A stretch of 64,000 nt of DNA. Source: Ilex aquifolium. Lineage: Eukaryota; Streptophyta; Magnoliopsida; Aquifoliales; Aquifoliaceae. The DNA lies in contig OX637398.1 of NCBI GenBank assembly GCA_951799425.1, forward strand, positions 23,756,270-23,820,269. Direction: 5' to 3'. The translations under genes were made by a program, and so were the position numbers. Every line of letters begins with the position of its first letter. Within the stretch, counting starts at the first letter, position 1. Below are positions 1-64,000 of the stretch, piece by piece. The notes under the pieces were generated by a model. The model had not been told where the DNA came from and did no database searches. It worked only from the letters and a program-made list of their open reading frames with translations.

Positions 1-258
1 TACTCAAATTATATTGGATCGGGTATGAGTTAAAAAAATTTTAACACGAAACGAATGACAGGGTTTAAAAATACGTTATGACCCTAAACTTAATGCGTTA
101 TGACCATGAATTGATAATTCACTTAATTCAATAGTAAAATCTACTATTAATTTCAAGATCATACTATGTTGAACACTGAAATTATATTTCTGATTGCATT
201 CTAATAACATTATTCCAAATAAATTCCTCAGTTCTATTCCTTTTTCAGCGAAGAATTT
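1..258. other. Left flank of the gypsy element, no gene recognised
   Basis: AT-rich DNA with no convincing reading frame. The minus-strand open frame that enters this stretch runs into the LTR and has no recognisable domain. The last five bases (254-258, AATTT) are the left copy of the target-site duplication. Confidence 0.6.
254..258. repeat. Target-site duplication, left copy (AATTT)
   Basis: AATTT directly precedes the TG of the 5' LTR and is identical to the five bases directly after the CA of the 3' LTR. Confidence 0.9.
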
Positions 259-717
259 TGACGAGCCCGAAATTAACTGGGTCAAGCCCAACTTATACGG
301 ACCAAGAAAGCCCAAAGGAAATCCCGTGCGGAGTTGAATAGCCCGGATTACAAAGGAAGCCCAAGTCAAGGCCCAAATCAAGACAAAGTCCAGAGGCCAC
401 CCTTGGCCCCGCCCAATGGGGCGCCGCCCATGGGGGCGTCTGCCTTGGTCTCCTCCTCCTTCATGCCTTGGTCTCCTCCTCCCTTGCCTCCTTATTCCAA
501 TGAAGCCTCCTACGACTCAAGCCTAGTCCACCCCAACTCAAGCCTAGTCCATCTCAGGACCACCTCCGACGGAATAGGAGCACGAGGGAGAAAATATCGG
601 GATACGCACCGGAGATCTAGTTCTACCATAACTGTACCTACCAAAGTGGTAGAATCCTACCATAACTACACTTACCAAAATAGTGATGACCGCCTCAACT
701 CACCGCCTTAGTGAACC

Positions 718-724
718 TATATAA
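718..724 (+). promoter_or_regulatory. TATA box of the 5' LTR promoter
   Basis: TATATAA lies in CCTATATAATG, about 130 bp before the LTR polyadenylation signal, as expected at a U3/R boundary. The same box is at 10561-10567 in the 3' LTR. Confidence 0.7.
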
Positions 725-850
725 TGTAAACTCTCTCCACTTGGAGAGGCATCCGATAATCTACACACACCACACCTCCAATACCTCTACGCATTGCTCT
801 CTCTCTCTCTCTCCCAAAGCTCTGTAACACTCCGGTGACCCTTATTCATC

Positions 851-856
851 AATAAA
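851..856 (+). promoter_or_regulatory. LTR polyadenylation signal AATAAA
   Basis: AATAAA sits downstream of the TATA box, and the matching copy in the 3' LTR (10690-10695) would end the genomic transcript. Assignment is from motif and position only. Confidence 0.6.
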
Positions 857-1055
857 GAACACCGGCCATCGCTGCCATTCCAGAGAGTGGACGTAGGTTA
901 TCAGAGACCGAACCACTATAAATCCCTGTGTCGATTCTCTGTTTATAGTTTTATTCCTTGATTGCCATCGATTGATTGTTTATTGCTCATTAATTGCAGC
1001 ATAACTCATACTTGACTGTTGATCTTGCCAAAGACAATTTTGTGCATCATCAGTT

Positions 1056-1073
1056 TGGCGCCGTCTGTGGGAA
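1056..1073 (+). promoter_or_regulatory. Primer binding site, tRNA-Asp-like
   Basis: TGGCGCCGTCTGTGGGAA starts three bases after the 5' LTR. The first nine bases (TGGCGCCGT) complement the 3' end of plant tRNA-Asp, and sequences of this form are typical of Tat-lineage elements. Priming by tRNA-Asp is an inference. Confidence 0.75.
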
Positions 1074-1116
1074 CCGACGAAGTTCCTATTACTCTATTTC
1101 TCTACTCATTGAATCC

Positions 1117-2748
1117 ATGACAATTACTACGAGATCAAGGTCTCAACAACCCGGGGACAACAACCCGGCTCACCGGGAGGAGGTTTCGCCTCCCCCCGCA
1201 CCTTCGGGACCTTCTGCCACGGCGACCGCCGTCGTCGGACAGCAACAACTCTTGCAGACCATGCAGCTGCTGGTGGAACAGAACCAGCAAATCATCCAAC
1301 TTATGCTCACTCAAGGGGGCATCGCCCCTCAACCTGCAGGAGGAGCACCACTCCCTCCAACAGGGGAGGAGCAGCAACCCTTTCCTTCTGGGCACCAGGC
1401 AGCCCATCGCCATGGGGTCCTCCGCCAGAACGCCTCAAGGCCACAAGGCGCCCCTCGCCCAGTAGTCCCTCCTCAACGCACAGGCAACTCGCGTGTTCCC
1501 CCTCTCTCACACGTACCTGCGCAGGAGGATGAGGACGGTGAGAGTCAATATGGCAACCATCAAAGCCAGTACCGACATCCGACTGAAGACGTCCCCAACC
1601 AGTGGGACGAGAAGATTAGAGAGGTGCAGAACCAGCTTGGTGATGCCCTCAATGCCATCAAGGCACAGGCGCCTGAAACCGTGGACTACCTGGTAAGACG
1701 CACTGATACTCCTTTCATCACTGATATTGTCAATTACCCTCTGCCTTCAAAATTCAAGATGCCCAACATCGAGATCTTCGATGCACCAAAGACCCCCTCG
1801 ACCATCTCGACACGTACAAATCCCTCATGCAACTCCACAACGTGCCTGAGGAGATTATGTGCAGAGCCTTCCCGACCACCCTAAAGGGATCTGCTCGCCA
1901 GTGGTTCTCCAAACTCAGGCCCTCCTCTATCCGTTCCTTCGCAGAGCTTAGCAGAGCCTTCGTCTCCCACTTCATTGGGGGACGACGGCATCAGAAACCG
2001 GTGACCCACCTGCTCACCATCAAGCAGGATAGGGATGAAAGCCTCAGAGACTACCTTGCCCGTTTCAATGAAGAGATTCTCCAGGTGGAGGAGCTAGATG
2101 ACAAGGTAGCTCTAGCTGCCTTTATCGCCGGCCTCCGCACCTCCAGCTTTATGTTCTCAGTACTCAAGAAACCACCCTCTAGCATGCCCGAGCTACTGAC
2201 CAGGGCACAGAAGTACATGAACGCTGAGGACGTCACCAAGGCCCGCCGAGGTGAGTCTTCCCGAGGAGGGGACAAGAGGAAGGAAACCCGCAAAGACAGG
2301 AGGGAGACTGAAAACAATAGGAAGAAAACCGACAGAGTGCCTGTGAAGGACCGTCTTGGTCCACTACCTCCGAGAGACCGGCAGCCTTTCACCCCACTCA
2401 ATGCCTCAGTGGAGCACATATTGTTCCAGATACATGATGACACCCGCCGTCCGTTGGCCCGGAAAAATGAAGTCCGACCCCAAGCGTCGAAATCCCAGCA
2501 AATACTGTCGCTTCCACCGCGACCATGGCCATGACACAGATGATTGTTTCCAGTTGAAGAAACAAATTGAGGAACTTATTCAGCGAGGCCACCTAAGGCA
2601 ATATGTAGCTGGTCGAGGACCAGTTCCCCCGAACGAAGAACGTGACCGCCAACAGCCCCTTGGTGAGATTCAGACCATCGCCGGAGGGTTAGGAGGAGGA
2701 GGTGACTCCAACTCCGCCAGGAAGGTGCACGCCCGTAGAGCCAGATAG
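1117..2748 (+). pseudogene. gag: gag of the gypsy element, frameshifted
   Basis: This is the structural (capsid) polyprotein of the element. The ATG at 1117 opens a Gln/Pro-rich N-terminus. The capsid-like retrotrans_gag region lies around 1830-2230 (motif ARQWFSKL and a conserved RDESLRDYLARF segment). A Lys/Arg-rich stretch follows, and then a nucleocapsid-like zinc segment [15 protein letters not shown] at about 2505-2550. The frame shifts near 1790 and shifts back near 2440, so the capsid core lies in frame 3 while both ends are in frame 1: two compensating indels. A TAG at 2746-2748 then interrupts the same frame that continues into pol, where Tat elements usually have one gag-pol frame. 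Non-functional as it stands. Confidence 0.85.
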
Positions 2749-3471
2749 GTAGAGTCACATGACTCTCGCCCACTGAAGACCCCCCGACATGGGGAGGAGG
2801 AGGTCATCACCTTCTTAGACAGAGACCTTGAAGGAGTTCAGGTCCCACACGATGACCCTCTGGTCTTGACTTTGATGGTGGCCAACTACCAAGTCAAGAG
2901 GGTCTTAGTCGATAGCGGCAGCTCAGCCGACGTCCTGTTCGCCACTGCCTATGACAGCCTTCACCTCGGCAGGGAGAGGCTACAGCCAGTCCGTACTCCC
3001 TTGGTTGGTTTCTTGGGAGAGAGAGTTCATCCTTTGGGCTCCATCACTCTGCCTGTCACAGCAGGGACTGCTCCTAGAAGCTCTACCATAATGGTAAATT
3101 TCCTTGTACTTGATTGCCCTTCTGCTTATAATATAATTCTTGGACGTTCTGCCCTCAATGCTTTAAGGGCAGTACCCTCTACCTACCATCTTCTCCTTCA
3201 TTTCCCAACCTTCAACGGGATCGGAGAAGTAAGAGGAGATCAGGTCTCAGCCAGAGAGTGCTATGTGGCCTCTATAAGGGCTAAGAGACCGCACGAGACT
3301 CTCCAATTCGAAGTACTCGACCCTAGGGATGACAGTACCTTGGAAAGAGGTGAACTTGCAAAAGAACTCCAGCCAGTAGTACTCGACGACAGCCTTCCAG
3401 AGAGGAAGGTCTACATAGGCTCCTCACTCTCCCAGGAGCTGGCATCTGCCTTAGTAGACTTTCTCAAGTAG
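2749..3471 (+). pseudogene. pol: pol: aspartic protease region
   Basis: This domain would process the gag-pol polyprotein. The active-site motif VLVDSGSSADVL (near 2905-2940) is intact, followed by the second-lobe motif YNIILGRSALNA. The frame is that of the gag C-terminus and of all downstream pol. It ends at a TAG (3469-3471), probably a mutated CAG, since the frame continues as NRDVFAW, the typical start of the RT region. Confidence 0.85.
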
Positions 3472-4359
3472 AACAGAGACGTCTTCGCCTGGTCCCACGA
3501 AGACTTGGAGGGCATTGACTCTAAGGTGGCCACCCACCGACTCAACGTTGACCCCAAATACAAGCCTATTCGCCAAAAATTGAGAACTATAAGCACTGAA
3601 AGGGGGCAAGCGATGGAAAAAGAAGTAGACAAGTTGCTGGTAAATGGATCAGTGAGAGAGGTAGCCTACCCAGACTAGCTGTCCAACGTGGTAATGGTAA
3701 CCAAGACCAATGGGAAGTGGTGCCTCTGTGTGGACTTCACAGAGCTCAACAAAGCTTGTCCCAAAGACAACTACCCTCTCCCCCGCATCGACTTCCTTAT
3801 CGACGCCACTACGGGGCACGAGCTACTAAGTTTTCTGGATGCCTACTCCGGGTACAACCAGATCAGCATGTTCCCCCCTGATCAGGAGAAGACCTCATTC
3901 ATCACCCCGAGAGGCACTTACTGTTACAGGGTGATGCCTTTCGGACTCAAGAACGCCGGAGCCATATACCAGCGCCTCGTTAACAGGATGTTCGAAAGCC
4001 AGATTGGGAAGAACATGGAGGTTTATGTTGACGACATGCTAGTGAAGAGCATAGCTGCAGTAGACCATGTAGCACATCTCCAGGAGACCTTCAAAGTGTT
4101 GAGAGCCTACAGAATGAAGCTGAACCCTGAAAAGTGTGCATTCGGCGTCAGCTCAGGAAAGTTCTTGGGCTTCATGGTCCACAAGAGGGGAATAGAGGCA
4201 AACCCGGACAAAATCAGAGCTGTATTGGAGATGAAGTCTCCTGCATCCACCAAGGAGGTCCAACGCCTTAATGGGAGAATAGCAGCCCTTAACAGGTTCA
4301 TTTCTAAGTCCGCTGACAAATGTCTTCCCTTCTTTAAGATACTCCGCAGGTCCTTCTAA
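3472..4359 (+). pseudogene. pol: pol: reverse transcriptase
   Basis: RVT_1-type reverse transcriptase. Recognisable motifs are NKACPKDNYPLPRID, LLSFLDAYSGYNQI, FGLKNAGAIYQRLVN and the catalytic box YVDDMLVKS (near 4024-4050), followed by the thumb region. Two stops break it: TAG at 3676-3678, where a Trp codon (TGG) is expected, and TAA at 4357-4359 before WGPDA. The catalytic YVDD is preserved, so the damage is nonsense only. The frame matches the protease and RNase H regions. Confidence 0.9.
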
Positions 4360-5541
4360 TGGGGCCCAGACGCTGAGGAAGCCTCACAGAAGCTCAAAGC
4401 CTACCTGGCCACACCACCACTACTCTCCCATGCTGTTCCAGGAAAGGTCTTCTACCTTTACCTCTCCTCCTCGCCCTCTACTGTCAGCTCCGTCCTTATC
4501 AGAGAGGATGGAGGCACCCAGAAGCCCGTCTACTATGTGAGTAGAGCCTACCGAGGGGCAGAGGTAAGGTACACGGAGTTAGAAAAACTGGCCCTTGCCC
4601 TCGTCACTGCAGCCAGACGCCTGCGACACTACTTCCAGAGCCATGTCATTGTGGTTGTCACAAATCAACCACTCAAGAAGATTTTGGGAAAGCCTGACGT
4701 CTCTAGGAGGCTACTCAAGTGGGCCGTTGAGTTGAGTGAATTCGATGTGCAGTACCAGCCGAGGGTTGCCATCAAAGCACAGGCACTTGCAGACTTCATT
4801 GCCGAGTCCACTCCATCACATGAGCCTGATAAGAGGGCATCGGAGGCCTCAGCGCCCACCTTGCCTTCCTCACCTTGGGCGCCGCCCACCTTGCCTCCCT
4901 TACCTTGGGCGCCGCCCACCTTGCCTAAGGCGCCCAACTGGCATGGGGCACCGCCCAACCTGCCTAAGACGTTGTCTTCATTGTCCACCACATGCTGGAA
5001 GCTCTATGTTGATGGGTCCTCCACCAACGAGGGTGGCGGAGCCGGACTAGTATTGATCAGTCCACAGGGCACTCCATTGAAGTATGCTGTCTCCCTCCAC
5101 TTTGCCACCTCAAATAATCAGGCTGAGTACGAGGCCCTCGTATCAGGCTTGAAGTTGGCGTTGGAGATGGAGGTCCTCTACTTGACAGCCTACAGTGACT
5201 CTCAACTCGTAGTCAACCAGGTGAGGGGGCACTTTGAAGCAAAGGAAGAAAGAATGCAAGAGTACCTCTCAATGGTCCAGGCCCTTCTCACAAAGTTTGC
5301 TTACTTCGACATCCACCACCTGCCTCGAGAAGAGAACGCCATGGAAGACGCCCTCGCCAAGTTTGCCTCTGCTAATGTTCTCATGGGCCCTGCACTGACA
5401 GGCCATCAGTTTGAGCCTAGTACCACCAAGACAGAAGAGAACAAGGTACACTGCATATCCTCGGAGCCTAACTGGATGAATCCTATCCGAGCTTACCTAG
5501 AGGAGGGTGCTCTCCCAGATAGCCCGGTGGAGGCCAGGTAG
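4360..5541 (+). pseudogene. pol: pol: tandem RNase H domains (gypsy-type, then archaeal-type)
   Basis: The gypsy-type RNase H spans about 4440-4810 (KPVYYVSRAYRGAEVRYTELEK and TNQPLKKIL). After a Pro-rich linker at about 4830-4990, a second RNase H of archaeal type runs from about 4996 to 5370 (LYVDGSSTNEGGGAGLVL, NNQAEYEALVSGL, AYSDSQLVVNQ). The D, E and D positions of its active site are visible. A duplicated RNase H is characteristic of the plant Tat lineage. The linker is built from the GC-rich minisatellite described separately. The frame ends at a TAG (5539-5541) just before the integrase zinc region. Confidence 0.9.
4855..4975 (+). repeat. GC-rich minisatellite in the RNase H linker
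   Basis: Units of about 30 bp around GGGCGCCGCCCACCTTGCCT are repeated two to three times with decay, and read in sense as WAPPTLPPLP-type repeats. The same motif occurs in both LTRs and, read from the other strand, in the first exon of the antisense gene. Confidence 0.75.
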
Positions 5542-6709
5542 CTCAGGATGAGAGCATCCAGGTATGTCATCCTACATGACACCCTCTACAAGAAAAGTCA
5601 TTCTCTCACACTGCTTCGATGTCTCACTCCCGAGGAGGTAGACTACGCCATGAGGGAGATACATGAGGGAATATGCGGAAATCATTCAGGAGGACGTACC
5701 TTGGCTCAAAAAACAGTTAGGCAAGGATACTATTGGCCTACCATGATCCGAGACACCCGAGATTTTGTCAGGAGATGCGACAAGTGCCAACGTTTTGCGA
5801 CCGTGCCCAGACAGCCACCCGAAGAGCTCACCACCATCCAGAGCCCATGGCCTTTCTCCATGTGGGGGATCGACATCCTAGGTCCCCTCCCTATAAGTAG
5901 AGGCTAGTGCAAGTTTATAGTCGTGGCCATCGACTACTTCACTAAGTTGGCAGAGGCTAAAGCCTTAGCCAGAATCACAGACCAAAAAATAAAAGACTTC
6001 ATATGGAGGAGTCTAGTTTGTCGCTTTGGAATACCGCATGCCATCGTAAGTGACAACGCCAAGCAGTTTGATAACAAGCTCCTAAACAGTTTCTGTGCAG
6101 ACCTACAGATCAAACAGCCCCACTCCAGCCCCCGCCCATCCACAGGCAAACGGGCAAGCAGAGGTCACTGTCAGGACTTTCCTCCGCAACTTGAAAGCCA
6201 GATTGGAGACTGCAAAAGGGAAGTGGATAGATGAACTCCCAGGAGTACTATGGGCATATCAGACCACACTAAGAAGTCCTACGGGTGAGACCCCTTTTTC
6301 TCTAACCTATGGGACAGAGGCAGTGATACCCGTTGAAATCGGGGTACACTCCCTTAGGGTCCAGCATCATGACCCTACCAGTAATGAAGAGGACCTCCGC
6401 ATCAACCTCGACTTGGTGGAGGAGGAAAGGGAGATAGCCATGCTCAGAAACGCAGAGTACAAGCGTCGCATGACCAAGTACTACAACTCAAGGGTGAAGC
6501 CTCGGTCCTTCTTACCAGGGGACCTTGTCCTAAAAAAGGTCATCCTATCTACCAAAGACTCCCGAGAAGGAAAGCTAGGACCCAACTGGGAAGGGCCCTA
6601 CATGGTCACAGACGTAGTAAGGCCGGGTACCTATAGAATCCAGAATCTCGAAGGGAAGGTCCTGGCCCATCCATGGAATGCGGAGCACCTAAAGAAATAC
6701 TATCAGTAG
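5542..6709 (+). pseudogene. pol: pol: integrase
   Basis: Integrase, which would insert the cDNA. The zinc-binding H-H-C-C region is at 5640-5800 (IHEGICGNHSGG, then CDKCQRF). The catalytic core carries all three acidic residues: the D in WGIDILGPLP (about 5870), the D in IVSDNAKQF (about 6045) and the E in HPQANGQAEVTV (about 6160). A C-terminal GPYMVTDVV segment follows and the frame ends at 6709; there is no chromodomain. It is broken by a TAG at 5905-5907 and by a frameshift near 6110-6140. Confidence 0.9.
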
Positions 6710-6934
6710 CTGGGGGCAGTGAGTCATGAGTTGGTGACCACCATCCAGGATATTTTACCTTATTTATTGATTTTTTATGATTAGTCGATTTCCTTCAGAC
6801 ATTTACTTTGAGCAATGAAATAAAATTTTCCATGTTTTCTCAAAAGGAGTTGTATTTCATTCAAATCCATGAACTTTTTACAAAAGGTGACACATATCCT
6901 GCCAACGGAACAAAAAAGCAAAGACACCACACTC
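6710..6934. other. Spacer between pol and the antisense gene
   Basis: AT-rich, non-coding by eye. It lies between the converging 3' ends of the sense pol frame and the antisense gene, so 3'-end formation signals for either may be here; no unambiguous signal was seen. Confidence 0.5.
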
Positions 6935-9632
6935 CTACCAGCTCTCACTGCCTCCACTCACATAATCTTCATCATCACTATCGGGGGCCTCATGAGGTTG
7001 AAAGATAGTGAAATCATTATAAGGATATGCTACTGTGACTTTCCTCCTAAGCTCATCATAGCCGTCAATGAAGGCACCAGCCCTGTCTCTCTCAGCAGTA
7101 TCCCTGCCTCTCTCAGCGGCATCCCTCTGAGCCTCTGCCTGGGTAGCCCTCTCAAGTGCTGCGCGGAGGTTAGCCTCAAGTTGAGCAGTCCTCTCATGCG
7201 TCTGCCTCAACTCCTCGGCGGCATCCTCTCGTGCCTGTCGCTCGAGCCTCAGCTGCTTCACGACATCCTCTCGTGCCTGCCGCTCAATCCCCAGCTGCAC
7301 CTCAGCAGCCTCGCGTGCCTACCTCTCCTTCACTTGGCCACTGATAGCCTCCTCAATCTTCAGGGTGTTGTCAAATAAACAAGACAAGGCAGCCGCCACC
7401 TGCAAACGTTCAAAGGAAGAGGTCAGAGACTAAGTCAAAAAATATGCAGAGAAAGTCAAGATACGAAGAAAGGGTATGGGACATACCAATGCGAAGCCCT
7501 CTACAGTAGCGTTGACTACACCAACTGGGCCTCGAGAAGCGACCTCCTGAGCATCCGAGAAACTCACAAAGTCACAAAACCTCTCTCTGGCCAGAGCTAC
7601 GTCCCGTAGCATGGACACCGGGGCACCACCCGAAGCAGGGCGACTCGGCAAGCTCTCAGCCCTGGCTGAAGATGGCGCCGGAGCCTCGACCCCGGCACTA
7701 GAGCTACTCCTCGGGGGTGAAAAACCATCAAGAGGAGAATGAGGAGCATCGTCAACCTCGGCCTCCAGAGGACCAACCTGTCCAATAGACCCCGGCCGAG
7801 GGGAGCAGGGGGCATTAGTCCTCGCTCTCTTGGAAGGAGGAGCAGGAGGAGGCACCATCCTAAAAGAAGCGACTTCCACTACTAGGGACCTATCAATGGA
7901 TGAACCTGCAGACACAGTATAAGATAAAAGTCTACAACATCATGTTTTTAACAAGGGAAGTCACGTACCTTTTTTCCCCCGCTTGGAAGGAGCTGTAGAA
8001 ACACAAGCCGCCGACATGATCTCCGAAAAATCTGTCGTTGGATTGCCACGAACCGTCTCGAGCAATCTCTCTTGTTCTAGGGATAGGGTCGGCGGAGCTG
8101 TAAAAAGACAGTGCACCATATAAGAAGAATATGCATGGCAAGCAAGACAAAAGTTAAAGGTAAAATTCTCACCTAGCCTGGTCTTGGGAGCTGTGTCCCA
8201 TCGGGTGGGAACCTTGCTACGATCAGTTTCAGAAGCCCACTTGCCTCTAGCAAAGAAGAACCTCATCTTCCATTTGTGATGATTGGATATAAGCCCGGTG
8301 ATAAACTTCCTCGATCTTGGGGCAAAACGGTACCACCCACGGTGGGGGGTAGGATTCTCGTGAAGGACATATACAGATAAAAACTCCTCAAACGGAGGGG
8401 GAACGAAGTCAGGATGCACCAACCGCCACAAGGCAAAGAATGCGCAAATCACCCTCCAACCGTTGGGAGCCAGTCTCCCCGGAACCAGCGACAAATGCTC
8501 AAGAACTTGACATATTGGCCCCGGGATAGGAAACTGTAAGCCCGCCTACAGCATGCCCTCGTAAACAACTATCTCGCCCAGAGAGTCACAGCACGCGGAC
8601 TCATCGGCCTCGGCACGACGGCAAGTCACACAGTGCGGGATGCGATATGAAAACACTATAGCGGCTATATCAGCCCCACGATTATACAAGCTGAGTATAG
8701 AAGCTACCTTGGAAGCCTTGTCTGTCTCAGCGCCCGGACCTCTGTCTGAGTCCTCAGCGGCCTCCCTCTCGACTGAATAAACACCCGTGAGAGCAAGTTC
8801 AAGTCATTGCTAAAGAAATTAACTGTGTAAACAGGAGAGTGAAAAGAATGATAAAAAAGCGTACCTGGAGAGCTCGTGTTGTCCAGATCACTGAGTGGCC
8901 GCTTCCCGGCACCACGAAGAAGGGATTGAGCCCCACCTGGGGCGCCGCCTAGTGCAACATGGGCGCCACCTGAGGCGCCTGAGCCGCCCCCTAGCCTGTG
9001 ACGGGCGCCTCCTGTATCCCCTGAGGATCCCCTTGGCTCTTTTGGAAGACCCCTTTGTTGTTCCCCGGCACCTCGAGTCACTCCCGCTGCGCCGAAAGGA
9101 TTGATTGAAGGCTTTTTACTTGTACCCAGCGGACCACTAGTAGTGCCGAATGGTTTCTCACTAGCTGCTGAGGCCACCCCAAAACCACCACGAGGAGATA
9201 GACCCAGAAAACCGGAGCCCGAATGGGAAGCACCCAAGGAGGCGCCGCCCAGGGGGGCGCCGCCCAAGGGGGCGCCGCCTAGGGGGCGTCGGCCAGGACC
9301 TGGGCATTGTCCCTAGGGGCAACCACCTTGCCTCCTTCGCCATGTGCGCTACCTAACCTGCCTCCCTCGCCATGAGCCTTGCTGCCTGCATCATGCCTAG
9401 CTCCACCCGAGCCATGGGCACCGCCTGGACTGCCTCAATGATCGCTGACTGGACTGCCTCCATGGGCGCCGGCTAGAATGCCTCCATGGGGGCCGCCCAC
9501 TTTGGGGTCACCTTGGGCGCCACCCACCTCGCCTCCCTCGCCAGGGGCGCCGCCCACCTTGCCTCCCTGGCCATGGGCGTCGCCTCCTCTGTGCTCCTCG
9601 CCCTTACGGCTCTTTGAACCCCGAGTCTCCAT
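6935..9632 (-). pseudogene. Five-exon antisense gene in the gypsy element, Transposase_28-like ('putative gypsy type transposon')
   Basis: Five exons can be joined on the minus strand: 9632-8865, 8772-8173, 8097-7969, 7905-7487 and 7399-6935. The introns are 92, 75, 63 and 87 nt, all GT-AG, and reading phase is kept across every junction. Exon 1 encodes a Gly-rich GGKVGGAQG-type repeat region. Exon 2 has the segment GLQFPIPGPICQVLEHL then LVPGRLAPNGWRVICAF, the signature I associate with the plant Transposase_28 family (PF04195). Exon 5 encodes a heptad-like Glu/Arg/Ala-rich coiled coil and an acidic tail. Damage: a frameshift near 9290 in exon 1 and TAG stops at 8546-8548 and 7319-7321, both likely from CAG. 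Antisense extra ORFs are known in Tat elements; their function is not established. Confidence 0.8.
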
Positions 9633-9714
9633 GATTTTTTGATTTGGGAGAAATGAAAGAAAGGAACAAGGAAGAAGTGAGGGGAAGTGATGAACAGTAG
9701 TAACTTGAAGGCCC

Positions 9715-9722
9715 TTTAAATA
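9715..9722 (-). promoter_or_regulatory. TATA-like box for the antisense gene
   Basis: On the minus strand TATTTAAA lies about 83-90 bp upstream of the ATG at 9632, a normal spacing for a plant promoter with a short 5' UTR. It suggests a promoter independent of the LTRs. Confidence 0.55.
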
Positions 9723-9731
9723 GGAGAAGAC

Positions 9732-9827
9732 AAGCTTCTTGAGGAAGCCTTGACAAAGCTTCTAAGGGAAGCTTGGTGGGCAAAGCTTCTTGAAGAAGCT
9801 TGGAGACTTAGCTTCTTGAGGAAGCTT
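9732..9827. promoter_or_regulatory. Four palindromic heat-shock-element-like repeats
   Basis: Four 19-bp copies of the pattern AAGCTTCTTGAGGAAGCTT start at 9732, 9756, 9783 and 9809, spaced 24-27 bp. The third, AAGCTTCTTGAAGAAGCTT, is a palindrome around its central base. Copies contain TTCnnGAA-type half-site pairs like plant heat shock elements. They lie directly upstream of the antisense TATA-like box. Heat or stress control is an inference. Confidence 0.6.
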
Positions 9828-9909
9828 GGAAGAACACCCTTGTTGAAGAAAGCCTCAAGAAATGGAGAAATGATGGAATGAACAGTGAACTCTGTTTATA
9901 AACGAAGAA

Positions 9910-9957
9910 GCTGTATAAAAAAAAAAAGAAAAAAAAAAGAGAAAAAGAAAATTTTTC
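9910..9957. repeat. A-rich low-complexity tract
   Basis: Runs of A broken by single Gs, just upstream of the antisense promoter repeats in minus-strand terms. It could be an AT-rich promoter element or simple slippage DNA. Confidence 0.6.
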
Positions 9958-10081
9958 CGACACCGATAAGTCCATCGGCTCCCGAAGACGAAGGAGTTCC
10001 GTGGAGAGCAAGGAAAGACCAACCCAAGCGAAGGCAGAGCACATGCACACAACCTCTTCCTCCCACAGAAGTCAGAAGCTT

Positions 10082-10098
10082 GGAGCATGGGGGGCAAA
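10082..10098 (+). promoter_or_regulatory. Polypurine tract of the gypsy element
   Basis: GGAGCATGGGGGGCAAA directly abuts the TG of the 3' LTR at 10099, the required position for the plus-strand primer. It contains a few pyrimidines but has the G-run typical of such tracts. Confidence 0.7.
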
Positions 10099-10891
10099 TG
10101 ACGAGCCCGAAAATTGACTGGGCCAAGCCCAACTTATATGGACCAAGAAAGCCCAAAGGAAATCCCGTGCGGAGTTGAATAGCCCGGATTACAAAGGAAG
10201 CCCAAGTCAAGGCCCAAATCAAGACAAAGTCCAGAGGACCCAAGGCCGTGGACAAGGGGGCGCCGCCCATGGGGAGGCCACCCTTGGCGCCGCCCATGGG
10301 GGCGCCTGCCTTGGTCTCCTCCTCCCTTGCCTCCTTATTCCAATGAAGCCTCCTACGACTCAAGCCTAGTCCACCCCAACTCAAGCCTAGTCCATCTCAG
10401 GACCACCTCTGACGGAATAGGAGCACGAGGGAGAAAAAATCGGGATACGCACCGGAGATCTAGTTCTACCATAACTGTACCTACCAAAGTGGTAGAATCC
10501 TACCATAACTACACTTACCAAAATAGTGATGACCGCCTCAACTCACCGCCTTAGTGAACCTATATAATGTAAACTCTCTCCACTTGGAGAGGCATCCGAT
10601 AATCTACACACACCACACCTCCAATACCTCTACGCATTGCTCTCTCTCTCTCCCAAAGCTCTGTAACATTCCGGTGACCCTTATTCATCAATAAAGAACA
10701 CCGGCCATCGCTGCCATTCCAGAGAGTGGACGTAGGTCATCTGAGACCGAACCACTATAAATCTCTGTGTCGATTCTCTGTTTATAGTTTTATTCCTTGA
10801 TTGCCATCAATTGATTGTTTATTGCTCATTAATTGCATCATAACTCATACTTGACTGTTGATCTTGCCAAAGACAATTTTGTGCATCATCA
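10099..10891 (+). repeat. 3' LTR of the gypsy element
   Basis: 793 bp, TG...CA, matching the 5' LTR including the TATA box (10561-10567) and AATAAA (10690-10695). Relative to the 5' LTR, the GC-rich GGGCGCCGCCCATGG block near 10240-10330 is expanded at one end and contracted at the other, while a CT-rich segment is shorter. Confidence 0.95.
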
Positions 10892-10896
10892 AATTT
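10892..10896. repeat. Target-site duplication, right copy (AATTT)
   Basis: It directly follows the 3' LTR and is identical to the left copy, which fixes the element boundaries and shows that both LTRs belong to one insertion. Confidence 0.9.
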
Positions 10897-12107
10897 GAGA
10901 GAGAGAATCGAAAGCTAAAATCAATCATTCAATCAAAATAAAACATTGATAAAAAAAAAATCAAAATAAAACAAAGTCTCAACATCCCCCCACCCCCTCT
11001 CTCTCTCTCTCTCAACGTGGATGATGGGCTATCTTGCATTTCAATAACACGTGGCGCTGAATTACAGGAGAAAATCATTTTCCTTAGTTTGGACAGCGGA
11101 CTCTACACCACAAAACAGTATGTATGTTTTGCCCTGGCGTTATCTCTAAGGCTCTAACCCACTGCTATGTCAACTTTCTGTCCACCACAAGATATGTTAT
11201 GTGCAAAATTCAGTAACAATTAGCCTTACTGGCGAGCGAAATGACAGTACTGCCCCTTTTCTCCTGGGTTATGTTCTATGTTTTTCGAAGATGGCAATTA
11301 TGTTGTGCCTATTCTTTCAATATCTAGTGTTATGAAATATTCCAATTCGACTTGTCTGATTTTCAATACAAATCGTCCATGTTAATTAATTAGTATTACT
11401 GTTTTTTTAATTGAACTGTCTCACTTAAAAGGAAAAAAGAGCAAGTCATTTAAGTTTGTTAGAAGGTACTACATCTAGTTTGTATTGACATCCTAACATC
11501 AAAATTTTAATTTTGAGCCTTGCACAAAACATATTGATCAAATTAATAATTATGGTTTTATGAATAATAAGGAATAACCCGTGCATCAATGTACGATACA
11601 GTACGAATGATTTTGAGAAAGATATTGGTGGTCGTTGGATGAGTTTATTTGAGACCGTCAAATAAGTTTATTGAAACATACCCTATTTTATATTCTAGAT
11701 TATGCAGAACATAATCTCCGTAGCGTGAAGATGAGACTGTTAAGCAACAAACATTAGGATTCGAAACTTGTCAAGAATGAGATGACACAAGGGGTTTGAT
11801 TAATATTGCTAATAAAAAAAAATCCTAAGAATGGGCAAAATTAATATTCAAGTTGAAGTAAGAAGGGAGTACATGAAAATATTTAGGGCAGGCAAGATTG
11901 AAATTATTTCAAAAGTGGTGGTATATTTTAGTTACCATATATATATTTTTTTTGGTAGCATAAATATTTATATATATATATATTGTTTGAACAAGAAATA
12001 TTTTTATATTGACTGTTAGCAATTTTATTAAATCTCTTCCAGAAAATTTATCTGAAGTTTCCACAGTGCCGACTAAAGGGCAGAGAAAACCAGGGAGGGA
12101 GTGCGAA
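10897..12107. other. Intergenic region between gypsy element and ABCF5-like gene
   Basis: No gene seen. It contains a CT microsatellite (10996-11013) and an AT-dinucleotide tract (about 11938-11986). The region is AT-rich and must include the upstream promoter of the ABCF5-like gene, but no single TATA box could be assigned with confidence. Confidence 0.55.
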
Positions 12108-12167
12108 GAGTTTCTCTGGGAAGACTCTCTCTTGCACTCTGTTCACAAAGTACCCAGAGAGAAACTC
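12108..12167. repeat. Inverted repeat in the ABCF5 leader or promoter
   Basis: GAGTTTCTCTGGG (12108-12120) pairs with CCCAGAGAGAAACTC (12153-12167), with a two-base bulge and a loop of about 32 nt. Outer bases GCGA/TCGC extend the stem partly. It ends 123 bp before the ATG. It may be a leader hairpin if transcribed, or a remnant of a small foldback element. Confidence 0.5.
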
Positions 12168-12290
12168 GCAAACTATATTTTCCCTGAAAGCCCTTAAATT
12201 TTACCTTTCGGAAAACCTTTAAATTTTAATCACACACAGCCCTAATTTAATATTTTTCCACTGTTTTCCACACTTTCTCATCATCCAAAC

Positions 12291-15200
12291 ATGGACTTGG
12301 CCTCAAAACTCCAACTCATCGACCTCCGCTCTACTTTCCTCACCGGTTCATCCCTTTTAGACGCTCGCAAAACCAGTCTCCGTCCTCGTTTCCGCCCAAT
12401 TGCAACCCAACCCCTCATACCCACCAATTCTTCACTCCAAACCACCACTTTCTTCAACCCCAAACAGACCAAAAACCATAGAATTTCAGCTAAATTATCA
12501 GCCGTTGCCGTCGAAACAGCGGAAACCAGTGTCAAAGATGATATAGAATCACTTTTTTCTGACAATTCAGCGAATGAAAATGACTATAAACGTGTGGATA
12601 AGCAATCGAAAAGCGGTGCGTCGAGTATTTCATCGGGTGTGAAGTTAGAAAATGTGAGTAAGAGCTATAAGGGTGTGACTGTATTGAAAGATGTGAATTG
12701 GGAGGTGAAAAGAGGAGAAAAAGTAGGGTTAGTAGGTGTAAATGGAGCTGGGAAAACAACCCAGTTGAGGATTATAGCTGGACAAGAAGAACCCGATTCG
12801 GGGAATGTAATTAAGGCAAAATCCAATATGAAAATCGCTTTTTTGAGCCAAGAATTCGAGGTTTTAGGTAGTAGGACTGTGAGAGAGGAGTTTATGAGCG
12901 CATTTAAGGAGGAAATGGAGATTGCCGAGAGGTTGGAGAAGGTTCAGCAGGCGATAGAGAAGTCTGTGGATGATTTGGAATTGATGGGGAGGCTTCTGGA
13001 CGAGTTTGATTTGCTTCAGAGGCGAGCTCAGGCCGTGGACTTGGATGAGGTGGATGCAAAAATTAGTAAGTTGGTGCCAGAACTTGGGTTTGAGCCCGAG
13101 GATTCAGATAGGTTGGTGGCGTCGTTTAGTAGTGGGTGGCAGATGAGGATGTCACTTGGGAAGATTTTGCTTCAGGTATATCATTGGGCTTCAACATCCT
13201 GGTTTGGTTAATTTGACTGGTAGTTTCAAAATGTTTTGAGTTTATCCATGCATAAGTAAGTTTCTATTTGCTTTTTTGCAATGCTTTTGCAAAATTCTCA
13301 TTCATATTCAGGAAATGGTGTGAGAATGGATTGTTGCTTGTGATTTCCTTAGCAAATTGATATGGCTGTAGATTTTGGCTGTTATTTCCAAAAGGTGTTG
13401 ATACGACTGTAGACTGAAATTCCTGACTAAGGAAATGATATCGCCACTAAATTGTGCATGCTGAATTAGATTTTGTGATGTGGATTTATTCGACTTGGGA
13501 GTAGTGATAATGGAAGAAATGCTACATTGGTGGATATAGCACAACTATGAGCAAAATGGTGCCTCTTGATGTTATAATCTTTTCTACTGAAACACACAAT
13601 ACCTCCTGTCTATGCTGTCATAACCATATTAGGAGTACTTTGGTTGGTTAAATTTGTTAGATGTGTTAGAGAATTTAACTGTTTGTGGTTGACTGTTGAC
13701 ATGTGTGATTCTTGCAGGATCCAGATTTGTTACTTTTGGATGAACCCACAAATCACCTTGATCTTGACACAATCGAATGGCTTGAAGCTTATCTTAATAA
13801 GCAAGATGTGCCAATGGTCATCATATCTCATGACAGGGCCTTTTTAGACCAGTTGTGTACAAAAGTTGTGGATACTGACATGGGTGTTTCGAGGACATAT
13901 GATGGAAATTACTCCCAGTATGTAATTGCAAAGGCAGCATGGATTGAAGCCCAGTTTGCAGCATGGGAGAAGCAGCAAAAGGAAATTGATCAGACAAGAG
14001 ACTTAATAAACAGGTTAAGTGCAGGAGCAAATGCTGGCCGTGCATCCACTGCTGAAAAGGTATGTAAGATTTGTCATTTTGATCTATTGAGAGATAAACA
14101 TGTTCTTATTCATCTAAGATAAACACTAATTGAAGCATTGTTGAAGTTGAAACTTGAATAATTGTATGTTAGGGTTAAGGAAAAGAAAGAGAAGAAAAAG
14201 AGAGTGAAACAATATTGTGGGTAGGGTATGTTGCCCTACATCCTCTTATTTATATAAACTAATATTATGAGTAATTACAATATTACCCTACACTACTAAT
14301 AATATAAAATAAGAATTCTAACAAATGAAACTTGTGAAGTGCAGTATAATTCTTCAGCAATATTATATAAAACAGTTTTGCGTTACCTGCAAATCTCTGC
14401 TTGTTAAAAACTTTCACTAATTCTCACACAGCAGCACGAGAACTCAAAAATTTCGGCATTCTTGCAACTTGCATTAACTTAACAATGTTTTTTGCAGCAG
14501 ACATAAAGTTCATTTTTGTAGTGTAAATTTCTCTTGTTTCTTAGGCATGCAGCTCTAATGAAACTGCATGGTCAGAAATACTATCTAGTGATGCTCAAAT
14601 TTGCGTAACAAATTCTAAATGGTGTCGCTATTTCCTTATCATAATTTGCTTGTTATCTCCTGTTTGTGATACAATCTCTTAAAACAACAGCTTGCCTTTT
14701 AAGTCCATCGGTTCTTTTATGATGTCCAAATTCACTCCTATCCCATGTTCTCTTACTCATTGATTCATTCATCAATTCTCTCTCCATAGCAGTCTTTATC
14801 CAGTTTCTAAACAACAAATCAAATGAGAACTAAGGGCTTGTTTGGTTTGATTTTTGAAAAACAGTTTTTAATTCTGAAAATTTTAAAAACAAGGGGATGC
14901 TATTTGGTTTGGTTTTTTGTTCTTCAATTTTTTGAAAATTTTAGGAATTGAGATGTGATTTTAGAGAACAACAAAATGATGTTCTCATTGTTTTCTATGG
15001 TAAAATAAAAACACGGGAAACAACCTATATTCAAATTAATGAGGTCTCCCCTTCGAGTTCATTGGAGACAAAAAATGGAGACTATTCATTCTTCTTCTCC
15101 ACCGCAACCACTGAAGCTCTCCCTCACTTCAACTTCTTCTCCACTGCAACCACTGAAGCTTTAGATCTAATCTCTCTCTCTCTCAACAACTGAAGCTTCA

Positions 15201-18200
15201 GATCTACACAGATTTGAGCACAGATGTGTGTATAAACACAGAGCACAGATCTGTGTATATACACATATCTGTGTGCGTCTGTGTGAGTGTGTGTGTGCGT
15301 CTGTGTGTATGCTTCTGTGTGTGTGCGCGTTTGTGTATGCGTCTGTGTGTGTAAGCATCTTTAGGGGTGTGTGTGTGTGTGTGTTTTGTGGAGACAGAGA
15401 GGGGGAAAAAAAAGAGAGAGATGGGAATTGTGAGTTTTGTGAATTATTGCCCAAACAGATTTTACAATTTTTTGTTCTTTAAAACTATTTTAAAAAATAT
15501 ATAACTAAATAGGTTTTGCAATATAAAATTTTCAAAAATACTTTCTTAAAACTCTTCTAAAAAACTATTTTTGGATACTGTTTTTGAGATGCAAACCAAA
15601 CAGGCCTTAAGACTCTCATTTTTTTACCAAAAAATTATAGGCAGTTCTCTTCCACTCTGAGATTTATCTGGTGTAGTTCATAAGCCTAAAATTGTGAATA
15701 GAAAAATGAAAATGGATATTCTCCACGCACAAGTTGCCAATTTTTATCATGATCTTGAGTGGACAATTCTCGACCATCTGCTGACGATGTACAGCAGTGT
15801 TGATTTTTTTTTCTCTCCAAAACCAGAAATCAATTACTCTCACAAGTCACAAACAATACAAGTTGTCAGAGTGTAGTTGCAGCAGTGGTCAATTAGGTAG
15901 TACTTGAGGATTGAAACTTTCAACACGCAAAGACATTGAGAAAAAAAGAGGGAGGGAGTGAATGTATGGGACTTGCCATTTTCACAATTATTGACTCGTG
16001 TGTTTCCCGTATGAATTACAGATTACTTGAATGAGTGTCAAGATATCAGGGGCACTGGATGAGTTTGTAAAATCTTTCAGATCTGCTCACTTAGTGACTA
16101 TCCAATGCATTACACTGGCATTGTTACTTTTGCACTGTGACAGGAAATTGCATCAAGAATGTTAAGGAGTTGCTAATAAATACAAATTGTTGATTTGAAC
16201 TAGTCCTCATGTGCAGGTGATTTGGGTAAATCTGCTGGGTTGAATAGGGGCACTTTTCCTAGGTTTAGTTGGCTTTAGCATTATGCCACCATGTGTTAAA
16301 AATACATCTATATCCTGAGAGGAAAACAAACCATGATCTTAAATTCGGGTGATTGTGTTTAATCAGTTCATTTTTCTGGCCTTACACCTCCAGAGATGGG
16401 CTAAGGTGGGAGCGAATAGTGAGAGATCTAGGAGGCTGGTCATCAGGACTGGTGGAGGGAATTGCTTCAATCGACATAAAGTGCAAAACAGGAGAGAGTT
16501 CATGATATTAAGATATATGTGTGTGTATAACAGAGATAGAGAAATTAAAGAGTTAAGATGAGGAGGTTAGGAATTGCTTTCGATGATTTCCTTTTTGTTT
16601 GACTCTTAAGATTCATAATTTTTGATTGAGCTCATTTAACAAGAGTGGATAAGCAAAGTGGGGAGCTGAATAGTCGCCACAAGTCCAAATTTGTGGTCCA
16701 TTTGCTTCTTTAAGCTGAAGACACCAACCCATATTATATTAGTTTTTTTCCTAGAATTCTCACTCAATGTGCAGTTGCTGCAGTGATACTTTCGCTTTTA
16801 TTCCAAGAGCCATTCAGGGATTTTTTTTTTGTGAAATGGGGCTGATCATTTATTGAATACAGAGTCAAGTATGTCCTTTTGGGAAAATGTATATGATTTT
16901 TATACTAATTTACTGCCAAGTGTGATGTAGACTAGGAAGGGAAGAATTAGGGATGAGAAAAGAGAAAGAATTTGAGAAGGAAACAATATCAGTATTCAAT
17001 AATAATCGAAGTCTAATCTAAATAAAACCCTTACATGCATCCCTTTATATAAGGAAACTAAAGCCCTAAAACAAATAAATAATGACAAATAAACCCTTAA
17101 AAGTTAAAATAAAATACTTAAAAGATAAATACTAAAAGTATCCAAATTACTCTCATAATTAATCTAAAATATCTATCCAATTCCTACACGATCTCCATTA
17201 TTCTCCTCCGGTTGAGAAAAACTCTCCGCAGTCTTCAAAGCCAAAATATTCTAAGAGTGCATAATCAAGATGGTAGAACTCCTCTATACTAAGAAGAATC
17301 TATAGTTGTCCATTGAGTAGGATACTGTGGATAATATCCATCTAAAACACTAAAAATCTGGTCCTGCAACACATCATCTATCTGCCTCGGAATGTGCAAT
17401 GGAAGTGGAGAGATAAGAACTCGAGATCGTGCTGAGGAAGGAGCAATTGCATCTATAGGAACACCTGCTAATAAAATAAGAGGCTCTAGAGTGCCTAGAT
17501 TAAGGAGCGTGTCCTCCAAATAAAAATTCGGACTAATATTAAAATTCAATGAAAAATGAAGCAAATAAGCATTAGATCCAAATTCAAGAATAGGAAAACA
17601 ATTTCCATCAGATTTGAACAACAAACATTCAGTGGGACAAGACTTCAATGACAAAGGAGTAACAATAACGCCTTGGTGCAAAAAAATGACAGAGTACAGA
17701 CTCAACTGAATACTTGACAGTAGGTAGAGAAACAAAGTCAACACTCTCAAGTGGGCAGAATCTATAACAATGTCAATAATCTCAGGTGGAGAAGAATCCA
17801 TAACAATGCCATCATGATTCGGAAAAGTAGACAGAATAATCGCCAATAGATTCTGAAATAGATAGCTCAATATGTTCACCATCTTGCATAGGAACCAACT
17901 GAATGGATTTTTCCTCAAGTTCAATGGTTAGTGATGATTCAACTTTTGACTCTGATGAGGTAGGAAACATGATAGGATCAAAAATAATGTCATCACTAGT
18001 ATCAATGTTCAAACGATTGAAAGTATGTTTTGAAGGATGAAAGACATGAGGGTCTAACGGAACAAAAATATGGTTATCATCATGCTGGTGTCCGACATTA
18101 GGTGAAACTGGAAACTTGTCCTTATTTCCTTCCATTTGTTGACTTGCAAGAATTTTAATCAAGTGCGAAAATTGAGTTGTTAATTTAGATAATTGGTTTT

Positions 18201-21200
18201 TCATCCCTCTACACTCTTCACGTAATTAGCCAAGTGAACGTTTATTATTGGCAACTTCAATTTCAAAGATCTTAACATTTTTCTCTAGGGTAGCTTGGTC
18301 TTTTAAATGATCACTAATGACGTTAAAGATAGACTTACTATGGACTTTATGATGACCCCAATAAACTCTAGGAGTGGAATCGGTAAAGTGATGATGTTGT
18401 GGAGAGCTGTGAACTTTAGACATTCTTGATGTTGGATAAGTATCTGAATAGGCATCATAAGGATCATATGAACTTATGATTGACTTTTGAAAGATGAGAA
18501 TAACATAAGAACGAGTTCAAGAATACAATTGACAATTACAAGAAGTGAGAAAACTTATATAGAAGAAAATGTGTTTTGGACCCTTTGCAAATTCTCTAAT
18601 TTTCCAAATAAAAAAAATATTAGTCTCAAATTTCTATAGGAGTATGCATACCATAATCAAGAAGAAATTTTGAAATTTTTTGGGGATGATTTTGCAATTT
18701 CTGAAACTTCTAAGGTGATGTTTCTGCAATTTTTTGAAATTTTTGGGAGTAATTTTGTAATTTTTTGGATTTGCTGGGGATGTTTCTGCAATTTTAGAAC
18801 TTATGGATGATATTTCTGTGATTTTTGGAACTTTTGGTGGGTGAATCTGATAAAATTGTGAACGGTGGGTTAAAATTTAACCCAAAGATCAAGCTGTCTT
18901 CTCCTTTATCGTGCATGTAGGTGTAACCCTAGCGCCAAGTTCAGCGACAACAACAAGAAGAGAAGGACAACAACGATGACGATGGCACCCAAACGATGAT
19001 GAATCGATGACGAAGAAGCAAGTGGCAGCGATGAAGTCGAATACAACGAGTGCTATGGAGGATGATTACGAATTTGATTCTTCTCCTTTTGTTTTTTTTT
19101 TTTTTTTTTTCCGGCAGCACAGACCTTTGATTTATGGATTTTTTTTTCATTGCTTATGGTGATGAACAGTGTGCGCGATGAACAGTGATGATGTGATTTT
19201 TGTGATGTGTACGAATCGAAGTTAGGCTCTGATACTAAATTGATGTAGATTAGGAAGGGAAGAATTAGGGATGAGAAGAGAAGAAGAAAGGGATGGGAAA
19301 AGAGAAAGAATTTGAGGAGAAAACAATATCAGTATTTAATAATAATCAAAGTCTAATCTAAATAAAATTTTTACATGCATCCTTTTATATAGGGAAACTA
19401 AAACTCTAAAACAAATAAATAATGATAGATAAACTCTTAAAAGCTAAAAGAAAATACTTAAAACAATAAATACTAAAAGTATCCAAATTACTCTCATGAT
19501 TAATCTAAAATATCTATCCAATTCCTACACGATCCCGGATCCCTATTATGATGTAGATCGTAATAGCTCTGATACCAAATGGATGTAGATCGTATTGACT
19601 CTTATACTAAATTGATGTAGACTAGGAAGGGAAGAATTAGGGATGAGATGAGAAGAAGAAAGGGATGAGAAAAGAGAAAGAATTTGAGAAAAAAACAATA
19701 TCAATATTCAATAATAATCAAAGTCTAATTTAAATAAAACTCTTACATGCATCCCTTTATATAGAGAAACTAAAACCTTAAAACAAATAAATAATGTCAA
19801 ATAAACCCTTAAAAGTTAAAAGAAAATACTTAAAAAATAAATACTAAAAGTATCTAAATTACTCTCATGATTAATCTAAAATATCTATCCAATTTCTACA
19901 CGATCCCCATTAAAGTGTTTAATTATTTGCTAAATGCCTAAATCTGATCTGTTTTCAGATATTTTATGTTGGGTTATTCATTGATCTGTTTTCCGCAGAG
20001 CTGTATTTTGTGTCTCTTTAGCACGTATTTTACATTCCATTTGGTGTCCCTCTTTACATGCATTTCTCAGTTACTGGTCATATTGTTACTTATTTGTTTA
20101 TTTATTTTTGTGATAATAGAAGCTGGAAAAACTTCAGGATGAGAACCAAGTTGACAAGCCATTTATCCGGAAACAAATGAAGATCAGGTTCCCTGAGCGT
20201 GGAAGAAGTGGAAGATCCATTGTAACAATTAAGAATCTGGAATTTGCCTATGGGGACAAGGTTATTAAAATATGATTGAAATAATAAAACTATCAGCCTG
20301 ACCTTTCTGTTTTCTAGTTAGTGTACATACATCTTATTTTGGAGGTGTGCATATGCATTGTCAAGCAGGTTCTTTTCAAGAAGGCAAATTTGACAATTGA
20401 AAAGGGAGAGAAAATTGCCATTATTGGTCCTAATGGATGTGGGAAAAGTACTTTGCTTAAACTGATTATGGGGTTACAGAAACCGCAAACAGGTGAAGTT
20501 CTGCTCGGGGAACATAATGTCTTGCCGAATTATTTTGAACAGAATCAGGTGTGTCATTGTCATTACTACTGCATCATGATTCCATTTTTTATGGTGGCTG
20601 GATGTCCACTACTCTGCGTTGGTATTGTTGATTAAATCAATCTTCCACCTTTTCAGGCCGAGGCACTTGATTTAGATAAAACAGTGCTTGAAACTGTTGC
20701 TGAAGTTGCAGAAGATTGGAGACTTGATGATATCAAAGGACTTCTTGGGCGGTGCAATTTCAAGGCTGATATGCTTGATAGGAAGGTCTCCCTTTTGAGT
20801 GGGGGTGAGAAGGTAACCACTTATGTAGTATTTGTTTCTTGCTGCTATGGAAGGCTTATTTCACCATTGTGGTTAACTGTTAGGTTTTATTATGCTTCCT
20901 GCCATGTAATCCTTAAGCGTAAGCTTTGATGCTTGTTTTCTGTTTAGGCACGGCTGGCCTTTTGCAAGTTCATGGTGAAACCTTCAACTTTGCTAGTTTT
21001 GGATGAGCCAACTAATCACTTGGATATACCTTCTAAGGAGATGCTTGAGGTTTGGTGTTTGTTCCATTTGTTTCTCTGCCTTGTACAATTTTCTTAAATG
21101 TGATAAACATATTTATTCCACCTTCATGATTCATTGGATTCTATTAGGAGGCAATAACAGAATACCAAGGCACTGTCATTACCGTTTCTCATGACCGATA

Positions 21201-24200
21201 CTTCATAAAGCAAATAGTTAACAGAGTATTAGAAGTAAAGGATGGCAATTTGCAAGACTATGCAGGCGACTACAATGTAAGTCTGGGTCTTAATATTCTG
21301 TATTGCCTACATATGTTATTGTCATTGCCATTGTCATTGTTGCCTTTTGTTCTCATTCACATGGGTATTCTTTTAAGGCCTGTTTTGTGTAGCTTTCTGA
21401 AACAATTTTTACTTCTTGAGTTATGAAAACTGAAAAACTCTGCCTATGTTGTGTGTTGAGTTTTAGTATCTTATCATTTTCACAGCTGGTTGTAAGTCCG
21501 TATAAAGGGGGAAGGTTGTATTAGTTTGTTGGTAGCTAGCGTCAAACTTTGTCGGATCCAATATGAACGTGAATTCAAAAAATATACGCGTAAATACTAG
21601 GGCATTACCCTTAAGCGATGCATTGCACCTGCACTCCAGTGTTTCGAAAAATGGGCGAGGGGCATTACATTATAGTGCAAGGGTTCCTGCGTCATTTTGG
21701 ACGAACACGGTTGAAGAAGTTAGTCAAAGATACTAAAGCTTAGTTTAGCAACTTGGAATATAAGAACACATACAGGTGAATGAATAGAGTTAGTTAAAGC
21801 TATGATAAAAAAAAGTTAATCTAGCATACAAGAATCTAAATATGGGTAGGAGAGAAATCAGGAGAAATAGAAGACACAAGGTACAAATTTTACTATACTG
21901 AATAAATACAAATAGAAATGGAGTTGAAATAATAGTATATCAACATCTTGGGCAAGAAGTAGTAACTATTCTTATGAAATGAGATAGAATAATACTAATT
22001 AAGCTTGTTGTAGGAGAAAATATAATAAATATTATAAATGCTTTTGCACCTCAAGTAGTATTGGATGAACATGTTAAATCTCAGTTTTGGAAACAAATGG
22101 ATGAATTAATGTGAGAAATACCTGTGAGGGAGAGAGTAGAGAGTATACATAAGAGGAGACTTTAATGGTTATATAGGACGAGCAGAGAGGATATGAGATG
22201 GTTCATGGTGGACATGAGTTTGCATATAGGAATGATGCTGGAGAGTCTATTTAAGTCTTACAGTGGCATCTGACCTTATGATAGCTAACACCTATTTCAA
22301 AAAGAGAGATGAACATGTAATAACCTTTAAAAGTGGGTTAAATAGGAGTTAAATAGATTTTTTCTTAAGTAGAAAAGTAGATCGTTTATCATTTAAGCAC
22401 AGTAATGTCATTCAAGGAGAGAGTTTGACTACACAACATAGGATAATGGTACTAGGTATATGTCTCAAAATGTGTTCAAGAATAAGAAAAGATGTTAAAA
22501 ACCCAAGAAGAACTAGGTGGTGGAATTTAAAAGAAAAAAAACTAGTTTTATTTAAGGAAAAAATGCTAAAAGAAGCAACATAGAATTTAGAAGATGAAAC
22601 TAATCTAATGTGGAATAGGATGGTAGGAAGTATCAAAAGAATATCAATAGATAGCTAAAGAAACTTGGTGATAGAATAATGATGTCAAAAATGTTATAAG
22701 ATATGAAAGAAATCTAAAAATAAAGATGATTTAAAACAATATAAGCTTACAAATAAAAGTTAAAAAAGCGATAAGAGAAGCTAAGTAGAAAACAAATAAT
22801 GAAATTTATTCTAAGCTAGATATAAAGGATGGACAAAGAAATATATATAGATTTGCTAAAGAGAAAGAAAAACTAGGGATGTTAACCATATTAAGTGTAT
22901 TAAAAACAAGGATTCAAGGGTCTTGGTAAAAAAAAAAAAGAGGAAATTAGAGAAAGTCGAAAAAATTATTATTAGAATACTTATGGGTTGAACAAAATAA
23001 TAACCAAAAGGGAAAATGTTTTTTTTTTTTTTTCTTAGAATTAGTGTGTCAAAAGTAAAGAATGCATTAAATAAAATGGAAATTGAAAAAGCTTTAGGAC
23101 CTGATGGTGTACTAGAAGTTTGGAGGTGTTTAAAAAATGCTGGGGTATCTTAGTTAACTAAATTATTTAACAAGATTATAACAACTAAGAAACTGTTAGA
23201 TTGAGTGAAGGAAGTATTTTAGTTCCCACATATAAAAACAAAAAGGGTATTCAAAATTGCACAAATTATCGAGGTATTAAATTAATGAGTCATACAAATA
23301 AAACTTTGGGAGAGAGTGATCGAGCAATGACTAAGAATTGAAACAACCGTATCTGAGAATCAATTTAGGTCTATGCCCGGAAGATCAACTATGAAAGTTA
23401 TATACGTACTTAGGAGACTAATGGAAATATATGAAGAGAAAAAAAAAAAGATCTTCATTTAGTGTATATAGGCTTAGATAGGCTTAGAGAAGGTATATGA
23501 CAGAGTGCCAAGATATATAATATGATGGGTTTTAGAGAAGAAGAGAGTTAAAAATAGATATATTAATATAATTAAGGATATGTACGAGGATTCAATAATC
23601 TTAGTTAGAACAACTGCATGAGAAAGTAGTGAATTCTCAATCATGGTATGCTTACATCAGGGCGCCGCTTTAAGTTTGTATCTCTTGGCCTTAATTATGG
23701 ATGAATTGACTAGACACATTTAGGCTGAGATTCCATATTGTATATTATTTATCGATGATATAGTATTTATTGATGAAACTAAAGTAGAAGTTAACAACAA
23801 ACTAGAAGTTTGGAGAAAAACTATAGAATCAAAAGATTTAGGATAAGTAAAAATAGAACTGAATATATGGAATGTAGTTTTATTAATAGTAGAAACAATA
23901 GGGAAGTAGCAAAGATTGAAGATTAAGAGATGCTCAAGAAAAAATATTTTAGGTATTTGTGGACAATTATCTATTGAGAGAGAGATTGGAAACGATGTTA
24001 ATCATAGAAAGGATGGACTAAATGGAGGAATGCATCTGCTGTATAATGTGATCGATGTATATCCCTTAGGTTGAAAGGTTAATTTTTTTAGTCAACCACT
24101 AGATCAAAAATACTTTATGGAACGGAATGTTGGACAATTAAGAAACAACACGCTAAAAAATTAGTAAGTGTTGCAGAGATGAGAATGGTAAGATGGATGT

Positions 24201-25230
24201 ATGGTAAAATGATAAAGGATAAAATTAAAATTAAGTTTATTTGTAAAACCGTAGAAATAGCACTAATAGGAGATAAGTTAAGAGGGAATCGAAGAATGAT
24301 TTGATACATATGATGATAATTCGAGAGTTAGAGGCATGTCTGAAATAACTACGGAATAATAAAAAAGGATATAATAGCTTATGGTCTAACAGACCAAATG
24401 GTTCTTGATAGAGCGCAATGGAAAAATAGGATTTCATGTAACCGACTTCAAATAATTGGAATTAAAGCTTTATTGAGTTGAGTTGAGTTATGAAAATTGA
24501 AAATTGTATTGGTTCCCAGTCCTTAAAAGTTTGTGTTAAGAATTAGAGTAAATAGTTGAATAATCCACAGATATCTTTGATGACTTTTTAATGTTTCAAC
24601 TTTTCAATTTTTTGTTGTCTAGTTCAAAATGGTAAAAAATGGAGAACTTTGTGTTTCCAGAATGTCCCAGCCTTCGGACAGATTTTCAGAAAACTCGTTT
24701 CTGGATATCTACCAAAGAAGCCCTTTTAATTTCTTTAAGTGCTGTAAGCAGACACATGCTATGTTAATCCCTTGTGCCCCTTGTCAATGGCAGAAGCGGG
24801 ATTGAGGACGTTTCGAAACAATGTTTGTGCAGTGCAATTACTTGGTGGATTCTGACAATTTGTAAATTTGAGATTCACAGTATTATCTGGAGAAGAACCT
24901 TGACGCAAGGCAGAAAGAGCTTGAACGTGAGGCAGAGCTTGAGGAAAAATCTCCTAAAGCAAAAGCTAAATCGAAGATGTCAAAGGTAACATTGACTTGT
25001 AGTTATTTACATCCAAGAAAGAAAAAGGAGAAATATGATAACAGTTGTAATCCATAATGTAATCTGTTCCATTCCTTTTCCTATGGTCAGTTATTCAAGC
25101 GAAAACTTCACATTCCTCATTTGATGATTAACAGGCCGAGAGGGAAGCTCGGAAAAAGCAGAAAGTGCAGGCATTTCAACAGGCAAAACAAAAGTCAAAA
25201 GGGCTGAAGAATGCCAAAAGATGGAAATGA
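12291..25230 (+). CDS. ABCF5: ABC transporter F family member 5-like, plastid-targeted ABCF ATPase
   Basis: Nine exons: 12291-13175, 13718-14059, 20120-20260, 20369-20548, 20657-20812, 20948-21049, 21148-21276, 24881-24985, 25135-25230. They total 711 codons, every junction is GT-AG and every intron is phase 0. Residues 1 to about 65 are Ser/Thr/Arg-rich and resemble a plastid transit peptide. NBD1: Walker [10 protein letters not shown] (149-157), a modified signature SSGWQ (280-284) and Walker [13 protein letters not shown] with Glu304. NBD2: Walker [10 protein letters not shown] (476-484), LSGGEK (563-568), Walker B with Glu588 and a SHDR H-loop near 617. The C-terminus is Lys-rich. ABCF proteins have no membrane domains and act on ribosomes or translation, so it is not a transporter. 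The N-terminal MDL start and overall length resemble Arabidopsis ABCF5 (assignment from memory). All exons are open, so it appears functional. Confidence 0.93.
13176..13717 (+). other. Intron 1 of the ABCF5-like gene
   Basis: 542 bp, GT-AG, phase 0, T-rich with no repeat or gene recognised. It splits NBD1 between the signature motif and Walker B. Confidence 0.85.
14167..14323 (-). repeat. Possible small solo LTR / TRIM-like sequence
   Basis: Begins TGTTAGGGT and ends TTCTAACA, with a TATA-like TTTATATAAATA on the minus strand. The size (157 bp) and inverted termini fit a small LTR. No target-site duplication was found, so this is tentative. Confidence 0.3.
14834..15607. mobile_element. Non-autonomous TIR element (MITE-like) in intron 2
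   Basis: The ends are inverted repeats: the left end reads GGGCTTGTTTGGTTTG and the right end, reverse-complemented, AGGCCTGTTTGGTTTG, with further imperfect pairing inward (GAAAAACAGTTTTT-like). TAA flanks at 14831-14833 and 15608-15610 would be a 3-bp duplication as in Tourist/Harbinger elements. There is no transposase. Its centre holds a TG-rich microsatellite. An hAT origin is an alternative. Confidence 0.6.
15216..15392. repeat. TG-rich microsatellite inside the TIR element
   Basis: A long irregular (TG)n tract with interspersed TCTGTGTG and CGTCTGTG words; frames through it are low complexity and are not called as genes. Confidence 0.8.
16923..17200 (-). repeat. LTR copy 1 (3' LTR in element orientation)
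   Basis: TGATGTAGACTAGG...CCATTA on the plus strand, with the shared ATGCATCC and TTTATATA words of the other two copies. It lacks the AAGAAGAAAGGGATG-like insertion found near the start of copies 2 and 3. Confidence 0.75.
17289..17924 (-). pseudogene. Second unrecognised ORF of the three-LTR element
   Basis: 211 codons open on the minus strand, overlapping the end of the upstream ORF in another frame, so it may be its frameshifted continuation. It has hydrophobic segments and a C-terminal [20 protein letters not shown] stretch. It ends just before the polypurine-like tract. No family recognised. Confidence 0.4.
17812..18423 (-). pseudogene. Unrecognised hydrophilic ORF of the three-LTR element
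   Basis: Reads from an ATG at 18423 to about 17812 in one frame with a single stop near 18224-18228. The N-terminus is His/Ser-rich, and the middle ([20 protein letters not shown]) looks like an amphipathic or coiled-coil helix. It sits just downstream of the primer site, where gag would be, so a gag-like role is possible, but I recognise no capsid or zinc-knuckle motif. Confidence 0.4.
18640..18880. repeat. Degenerate tandem repeat in the retroelement leader
   Basis: About four degraded units of roughly 45-55 bp with the words GATGTTTCTGCAATTTT and GAACTTTTGG. It lies between the primer site and the first ORF, i.e. the untranslated leader of the minus-strand element. Confidence 0.5.
19241..19548 (-). 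repeat. LTR copy 2, next to the primer binding site
   Basis: Starts TGATGTAGATTAGG directly after the primer-site-like sequence and ends CTATTA. It carries a short duplication GATCCCGGATCCC near its outer end compared with GATCCCC in copy 3. Confidence 0.75.
19549..19612 (-). repeat. 64-bp junction with two 32-bp repeats and a perfect primer binding site
   Basis: Two copies of a 32-bp unit starting GATGTAGATCGTA; the first contains GCTCTGATACCA (19566-19577), the exact complement of the classical tRNA-iMet primer site, and the second a decayed version. It is all that remains of internal sequence between LTR copies 2 and 3. Confidence 0.7.
19613..19912 (-). repeat. LTR copy 3, outer right LTR
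   Basis: Same family as copies 1 and 2, ends CCCCATTA and directly abuts the AAGTG duplication at 19913-19917. Confidence 0.75.
21277..24880 (+). other. Intron 7 of the ABCF5-like gene, expanded by a LINE
   Basis: 3604 bp, GT-AG, phase 0. Most is a decayed RTE-type LINE (21440-24487). The remaining edges (21277-21439 and 24488-24880) are AT-rich; parts may be the ends of an older TIR element. Confidence 0.85.
21440..24487 (+). mobile_element. Decayed RTE-clade LINE (non-LTR retrotransposon)
   Basis: Many stops, but the order of conserved pieces is clear. A 5' region holds TACTAGGGCATTACC and CTCCAGTG words. An endonuclease-like region at about 21840-22400 has fragments resembling RNGVEIIV and INAFAPQV. 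A reverse transcriptase at about 23360-23800 has [20 protein letters not shown], a decayed [27 protein letters not shown] and [13 protein letters not shown]. The 3' end is a short GTTGAGTTGAGTT repeat, as in plant RTE elements. A 17-bp near-perfect repeat GTTATGAAAAYTGAAAA flanks it (21420-21436 and 24487-24503) and is probably the target-site duplication. Inactive. Confidence 0.8.
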
Positions 25231-25693
25231 GCAATGCTGTTTATGCTCGTAATGAATTGCCCTGTATTGTTTAGCTGATATTATTGTGTAAAAAAGCCCG
25301 AGCTAGCTACCAGTTACTGTGTACATAACATAAATAGGATTAGCTCATGTTATTCAGAAACTGAGGCTCCAACAATGAAATCAGTAACCAATTTATGCTG
25401 TATTTACATGACCAAGAAAATCAAATTCAAGAGTAGGAGTGACGTAGAAAAGCCAATGTTACCACTACAATTTTCTTATTACGAAGCCAAGAGCTAATAA
25501 ACCAGATTTATGTTGAAGTGTAGATGTTGCATCCGGTGCATTGAAGGGGTTTGGTAATCCTACCTAACACTTGTGCCCACCTCACCCTGACAGCCCTCCA
25601 CTTGGGGGCGGGGCTAGATTCTATATTAGAGGGGACACTAACATGAATGAAAAATTATTCAACTAGCATTAAAAAAAGAAAAAAAAGAAAAAT
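25231..25693 (+). other. 3' UTR and downstream region of the ABCF5-like gene
   Basis: No reading frame of note. AATAAA at 25496-25501, 266 bp after the stop codon, is a candidate polyadenylation signal; plant signals are loose, so the true end is uncertain. Confidence 0.5.
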
Positions 25694-25826
25694 GCTATGT
25701 TGTTCAAATCAAAATTTAAATTTTGTATTTTAAATGTATGTGCACCACATATTGAATGAAAAAAATTAATTTTTTGGGACTCAATGATATGTGTGGTGCA
25801 CATGCATTTGATTTGAGTAGCATAGC
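25694..25826. mobile_element. Small foldback element (MITE-like)
   Basis: The two arms are near-complementary over most of 133 bp. The left arm starts GCTATGTTGTTCAAATCAAA and holds ATGTGCACCACA; the right arm holds GGTGCACATGCATTTGA and ends AGTAGCATAGC. There is no coding capacity. The family is not identified and no clear target duplication was seen. Confidence 0.6.
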
Positions 25827-26027
25827 AGTGCTAAAAAAAAAAAATTTCGCCCCTATTAATGAAGACCAAATTGGAAGTGGTTGTATTAGATTTTCGAGTT
25901 CATTTACTTTATTTTGAGGTAAAACTAATCACTTTTAAATTAAAACTAACCAATTTTTAGGGTTTTTGAGTTTTTGGGTATTGTACCAAAGACAAGACCA
26001 CGAGTGTATAAATAATCAGTGCGTTAG

Positions 26028-26158
26028 TTACGTGTGCATTGAGCACTTGTTAAATATAATTACTCTCTCTCTGTACACGTGCACTACTGAACACTTCTTA
26101 AATGTACGCGGAGAGAGAGAGAGAGTAACTACTTTAAAAGAGTGTTCAGTGCACGCTT
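26028..26158. repeat. Complex foldback with CT/GA tracts
   Basis: Three related segments built on GTGCACTGAACACTTNTTAAA: two in direct orientation and one inverted, with (CT)n in the left part and (GA)n in the right that pair with each other. Probably a rearranged small foldback element; its origin is unknown. Confidence 0.45.
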
Positions 26159-26384
26159 AGAGATAGAAAAATTACATTTAAGGAGTGATCTAAATTAAAA
26201 CACGGGATAGAACCAAATGTGTACATGGAACATTGCGTCACTGTTATAAATAGCACAAATCATCTATAATTGACTAATTATATGTTTCTCAGCAATTTTC
26301 TTTTGATTTGCACAATCAAATAGCCTATGATAAAATCATCGTTCATGATGTTGTGAAGCCAGGTTCTGATCGTCCTCCATTTTG

Positions 26385-27090
26385 TTGAGGAATGAATTGT
26401 TTAAAAAACACACTTTTAAACACAATCATTCGGGGGTTTAGGTGGCATTTGCCTCCTCCAAATTGGTTAAAGCTCAACACGGATGGGCTGCTTGTGATTG
26501 TGTTTTTTGAACACATCGTGGTTTTGTTAAAGAGGCCTTTAGTCTTCTTTTGGGCACCCGTTCAACCTATTATGTAGAATTCATGGCAGTTATTACGATA
26601 TTGACATTGCTTGGTCTCTTGAATGACAAACTGTGGGTGAAATGTGATTCGCAAATAGTATTGAAAAGATTTTCAATTACCCATCTTCTAATCCCCTGGG
26701 ATTTAAAAGCCAAGTGGAGAGTATGCTGTGAGCAAATGCAAAAAATATATTTACAATTTTCACATATCTATAGGGAAGGAAATCAGGTTGCCAATCGTCT
26801 TGCTAATTTTGAAATTGGATCCGACACTTATTCTTGGTGGTCTTCTCCTCCGAATTTTATGTCTTCTCTCGTTAATAGGGATATAATTGGCTCTCCAAAT
26901 TTTAGATTTAAATAATGATGTATTGCATTGTTTTTTCTCTATGATTTTTAATTCAATTGGGATTTGTATTAGTTACTTGGGGTAAGGCTCTTTACATCCC
27001 CCTCCCCCTATTTTAAGTTGTAATTTTGTTTTTTCTTTATTCAATGAAATTTTCTCGTGCTGTTTGAGGTTTGGCTATAAAAAAAATCTA
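26385..27090 (+). mobile_element. 5'-truncated L1-type LINE tail with RNase H remnant
   Basis: The frame around 26392-26577 gives WHLPPPNWLKLNTDG, and after a frameshift 26550-26915 gives GTRSTYYVEFMAVI, LWVKCDSQIVLKRF and HIYREGNQVANRLAN. This is the RNase H (RVT_3-type) domain found at the end of plant L1 ORF2. After the stop comes a T-rich 3' UTR with TTCAATGAAATTTTCTCGTG and a short A-rich end near 27080-27100, typical of plant L1 tails. All upstream parts of the LINE are missing. Confidence 0.8.
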
Positions 27091-27237
27091 TAAAAAACAC
27101 ATTTTTTTGTAAGTGAATTTTATCATTTGCATTTACGAATCACTTATTTACCCCAAAAAATAAGGGACAAGTATGCAATATTTTTAAAAATAACAGACCT
27201 AGTATATTCAATTATAGAGGTATTGTCTTGTTCAACA

Positions 27238-28482
27238 TCTATATCTACACTACTAATAAAAGGAAGTTAAGTGAAAAACTTTTAATTGACTATAATATCC
27301 TTCATAAAACATATAATTCCCTTGAACAATTTTCTTTCATCTTCTCCAATTAATTACATACTCCTCTATTATTATTTCATCTCCTTAAATTAGTTATGTA
27401 CATATACTTAATATTTTATGTATTCATTTTAACTTTAATTATTGATTTTAACTCTAATGATGTTCATATCACTATGAGTAATAACAAAATAGTACACTAC
27501 CACCTTTTTGTTTCTCCACATGAATTTATTTGAGGTTTTAATGTTTCTAGGCCAAAAGTTTTTTGTGACTACAAGAAAGCTTGAAAAATTTCTTCTAAAT
27601 TGATGTCTGCGTTTTATGGACATGAAAAAACCAAAAGTTTATAGTAATTACAAAAAACTTTTAAAACTTTTTCTCTCTTTTCTATTGGGTTTCAAGGATT
27701 GCTATAAAAATGTTATCGCTTGAAGTATTTGTTTGATGTGAATGTGTCGGCTCTATATCGTAGAACTCGATTGCTAGGTAATCACCTTTGCCCCTATTTA
27801 TGTGTGGGGGATTGCAATTTTCTCAAAAATAAAAAGAGTTTGTGGTCTTGTCCTTATATATTGATGGTTGGACAATTATTTTCAACTTCAAGTCTTCATT
27901 ATTTTTTTTACACTCTATCTTGGAAAAAATATTTCAAGAAATTTGCAAAAGCATTGAACAACAAGTAGCTAGAGAAGTAAGATTTTGTGATCCTCCATGT
28001 ATGTAACATAACCACATGTTAGATAGTTTATCTCTTCATTGGGTGTATATTTACAATGCCAAATATGATTAGATTTTACAAAATAACGATCAATATATAG
28101 ACACTATTTTATTAAGTTTAATCCTACTACTTTTACTTAATGCAGGTCAAATTAAAGTGTTGGAATTGCAATAATCACAATAATTAATTGGTTTTTTGCA
28201 TAAGAGGTTTGCTCCATGAACTTTATATTAAATAATAAAAAATCTGAAAAGACATTGGTTTATGTATCTTTGAAAAATACTATTTGTTTTGGGTCAAGCA
28301 AATAGAGATTAAAAATTTTCTAACCTTTGATCCCCACCTCCCAAAAAAAGAAATTAAAAACACAATCTTTTTGAGCTTACTTCAGCTATTTGCAATGTCG
28401 TGATCACTTTTTCTAATTTTGATGCTAAACAAAATATTCGTAATGAGATTGTTCACGTGCAAAACACGTGTACATCAACTAG
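27238..28482 (+). mobile_element. Probable non-autonomous Helitron
   Basis: The left end is A followed by TCTATATCTACACTACTAA (an alternative start is TC at 27244), which matches the style of plant Helitron 5' ends. The right end has CACGTG-CAAAA-CACGTG (28454-28470), a potential hairpin, then TACATCAACTAG ending at 28482 with the CTAG terminus about 12 nt after the hairpin. No Rep/helicase is encoded. The base after CTAG is C rather than the expected T, which weakens the call. Confidence 0.5.
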
Positions 28483-29789
28483 CATATAATTAATAGAGAG
28501 GACATTGCATATATGTTGTATTCACTCTAACAACAAAATATTTGATTTGCTAGATAAGTGGAGGAGTGGATTAGTAACTTAAACAAAAATCTTACTAGGA
28601 TCACTATATAAATTTTCAAAAATTTAACGGGGAAACATAATAAATTCAGCATAATTATGTTCTTATCTATACTACTTTAGAATATCAAAATACATGACAA
28701 TTTTTTTTTTCATCTTTGCCCTCCCAAAATATAACTATGTCATTCATATCTTTTATATTTAAGAGTTTTCTGGAGGCCAGTTCTTGGGCCCAATAGGATG
28801 AAATCCATATCAAGCAATTTCATCAAACCCAAATCATACAAGAATTGGTTTTAACATATTCTCATACCCATTTTTCATATTCTAACAACCCTAGGTTGGA
28901 AACAAACCTATATAGGAAAGGAACCCTACCTCTTGTAGCATATATCCGCTTAGAAGAAACCCCAAAGACCCAAAATCAAGCTTCCCAAGCTCTATCCCAA
29001 AATTCCAGTCTTTGAGATTTTGGAGAAAACTGCGATCGTTGGTATAAATGTGTAGCTTTCGTTGTGTAGAGCGACTTTAATTCTTGGCTCGAAGCAATCC
29101 AACGGTTGAATCGTCGTAGATCGGAGGAAGAAGGTGGAGAACTTGGGGAGCTCTCTCTTCTTTCTCTTTCTCTCAATTTTTGGAAATCGCTGGTGAAGAA
29201 TGGGGGGAAATCTGATTTTTTTTTCCCCTTTTTATACCCCTTGGATGCTTGGTATACAATGTGCCACACGTCCCCCTTCGATTGGTCCAATTTCATCCCA
29301 AATTAATTAAATATTGTCCCGTGTTGAGCTTAGCGTATTTTTATTAAACTAATTTTAAATTATTTCCCAGGTTTCGAGAACAAAACCTGATCGCATTTAT
29401 TTTAGTCATGCAACACCTAATCGCCTTGTAAAATGCAAAAAAAATCCAACTGTCTCGGAATTCGACGAAAATTGACTAGGTAACTAAATTTTGGCAATAC
29501 GAATCCAACTAAAAAAAATCAAGTTTTTAACCAGTACCGTTTTGCCCTTTTTAATAAAATATAAATTTTTTCGAGTTTTACATTGAGATTTTACAATGGA
29601 CTCCACGAAAGTAGCTAAATTACAAATATGATCTAACACAACCCACATGCATCCTCTTATTTCTATGTTAAAAATTGATTCATTTTGTATGGGTTCTAGA
29701 TAATACCTCAGTACTCTTATTTTCAACTAACATGTGTTATTCTGTTTAAAAATAAAAAGCTAACATGTGCTATCAGTATTTTTTTTTTT
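28483..29789. other. Intergenic region without a recognised gene
   Basis: AT-rich flanks surround a more GC-balanced block (about 28780-29330). That block includes a CCTATATAGG-like TATA word near 28909 and purine/pyrimidine-rich stretches, and could be a lone LTR or UTR of an unidentified element, but no matching second copy is present. A second Helitron-like 5' word, TCTATACTACTTTAGAA, occurs near 28667 without a matching 3' end. Confidence 0.4.
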
Positions 29790-29798
29790 TTGGTAGCG

Positions 29799-30194
29799 CC
29801 AAATTTAGATAACATGAACAATGTGCATTTGTTGGAGAATGAAACAAACCACCAATCTATCAAGTCTTCTTCATGCAATGGTCCTCGAGAGCCATGTAAA
29901 GGAATGATTTTAAATGAACTAGAAGATGCTATGACTTGTTACAAAGCATATGCAAGGCGAAAGGGTTTTAGCATTCGAAAAGGTCATACTCGACTCTTAT
30001 ATGCTAACAAGTCATTGATTGGAGTGGTATTTTCTTGTAATAGGGAAGGTCATCATCGTCCAATCTATCAAAAGAAACATAAGAATATAATTAGTCGCTA
30101 TGTGACCATGATTGGATGTAAAGAAATGATGGGTTTGAGAAGAGATGAAGGAAAATGGGTGGTATGTAAGTTTGTTGCAGACCATACCAACTGA
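29799..30194 (+). pseudogene. FAR1/FHY3-type DNA-binding domain fragment
   Basis: An open frame preceded by a T-run and TAG that looks like a splice acceptor (29782-29796); the first ATG is at 29814. Motifs of the FAR1 DNA-binding domain (MULE-transposase-derived, WRKY-GCM1-like zinc finger) are clear: ELEDAMTCYKAYARRKGFSIRK, VVFSCNREGHH, MIGCKEMMGLRR and WVVCKFVADH. The frame stops directly after ADHTN, where the second zinc-binding His (HxH) is expected, so the finger lacks its last ligand. No MULE transposase core or SWIM domain follows. Either an isolated exon of a broken FAR1-related gene or a transposon fragment. Confidence 0.7.
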
Positions 30195-30271
30195 ATGTTT
30201 AATATAGAAAAAGGTCCTCAATGTATTTAAAAAAATGGGATGCAGCCTTGTGCAAGCGCGAAGGTACATTA

Positions 30272-30364
30272 TATTTTTAGTGTATCTGTCTGACGGTCTG
30301 TTTTTTAGTGTACTTATTTGACGATCTGTATATTTTTTTAGTATACCTATCTAACGATATGTAT
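30272..30364. repeat. Degenerate 30-bp tandem repeat, three copies
   Basis: Copies begin TTTTTAGTGTATCTGTCTGA, TTTTTAGTGTACTTATTTGA and TTTTTAGTATACCTATCTAA at about 30272, 30304 and 30336. Each continues CGRTMTGT. No other feature is attached. Confidence 0.6.
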
Positions 30365-30781
30365 TTATGGAGAAAAAAAGTACATTATGATGATGTAGTT
30401 TTTTAGAATTTGTATGTTAATTAGGTGATGGCATTATCGTTATTTTTACAATTTTTAAAGTACGTTAGTTAAATCTATTGCTTTGACTTTTCAACAGAGA
30501 CCTAATCCAAAAGAAAATTAGCAAGTGGATTTTTTTTTGAAAAATTTGGAAGTCGGTCCCCCTTGGGACTTGTTTTGGAATAAGTTCATCAATGAAACTT
30601 GTTTAATATTAAGTCCATTATGATCTCAATTTTCCAAAATACCTTCAATAGTTATATTTATGTAAAACAAATTTAAAAACTAACTTCTTCTAAATTTTAG
30701 GAGTTTGACTAACATTAAAATTCTCTCTCTCATATCTATCCACATCCATAAATATATTAGGACTCATTCTCTCCCCCTTCT

Positions 30782-30824
30782 CCCCCCCCCCCCCCAAAAA
30801 AAACACACACACACACACATATAT
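30782..30824. repeat. Poly-C / poly-A / CA / TA simple-repeat cluster next to the array
   Basis: A run of about 14 C, then about 7 A, then (CA)n and ATATATA within some 45 bp, about 55 bp left of the start of the tandem array. Such tracts are unstable and prone to breakage or sequencing error. Confidence 0.85.
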
Positions 30825-31009
30825 AGTAACATTAAAAACAAAAAATAGTAACATAGCATATTAACATTTATAACATGGAAACTTCCACGAGTGTAGTTGA
30901 AGCAAGTGCTACCACGGAGGTACATGACTAGGACAAGGAAATCCCCACATGTGTGGAGGGTGAAGATTGCTATGAGGATATTCAAGACGTATATGGTCAA
31001 TAATTGTTT

Positions 31010-31669
31010 GTCCAATTCTTCAAGCAACAAGAGGAGGTGCTCTCCTTGAGTGATCAGGTCAACTCAAGTGAAGAAGAGACAAGAGGCCTTCAAGATCACT
31101 TGGTCAAGTCCAAGGCCCAAATACGTAGCCTAGAAGATGAGAACAAGTCTCTCCCTGACCGAATGAGTTATCTTTAGAGAGGGTGGCATGAGCTCGTCAA
31201 ATCTAAGAAGAATCTTGAGTCAAAATGTGTCAAACTTGATAAAGATCATCGTGAATCGAATAAGCTCTCCAACAGACTTCCCCAATGAAATGAGAAGTTT
31301 GGTAGGATGTTATTTGTGGGAAAAAGTGTAGGTGATAATCGTGGTTTAGGCAACACAAATGAACGCACCCACACTTCTTCCAAGACCGTGTTTGTCAAGG
31401 GTATCACCAACCCATCACCCCGACAAGTTGGCACATGCCCAAAATTTGTTAAGAATGGTAAGGGTGGGAATTCAAAGAAAAAGGTTGCTAAAGAAACCGA
31501 AATCGTTGGTGTGTGCAGACCAAGGATTGTTGGCGTGCCCATAATCGCTCGAGGCCTAGATGAACCGTGCGGTATGGAGGTCCAAGTGAAGCTACACCAC
31601 ACGTCGCAGAGGGACTTTCGACGGAGAAACATAGCAAGGAAAGGAGCATCTAACCATGGTATTGGTTGA
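31010..31669 (+). pseudogene. gag C-terminal half in array unit 1 (type example for all units)
   Basis: One frame runs from about 30950 through 31669 with stops at the same three places in most units: after YGQ, after SYL and after LPQ. The first part is heptad-like (QQEEVLSLSDQVNSSEE, KAQIRSLEDENKSL) and predicts a coiled coil. Next come EKFGRMLFVGKS, GDNRGLGNTNE and SSKTVFVKG, the order seen near the end of SIRE-type copia gag. The tail ends at TGA (31667-31669) before LTR-like DNA. The 120-codon segment after the last stop remains open in every unit, but this may only reflect low divergence. Confidence 0.7.
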
Positions 31670-32158
31670 GGTATAATTCTCGAGTACTTGCATGCCGACT
31701 TGGAGAGTAGTGGATTCGGCTTTGGTGAACCTAGGTAGGTTCCTCGCGGTTTTTTTCGAGGGGGTTTTTCGGCGTCAACAAATAGCTAGTGTTCTTTACT
31801 TTCTACTGTACACACTTGCATTTGTTAGCACACACACGCACTGTGTGGTTGTTTATTTGATTGTACGGATATCATTCAACCATAGGTGTGCAATTGGGTC
31901 TAAGGGTTTGTTGGGATCGCCGTGAGATTGGCCAGAGTGAATTAATTGCATATTAATTAAAATCAATAATCATGGTCCAACGGGTTTTGTGGTGACTGAA
32001 AGGGTTCCCACATTCGATGCCTCATATTTGTGAGGAGAGGTAGTTGTGGTAGGCATAGGTTTTAATTCGTAATCAATTTGGGCTAAAATTGAGAAACCTA
32101 TTCAACCCCCTTCAAGGTAATTGTCGAGAAATCTATCATTACTACTAGTTTGTGTTGA
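31670..32158 (+). repeat. LTR-like non-coding segment in array unit 1 (type example)
   Basis: About 490 bp between the gag tail and the next gag start. It holds GGTTCCTCGCGGTTTTTTTC and GGCGTCAACAAATAGC words and ends with GAGAAACCTATTCAACCCCC, a form common at the 3' end of copia-type LTRs. The classical tRNA-iMet primer site TGGTATCAGAGC is not found after it. It may therefore be an LTR that lost its primer site, shared between neighbouring copies. Confidence 0.5.
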
Positions 32159-32620
32159 ATGGGTTCTCAAAAGGAAAGCGGTTCCATTGGACGACCACCA
32201 CTCTTCGATGCATCGAACTTTGCAAAATCCTAAGAGAGCATTTTCTTAAATCCATTGATGAGAGAGCGTGGTTGACTCTCCAAGAGGGTTGGAGGCCTTC
32301 CGCCACCGCCAAAAAAGTTGAAAGTGGTCAAGTGGTGGTTGAAGTAAAATCCTCGAAGGTATGGATTAAAAATGAGAATGAGTCAACGGGGTGAAACTCA
32401 AAAGGCTTGGATGCGATATTAAATGCCGCGACACCTAACTAGTTCCGAAGGATCGCTAATTGCAAAACTTCAAAGGAAGCGTGCGATACCTTGGTTGTTT
32501 CCCACGAAGGGACTTCCTTGGTGGAGATGGCTCAACTGCAAAGGTAGACCTCTCAGTTCGAGAGTTTGAGGGTGCAAGATGATGAAACATTAAAGAGAAT
32601 TTCCTACTAAAATGCGTGAT
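32159..32620 (+). pseudogene. gag N-terminal half in array unit 1 (type example)
   Basis: The ATG at 32159 starts MGSQKESGSIGRPPLFDASN, then a frameshift near 32230 leads to FLKSIDERAWLTLQEGW, and further on VSHEGTSLVEM and FESLRVQDDETLKRIS. This matches the N-terminal and UBN2-type region of plant copia gag. Several stops and frameshifts are shared by all units; unit 14 also has ATG changed to ACG. Confidence 0.7.
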
Positions 32621-32885
32621 ACTGCAAAATTAATCATTTGCATTAGGTATCAAGGTTGACGATGCGGCCATCAAGTGGAAAATCTTGTGATCTCTAGCGG
32701 AGAGATTTCGTGTTAAGGTCTCATCCTTGGAGACAAGTGTCAACATAGAGTTGGTGTCGGTGGAAGACCAAGTTGGGTCTATCTTGACCTTTGAGATGAT
32801 CCTTCCATCCTTAAAGTAAGCTAAGGGCAGGGCCTTGAGCTCAAATAATCAAGGAGGAGGTAAATTCGGGTGACCCCGATTTTGA

Positions 32886-33178
32886 GAGGAGGACCTAGCC
32901 TTGATTGCAAAGAAGTTCAAAAAATATTTCAAGACTAGTAATGCTGAGTCCTCAAGGCCGAAAGGAAAGCCTAGTAGACGTAGCACTCCTACGGAAGGAA
33001 GAGAAAAAAGCGGAAGGGACTCTCGAAAAGAAGTTGACAAAAAGGGGCAAGGTTTCCAATGCTTTGAATGTCAAGGATTTGGACATATTGTATCGGAAAA
33101 GCCCACATAGAAAGAAGAGAGGTTTGCACAATGAAAGTTGGAGGGCTATGAAAGCCAAGTGGCGTGATCGTGAAAGTT
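32886..33178 (+). pseudogene. gag zinc-knuckle region in array unit 1 (type example)
   Basis: A basic Ser/Lys/Arg-rich stretch followed by FQCFECQGFGHIVSE, a CX2CX4HX4C zinc knuckle whose last Cys is lost. In units 1-6 it reads EKP, in units 7-14 ESP, a one-base length difference that also changes the downstream frame. NESWRAMKAKWRDRES and an acidic Ser/Asp-rich stretch follow, as in SIRE-like gag. Confidence 0.75.
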
Positions 33179-33271
33179 AGTCGACGTCGGGTGATGACTC
33201 CTCTTCTCGAGATGATGAAGAGAATTTTACGGCTTTTGCAGGACCAGTCTCCTCTACCCCCTCCCCCAAGA

Positions 33272-35665
33272 GAAACTTCCGCGAGTGTAGTTGAAGCAAG
33301 TGCTACCACGGAGGTACATGACTAGGACAAGGAAATCCCCACATGTGTGGAGGGTGAAGATTGCTATGAGGATATTCAAGACGTATATGGTCAATAATTG
33401 TTTGTGCAATTCTTCAAGCAACAAGAGGAGGTGCTCTCCTTGAGTGATCAGGTCAACTCAAGCGAAGAAGGGACAAGAGGCCTTCAAGATCACTTGGTCA
33501 AGTCCAAGGCCCAAATACGTAGCCTAGAAGATGAGAACAAGTCTCTCCCTGACCGAATGAGTTATCTTTAGAGACAGTGGCATGAGCTCGTCAAATCTAA
33601 GAAGAATCTTGAGTCAAAATGTGTCAAACTTGATAAAGATCATCGTGAATCGAATAAGCTCGCCAACAGACTTCCCCAATGAAATGAGAAGTTTGGTAGG
33701 ATGTTATTTGTGGGAAAAAGTGTAGGTGATAATCGTGGTTTAGGCAACACAAATGAACGCACCCACAATTCTTCCAAGACCGTGTTTGTCAAGGGTATCG
33801 CCAACCCATCACCCCGACAAGTTGGCACATGCCCAAAATTTGTTAAGAATGGTAAGGGTGGGAATTCAAAGAAGAAGGTTGCTAAAAAAACCGAAATCAT
33901 TGGTGTGTGCAGACCAAGGATTGTTGGCGTGCCCATAATCGCTCGAGGCCTAGATGAACCGTGCGGCATGGAGGTCCAAGTGAAGCTACACCACACGTCG
34001 CAGAGGGACTTTCGACGGAGAAACATAGCAAGGAAAGGAGCATCTAACCATGGTATTGGTTGAGGTATAATTCTCGAGTACTTGCATGCCGACTTGGAGA
34101 GTAGTGGATTCGGCTTTGGTGAACCTAGGTAGGTTCCTCGCGGTTTTTTTCGAGGGGGTTTTTCGGCGTCAACAAATAGCTAGTGTTCTTTACTTTCTAC
34201 TGTACACACTTGCATTTGTTAGCACACACACGCACTGTGTGGTTGTTTATTTGATTGTACGGATATCATTCAACCATAGGTGTGCAATTGGGTCTAAGGG
34301 TTTGTTGGGATCGCCGTGAGATTGGCCAGAGTGAATTAATTGCATATTAATTAAAATCAATAATCATGGTCCAACGGGTTTTGTGGTGACTGAAAGGGTT
34401 CCCACATTCGATGCCTCATATTTGTGAGGAGAGGTAGTTGTGGTAGGCATAGGTTTTAATTCGTAATCAATTTGGGCTAAAATTGAGAAACCTATTCAAC
34501 CCCCTTCAAGGTAATTGTCGAGAAATCTATCATTACTACTAGTTTGTGTTGAATGGGTTCTCAAAAGGAAAGCGGTTCCATTGGACGACCACCACTCTTC
34601 GATGCATCGAACTTTGCAAAATCCTAAGAGAGCGTTTTCTTAAATCCATTGATGAGAGAGCGTGGTTGACTCTCCAAGAGGGTTGGAGGCCTTCCGCCAC
34701 CGCCAAAAAAGTTGAAAGTGGTCAAGTGGTGGTTGAAGTAAAATCCTCGAAGGTATGGATTAAAAATGAGAATGAGTCAACGGGGTGAAACTCAAAAGGC
34801 TTGGATGCGATATTAAATGCCGCGACACCTAACTAGTTCCGAAGGATCGCTAATTGCAAAACTTCAAAGGAAGCGTGCGATACCTTGGTTGTTTCCCACG
34901 AAGGGACTTCCTTGGTGGAGATGGCTCAACTGCAAAGGTAGACCTCTCAGTTCGAGAGTTTGAGGGTGCAAGATGATGAAACATTAAAGAGAATTTCCTA
35001 CTAAAATGCGTGATACTGCAAAATTAATCATTTGCATTAGGTATCAAGGTTGACGATGCGACCATCAAGTGGAAAATCTTGTGATCTCCAGCGGAGAGAT
35101 TTCGTGTTAAGGTCTCATCCTTGGAGACAAGTGTCAACATAGAGTTGGTGTCGGTGGAAGACCAAGTTGGGTCTATCTTGACCTTTGAGATGATCCTTCC
35201 ATCCTTAAAGTAAGCTAAGGGCAGGGCCTTGAGCTCAAATAATCAAGGAGGAGGTAAATTCGGGTGACCCCGATTTTGAGAGGAGGACCTAGCCTTGATT
35301 GCAAAGAAGTTCAAAAAATATTTCAAGACTAGTAATGCTGAGTCCTCAAGGCCGAAAGGAAAGCCTAGTAGACGTAGCACTCCTACGGAAGGAAGAGAAA
35401 AAAGCGGAAGGGACTCTCGAAAAGAAGTTGACAAAAAGGGGCAAGGTTTCCAATGCTTTGAATGTCAAGGATTTGGACATATTGTATCGGAAAAGCCCAC
35501 ATAGAAAGAAGAGAGGTTTGCACAATGAAAGTTGGAGGGCTATGAAAGCCAAGTGGCGTGATCGTGAAAGTTAGTCGACGTCGGGTGATGACTCCTCTTC
35601 TCGAGATGATGAAGAGAATTTTACGGCTTTTGCAGGACCAGTCTCCTCTACCCCCTCCCCCAAGA
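33272..35665 (+). repeat. Array unit 2 (2394 bp)
   Basis: Shares AGAGACAGTGGCATGAG (near 33571) and CACAATTCTTCC with unit 3, marking the two as a recent duplicate pair. Private variant: CTCGCCAACAGAC near 33660. Confidence 0.95.
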
Positions 35666-38058
35666 GAAACTTCCGCGAGTGTAGTTGAAGCAAGTGCTAC
35701 CACGGAGGTACATGACTAGGACAAGGAAATCCCCACATGTGTGGAGGGTGAAGATTGCTATGAGGATATTCAAGACGTATATGGTCAATAATTGTTTGTG
35801 CAATTCTTCAAGCAACAAGAGGAGGTGCTCTCCTTGAGTGATCAGGTCAACTCAAGCGAAGAAGGGACAAGAGGCCTTCAAGATCACTTGGTCAAGTCCA
35901 AGGCCCAAATACGTAGCCTAGAAGATGAGAACAAGTCTCTCCCTGACCGAATGAGTTATCTTTAGAGACAGTGGCATGAGCTCGTCAAATCTAAGAAGAA
36001 TCTTGAGTCAAAATGTGTCAAACTTGATAAAGATCATCGTGAATCGAATAAGCTCTCCAACAGACTTCCCCAATGAAATGAGAAGTTTGGTAGGATGTTA
36101 TTTGTGGGAAAAAGTGTAGGTGATAATCGTGGTTTAGGCAACACAAATGAACGCACCCACAATTCTTCCAAGACCGTGTTTGTCAAGGGTATCGCCAACC
36201 CATCACCCCGACAAGTTGGCACATGCCCAAAATTTGTTAAGAATGGTAAGGGTGGGAATTCAAAGAAGAAGGTTGCTAAAAAAACCGAAATCATTGGTGT
36301 GTGCAGACCAAGGATTGTTGGCGTGCCCATAATCGCTCGAGGCCTAGATGAACCGTGCGGTATGGAGGTCCAAGTGAAGCTACACCACACGTCGCAGAGG
36401 GACTTTCGACGGAGAAACATAGCAAGGAAAGGAGCATCTAACCATGGTATTGGTTGAGGTATAATTCTCGAGTACTTGCATGCCGACTTGGAGAGTAGTG
36501 GATTCGGCTTTGGTGAACCTAGGTAGGTTCCTCGCGGTTTTTTTCGAGGGGGTTTTTCGGCGTCAACAAATAGCTAGTGTTCTTTACTTTCTACTGTACA
36601 CACTTGCATTTGTTAGCACACACACGCACTGTGTGGTTGTTTATTTGATTGTACGGATATCATTCAACCATAGGTGTGCAATTGGGTCTAAGGGTTTGTT
36701 GGGATCGCCGTGAGATTGGCCAGAGTGAATTAATTGCATATTAATTAAAATCAATAATCATGGTCCAACGGGTTTTGTGGTGACTGAAAGGGTTCCCACA
36801 TTCGATGCCTCATATTTGTGAGGAGAGGTAGTTGTGGTAGGCATAGGTTTTAATTCGTAATCAATTTGGGCTAAAATTGAGAAACCTATTCAACCCCCTT
36901 CAAGGTAATTGTCGAGAAATCTATCATTACTACTAGTTTGTGTTGAATGGGTTCTCAAAAGGAAAGCGGTTCCATTGGACGACCACCACTCTTCGATGCA
37001 TCGAACTTTGCAAAATCCTAAGAGAGCGTTTTCTTAAATCCATTGATGAGAGAGCGTGGTTGACTCTCCAAGAGGGTTGGAGGCCTTCCGCCACCGCCAA
37101 AAAAGTTGAAAGTGGTCAAGTGGTGGTTGAAGTAAAATCCTCGAAGGTATGGATTAAAAATGAGAATGAGTCAACGGGGTGAAACTCAAAAGGCTTGGAT
37201 GCGATATTAAATGCCGCGACACCTAACTAGTTCCGAAGGATCGCTAATTGCAAAACTTCAAAGGAAGCGTGCGATACCTTGGTTGTTTCCCACGAAGGGA
37301 CTTCCTTGGTGGAGATGGCTCAACTGCAAAGGTAGACCTCTCAGTTCGAGAGTTTGAGGGTGCAAGATGATGAAACATTAAAGAGAATTTCCTACTAAAA
37401 TGCGTGATACTGCAAAATTAATCATTTGCATTAGGTATCAAGGTTGACGATGCGACCATCAAGTGGAAAATCTTGTGATCTCCAGCGAGAGATTTCGTGT
37501 TAAGGTCTCATCCTTGGAGACAAGTGTCAACATAGAGTTGGTGTCGGTGGAAGACCAAGTTGGGTCTATCTTGACCTTTGAGATGATCCTTCCATCCTTA
37601 AAGTAAGCTAAGGGCAGGGCCTTGAGCTCAAATAATCAAGGAGGAGGTAAATTCGGGTGACCCCGATTTTGAGAGGAGGACCTAGCCTTGATTGCAAAGA
37701 AGTTCAAAAAATATTTCAAGACTAGTAATGCTGAGTCCTCAAGGCCGAAAGGAAAGCCTAGTAGACGTAGCACTCCTACGGAAGGAAGAGAAAAAAGCGG
37801 AAGGGACTCTCGAAAAGAAGTTGACAAAAAGGGGCAAGGTTTCCAATGCTTTGAATGTCAAGGATTTGGACATATTGTATCGGAAAAGCCCACATAGAAA
37901 GAAGAGAGGTTTGCACAATGAAAGTTGGAGGGCTATGAAAGCCAAGTGGCGTGATCGTGAAAGTTAGTCGACGTCGGGTGATGACTCCTCTTCTCGAGAT
38001 GATGAAGAGAATTTTACGGCTTTTGCAGGACCAGTCTCCTCTACCCCCTCCCCCAAGA
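35666..38058 (+). repeat. Array unit 3 (2393 bp)
   Basis: Nearly identical to unit 2. Lacks one G near 37485 (CCAGCGAGAG where neighbours have CCAGCGGAGAG), which explains its period of 2393. Confidence 0.95.
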
Positions 38059-40444
38059 GAAACTTCCGCGAGTGTAGTTGAAGCAAGTGCTACCACGGAG
38101 GTACATGACTAGGACAAGGAAATCCCCACATGTGTGGAGGGTGAAGATTGCTATGAGGATATTCAAGACGTATATGGTCAATAATTGTTTGTGCAATTCT
38201 TCAAGCAACAAGAGGAGGTGCTCTCCTTGAGGGATCAGGTCAACTCAAGTGAAGAAGGGACAAGAGGCCTTCAAGATCACTTGGTCAAGTCCAAGGCCCA
38301 AATACGTAGCCTAGAAGATGAGAACAAGTCTCTCCCTGACCGAATGAGTTATCTTTAGAGAGAGTGGCATGAACTCGTCAAATCTAAGAAGAATCTTGAG
38401 TCAAACTTGATAAAGATCATCGTGAATCGAATAAGCCCCCCAACAGACTTCCCCAATGAAATGAGAAATTTTGGTAGGATGTTATCTGTGGGAAAAAGTG
38501 TAGGTGATAATCGTGGTTTAGGCAACACAAATGAACGCACCCACACTTCTTCCAAGACCGTGTTTGTCAAGGGTATCACCAACCCATCACCCCGACAAGT
38601 TGGCACATGCCCAAAATTTTTTAAGAATGATAAGGGTGGGAATTCAAAGAAGAAGGTTGCTAAAGAAACCGAAATCATTGGTGTGTGCAGACCAAGGATT
38701 GTTGGCGTGCCCATAATCGCTCGAGGCCTAGATGAACCGTGCGGTATGGAGGTCCAAGTGAAGCTACACCACACGTCGCAGAAGGACTTTCGACGGAGAA
38801 ACATAGGAAGGAAAGGAGCATCTAACCATGGTATTGGTTGAGGTATAATTCACGAGTACTTGCATGCCGACTTGGAGAGTAGTGGATTCGGCTTTGGTGA
38901 ACCTAGGTAGGTTCCTCGCGGTTTTTTTCGAGGGGGTTTTTCGGCGTCAACAAATAGCTAGTGTTCTTTACTTTCTACTGTACACACTTGCATTTGTTAG
39001 CACACACACGCACCGTGTGGTTGTTTATTTGATTGTACGGATATCATTCAACCATAGGTGTGCAATTGGGTCTATTGGGTTTGTTGGGATCGCCGCGAGA
39101 TTGGCCAGAGTGAATTAATTGCATATTAATTAAAATCAATAATCATGGTCCAACGGGTTTTGTGGTGACTGAAAGGGTTCCCACATTCGTTGCCTCATAT
39201 TTGTGAGGAGAGGTAGTTGTGGTAGGCATAGGTTTTAATTCGTAATCAATTTGGGCTAAAATTGAGAAACCTATTCAACCCCCTTCAAGGTAATTGTCGA
39301 GAAATCTATCATTACTACTAGTTTGTGTTGAATGGGTTCTCAAAAGGAAAGCGGTTCCATTGGACGACCACCACTCTTCGATGCATCGAACTTTGCAAAA
39401 TCCTAAGAGAGCGTTTTCTTAAATCCATTGATGAGAGAGCGTGGTTGACTCTCCAAGAGGGTTGGAGGCCTTCCGCCACCGCCAAAAAAGTTGAAAGTGG
39501 TCAAGTGGTGGTTGAAGAAAAATCCTCGAAGGTATGGATTAAAAATGAGAATGAGTCAACGGGGTGAAACTCAAAAGGATTGGATGCGATATTAAATGCC
39601 GCGACACCTAACTAGTTCCGAAGGATCGCTAATTGCATAACTTCAAAGGAAGCGTGCGATACCTTGGTTATTTCCCACGAAGGGACTTCCTTGGTGGAGA
39701 TGGCTCAACTGCAAAGGTAGACCTCTCAGTTCGAGAGTTTGAGGGTGCAAGATGATGAAACATTAAAGAGAATTTCCTACTAAAATGCGTGATACTGCAA
39801 AATTAATCATTTGCATTAGGTATCAAGGTTGACGATGCGGCCATCAAGTGGAAAATCTAGTGATCTCCAGCGGAGAGATTTCGTGTTAAGGTCTCATCCT
39901 TGGAGACAAGTGTCAACATAGAGTTGGTGTCGGTGGAAGACCAAGTTGGGTCTATCTTGACCTTTGAGATGATCCTTCCATCCTTAAAGTAAGCTAAGGG
40001 CAGGGCCTTGAGCTCAAATAATCAAGGAGGAGGTAAATTCGGGTGACCCCGATTTTGAGAGGAGGACCTAGCCTTGATTGCAAAGAAGTTCAAAAAATAT
40101 TTCAAGACTAGTAATGCTGAGTCCTCAAGGCCGAAAGGAAAGCCTAGTAGACGTAGCACTCCTACGGAAGGAAGAGAAAAAAGCGGAAGGGACTCTCGAA
40201 AAGAAGTTGACAAAAAGGGGCAAGGTTTCCAATGCTTTGAATGTCAAGGATTTGGACATATTGTATCGGAAAAGCCCACATAGAAAGAAGAGAGGTTTGC
40301 ACAATGAAAGTTGGAGGGCTATGAAAGCCAAGTGGCGTGATCGTGAAAGTTAGTCGACGTCGGGTGATGACTCCTCTTCTCGAGATGATGAAGAGAATTT
40401 TACGGCTTTTGCAGGACCAGTCTCCTCTACCCCCTCCCCCAAGA
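38059..40444 (+). repeat. Array unit 4 (2386 bp)
   Basis: First of three units with a 10-nt deletion (near 38403) removing AATGTGTCAA from the coiled-coil region. Also GAGGGATCAGG in place of GAGTGATCAGG. The deletion restores an open frame of 144 codons at 38407-38841. Confidence 0.95.
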
Positions 40445-42830
40445 GAAACTTCCGCGAGTGTAGTTGAAGCAAGTGCTACCACGGAGGTACATGACTAGGA
40501 CAAGGAAATCCCCACATGTGTGGAGGGTGAAGATTGCTATGAGGATATTCAAGACGTATATGGTCAATAATTGTTTGTGCAATTCTTCAAGCAACAAGAG
40601 GAGGTGCTCTCCTTGAGGGATCAGGTCAACTCAAGTGAAGAAGGGACAAGAGGCCTTCAAGATCACTTGGTCAAGTCCAAGGCCCAAATACGTAGCCTAG
40701 AAGATGAGAACAAGTCTCTCCCTGACCGAATGAGTTATCTTTAGAGAGAGTGGCATGAGCTCGTCAAATCTAAGAAGAATCTTGAGTCAAACTTGATAAA
40801 GATCATCGTGAATCGAATAAGCCCCCCAACAGACTTCCCCAATGAAATGAGAAATTTTGGTAGGATGTTATCTGTGGGAAAAAGTGTAGGTGATAATCGT
40901 GGTTTAGGCAACACAAATGAACGCACCCACACTTCTTCCAAGACCGTGTTTGTCAAGGGTATCACCAACCCATCACCCCGACAAGTTGGCACATGCCCAA
41001 AATTTTTTAAGAATGATAAGGGTGGGAATTCAAAGAAGAAGGTTGCTAAAGAAACCGAAATCATTGGTGTGTGCAGACCAAGGATTGTTGGCGTGCCCAT
41101 AATCGCTCGAGGCCTAGATGAACCGTGCGGTATGGAGGTCCAAGTGAAGCTACACCACACGTCGCAGAAGGACTTTCGACGGAGAAACATAGGAAGGAAA
41201 GGAGCATCTAACCATGGTATTGGTTGAGGTATAATTCACGAGTACTTGCATGCCGACTTGGAGAGTAGTGGATTCGGCTTTGGTGAACCTAGGTAGGTTC
41301 CTCGCGGTTTTTTTCGAGGGGGTTTTTCGGCGTCAACAAATAGCTAGTGTTCTTTACTTTCTACTGTACACACTTGCATTTGTTAGCACACACACGCACC
41401 GTGTGGTTGTTTATTTGATTGTACGGATATCATTCAACCATAGGTGTGCAATTGGGTCTATTGGGTTTGTTGGGATCGCCGCGAGATTGGCCAGAGTGAA
41501 TTAATTGCATATTAATTAAAATCAATAATCATGGTCCAACGGGTTTTGTGGTGACTGAAAGGGTTCCCACATTCGTTGCCTCATATTTGTGAGGAGAGGT
41601 AGTTGTGGTAGGCATAGGTTTTAATTCGTAATCAATTTGGGCTAAAATTGAGAAACCTATTCAACCCCCTTCAAGGTAATTGTCGAGAAATCTATCATTA
41701 CTACTAGTTTGTGTTGAATGGGTTCTCAAAAGGAAAGCGGTTCCATTGGACGACCACCACTCTTCGATGCATCGAACTTTGCAAAATCCTAAGAGAGCGT
41801 TTTCTTAAATCCATTGATGAGAGAGCGTGGTTGACTCTCCAAGAGGGTTGGAGGCCTTCCGCCACCGCCAAAAAAGTTGAAAGTGGTCAAGTGGTGGTTG
41901 AAGAAAAATCCTCGAAGGTATGGATTAAAAATGAGAATGAGTCAACGGGGTGAAACTCAAAAGGATTGGATGCGATATTAAATGCCGCGACACCTAACTA
42001 GTTCCGAAGGATCGCTAATTGCAAAACTTCAAAGGAAGCGTGCGATACCTTGGTTATTTCCCACGAAGGGACTTCCTTGGTGGAGATGGCTCAACTGCAA
42101 AGGTAGACCTCTCAGTTCGAGAGTTTGAGGGTGCAAGATGATGAAACATTAAAGAGAATTTCCTACTAAAATGCGTGATACTGCAAAATTAATCATTTGC
42201 ATTAGGTATCAAGGTTGACGATGCGGCCATCAAGTGGAAAATCTAGTGATCTCTAGTCGAGAGATTTCGTGTTAAGGTCTCATCCTTGGAGACAAGTGTC
42301 AACATAGAGTTGGTGTCGGTGGAAGACCAAGTTGGGTCTATCTTGACCTTTGAGATGATCCTTCCATCCTTAAAGTAAGCTAAGGGCAGGGCCTTGAGCT
42401 CAAATAATCAAGGAGGAGGTAAATTCGGGTGACCCCGATTTTGAGAGGAGGACCTAGCCTTGATTGCAAAGAAGTTCAAAAAATATTTCAAGACTAGTAA
42501 TGCTGAGTCCTCAAGGCCGAAAGGAAAGCCTAGTAGACGTAGCACTCCTACGGAAGGAAGAGAAAAAAGCGGAAGGGACTCTCGAAAAGAAGTTGACAAG
42601 AAGGGGCAAGGTTTCCAATGCTTTGAATGTCAAGGATTTGGACATATTGTATCGGAAAAGCCCACATAGAAAGAAGAGAGGTTTGCACAATGAAAGTTGG
42701 AGGGCTATGAAAGCCAAGTGGCGTGATCGTGAAAGTTAGTCGACGTCGGGTGATGACTCCTCTTCTCGAGATGATGAAGAGAATTTTACGGCTTTTGCAG
42801 GACCAGTCTCCTCTACCCCCTCCCCCAAGA
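40445..42830 (+). repeat. Array unit 5 (2386 bp)
   Basis: Almost identical to unit 4, including the 10-nt deletion and the AGAAGGACTTTCG and ATAGGAAGG variants near 41165-41195, so the pair duplicated recently. Confidence 0.95.
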
Positions 42831-45214
42831 GAAACTTCCGCGAGTGTAGTTGAAGCAAGTGCTACCACGGAGGTACATGACTAGGACAAGGAAATCCCCA
42901 CATGTGTGGAGGGTGAAGATTGCTATGAGGATATTCAAGACGTATATGGTCAATAATTGTTTGTGCAATTCTTCAAGCAACAAGAGGAGGTGCTCTCCTT
43001 GAGGGATCAGGTCAACTCAAGTGAAGAAGGGACAAGAGGCCTTCAAGATCACTTGGTCAAGTCCAAGGCCCAAATACGTAGCCTAGAAGATGAGAACAAG
43101 TCTCTCCCTGACCGAATGAGTTATCTTTAGAGAGAGTGGCATGAGCTCGTCAAATCTAAGAAGAATCTTGAGTCAAACTTGATAAAGATCATCGTGAATC
43201 GAATAAGCCCCCCAACAGACTTCCCCAATGAAATGAGAAATTTTGGTAGGATGTTATCTGTGGGAAAAAGTGTAGGTGATAATCGTTGTTTAGGCAACAC
43301 AAATGAACGCACCCACACTTCTTCCAAGACCGTGTTTGTCAAGGGTATCACCAACCCATCACCCCGACAAGTTGGCACATGCCCAAAATTTTTTAAGAAT
43401 GATAAGGGTGGGAATTCAAAGAAGAAGGTTGCTAAAGAAACCGAAATCATTGGTGTGTGCAGACCAAGGATTGTTGGCGTGCCCATAATCGCTCGAGGCC
43501 TAGATGAACCGTGCGGTATGGAGGTCCAAGTGAAGCTACACCACACGTCGCAGAGGGACTTTCGACGGAGAAACATAGCAAGGAAAGGAGCATCTAACCA
43601 TGGTATTGGTTGAGGTATAATTCACGAGTACTTGCATGCCGACTTGGAGAGTAGTGGATTCGGCTTTGGTGAACCTAGGTAGGTTCCTCGCGGTTTTTTT
43701 CGAGGGGGTTTTTCGGCGTCAACAAATAGCTAGTGTTCTTTACTTTCTACTGTACACACTTGCATTTGTTAGCACACACACGCACCGTGTGGTTGTTTAT
43801 TTGATTGTACGGATATCATTCAACCATAGGTGTGCAATTGGGTCTATTGGGTTTGTTGGGATCGCCGCGAGATTGGCCAGAGTGAATTAATTGCATATTA
43901 ATTAGAATCAATAATCATGGTCCAACAGGTTTTGTGGTGACTGAAAGGGTTCCCACATTCGTTGCCTCATATTTGTGAGGAGAGGTAGTTGTGGTAGGCA
44001 TAGGTTTTAATTCATAATCAATTTGGGGTAAAATTGAGAAACCTATTCAACCCCCTTCAAGGTAATTGTCGAGAAATCTATCATTACTACTAGTTTGTGT
44101 TGAATGGGTTCTCAAAAGGAAGCGGTTCCATTGGACGACCACCACTCTTCGATGCATCGAACTTTGCAAAATCCTAAGAGAGCGTTTTCTTAAATCCATT
44201 GATGAGAGAGCGTGGTTGACTCTCCAAGAGGGTTGGAGGCCTTCCGCCACCGCCAAAAAAGTTGAAAGTGGTCAAGTGGTGGTTGAAGAAAAATCCTCGA
44301 AGGTATGGATTAAAAATGAGAATGAGTCAACGGGGTGAAACTCAAAAGGCTTGGATGCGATATTAAATGCCGCGACACCTAACTAGTTCCGAAGGATCGC
44401 TAATTGCAAAACTTCAAAGGAAGCGTGCGATACCTTGGTTGTTTGCCACGAAGGGACTTCCTTGGTGGAGATGGCTCAACTGCAAAGGTAGACCTCTCAG
44501 TTCGAGAGTTTGAGGGTACAAGATGATGAAACATTAAAGAGAATTTCCTACTAAAATGCGTGATACTGCAAAATTAATCATATGCATTAGGTATCAAGGT
44601 TGACGATGCGGCCATCAAGTGGAAAATCTTGTGCTCTCCAGCGGAGAGATTTCGTGTTAAGGTCTCATCCTTGGAGACAAGTGTCAACATAGAGTTGGTG
44701 TCGGTGGAAGACCAAGTTGGGTCTATCTTGACCTTTGAGATGATCCTTCCATCCTTAAAGTAAGCTAAGGGCAGGGCCTTGAGCTCAAATAATCAAGGAG
44801 GAGGTAAATTCGGGTGACCCCGATTTTGAGAGGAGGACCTAGCCTTGATTGCAAAGAAGTTCAAAAAATATTTCAAGACTAGTAATGCTGAGTCCTCAAG
44901 GCCGAAAGGAAAGCCTAGTAGACGTAGCACTCCTACGGAGGGAAGAGAAAAAAGGGGAAGGGACTCTCGAAAAGAAGTTGACAAGAAGGGGCAAGGTTTC
45001 CAATGCTTTGAATGTCAAGGATTTGGACATATTGTATCGGAAAGCCCACATAGAAAGAAGAGAGGTTTGCACAATGAAAGTTGGAGGGCAATGAAAGCCA
45101 AGTGGCGTGATCGTGAATGTTAGTCGACGTCGGGTGATGACTCCTCTTCTCGAGATGATGAAGAGAATTTTACGGGTTTTGCAGGACCAGTCTCCTCTAC
45201 CCCCTCCCCCAAGA
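42831..45214 (+). repeat. Array unit 6 (2384 bp), transitional
   Basis: Its left half carries the 10-nt deletion of units 4-5. Its right half (from about 44900) carries the GGGGAAGGG and one-base-shorter zinc-knuckle type of units 7-14, so it is a hybrid of the two subfamilies. Private one-base deletion near 44118 (AAAAGGAAGCGG). Confidence 0.95.
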
Positions 45215-47611
45215 GAAACTTCCGCGAGTGTAGTTGAAGCAAGTGCTACCACGGAGGTACATGACTAGGACAAGGAAATCCCCACATGTGTGGAGGGCGA
45301 AGATTGCTATGAGGATATTAAAGAAGAATATGGTCAATAATTGTTTGTGCAATTCTTCAAGCAACAAGAGGAGGTGCTCTCCTTGAGTGATCAGGTCAAC
45401 TCAAGTGAAGAAGGGACAAGAGGCCTTCAAGATCACTTGGTCAAGTCCAAGGCCCAAATACGTAGCCTAGAAGATGAGAACAAGTCTCTCCCTGACCGAA
45501 TGAGTTATCTTTAGAGAGAGTGGCATGAGCTCATCAAATCTAAGAAGAATCTTGAGTCAAAATGTGTCAAACTTGATAAAGATCACCGTGAATCGAATAA
45601 GCCCCCCAACAGACTTCCCCAATGAAATGAGAAATTTTGGTAGGATGTTATCTTTGGGAAAAAGTGTAGGTGATAATCGTGGTTTAGGCAACACAAATGA
45701 ACGCACCCACACTTCTTCCAAGACCGTGTTTGTCAAGGGTATCACCAACCCATCACCCCGACAAGTTGGCACATGCCCAAAATTTTTTAAGAATGATAAG
45801 GGTGGGAATTCAAAGAAGAAGGTTGCTAAAGAAACCGAAATCATTGGTGTGTGCAGACCAAGGATTGTTGGCGTGCCCATAATCGCTCGAGGCCTAGATG
45901 AACCATGCGGTATGGAGGTCCAAGTGAAGCTACACCACACGTCGCAGAGGGACTTTCGACGGAGAAACATAGCAAGGAAAGGAGCATCTAACCATGGTAT
46001 TGGTTGAGGTATAATTCTCGAGTACTTGTATGCCCGACTTGGAGAGTAGTGGATTCGGCTTTGGTGAACCTAGGTAGGTTCCTCGCGGTTTTTTTCGAGG
46101 GGGTTTTTCGGCGTCAACAAATAGCTAGTGTTCTTTACTTTCTACTGTAGACACTTGCATTTGTTAGCACAGACACACGCACTGTGTGGTTGTTTATTTG
46201 ATTGTACGGATATCATTCAACCATAGGTGTGCAATTGGGTCTATTGGGTTTGTTGGGATCGCCGTGAGATTGGCCAGAGTGAATTAATTGCATATTAATT
46301 AAAATCAATAATCATGGTCCAACTGGTTTTGTGGTGACTGAAAGGGTTCCCACATTCGTTGCCTCATATTTGTGAGGAGAGGTAGTTGTGGTAGGCATAG
46401 GTTTTAATTCGTAATCAATTTGGGGTAAAATTGAGAAACCTATTCAACCCCCTTCAAGGTAATTGTCGAGAAATCTATCATTACTACTAGTTTGTGTTGA
46501 ATGGGTTCTCAAAAGGAAAGCGGTTCCATTGGACGACCACCACTCTTCGATGCATCGAACTTTGCAAAATCCTAAGAGAGCGTTTTCTTAAATCCATTGA
46601 TGAGAGAGCGTGGTTGACTCTCCAAGAGGGTTGGAGGCCTTCCGCCAGCGCCAAAAAAGTTGAAAGTGGTCAAGTGGTGGTTGAAGAAAAATCCTCGAAG
46701 GTATGGATTAAAAATGAGAATGAGTCAACGGGGTGAAACTCAAAAGGCTTGGATGCGATATTAAATGCCGCGACACCTAACTAGTTCCGAAGGATCGCTA
46801 ATTGCAAAACTTCAAAGGAAGCGTGCGATACCTTGGTTGTTTCCCACGAAGGGACTTCCTTGGTGGAGATGGCTCAACTGCAAAGGTAGACCTCTCAGTT
46901 CGAGAGTTTGAGGGTGCAAGATGATGAAACATTAAAGAGAATTTCATACAAAAATGCGTGATACCGTAAATTAATCATTTGCATTAGGTATCATGGTTGA
47001 CGATGTGGCCATCAAGTGGAAAGTCTTGTGATCTCCAGCGGAGAGATTTCGTGTTAAGGTCTCATCCTTGGAGACAAGTGTCAACATAGAGTTGGTGTCG
47101 GTGGAAGACCAAGTTGGGTCTATCTTGACCTTTGAGATGATCCTTCCATCCTTAAAGTAAGCTAAGGGCAGGGCTTTGAGCTCAAATAATCAAGAAGGAG
47201 GTAAATTCGGGTGACCCCGATTTTGAGAGGAGGACCTAGCCTTGATTGCAAAGAAGTTCAAAAAATATTTCAAGACTAGTAATGCTGAGTCCTCAAGGCC
47301 GAAAGGAAAGCCTAGTAGACGTAGCACTCCTACGGAGGGAAGAGAAAAAAGGGGAAGGGACTCTCGAAAAGAAGTTGACAAGAAGGGGCAAGGTTTCCAA
47401 TGCTTTGAATGTCAAGGATTTGGACATATTGTATCGGAAAGCCCACATAGAAAGAAGAGAGGTTTGCACAATGAAAGTTGGAGGGCTATGAAAGCCAAGT
47501 GGCGTGATCGTGAAAGTTAGTCGACGTCGGGTGATGACTCCTCTTCTCGAGATGATGAAGAGAATTTTACGGGTTTTGCAGGACCAGTCTCCTCTACCCC
47601 CTCCCCCAAGA
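45215..47611 (+). repeat. Array unit 7 (2397 bp)
   Basis: Regains the full-length coiled-coil segment. Private variants include AAAGAAGAATATGG near 45319 and GCCAGCGCC near 46644. The LTR-like part has GTAGACACTTG and CACAGACACACG. Confidence 0.95.
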
Positions 47612-50010
47612 GAAACTTCCGCGAGTGTAGTTGAAGCAAGTGCTACCACGGAGGTACATGACTAGGACAAGGAAATCCCCACATGTGTGGAGGGCGAAGA
47701 TTGCTATGAGGATATTCAAGACGTATATGGTCAATAATTGTTTGTGCAATTCTTCAAGCAACAAGAGGAGGTGCTCTCCTCGAGTGATCAGGTCAACTCA
47801 AGTGAAGAAGGGACAAGAGGCCTTCAAGATCACTTGGTCAAGTCCAAGGCCCAAATACGTAGCCTAGAAGATGAGAACAAGTCTCTCCCTGACCGAATGA
47901 GTTATCTTTAGAGAGAGTGGCATGAGCTCGTCAAATCTAAGAAGAATCTCGAGTCAAAATGTGTCAAACTTGATAAAGATCACCGTGAATCGAATAAGCC
48001 CCCCAACAGACTTCCCCAATGAAATGAGAAGTTTGGTATGATGTTATCTGTGGGAAAAAGTGTAGGTGATAATCGTGGTTTAGGCAACACAAATGAACGC
48101 ACCCACACTTCTTCCAAGACCGTGTTTGTCAAGGGTATCACCAACCCATCACCCCGACAAGTTGGCACATGCCCAAAATTTTTTAAGAATGATAAGGGTG
48201 GGAATTCAAAGAAGAAGGTTGCTAAAGAAACCGAAATCATTGGTGTGTGCAGACCAAGGATTGTTGGCGTGCCCATAATCGCTCGAGGCCTAGATGAACC
48301 GTGCGGTATGGAGGTCCAAGTGAAGCTACACCACACGTCGCAGAGGGACTTTCGACAGAGAAACATAGCAAGGAAAGGAGCATCTAACCATGGTATTGGT
48401 TGAGGTATAATTCTCGAGTACTTGCATGCCCGACTTGGAGAGTAGTGGATTCGGCTTTGGTGAACCTAGGTAGGTTCCTCGCGGTTTTTTTCGAGGGGGT
48501 TTTTCGGCGTCAACAAATAGCTAGTGTTCTTTACTTTCTACTGTAGACACTTGCATTTGTTAGCACAGACACACGCACTGTGTGGTTGTTTATTTGATTG
48601 TACGGATATCATTCAACCATAGGTGTGCAATTGGGTCTATTGGGTTTGTTGGGATCGCCGTGAGATTGGCCAGAGTGAATTAATTGCATATTAATTAAAA
48701 TCAATAATCATGGTCCAACGGGTTTTGTGGTGACTGAAAGGGTTCCCACATTCGTTGCCTCATATTTGTGAGGAGAGGTAGTTGTGGTAGGCATAGGTTT
48801 TAATTCGTAATCAATTTGGGGTAAAATTGAGAAACCTATTCAACCCCCTTCAAGGTAATTGTCGAGAAATCTATCATTACTACTAGTTTGTGTTGAATGG
48901 GTTCTCAAAAGGAAAGCGGTTCCATTGGACGACCACCACTCTTCGATGCATCGAACTTTGCAAAATCCTAAGAGAGCGTTTTCTTAAATCCATTGATGAG
49001 AGAGCGTGGTTGACTCTCCAAGAGGGTTGGAGGCCTTCCGCCACCGCCAAAAAAGTTGAAAGTGGTCAAGTGGTGGTTGAAGAAAAATCCTCGAAGGTAT
49101 GGATTAAAAATGAGAATGAGTCAACGGGGTGAAACTCAAAAGGCTTGGATGCGATATTAAATGCCGCGACACCTAACTAGTTCCGAAGGATCGCTAATTG
49201 CAAAACTTCAAAGGAAGCGTGCGATACCTTGGTTGTTTCCCACGAAGGGACTTCCTTGGTGGATATGGCTCAACGGCAAAGGTAGACCTCTCAGTTCGAG
49301 AGTTTGAGGGTGCAAGATGATGAAACATTAAAGAGAATTTCCTACTAAAATGCGTGATACCGTAAATTAATCATTTGCATTGGGTATCAGGGTTGACGAT
49401 GTGGCCATCAAGTGGAAAATCTTGTGATCCCTAGCCGAGAGATTTCGTGTTAAGGTCTCATCCTTGGAGACATGTGTCAACATAGAGTTGGTGTCTGTGG
49501 AAGACCAAGTTGGGTCTATCTTGACCTTTGAGATGATCCTTCCATCCTTAAAGTAAGCTAAGGGCAGGGCCTTGAGCTCAAATAATCAAGGAGGAGGGAA
49601 ATTCGGGTGACCCCGATTTTGAGAGGAGGACCTAGCCTTGATTGCAAAGAAGTTCAAAAAATATTTCAAGACTAGTAATGCTGAGTCCTCAAGGCCGAAA
49701 GGAAAGCCTAGTAGACGTAGCACTCCTACGGAGGGAAGAGAAAAAAGGGGAAGGGACTCTCGAAAAGAAGTTGACAAAAAGGGGCATGGTTTCCAATGCT
49801 TTGAATGTCAAGGATTTGGACATATTGTATCGGAAAGCCCACATAGAAAGAAGTGAGGTTTGCACAATGAAAGTTGGAGGGCTATGAAAGCCAAGAAGTG
49901 GCGTGATCGTGAAAGTTAGTCGACGTCGGGTGATGACTCCTCTTCTCGAGATGATGAAGAGAATTTTACGGCTTTTGCAGGACCAGTCTCCTCTACCCCC
50001 TCCCCCAAGA
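47612..50010 (+). repeat. Array unit 8 (2399 bp), holds the left edge of the trimeric repeat
   Basis: Left part is like unit 7 (GTTGAAGAAAAATCC near 49075). From about 49260 on it carries GGATATGGCTCAACGGC, as in the third monomer of the later trimers. The higher-order boundary therefore lies between about 49.09 and 49.26 kb. Confidence 0.9.
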
Positions 50011-52406
50011 GAAACTTCCGCGAGTGTAGTTGAAACAAGTGCTACCACGGAGGTACATGCCTAGGACAAGGAAATCCCCACATGTGTGGAGGGCAAAGAT
50101 TGCTATGAGGATATTCAAGACGCATATGGTCAATAATTGTTTGTGCAATTCTTCAAGCAACAGGAGGAGGTGCTCTCCTTGAGTGATCAGGTCAACTCAA
50201 GTGAAGAAGGGACAAGAGGCCTTCAAGATCACTTGGTCAAGTCCAAGGCCCAAATACGTAGCCTAGAAGATGAGAACAAGTCTCTCCCTGACCGAATGAG
50301 TTATCTTTAGAGAGAGTGGCATGAGCTCGTCAAATCTAAGAAGAATCTCGAGTCAAAATGTGTCAAACTTGATAAAGATCACCGTGAATCGAATAAGCCC
50401 CCCAACAGACTTCCCCAATGAAATGAGAAGTTTGGTAGGATGTTATCTGTGGGAAAAAGTGTAGGTGATAATCGTGGTTTAGGCAACACAAATGAACGCA
50501 CCCAAACTTCTTCCAAGACCGTGTTTGTCAAGGGTATCACCAACCCATCACCCCGACAAGTTGGCACATGCCCAAAATTTTTTAAGAATGATAAGGGTGG
50601 GAATTCAAAGAAGAAGGTTGCTAAAGAAACCGAAATCATTGGTGTGTGCAGACCAAGGATTGTTGGCGTGCCCATAATCGCTCGAGGCCTAGATGAACCG
50701 TGCGGTATGGAGGTCCAAGTGAAGCTACACCACACGTCGCAGAGGGACTTTCGACGGAGAAACATAGCAAGGAAAGGAGCATCTAACCATGGTATTGGTT
50801 GAGGTATAATTCTCGAGTACTTGCATGCCCGACTTGGAGAGTAGTGGATTCGGCTTTGGTGAACCTAGGTAGGTTCCTCGCCGTTTTTTTCGAGGGGGTT
50901 TTTCGGCGTCAACAAATAGCTAGTGTTCTTTACTTTCTACTTTAGACACTTGCATTTGTTAGCACAGACACACGCACTGTGTGGTTGTTTATTTGATTGT
51001 ACGGATATCATTCAACCATAGGTGTGCAATTGGGTCTATTGGGTTTGTTGGGATCGCCGTGAGATTGGCCAGAGTGAATTAATTGCATATTAATTAAAAT
51101 CAATAATCATGGTCCAACGGGTTTTGTGGTGACTGAAAGGGTTCCCACATTCGTTGCCTCATATTTGTGAGGAGAGGTAGTTGTGGTAGGCATAGGTTTT
51201 AATTCGTAATCAATTTGGGCTAAAATTGAGAAACCTATTCAACCCCCTTCAAGGTAATTGTCGAGAAATCAATCATTACTACTAGTTTGTGTTGAATGGG
51301 TTCTCAAAAGGAAAGCGGTTCCATTGGACGACCACCACTCTTCGATGCATCGAACTTTGCAAAATCCTAAGAGAGCGTTTTCTTAAATCCATTGATGAGA
51401 GAGCGTGGTTGACTCTCCAAGAGGGTTGGAGGCCTTCCGCCACCGCCAAAAAAGTTGAAAGTGGTCAAGTGGTGGTTGAAGTAAAATCCTCGAAGGTATG
51501 GATTAAAAATGAGAATGAGTCAACGGGGTGAAACTCAAAAGGCTTGGATGCGATATTAAATGCCGCGACACCTAACTAGTTCCGAAGGATCGCTAATTGC
51601 AAAACTTCAAAGGAAGCGTGCGATACCTTGGTTGTTTCCCACGAAGGGACTTCCTTGGTGGAGATGGCTCAACTGCAAAGGTAGACCTCTCAGTTCGAGA
51701 GTTTGAGGGTGCAAGATGATGAAACATTAAAGAGAATTTCCTACTAAAATGCGTGATACCGTAAATTAATCATTTGCATTAGGTATCATGGTTGACGATG
51801 TGGCCATCAAGTGGAAAATCTTGTGATCTCCAGCGGAGAGATTTCGTGTTAAGGTCTCATCCTTGGAGACAAGTGTCAACATAGAGTTGGTGTCGGTGGA
51901 AGACCAAGTTGGGTCTATCTTGACCTTTGAGATGATCCTTCCATCCTTAAAGTAAGCTAAGGGCAGGGCCTTGAGCTCAAATAATCAAGGAGGAGGTAAA
52001 TTCGGGTGACCCCGATTCTGAGAGGAGGACCTAGCCATGATTGCAAAGAAGTTCAACAAATATTTCAAGACTAGTAATGCTGAGTCCTCAAGGCCGAAAG
52101 GAAAGCCTAGTAGACGTAGCACTCCTACGGAGGGAAGAGAAAAAAGGGGAAGGGACTCTCGAAAAGAAGTTGACAAGAAGGGGCAAGGTTTCCAATGCTT
52201 TGAATGTCAAGGATTTGGACATATTGTATCGGAAAGCCCACATAGAAAAAAGAGAGGTTTGCACAATGAAAGTTGGAGGGCTATGAAAGCCAAGTGGCGT
52301 GATCGTGAAAGTTAGTCGACGTCGGGTGATGACTCATCTTCTCGAGATGATGAAGAGAATTTTACGGCTTTTGCAGGACCAGTCTCCTCTACCCCCTCCC
52401 CCAAGA
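50011..52406 (+). repeat. Array unit 9 (2396 bp)
   Basis: Pairs with unit 12 exactly 7193 bp to the right: same GAGAAATCAATCATT near 51265, and TTCAACAAATATTTC plus CCATGATTGC near 52036-52062. Confidence 0.95.
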
Positions 52407-54804
52407 GAAACTTCCGCGAGTGTAGTTGAAGCAAGTGCTACCACGGAGGTACATGACTAGGACAAGGAAATCCCCACATGTGTGGAGGGCGAAGATTGCT
52501 ATGAGGATATTCAAGACGTATATGGTCAATAATTGTTTGTGCAATTCTTCAAGCAACAGGAGGAGGTGCTCTCCTTGAGTGATCAGGTCAACTCAAGTGA
52601 AGAAGGGACAAGAGGCCTTCAAGATCACTTGGTCAAGTCCAATGCCCAAATACGTAGCCTAGAAGATGAGAACAAGTCTCTCCCTAACCGAATGAGTTAT
52701 CTTTAGAGAGAGTGGCATGAGCTCGTCAAATCTAAGAAGAATCTTGTGTCAAAATGTGTCAAACTTGATAAAGATCACCGTGAATCGAATAAGCCCCCCA
52801 ACAGATTTCCCCAATGAAATGAGAAGTTTGGTAGGATGTTATCTGTGGGAAAAAGTGTAGGTGATAATCGTGGTTTAGGCAACACAAATGAACGCACCCA
52901 AACTTCTTCCAAGACCGTGTTTGTCAAGGGTATCACCAACCGATCACCCCGACAAGTTGGCACATGCCCAAAATTTTTTAAGAATGATAAGGGTGGGAAT
53001 TCAAAGAAGAAGGTTGCTAAAGAAACCGAAATCATTGGTGTGTGCAGACCAAGGATTGTTGGCGTGCCCATAATCGCTCGAGGCCTAGATGAACCGTGCG
53101 GTATGGAGGTCCAAGTGAAGCTACACCACACGTCGCAGAGGGACTTTCGACGGAGAAACATAGCAAGGAAAGGAGCATCTAACCATGGTATTGGTTGAGG
53201 TATAATTCTCGAGTACTTGCATGCCTGACTTGGAGAGCAGTGGATTCGGCTTTGGTGAACCTAGGTAGGTTCCTCGCCGTTTTTTTCGAGGGGGTTTTTC
53301 GGCGTCAACAAATAGCTAGTGTTCTTTACTTTCTACTGTACACACTTGCATTTGTTAGCACACACACACGCACTGTGTGGTTGTTTATTTGATTGTACGG
53401 ATATCATTCAACCATAGGTGTGGAATTGGGTCTATTGGGTTTGTTGGGATCGCCGTGAGATTGGCCAGAGTGAATTAATTGCATATTAATTAAAATCAAT
53501 AATCATGGTCCAACGGGTTTTGTGGTGACTGAAAGGGTTCCCACATTCGTTGCCTCATATTTGTGAGGAGAGGTAGTTGTGGTAGGCATAGGTTTTAATT
53601 CGTAATCAATTTGGGGTAAAATTGAGAAACCTATTCAACCCCCTTCAAGGTAATTGTCGAGAAATCTATCATTACTACTAGTTTGTGTTGAATGGGTTCT
53701 CAAAAGGAAAGCGGTTCCATTGGACGACCACCACTCTTCGATGCATCGAACTTTGCAAAATCCTAAGAGAGCGTTTTCTTAAATCCATTGATGAGAGAGC
53801 GTGGTTGACTCTCCAAGAGGGTTGGAGGCCTTCCGCCACCGCCAAAAAAGTTGAAAGTGGTCAAGTGGTGGTTGAAGTAAAATCCTCGAAGGTATGGATT
53901 AAAAATGAGAATGAGTCAACGGGGTGAAACTCAAAAGGCTTGGATGCGATATTAAATGCCACGACACCTAACTAGTTCCGAAGGATCGCTAATGCAAAAC
54001 TTCAAAGGAAGCGTGCGATACCTTGGTTGTTTCCCACGAAGGGACTTCCTTGGTGGATATGGCGCAACGGCAAAGGTAGACCTCTCAGTTCGAGAGTTTG
54101 ATGGTGCAAGATGATGAAACATTAAAGAGAATTTCCTACTAAAATGCGTGATACTGTAAATTAATCATTTGCATTGGGTATCAGGGTTGACGATGTGGCC
54201 ATCAAGTGGAAAATCTTGTGATCTCCAGCGGAGAGATTTCGTGTTAAGGTCTCATCCTTGGAGACATGTGTCAACATAGAGTTGGTGTCGGTGGAAGACC
54301 AAGTTGGGTCTATCTTGACCTTTGAGATGATCCTTCCATCCTTAAAGTAAGCTAAGGGCAGGGCCTTGAGCTCAAATAATCAAGGAGGAGGTAAATTCGG
54401 GTGACCCCGATTCTGAGAGGAGGACCTAGCCTTGATTGCAAAGAAGTTCAAAAAATATTTCAAGACTAGTAATGCTGAGTCCTCAAGGCCGAAAGGAAAG
54501 CCTAGTAGACGTAGCACTCCTACGGAGGGAAGAGAAAAAAGGGGAAGGGACTCTCGAAAAGAAGTTGACAAAAAGGGGCATGGTTTCCAATGCTTTGAAT
54601 GTCAAGGATTTGGACATATTGTATCGGAAAGCCCACATAGAAAGAAGTGAGGTTTGCACAATGAAAGTTGGAGGGCTATGAAAGCCAAGAAGTGGCGTGA
54701 TCGTGAAAGTTAGTCGACGTCGGGTGATGACTCCTCTTCTCGAGATGATGAAGAGAATTTTACGGCTTTTGCAGGACCAGTCTCCTCTACCCCCTCCCCC
54801 AAGA
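52407..54804 (+). repeat. Array unit 10 (2398 bp)
   Basis: Pairs with unit 13: both have GCCACGACACC, CGCTAATGCAAAAC (one base short), GGATATGGCGCAACGG and TTTGATGGTGC, plus AAGAATCTTGTGTC. Confidence 0.95.
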
Positions 54805-57203
54805 GAAACTTCCGCGAGTGTAGTTGAAGCAAGTGCTACCACGGAGGTACAAGACTAGGACAAGGAAATCCCCACATGTGTGGAGGGCAAAGATTGCTAT
54901 GAGGATATTCAAGACGCATATGGTCAATAATTGTTTGTGCAATTCTTCAAGCAATAGGAGGAGGTGCTCTCCTTGAGTGATCAGGTCAACTCAAGTGAAG
55001 AAGGGACAAGAGGCCTTCAAGATCACTTGGTCAAGTCCAAGGCCCAAATACGTAGCCTAGAAGATGAGAACAAGTCTCTCCCTGACCGAATGAGTTATCT
55101 TTAGAGAGAGTGGCATGAGCTCGTCAAATCTAAGAAGAATCTTGAGTCAAAATGTGTCAAACTTGATAAAGATCACCGTGAATCGAATAAGCCCCCCAAC
55201 AGACTTCCCCAATGAAATGAGAAGTTTGGTAGGATGTTATCTGTGGGAAAAAGTGTAGGTGATAATCGTGGTTTAGGCAACACAAATGAACGCACCCACA
55301 CTTCTTCCAAGACCGTGTTTGTCAAGGGTATCACCAACCCATCACCCCGACAAGTTGGCACATGCCCAAAATTTTTTAAGAATGATAAGGGTGGGAATTC
55401 AAAGAAGAAGGTTGCTAAAGAAACCGAAATCATTGGTGTGTGCAGACCAAGGATTGTTGGCGTGCCCATAATCGCTCGAGGCCTAGATGAACCGTGCGGT
55501 ATGGAGGTCCAAGTGAAGCTACACCACACGTCGCAGAGGGACTTTCGACGGAGAAACATAGCAAGGAAAGGAGCACCTAACCATGGTATTGGTTGAGGTA
55601 TAATTCTCGAGTACTTGCATGCCCGACTTGGAGAGTAGTGGATTCGGCTTTGGTGAACCTAGGTAGGTTCCTCGCGGTTTTTTTCGAGGGGGTTTTTCGG
55701 CGTCAACAAATAGCTAGTGTTCTTTACTTTCTACTGTACACACTTGCATTTGTTAGCACACACACACGCACTGTGTGGTTGTTTATTTGATTGTACGGAT
55801 ATCATTCAACCATAGGTGTGGAATTGGGTCTATTGGGTTTGTTGGGATCGCCGTGAGATTGGCCAGAGTGAATTAATTGCATATTAATTAAAATCAATAA
55901 TCATGGTCCAACGGGTTTTGTGGTGACTGAAAGGGTTCCCACATTCGTTGCCTCATATTTGTGAGGAGAGGTAGTTGTGGTAGGCATAGGTTTTAATTCG
56001 TAATCAATTTGGGCTAAAATTGAGAAACCTATTCAACCCCCTTCAAGGTAATTGTCGAGAAATCTATCATTACTACTAGTTTGTGTTGAATGGGTTCTCA
56101 AAAGGAAAGCGGTTCCATTGGACGACCACCACTCTTCGATGCATCGAACTTTGCAAAATCCTAAGAGAGCGTTTTCTTAAATCCATTGATGAGAGAGCGT
56201 GGTTGACTCTCCAAGAGGGTTGGAGGCCTTCCGCCACCGCCAAAAAAGTTGAAAGTGGTCAAGTGGTGGTTGAAGTAAAATCCTCGAAGGTATAGATTAA
56301 AAATGAGAATGAGTCAACGGGGTGAAACTCAAAAGGCTTGGATGCGATATTAAATGCCGCGACACCTAACTAGTTCCGAAGGATCGCTAATTGCAAAACT
56401 TCAAAGGAAGCGTGCGATACCTTGGTTGTTTCCCACGAAGGGACTTCCTTGGTGGATATGGCTCAACGGCAAAGGTAGACCTCTCAGTTCGAGAGTTTGA
56501 GGGTGCAAGATGATGAAACATTAAAGAGAATTTCCTACTAAAATGCGTGATACCGTAAATTAATCATTTGCATTGGGTATCAGGGTTGACGATGTGGCCA
56601 TCAAGTGGAAAATCTTGTGGTCTCTAGCCGAGAGATTTCGTGTTAAGGTCTCATCCTTGGAGACATGTGTCAACATAGAGTTGGTGTCGGTGGAAGACCA
56701 AGTTGGGTCTATCTTGACCTTTGAGATGATCCTTCCATCCTTAAAGTAAGCTAAGGGCAGGGCCTTGAGCTCAAATAATCAAGGAGGAGGTAAATTCGGG
56801 TGACCCCGATTTTGAGAGGAGGACCTAGCCTTGATTGCAAAGAAGTTCAAAAAATATTTCAAGACTAGTAATGCTGAGTCCTCAAGGCCGAAAGGAAAGC
56901 CTAGTAGACGTAGCACTCCTACGGAGGGAAGAGAAAAAAGGGGAAGGGACTCTCGAAAAGAAGTTGACAAAAAGGGGCATGGTTTCCAATGCTTTGAATG
57001 TCAAGGATTTGGACATATTGTATCGGAAAGCCCACATAGAAAGAAGTGAGGTTTGCACAATGAAAGTTGGAGGGCTATGAAAGCCAAGAAGTGGCGTGAT
57101 CGTGAAAGTTAGTCGACGTCGGGTGATGACTCCTCTTCTCGAGATGATGAAGAGAATTTTACGGCTTTTGCAGGACCAGTCTCCTCTACCCCCTCCCCCA
57201 AGA
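54805..57203 (+). repeat. Array unit 11 (2399 bp)
   Basis: Pairs with unit 14: GGATATGGCTCAACGGC and CTAGCCGAGAG near 56630, GAGCACCTAACC near 55572. Private TATAGATT (stop) near 56291 where others have TATGGATT. Confidence 0.95.
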
Positions 57204-59599
57204 GAAACTTCCGCGAGTGTAGTTGAAGCAAGTGCTACCACGGAGGTACAAGACTAGGACAAGGAAATCCCCACATGTGTGGAGGGCAAAGATTGCTATG
57301 AGGATATTCAAGACGCATATGGTCAATAATTGTTTGTGCAATTCTTCAAGCAATAGGAGGAGGTGCTCTCCTTGAGTGATCAGGTCAACTCAAGTGAAGA
57401 AGGGACAAGAGGCCTTCAAGATCACTTGGTCAAGTCCAAGGCCCAAATACGTAGCCTAGAAGATGAGAACAAGTCTCTCCCTGACCGAATGAGTTATCTT
57501 TAGAGAGAGTGGCATGAGCTCGTCAAATCTAACAAGAATCTCGAGTCAAAATGTGTCAAACTTGATAAAGATCACCGTGAATCGAATAAGCCCCCCAACA
57601 GACTTCCCCAATGAAATGAGAAGTTTGGTAGGATGTTATCTGTGGGAAAAAGTGTAGGTGATAATCGTGGTTTAGGCAACACAAATGAACGCACCCACAC
57701 TTCTTCCAAGACCGTGTTTGTCAAGGGTATCACCAACCCATCACCCCGACAAGTTGGCACATGCCCAAAATTTTTTAAGAATGATAAGGGTGGGAATTCA
57801 AAGAAGAAGGTTGCTAAAGAAACCGAAATCATTGGTGTGTGCAGACCAAGGATTGTTGGCGTGCCCATAATCGCTCGAGGCCTAGATGAACCGTGCGGTA
57901 TGGAGGTCCAAGTGAAGCTACACCACACGTCGCAGAGGGACTTTCGACGGAGAAACATAGCAAGGAAAGGAGCATCTAACCATGGTATTGGTTGAGGTAT
58001 AATTCTCGAGTACTTGCATGCCCGACTTGGAGAGTAGTGGATTCGGCTTTGGTGAACCTAGGTAGGTTCCTCGCCGTTTTTTTCGAGGGCGTTTTTCGGC
58101 GTCAACAAATAGCTAGTGTTCTTTACTTTCTACTGTAGACACTTGCATTTGTTAGCACAGACACACGCACTGTGTGGTTGTTTATTTGATTGTACGGATA
58201 TCATTCAACCATAGGTGTGCAATTGGGTCTATTGGGTTTGTTGGGATCGCCGTGAGATTGGCCAGAGTGAATTAATTGCATATTAATTAAAATCAATAAT
58301 CATGGTCCAACGGGTTTTGTGGTGACTGAAAGGGTTCCCACATTCGTTGCCTCATATTTGTGAGGAGAGGTAGTTGTGGTAGGCATAGGTTTTAATTCGT
58401 AATCAATTTGGGCTAAAATTGAGAAACCTATTCAACCCCCTTCAAGGTAATTGTCGAGAAATCAATCATTACTACTAGTTTGTGTTGAATGGGTTCTCAA
58501 AAGGAAAGCGGTTCCATTGGACGACCACCACTCTTCGATGCATCGAACTTTGCAAAATCCTAAGAGAGCGTTTTCTTAAATCCATTGATGAGAGAGCGTG
58601 GTTGACTCTCCAAGAGGGTTGGAGGCCTTCCGCCACCGCCAAAAAAGTTGAAAGTGGTCAAGTGGTGGTTGAAGTAAAATCCTCGAAGGTATGGATTAAA
58701 AATGAGAATGAGTCAACGGGGTGAAACTCAAAAGGCTTGGATGCGATATTAAATGCCGCGACACCTAACTAGTTCCGAAGGATCGCTAATTGCAAAACTT
58801 CAAAGGAAGCGTGCGATACCTTGGTTGTTTCCCACGAAGGGACTTCCTTGGTGGAGATGGCTCAACTGCAAAGGTAGACCTCTTAGTTCGAGAGTTTGAG
58901 GGTGCAAGATGATGAAACATTAAAGAGAATTTCCTACTAAAATGCGTGATACCGTAAATTAATCATTTGCATTAGGTATCATGGTTGACGATGTGGCCAT
59001 CAAGTGGAAAATCTTGTGATCTCCAGCGGAGAGATTTCGTGTTAAGGTCTCATCCTTGGAGACAAGTGTCAACATAGAGTTGGTGTCGGTGGAAGACCAA
59101 GTTGGGTCTATCTTGACCTTTGAGATGATCCTTCCATCCTTAAAGTAAGCTAAGGGCAGGGCCTTGAGCTCAAATAATCAAGGAGGAGGTAAATTCGGGT
59201 GACCCCGATTTTGAGAGGAGGACCTATCCATGATTGCAAAGAAGTTCAACAAATATTTCAAGACTAGTAATGCTGAGTCCTCAAGGCCGAAAGGAAAGCC
59301 TAGTAGACGTAGCACTCCTACGGAGGGAAGAGAAAAAAGGGGAAGGGACTCTCGAAAAGAAGTTGACAAGAAGGGGCAAGGTTTCCAATGCTTTGAATGT
59401 CAAGGATTTGGACATATTTTATCGGAAAACCCACGTAGAAAGAAGAGAGGTTTGCACAATGAAAGTTGGAGGGCTATGAAAGCCAAGTGGCGTGATCGTG
59501 AAAGTTAGTCGACGTCGGGTGATGACTCCTCTTCTCGAGATGATGAAGAGAATTTTACGGCTTTTGCAGGACCAGTCTCCTCTACCCCCTCCCCCAAGA
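57204..59599 (+). repeat. Array unit 12 (2396 bp)
   Basis: Trimer partner of unit 9. Private variants: CTAACAAGAATC near 57530, GAGGGCGTTTTT near 58086, and CATATTTTATCGGAAAACCC in the zinc-knuckle region. Confidence 0.95.
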
Positions 59600-61997
59600 G
59601 AAACTTCCGCGAGTGTAGTTGAAGCAAGTGCTACCACGGAGGTACATGACTAGGACAAGGAAATCCCCACATGTGTGTAGGGCGAAGATTGCTATGAGGA
59701 TATTCAAGACGTATATGGTCAATAATTGTTTGTGCAATTCTTCAAGCAACAGGAGGAGGTGCTCTCCTCGAGTGATCAGGCCAACTCAAGTGAAGAAGGG
59801 ACAAGAGGCCTTCAAGATCACTTGGTCAAGTCCAAGGCCCAAATACGTAGCCTAGAAGATGAGAACAAGTCTCTCCCTGACCGAATGAGTTATCTTTAGA
59901 GAGAGTGGCATGAGCTCGTCAAATCTAAGAAGAATCTTGTGTCAAAATGTGTCAAACTTGATAAAGATCACCGTGAATCGAATAAGCCCCCCAACAGACT
60001 TCCCCAATGAAATGAGAAGTTTGGTAGGATGTTATCTGTGGGAAAAAGTGTAGGTGATAATCGTGGTTTAGGCAACACAAATGAACGCACCCACACTTCT
60101 TCCAAGACCGTGTTTGTCAAGGGTATCACCAACCTATCACCCCGACAAGTTGGCACATGCCCAAAATTTTTTAAGAATGATAAGGGTGGGAATTCAAAGA
60201 AGAAGGTTGCTAAAGAAACCGAAATCATTGGTGTGTGCAGACCAAGGATTGTTGGCGTGCCCATAATCGCTCGAGGCCTAGATGAACCGTGCGGTATGGA
60301 GGTCCAAGTGAAGCTACACCACACGTCGCAGAGGGACTTTCGACGGAGAAACATAGCAAGGAAAGGAGCATCTAACCATGGTATTGGTTGAGGTATAATT
60401 CTCGAGTACTTGCATGCCCGACTTGGAGAGTAGTGGATTCGGCTTTGGTGAACCTAGGTAGGTTCCTCGCCGTTTTTTTCGAGGGGGTTTTTCGGCGTCA
60501 ACAAATAGCTAGTGTTCTTTACTTTCTACTGTACACACTTGCATTTGTTAGCACACACACACGCACTGTGTGGTTGTTTATTTGATTGTACGGATATCAT
60601 TCAACCATAGGTGTGGAATTGGGTCTATTGGGTTTGTTGGGATCGCCGTGAGATTGGCCAGAGTGAATTAATTGCATATTAATTAAAATCAATAATCATG
60701 GTCCAACGGGTTTTGTGGTGACTGAAAGGGTTCCCACATTCGTTGCCTCATATTTGTGAGGAGAGGTAGTTGTGGTAGGCATAGGTTTTAATTCGTAATC
60801 AATTTGGGGTAAAATTGAGAAACCTATTCAACCCCCTTCAAGGTAATTGTCGAGAAATCTATCATTACTACTAGTTTGTGTTGAATGGGTTCTCAAAAGG
60901 AAAGCGGTTCCATTGGACGACCACCACTCTTCGATGCATCGAACTTTGCAAAATCCTAAGAGAGCGTTTTCTTAAATCCATTGATGAGAGAGCGTGGTTG
61001 ACTCTCCAAGAGGGTTGGAGGCCTTCCGCCACCGCCAAAAAAGTTGAAAGTGGTCAAGTGGTGGTTGAAGTAAAATCCTCGAAGGTATGGATTAAAAATG
61101 AGAATGAGTCAACGGGGTGAAACTCAAAAGGCTTGGATGCGATATTAAATGCCACGACACCTAACTAGTTCCGAAGGATCGCTAATGCAAAACTTCAAAG
61201 GAAGCGTGCGATACCTTGGTTGTTTCCCACGAAGGGACTTCCTTGGTGGATATGGCGCAACGGCAAAGGTAGACCTCTCAGTTCGAGAGTTTGATGGTGC
61301 AAGATGATGAAACATTAAAGAGAATTTCCTACTAAAATGCGTGATACTGTAAATTAATCATTTGCATTGGGTATCAGGGTTGACGATGTGGCCATCAAGT
61401 GGAAAATCTTGTGATCTCCAGCGGAGAGATTTCGTGTTAAGGTCTCATCCTTGGAGACATGTGTCAACATAGAGTTGGTGTCGGTGGAAGACCAAGTTGG
61501 GTCTATCTTGACCTTTGAGATGATCCTTCCATCCTTAAAGTAAGCTAAGGGCAGGGCCTTGAGCTCAAATAATCAAGGAGGAGGTAAATTCGGGTGACCC
61601 CGATTCTGAGAGGAGGACCTAGCCTTGATTGCAAAGAAGTTCAAAAAATATTTCAAGACTAGTAATGCTGAGTCCTCAAGGCCGAAAGGAAAGCCTAGTA
61701 GACGTAGCACTCCTACGGAGGGAAGAGAAAAAAGGGGAAGGGACTCTCGAAAAGAAGTTGACAAAAAGGGGCATGGTTTCCAATGCTTTGAATGTCAAGG
61801 ATTTGGACATATTGTATCGGAAAGCCCACATAGAAAGAAGTGAGGTTTGCACAATGAAAGTTGGAGGGCTATGAAAGCCAAGAAGTGGCGTGATCGTGAA
61901 AGTTAGTCGACGTCGGGTGATGACTCCTCTTCTCGAGATGATGAAGAGAATTTTACGGCTTTTGCAGGACCAGTCTCCTCTACTCCCTACCCCAAGA
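59600..61997 (+). repeat. Array unit 13 (2398 bp)
   Basis: Trimer partner of unit 10 with the same private markers. Its right end has TACTCCCTACCCCAAG (near 61980), where all others have TACCCCCTCCCCCAAG. Confidence 0.95.
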
Positions 61998-64000
61998 GAA
62001 ACTTCCGCGAGTGTAGTTGAAGCAAGTGCTACCACGGAGGTACAAGACAAGGACAAGGAAATCCCCACATGTGTGGAGGGCAAAGATTGCTATGAGGATA
62101 TTCAAGACGCATATGGTCAATAATTGTTTGTGCAATTCTTCAAGCAACAGGAGGAGGTGCTCTCCTCGAGTGATCAGGTCAACTCAAGTGAAGAAGGGAC
62201 AAGAGGCCTTCAAGATCACTTGGTCAAGTCCAAGGCCCAAATACGTAGCCTAGAAGATGAGAACAAGTCTCTCCCTGACCGAATGAGTTATCTTTAGAGA
62301 GAGTGGCATGAGCTCGTCAAATCTAAGAAGAATCTTGAGTCAAAATGTGTCAAACTTGATAAAGATCACCGTGAATCGAATAAGCCCCCCAACAGACTTC
62401 CCCAATGAAATGAGAAGTTTGGTAGGATGTTATCTGTGGGAAAAAGTGTAGGTGATAATCGTGGTTTAGGCAACACAAATGAACGCACCCACACTTCTTC
62501 CAAGACCGTGTTTGTCAAGGGTATCACCAACCCATCACCCCGACAAGTTGGCACATGCCCAAAATTTTTTAAGAATGATAAGGGTGGGAATTCAAAGAAG
62601 AAGGTTGCTAAAGAAACCGAAATCATTGGTGTGTGCAGACCAAGGATTGTTGGCGTGCCCATAATCGCTCGAGGCCTAGATGAACCGTGCGGTATGGAGG
62701 TCCAAGTGAAGCTACACCACACGTCGCAGAGGGACTTTCGACGGAGAAACATAGCAAGGAAAGGAGCACCTAACCATGGTATTGGTTGAGGTATAATTCT
62801 CGAGTACTTGCATGCCCGACTTGGAGAGTAGTGGATTCGGCTTTGGTGAACCTAGGTAGGTTCCTCGCCGTTTTTTTCGAGGGGGTTTTTCGGCGTCAAC
62901 AAATAGCTAGTGTTCTTTACTTTCTACTGTACACACTTGCATTTGTTAGCACACACACACGCACTGTGTGGTTGTTTATTTGATTGTACGGATATCATTC
63001 AACCATAGGTGTGGAATTGGGTCTATTGGGTTTGTTGGGATCGCCGTGAGATTGGCCAGAGTGAATTAATTGCATATTAATTAAAATCAATAATCATGGT
63101 CCAACGGGTTTTGTGGTGACTGAAAGGGTTCCCACATTCGTTGCCTCATATTTGTGAGGAGAGGTAGTTGTGGTAGGCATAGGTTTTAATTCGTAATCAA
63201 TTTGGGCTAAAATTGAGAAACCTATTCAACCCCCTTCAAGGTAATTGTCGAGAAATCAATCATTACTACTAGTTTGTGTTGAACGGGTTCTCAAAAGGAA
63301 AGCGGTTCCATTGGACGACCACCACTCTTCGATGCATCGAACTTTGCAAAATCCTAAGAGAGCGTTTTCTTAAATCCATTGATGAGAGAGCGTGGTTGAC
63401 TCTCCAAGAGGGTTGGAGGCCTTCCGCCACCGCCAAAAAAGTTGAAAGTGGTCAAGTGGTGGTTGAAGTAAAATCCTCGAAGGTATGGATTAAAAATGAG
63501 AATGAGTCAACGGGGGTGAAACTCAAAAGGCTTGGATGCGATATTAAATGCCGCGACACCTAACTAGTTCCGAAGGATCGCTAATTGCAAAACTTCAAAG
63601 GAAGCGTGCGATACCTTGGTTGTTTCCCACGAAGGGACTTCCTTGGTGGATATGGCTCAACGGCAAAGGTAGACCTCTCAGTTCGAGAGTTTGAGGGTGC
63701 AAGATGATGAAACATTAAAGAGAATTTCCTACTAAAATGCGTGATACCGTAAATTAATCATTTGCATTGGGTATCAGGGTTGACGATGTGGCCATCAAGT
63801 GGAAAATCTTGTGATCTCTAGCCGAGAGATTCCGTGTTAAGGTCTCATCCTTGGAGACATGTGTCAACATAGAGTTGGTGTCGGTGGAAGACCAAGTTGG
63901 GTCTATCTTGACCTTTGAGATGATCCTTCCATCCTTAAAGTAAGCTAAGGGCAGGGCCTTGAGCTCAAATAATCAAGGAGGAGGTAAATTCGGGTGACCC
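61998..64000 (+). repeat. Array unit 14 (partial, 2003 bp, cut by the window edge)
   Basis: Trimer partner of unit 11. It alone has GACAAGGACAAGG near 62046, where the other units have GACTAGGACAAGG, so one stop codon shared by the others is absent. It also has GAACGGG in place of the gag start GAATGGG near 63282 and an extra G near 63515. Confidence 0.95.

Follow-up and report, generated by a model that had tools for sequence, protein, structure and literature searches.

How could a fragment of a retrotransposon that carries no enzymes become a long, homogeneous tandem array? The locus that raises this question lies in a window of 64,000 nucleotides on contig OX637398.1 (C8) of Ilex aquifolium. 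We performed BLAST with one unit as the query (window positions 40001-42396), which returned a partial copy at 30878-32837, 13 full copies (the query included) and the 49 opening bases of the next. Every copy was on the + strand and identities were 97.4-100%. The original prediction had described at least 13.8 copies in a long homogeneous array, and its coordinates and count agree with BLAST in the window; the array then runs on, head to tail, to ~0.90 Mb (C8 positions 23,787,147-24,687,747), or ~375 lengths of the 2.39-kb unit. The first 233 kb of this extent was read except for 7.5 kb, the remainder was sampled, and the copy number is that of the assembly. The array occupies 23.8-24.7 of the 37.7 Mb of C8. 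Successive recurrences of 20-mers in the window were mostly 2384-2400 bases apart. Alignments longer than 2300 bases were obtained for 89 copies in the window and the next 200 kb, and the 23 matching samples (18, 1 and 4) all had the unit in one orientation. Spacing was exactly 2388 bases in 39 of 45 successive intervals of one block; the period class differs by region (2388, 2400 or 2401), and the right part of the array is diverged, with ~89-96% identity to the reference unit. Chance is not a serious explanation for repeats of such identity over 33 kb. A long head-to-tail array of similar, non-coding units is satellite DNA; in this one no coding function survives, and its only role is most likely that of heterochromatic satellite.

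The composition of the unit was read against one dispersed relative on contig C4, which is 75-80% identical to it. The unit corresponds in turn to mid-LTR, a gap where the LTR end and primer site have been deleted, a frame-broken gag, the gag end, and mid-LTR again (Table 1). As judged from this comparison, the unit is a segment running from mid-LTR to the gag end whose end is joined to its start; it has a single internal deletion, and its gag is broken. The array is therefore not one of whole shared LTRs: the unit holds mid-LTR only and the primer site is gone, which excludes that arrangement, and the whole LTRs with a primer site between internal regions that mark a Cassandra-kind array were not found. 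The deletion was also present in all four further-right copies covering the point (L027, L031, L038 and L141), and the founder junction was common to the four samples covering it (L021, L025, L032 and L034). Junction and deletion are thus alike in core and diverged right-part copies in all covering samples (4/4 each). In the C4 relative, AAACCCAT stands on both sides of the founder junction. Only the relative shows this eight-base match; the unit differs there by a few bases and has it no longer.

Table 1. Features of the array and of an example unit, in window coordinates.
Feature	Position	Strand	Basis or remark
Satellite array, left end	30878..64000	+	13 full units and partials; continues to C8:24,687,747
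Left array edge, unit position 445	30870..30880	+	BLAST and edge reading
Example unit, LTR part to gag-LTR junction	38676..41061	+	BLAST and coordinates of the comparison with the C4 relative
LTR interior, ~600 bases	38676..39277	+	75% identity to C4 relative; LTR 5' part and 3' end absent
Deletion point	39277..39297	+	~167 bases of C4 relative absent: LTR end and primer-binding site
Leader remnant and broken gag	39297..41056	+	78-80% identity to C4 relative
Decayed zinc knuckle of gag, last cysteine lost	40233..40274	+	Frame/ORF reading
Founder junction, gag end to mid-LTR	41056..41062	+	Comparison with C4 relative

The gag start codon lies at 39332 in the example unit. The frame from this start meets a stop after 24 codons in 85 of the 89 units and after 29 in one; the gag start tag was not found in three. 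The longest stop-to-stop frames were 123-190 aa (88 units listed, of 89), and the zinc knuckle had lost its last cysteine in all 88 of the units listed, again of 89. A Pfam scan of six unit ORFs detected no gag family and gave two weak, unrelated matches only. Together with the 24-codon stop, this excludes an intact gag or any working protein. No pol was found in the unit.

To which element, then, does this DNA belong? The C4 relative matched PF14223 (E=3e-8) in one of four pieces scanned. Because the relative has this domain and the unit has a decayed zinc knuckle, the gag is identified as copia-type, through the relative. In the C4 relative, a Sirevirus-like LTR/primer-site junction follows ~84 bases after the end of the counterpart of the unit's LTR-like DNA, which confirms that this part is LTR-derived. 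That junction reads CA/ATTGATATTAGAGC, two transitions from the Sirevirus form; the unit itself lacks it. The Sirevirus form is given in a passage of PMC2829016 as CA/ATTGG with the primer site TATCAGAGC next, and the C-rich signal of Sirevirus LTRs has a mean distance of 21 bases from their end (PMC2829016). Both the unit and the C4 relative have a C-rich tract, but that of the relative lies ~72-85 bases before the LTR end, farther out than the Sirevirus mean. Of the Sirevirus gag traits, a central CCHC knuckle with a coiled coil downstream in a long gag, the knuckle is recognisable in the unit in its decayed form. Homology of the unit to the LTR and leader-gag of the relative marks a retrotransposon-derived satellite, and the gag domain, the knuckle and the LTR/primer-site junction suggest that its source was a single dead element of the Ty1/copia group, probably a Sirevirus. 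The broken copia gag, the LTR-like DNA and the lack of enzymes that had been proposed for the unit were thus borne out, the first two by way of the C4 relative, and a satellite made of gag and LTR DNA is supported. The proposed SIRE-like parent held in part: the label fits most testable features, but in the parts of the genome examined no close full-length parent was found, only the decayed C4 gag-side relative and a dispersed LTR family. No copia pol was recognised by eye among the ORFs in ~9.7 kb of C4 beyond gag. A search with the LTR 5' part placed 15 of 40 scored matches on contig C15. A C15 satellite of like kind was rejected, as neither a 2-kb piece of C15 nor any of nine 400-base samples from it matched the unit; the samples also lacked mutual matches apart from one of 31 bases.

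The edges of the array are informative about how it was founded. The right edge, beyond the window, falls at unit position ~432-438, so that both edges have nearly equal unit phase. Both lie inside gag and abut unrelated flanks (AT-rich on the left, inside a gypsy gag with PF03732 and RVP_2 on the right), and neither has the LTR 5' half or copia pol. Put together, the flanks do not make up a single empty site, and a deletion or rearrangement must therefore be added to an insertion model. On contig C6 we found one exact, circularly permuted monomer, which starts at unit position 822, ends at 824 and adjoins the end of a 647-base element. Its break is secondary because gag continues through 822 in the C4 relative. 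For the same reason, and because it already has the founder junction, the C6 copy is excluded as the founder. Simple arithmetic puts coincidence of phase at ~0.7-1.1% in the case of the edges and at 0.5% in that of C6, values that belong to a post hoc argument. The same-phase edges and the C6 monomer fit circles that were opened once and inserted. The original prediction had allowed a circular or a shared-LTR tandem intermediate; the circular form is favoured by these two independent same-phase breaks, while a plain shared-LTR tandem is not supported by a unit that keeps mid-LTR only and has lost the LTR end together with the primer site.

We infer the following model from these sequence footprints, no circle having been observed. 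Two short matching sequences, one in the LTR and the other where gag ends, would join to give a 2.4-kb circle or a tandem junction equivalent to it. A circle at least two units long would open at one point (unit position ~440) and insert on C8. Neighbouring units would then undergo unequal exchange or conversion, lengthening and homogenising the array to ~375 unit lengths, and the array may throw off single-unit circles that could insert elsewhere, as the permuted C6 monomer suggests. Plant satellite circles in monomer multiples are documented (PMC2543021). We consider this whole course, from dead copia segment through circle, C8 insertion and local expansion to shed circles, the probable explanation. 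A circle life cycle, in which a chance LTR-gag circle became a multimer that founded the 0.9-Mb array in whole units, with monomer circles shed into breaks elsewhere without reverse transcription, is plausible, if a little short of probable.

Expansion by exchange left its own pattern. Adjacent units had a mean identity of 99.6%, compared with 98.6% at lag 60, and for 61 of 89 units the nearest relative was the adjacent unit. No higher-order repeats were seen at lags 1-15, identity declining almost evenly with lag. This dependence on distance fits later local exchange, and supports the unequal-exchange expansion that had been suggested.

The same homogenisation would also be expected had the array grown in place. 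A local element that lost pol and half of its 3' LTR would be left with the gag end/mid-LTR junction of the unit, the C4 relative has one 8-base word either side of that junction, and unequal crossing-over between LTRs could then yield tandem LTR part-gag units and expand them with no circle. However, the edges carry neither the LTR 5' half nor copia pol and both break inside gag at nearly equal phase, and the permuted C6 monomer is left unexplained, which makes this route unlikely. Segmental spread alone is quite improbable. Here the C8 array would be a randomly cut piece of another array, such as one made of opposite-strand copies, and the C6 monomer a template-switch or gap-repair copy of one unit; 59 exact-tag copies in opposite orientation do exist elsewhere (not located), and the C6 copy sits at the end of its 647-base neighbour, a likely break site, but random cuts are not expected to yield whole-unit lengths twice. 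Among matches listed in contig order, a 39-base tag had no opposite-strand copy before C8:24.039 Mb, and a second tag (130 and 50 copies) had none before 24.312 Mb among the matches listed. No unit match was present in single 300-base samples from seven readable scaffolds (of 20) or in 11 readable contig-start samples (of 20).

That the assembler multiplied a few copies is a very remote prospect. Miscounting is possible where neighbouring units are identical, and our basis is an assembly, but the 89 aligned units contain 276 variable columns. Software copying would not make the regional period classes, and the divergence of the right part is not expected of it.

Satellite birth is usually inferred from finished arrays. 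Here the founder junction and the two edges of the array are kept, one unit has strayed, and the element segment of origin can be recognised in a relative; the circle model is therefore directly testable. Among the open-licence PMC papers listed, neither titles nor the openings of abstracts point to this unit. Sobo of Solanum bulbocastanum, reportedly a recently amplified satellite by the title of its paper, resembles the C8 unit in being made from LTR retrotransposon DNA. It is tabulated in PMC9659126 as SORE-1 LTR-derived, whereas the C8 unit adds most of a broken copia gag, and the edges and stray copy of the C8 array point to circle insertion. The same review reports that the rye satellite E3900, called E900 there, contains part of the gag frame of an LTR retrotransposon (PMC9659126); the C8 unit likewise contains partial gag, from a different source element. 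With CRM1TR and CRM4TR of maize, retrotransposon-derived satellites are thus already known, and the C8 array adds one in which the footprints of circle insertion are unusually clear. As described in part of PMC3648361, the maize units come wholly from one LTR element, are locally homogenised, and arose where illegitimate recombination linked the LTR to sequence downstream of it. The C8 unit shares the single parental LTR element, the LTR-downstream join and the local homogenisation. The maize units, however, are LTR-UTR only, ~0.7-1.4 kb long, and descend from gypsy (CRM) elements, and their similarity to extant elements reaches 97-98% (PMC3648361); the C8 unit has a copia parent, includes gag, is 75-80% identical to the one relative read, and forms a longer array. 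The C8 array shows that a near-megabase satellite can arise from a gag-containing copia segment, not only from LTR or UTR DNA. Tandem Cassandra arrays, in the account excerpted from PMC7215508, repeat LTRs with the internal domain as spacer in at least 12 copies; they too are head-to-tail retroelement copies, whereas the C8 array has no whole LTR and ~375 unit lengths. The Ogre-derived satellites of Lathyrus sativus also come from LTR retrotransposons, but arose through growth of short tandem arrays that lay within the element (PMC7004042), while the C8 unit is a large element segment.

A BLAST search of the window with the reference unit (window 40001-42396) returned 13 full copies, query included, all in a single orientation and 97.4-100% identical. 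In the window, the array begins with a partial copy at 30878 and runs up to the right end, where the first 49 bases of a further copy are present. The original prediction of the array's coordinates and copy number is thus correct. Within the window, the spacing of recurring twenty-base words was mostly 2384-2400 bases. In the assembly (800 Mb, 103 contigs), the window corresponds to contig C8:23,756,270-23,820,269, and the adjoining 200 kb to its right was filled by the array apart from one ~13.5-kb break with inserted DNA. The two visible end stretches of an insert within the array (sequence pieces L001-L020) have 1142 identical bases in common, as would be expected for a recent LTR retrotransposon insertion. 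Further along contig C8, the unit was matched in 18 of 20 400-base samples at 24.05-24.62 Mb (19 were readable, one of these having no match) and in a sample at 24.68 Mb. No unit match was present in 14 samples to the right of the array (24.74-26.5 Mb) or in five upstream samples (22.8-23.7 Mb). Finer sampling bracketed the end at 24,686,200-24,689,000 (4/20 samples matching), and a 3.2-kb stretch placed it at 24,687,747. As assembled, the array is ~900.6 kb long, equal to 375 unit lengths with insertions counted in.

An exact 39-base tag occurred genome-wide in 211 copies in the array orientation and 59 in the opposite one, and a second tag in 130 and 50 copies in the two orientations. Among the matches listed in contig order, no opposite-strand copy was found before C8:24.039 Mb for the 39-base tag or before C8:24.312 Mb for the second tag, so the opposite-strand copies are located either beyond these points on C8 or somewhere in contigs C9-C103. 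Since orientation was identical in 23 of 23 matching array samples, other contigs are the likelier location.

Pfam searches with six ORFs of the unit gave no gag family, just two weak unrelated matches. In a three-frame reading of the unit, a gag start was followed by copia-like gag text interrupted by stops and frame changes. The gag knuckle was mostly FQCFECQGFGHIVSES, its last cysteine missing in all 88 listed of 89 units. When a short gag pattern was run against the genome, it picked up a dispersed, decayed copia-type element on contig C4 (the C4 relative). Retrotran_gag_2 (PF14223, E=3e-8) was found in one gag piece of this element, and PF14223 had no match in the other three scanned pieces, one of them from contig C6.

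The unit aligned with the C4 relative in three blocks, 1062-1663 (75%), 1683-2396 (80%) and 6-1056 (78%), the last two of which run continuously in the relative. The C4 relative carries CA/ATTGATATTAGAGC ~84 bases beyond the DNA matching unit 1062-1663, two transitions off the Sirevirus LTR/primer junction described in a passage of PMC2829016. Because the matching block ends before this point, the non-gag part of the unit is, judged by the alignment, LTR interior. These matches, together with PF14223 and the CA/ATTGATATTAGAGC junction, bear out the predicted LTR-like DNA and broken copia-type gag, in an anatomical argument that depends largely on the single C4 relative. The same paper gives the C-rich tract of Sireviruses a mean distance of 21 bases from the LTR end; that of the C4 relative lies ~72-85 bases from it, a poorer fit to Sirevirus. 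The LTR end and primer site, ~167 bases of the C4 relative extending into the leader, are missing from the unit, and the canonical primer site TGGTATCAGAGC was not found in the window's array when two mismatches were allowed.

Within the unit, the gag end is joined to mid-LTR. The C4 relative reads AAACCCAT at both corresponding places, suggesting that the junction formed by a microhomology join; the unit today differs from AAACCCAT by a few bases. The junction was common to 4/4 covering samples further right (L021, L025, L032, L034) and the deletion to 4/4 (L027, L031, L038, L141), diverged ones included. On the simplest reading, the array would descend from one founder that was already broken.

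Mean pairwise identity across 89 aligned units was 98.9%, declining from a mean of 99.6% between adjacent units to 98.6% at lag 60. A neighbour was the nearest relative for 61 of the 89, and no higher-order period was seen at lags 1-15. Spacing was exactly 2388 bases in 39/45 successive intervals of a block near 24.20-24.31 Mb, and the far right part of the array was ~89-96% identical to the reference unit. An assembler copy error could also produce an array, but 276 variable columns among the 89 units and regional period classes argue against it. The pattern matches an array whose edge is old and whose core is younger, as local unequal exchange or conversion would produce. The fall of identity with lag and the nearness of neighbours support the predicted expansion by unequal exchange, with conversion named equally.

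The array's left edge is at unit 445 and its right edge at unit 438 (BLAST) or 432 (stricter alignment), both inside gag, so that the array is a whole number of units minus ~6-12 bases. The post hoc chance of two random ends agreeing so closely is ~0.7-1.1%. The flanking DNA is unrelated to the unit, being AT-rich at the left and gypsy gag interior at the right, where the edge adjoins a gag-protease interior (L141 1549-2876; PF03732; RVP_2, PF08284) and not an element end. Contig C6 carries a solitary monomer at 3.87 Mb. It is 2399 bases long, shares 97.5-98.3% identity with the 89 units of the array, and starts at unit 822 and ends at unit 824, each terminus reading CCCGC; whole-unit phase is expected, post hoc, in ~0.5% of random array fragments. 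The monomer adjoins the 3' edge of a 647-base element (L061, L065) whose ends are TAGGGGTG/CACCCCTA and which we take to be hAT-like. This element has ATTGAAGC before it and the monomer's far flank starts GAAGC, as if the monomer had inserted at the element's right end. Since the gag of the C4 relative is uninterrupted across unit 822, the break in the C6 monomer is secondary, pointing to derivation from a circle or tandem template. In the survey of PMC2543021, circles were detected for all plant satellites surveyed, with a preference for sizes that are a multiple of either the monomer or the higher-order repeat. Circle insertion is the best reading of both the edges' phase and the C6 monomer, for which it would account; growth in place is its main rival.

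Retrotransposon-derived satellites are an established class, with Sobo and E3900 (in part of the review PMC9659126), CRM1TR and CRM4TR (in part of PMC3648361), Ogre-derived satellites (in a section of PMC7004042) and tandem Cassandra arrays (in a section of PMC7215508). The array resembles such satellites as Sobo and E3900 in how it works, but unlike them it has a parent of copia/Sirevirus-like type, its unit retains most of gag, the block approaches a megabase in length and the edges preserve the unit phase. A Cassandra-style shared-LTR array was rejected because the unit holds LTR interior only and has lost the LTR end and primer site. The full-length parent envisaged in the original prediction was sought elsewhere in the genome, and no close one was found in the readable parts. 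The unit lacks the LTR 5' part, which occurs in many dispersed places: a first look gave 1319 candidates, and the 40 that were scored had 75-81% identity, self-match aside. The parent family therefore looks old and scattered. Contig C15 holds 11 of these 40 matches at 23.1-24.5 Mb (the region of L091), all in the same orientation, and the samples taken there revealed no short-period array.

Features annotated in the window and on contig C14
Feature	Location	Evidence
Gypsy LTR retrotransposon	window 259-10891	gag, RT, RNase H domains (PF03732, PF00078, PF13456)
Direct repeats flanking gypsy element	window 259-1052 and 10099-10891	94.6% identity
ABC transporter gene, open frames	window 12246-14122	PF00005 in 12246-13211
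Direct repeat, 260-310 bases, three copies	window 16923-19912	91-93%; two copies 372 bases apart
5S ribosomal RNA gene	L078 161-279, first 300 bases of contig C14	RF00001, 113.8 bits

The ABC transporter gene, presumably of the ABC-F type, is ~17 kb from the array edge, placing the satellite near an ordinary gene. The 5S gene is perhaps part of a 5S array at the C14 contig end. A different, shorter satellite was observed at one chromosome end, the start of contig C9 (L075), and on five small scaffolds (L086, L088, L101, L102, L104); match offsets suggest that its period is perhaps ~380 bases, with two similar halves.
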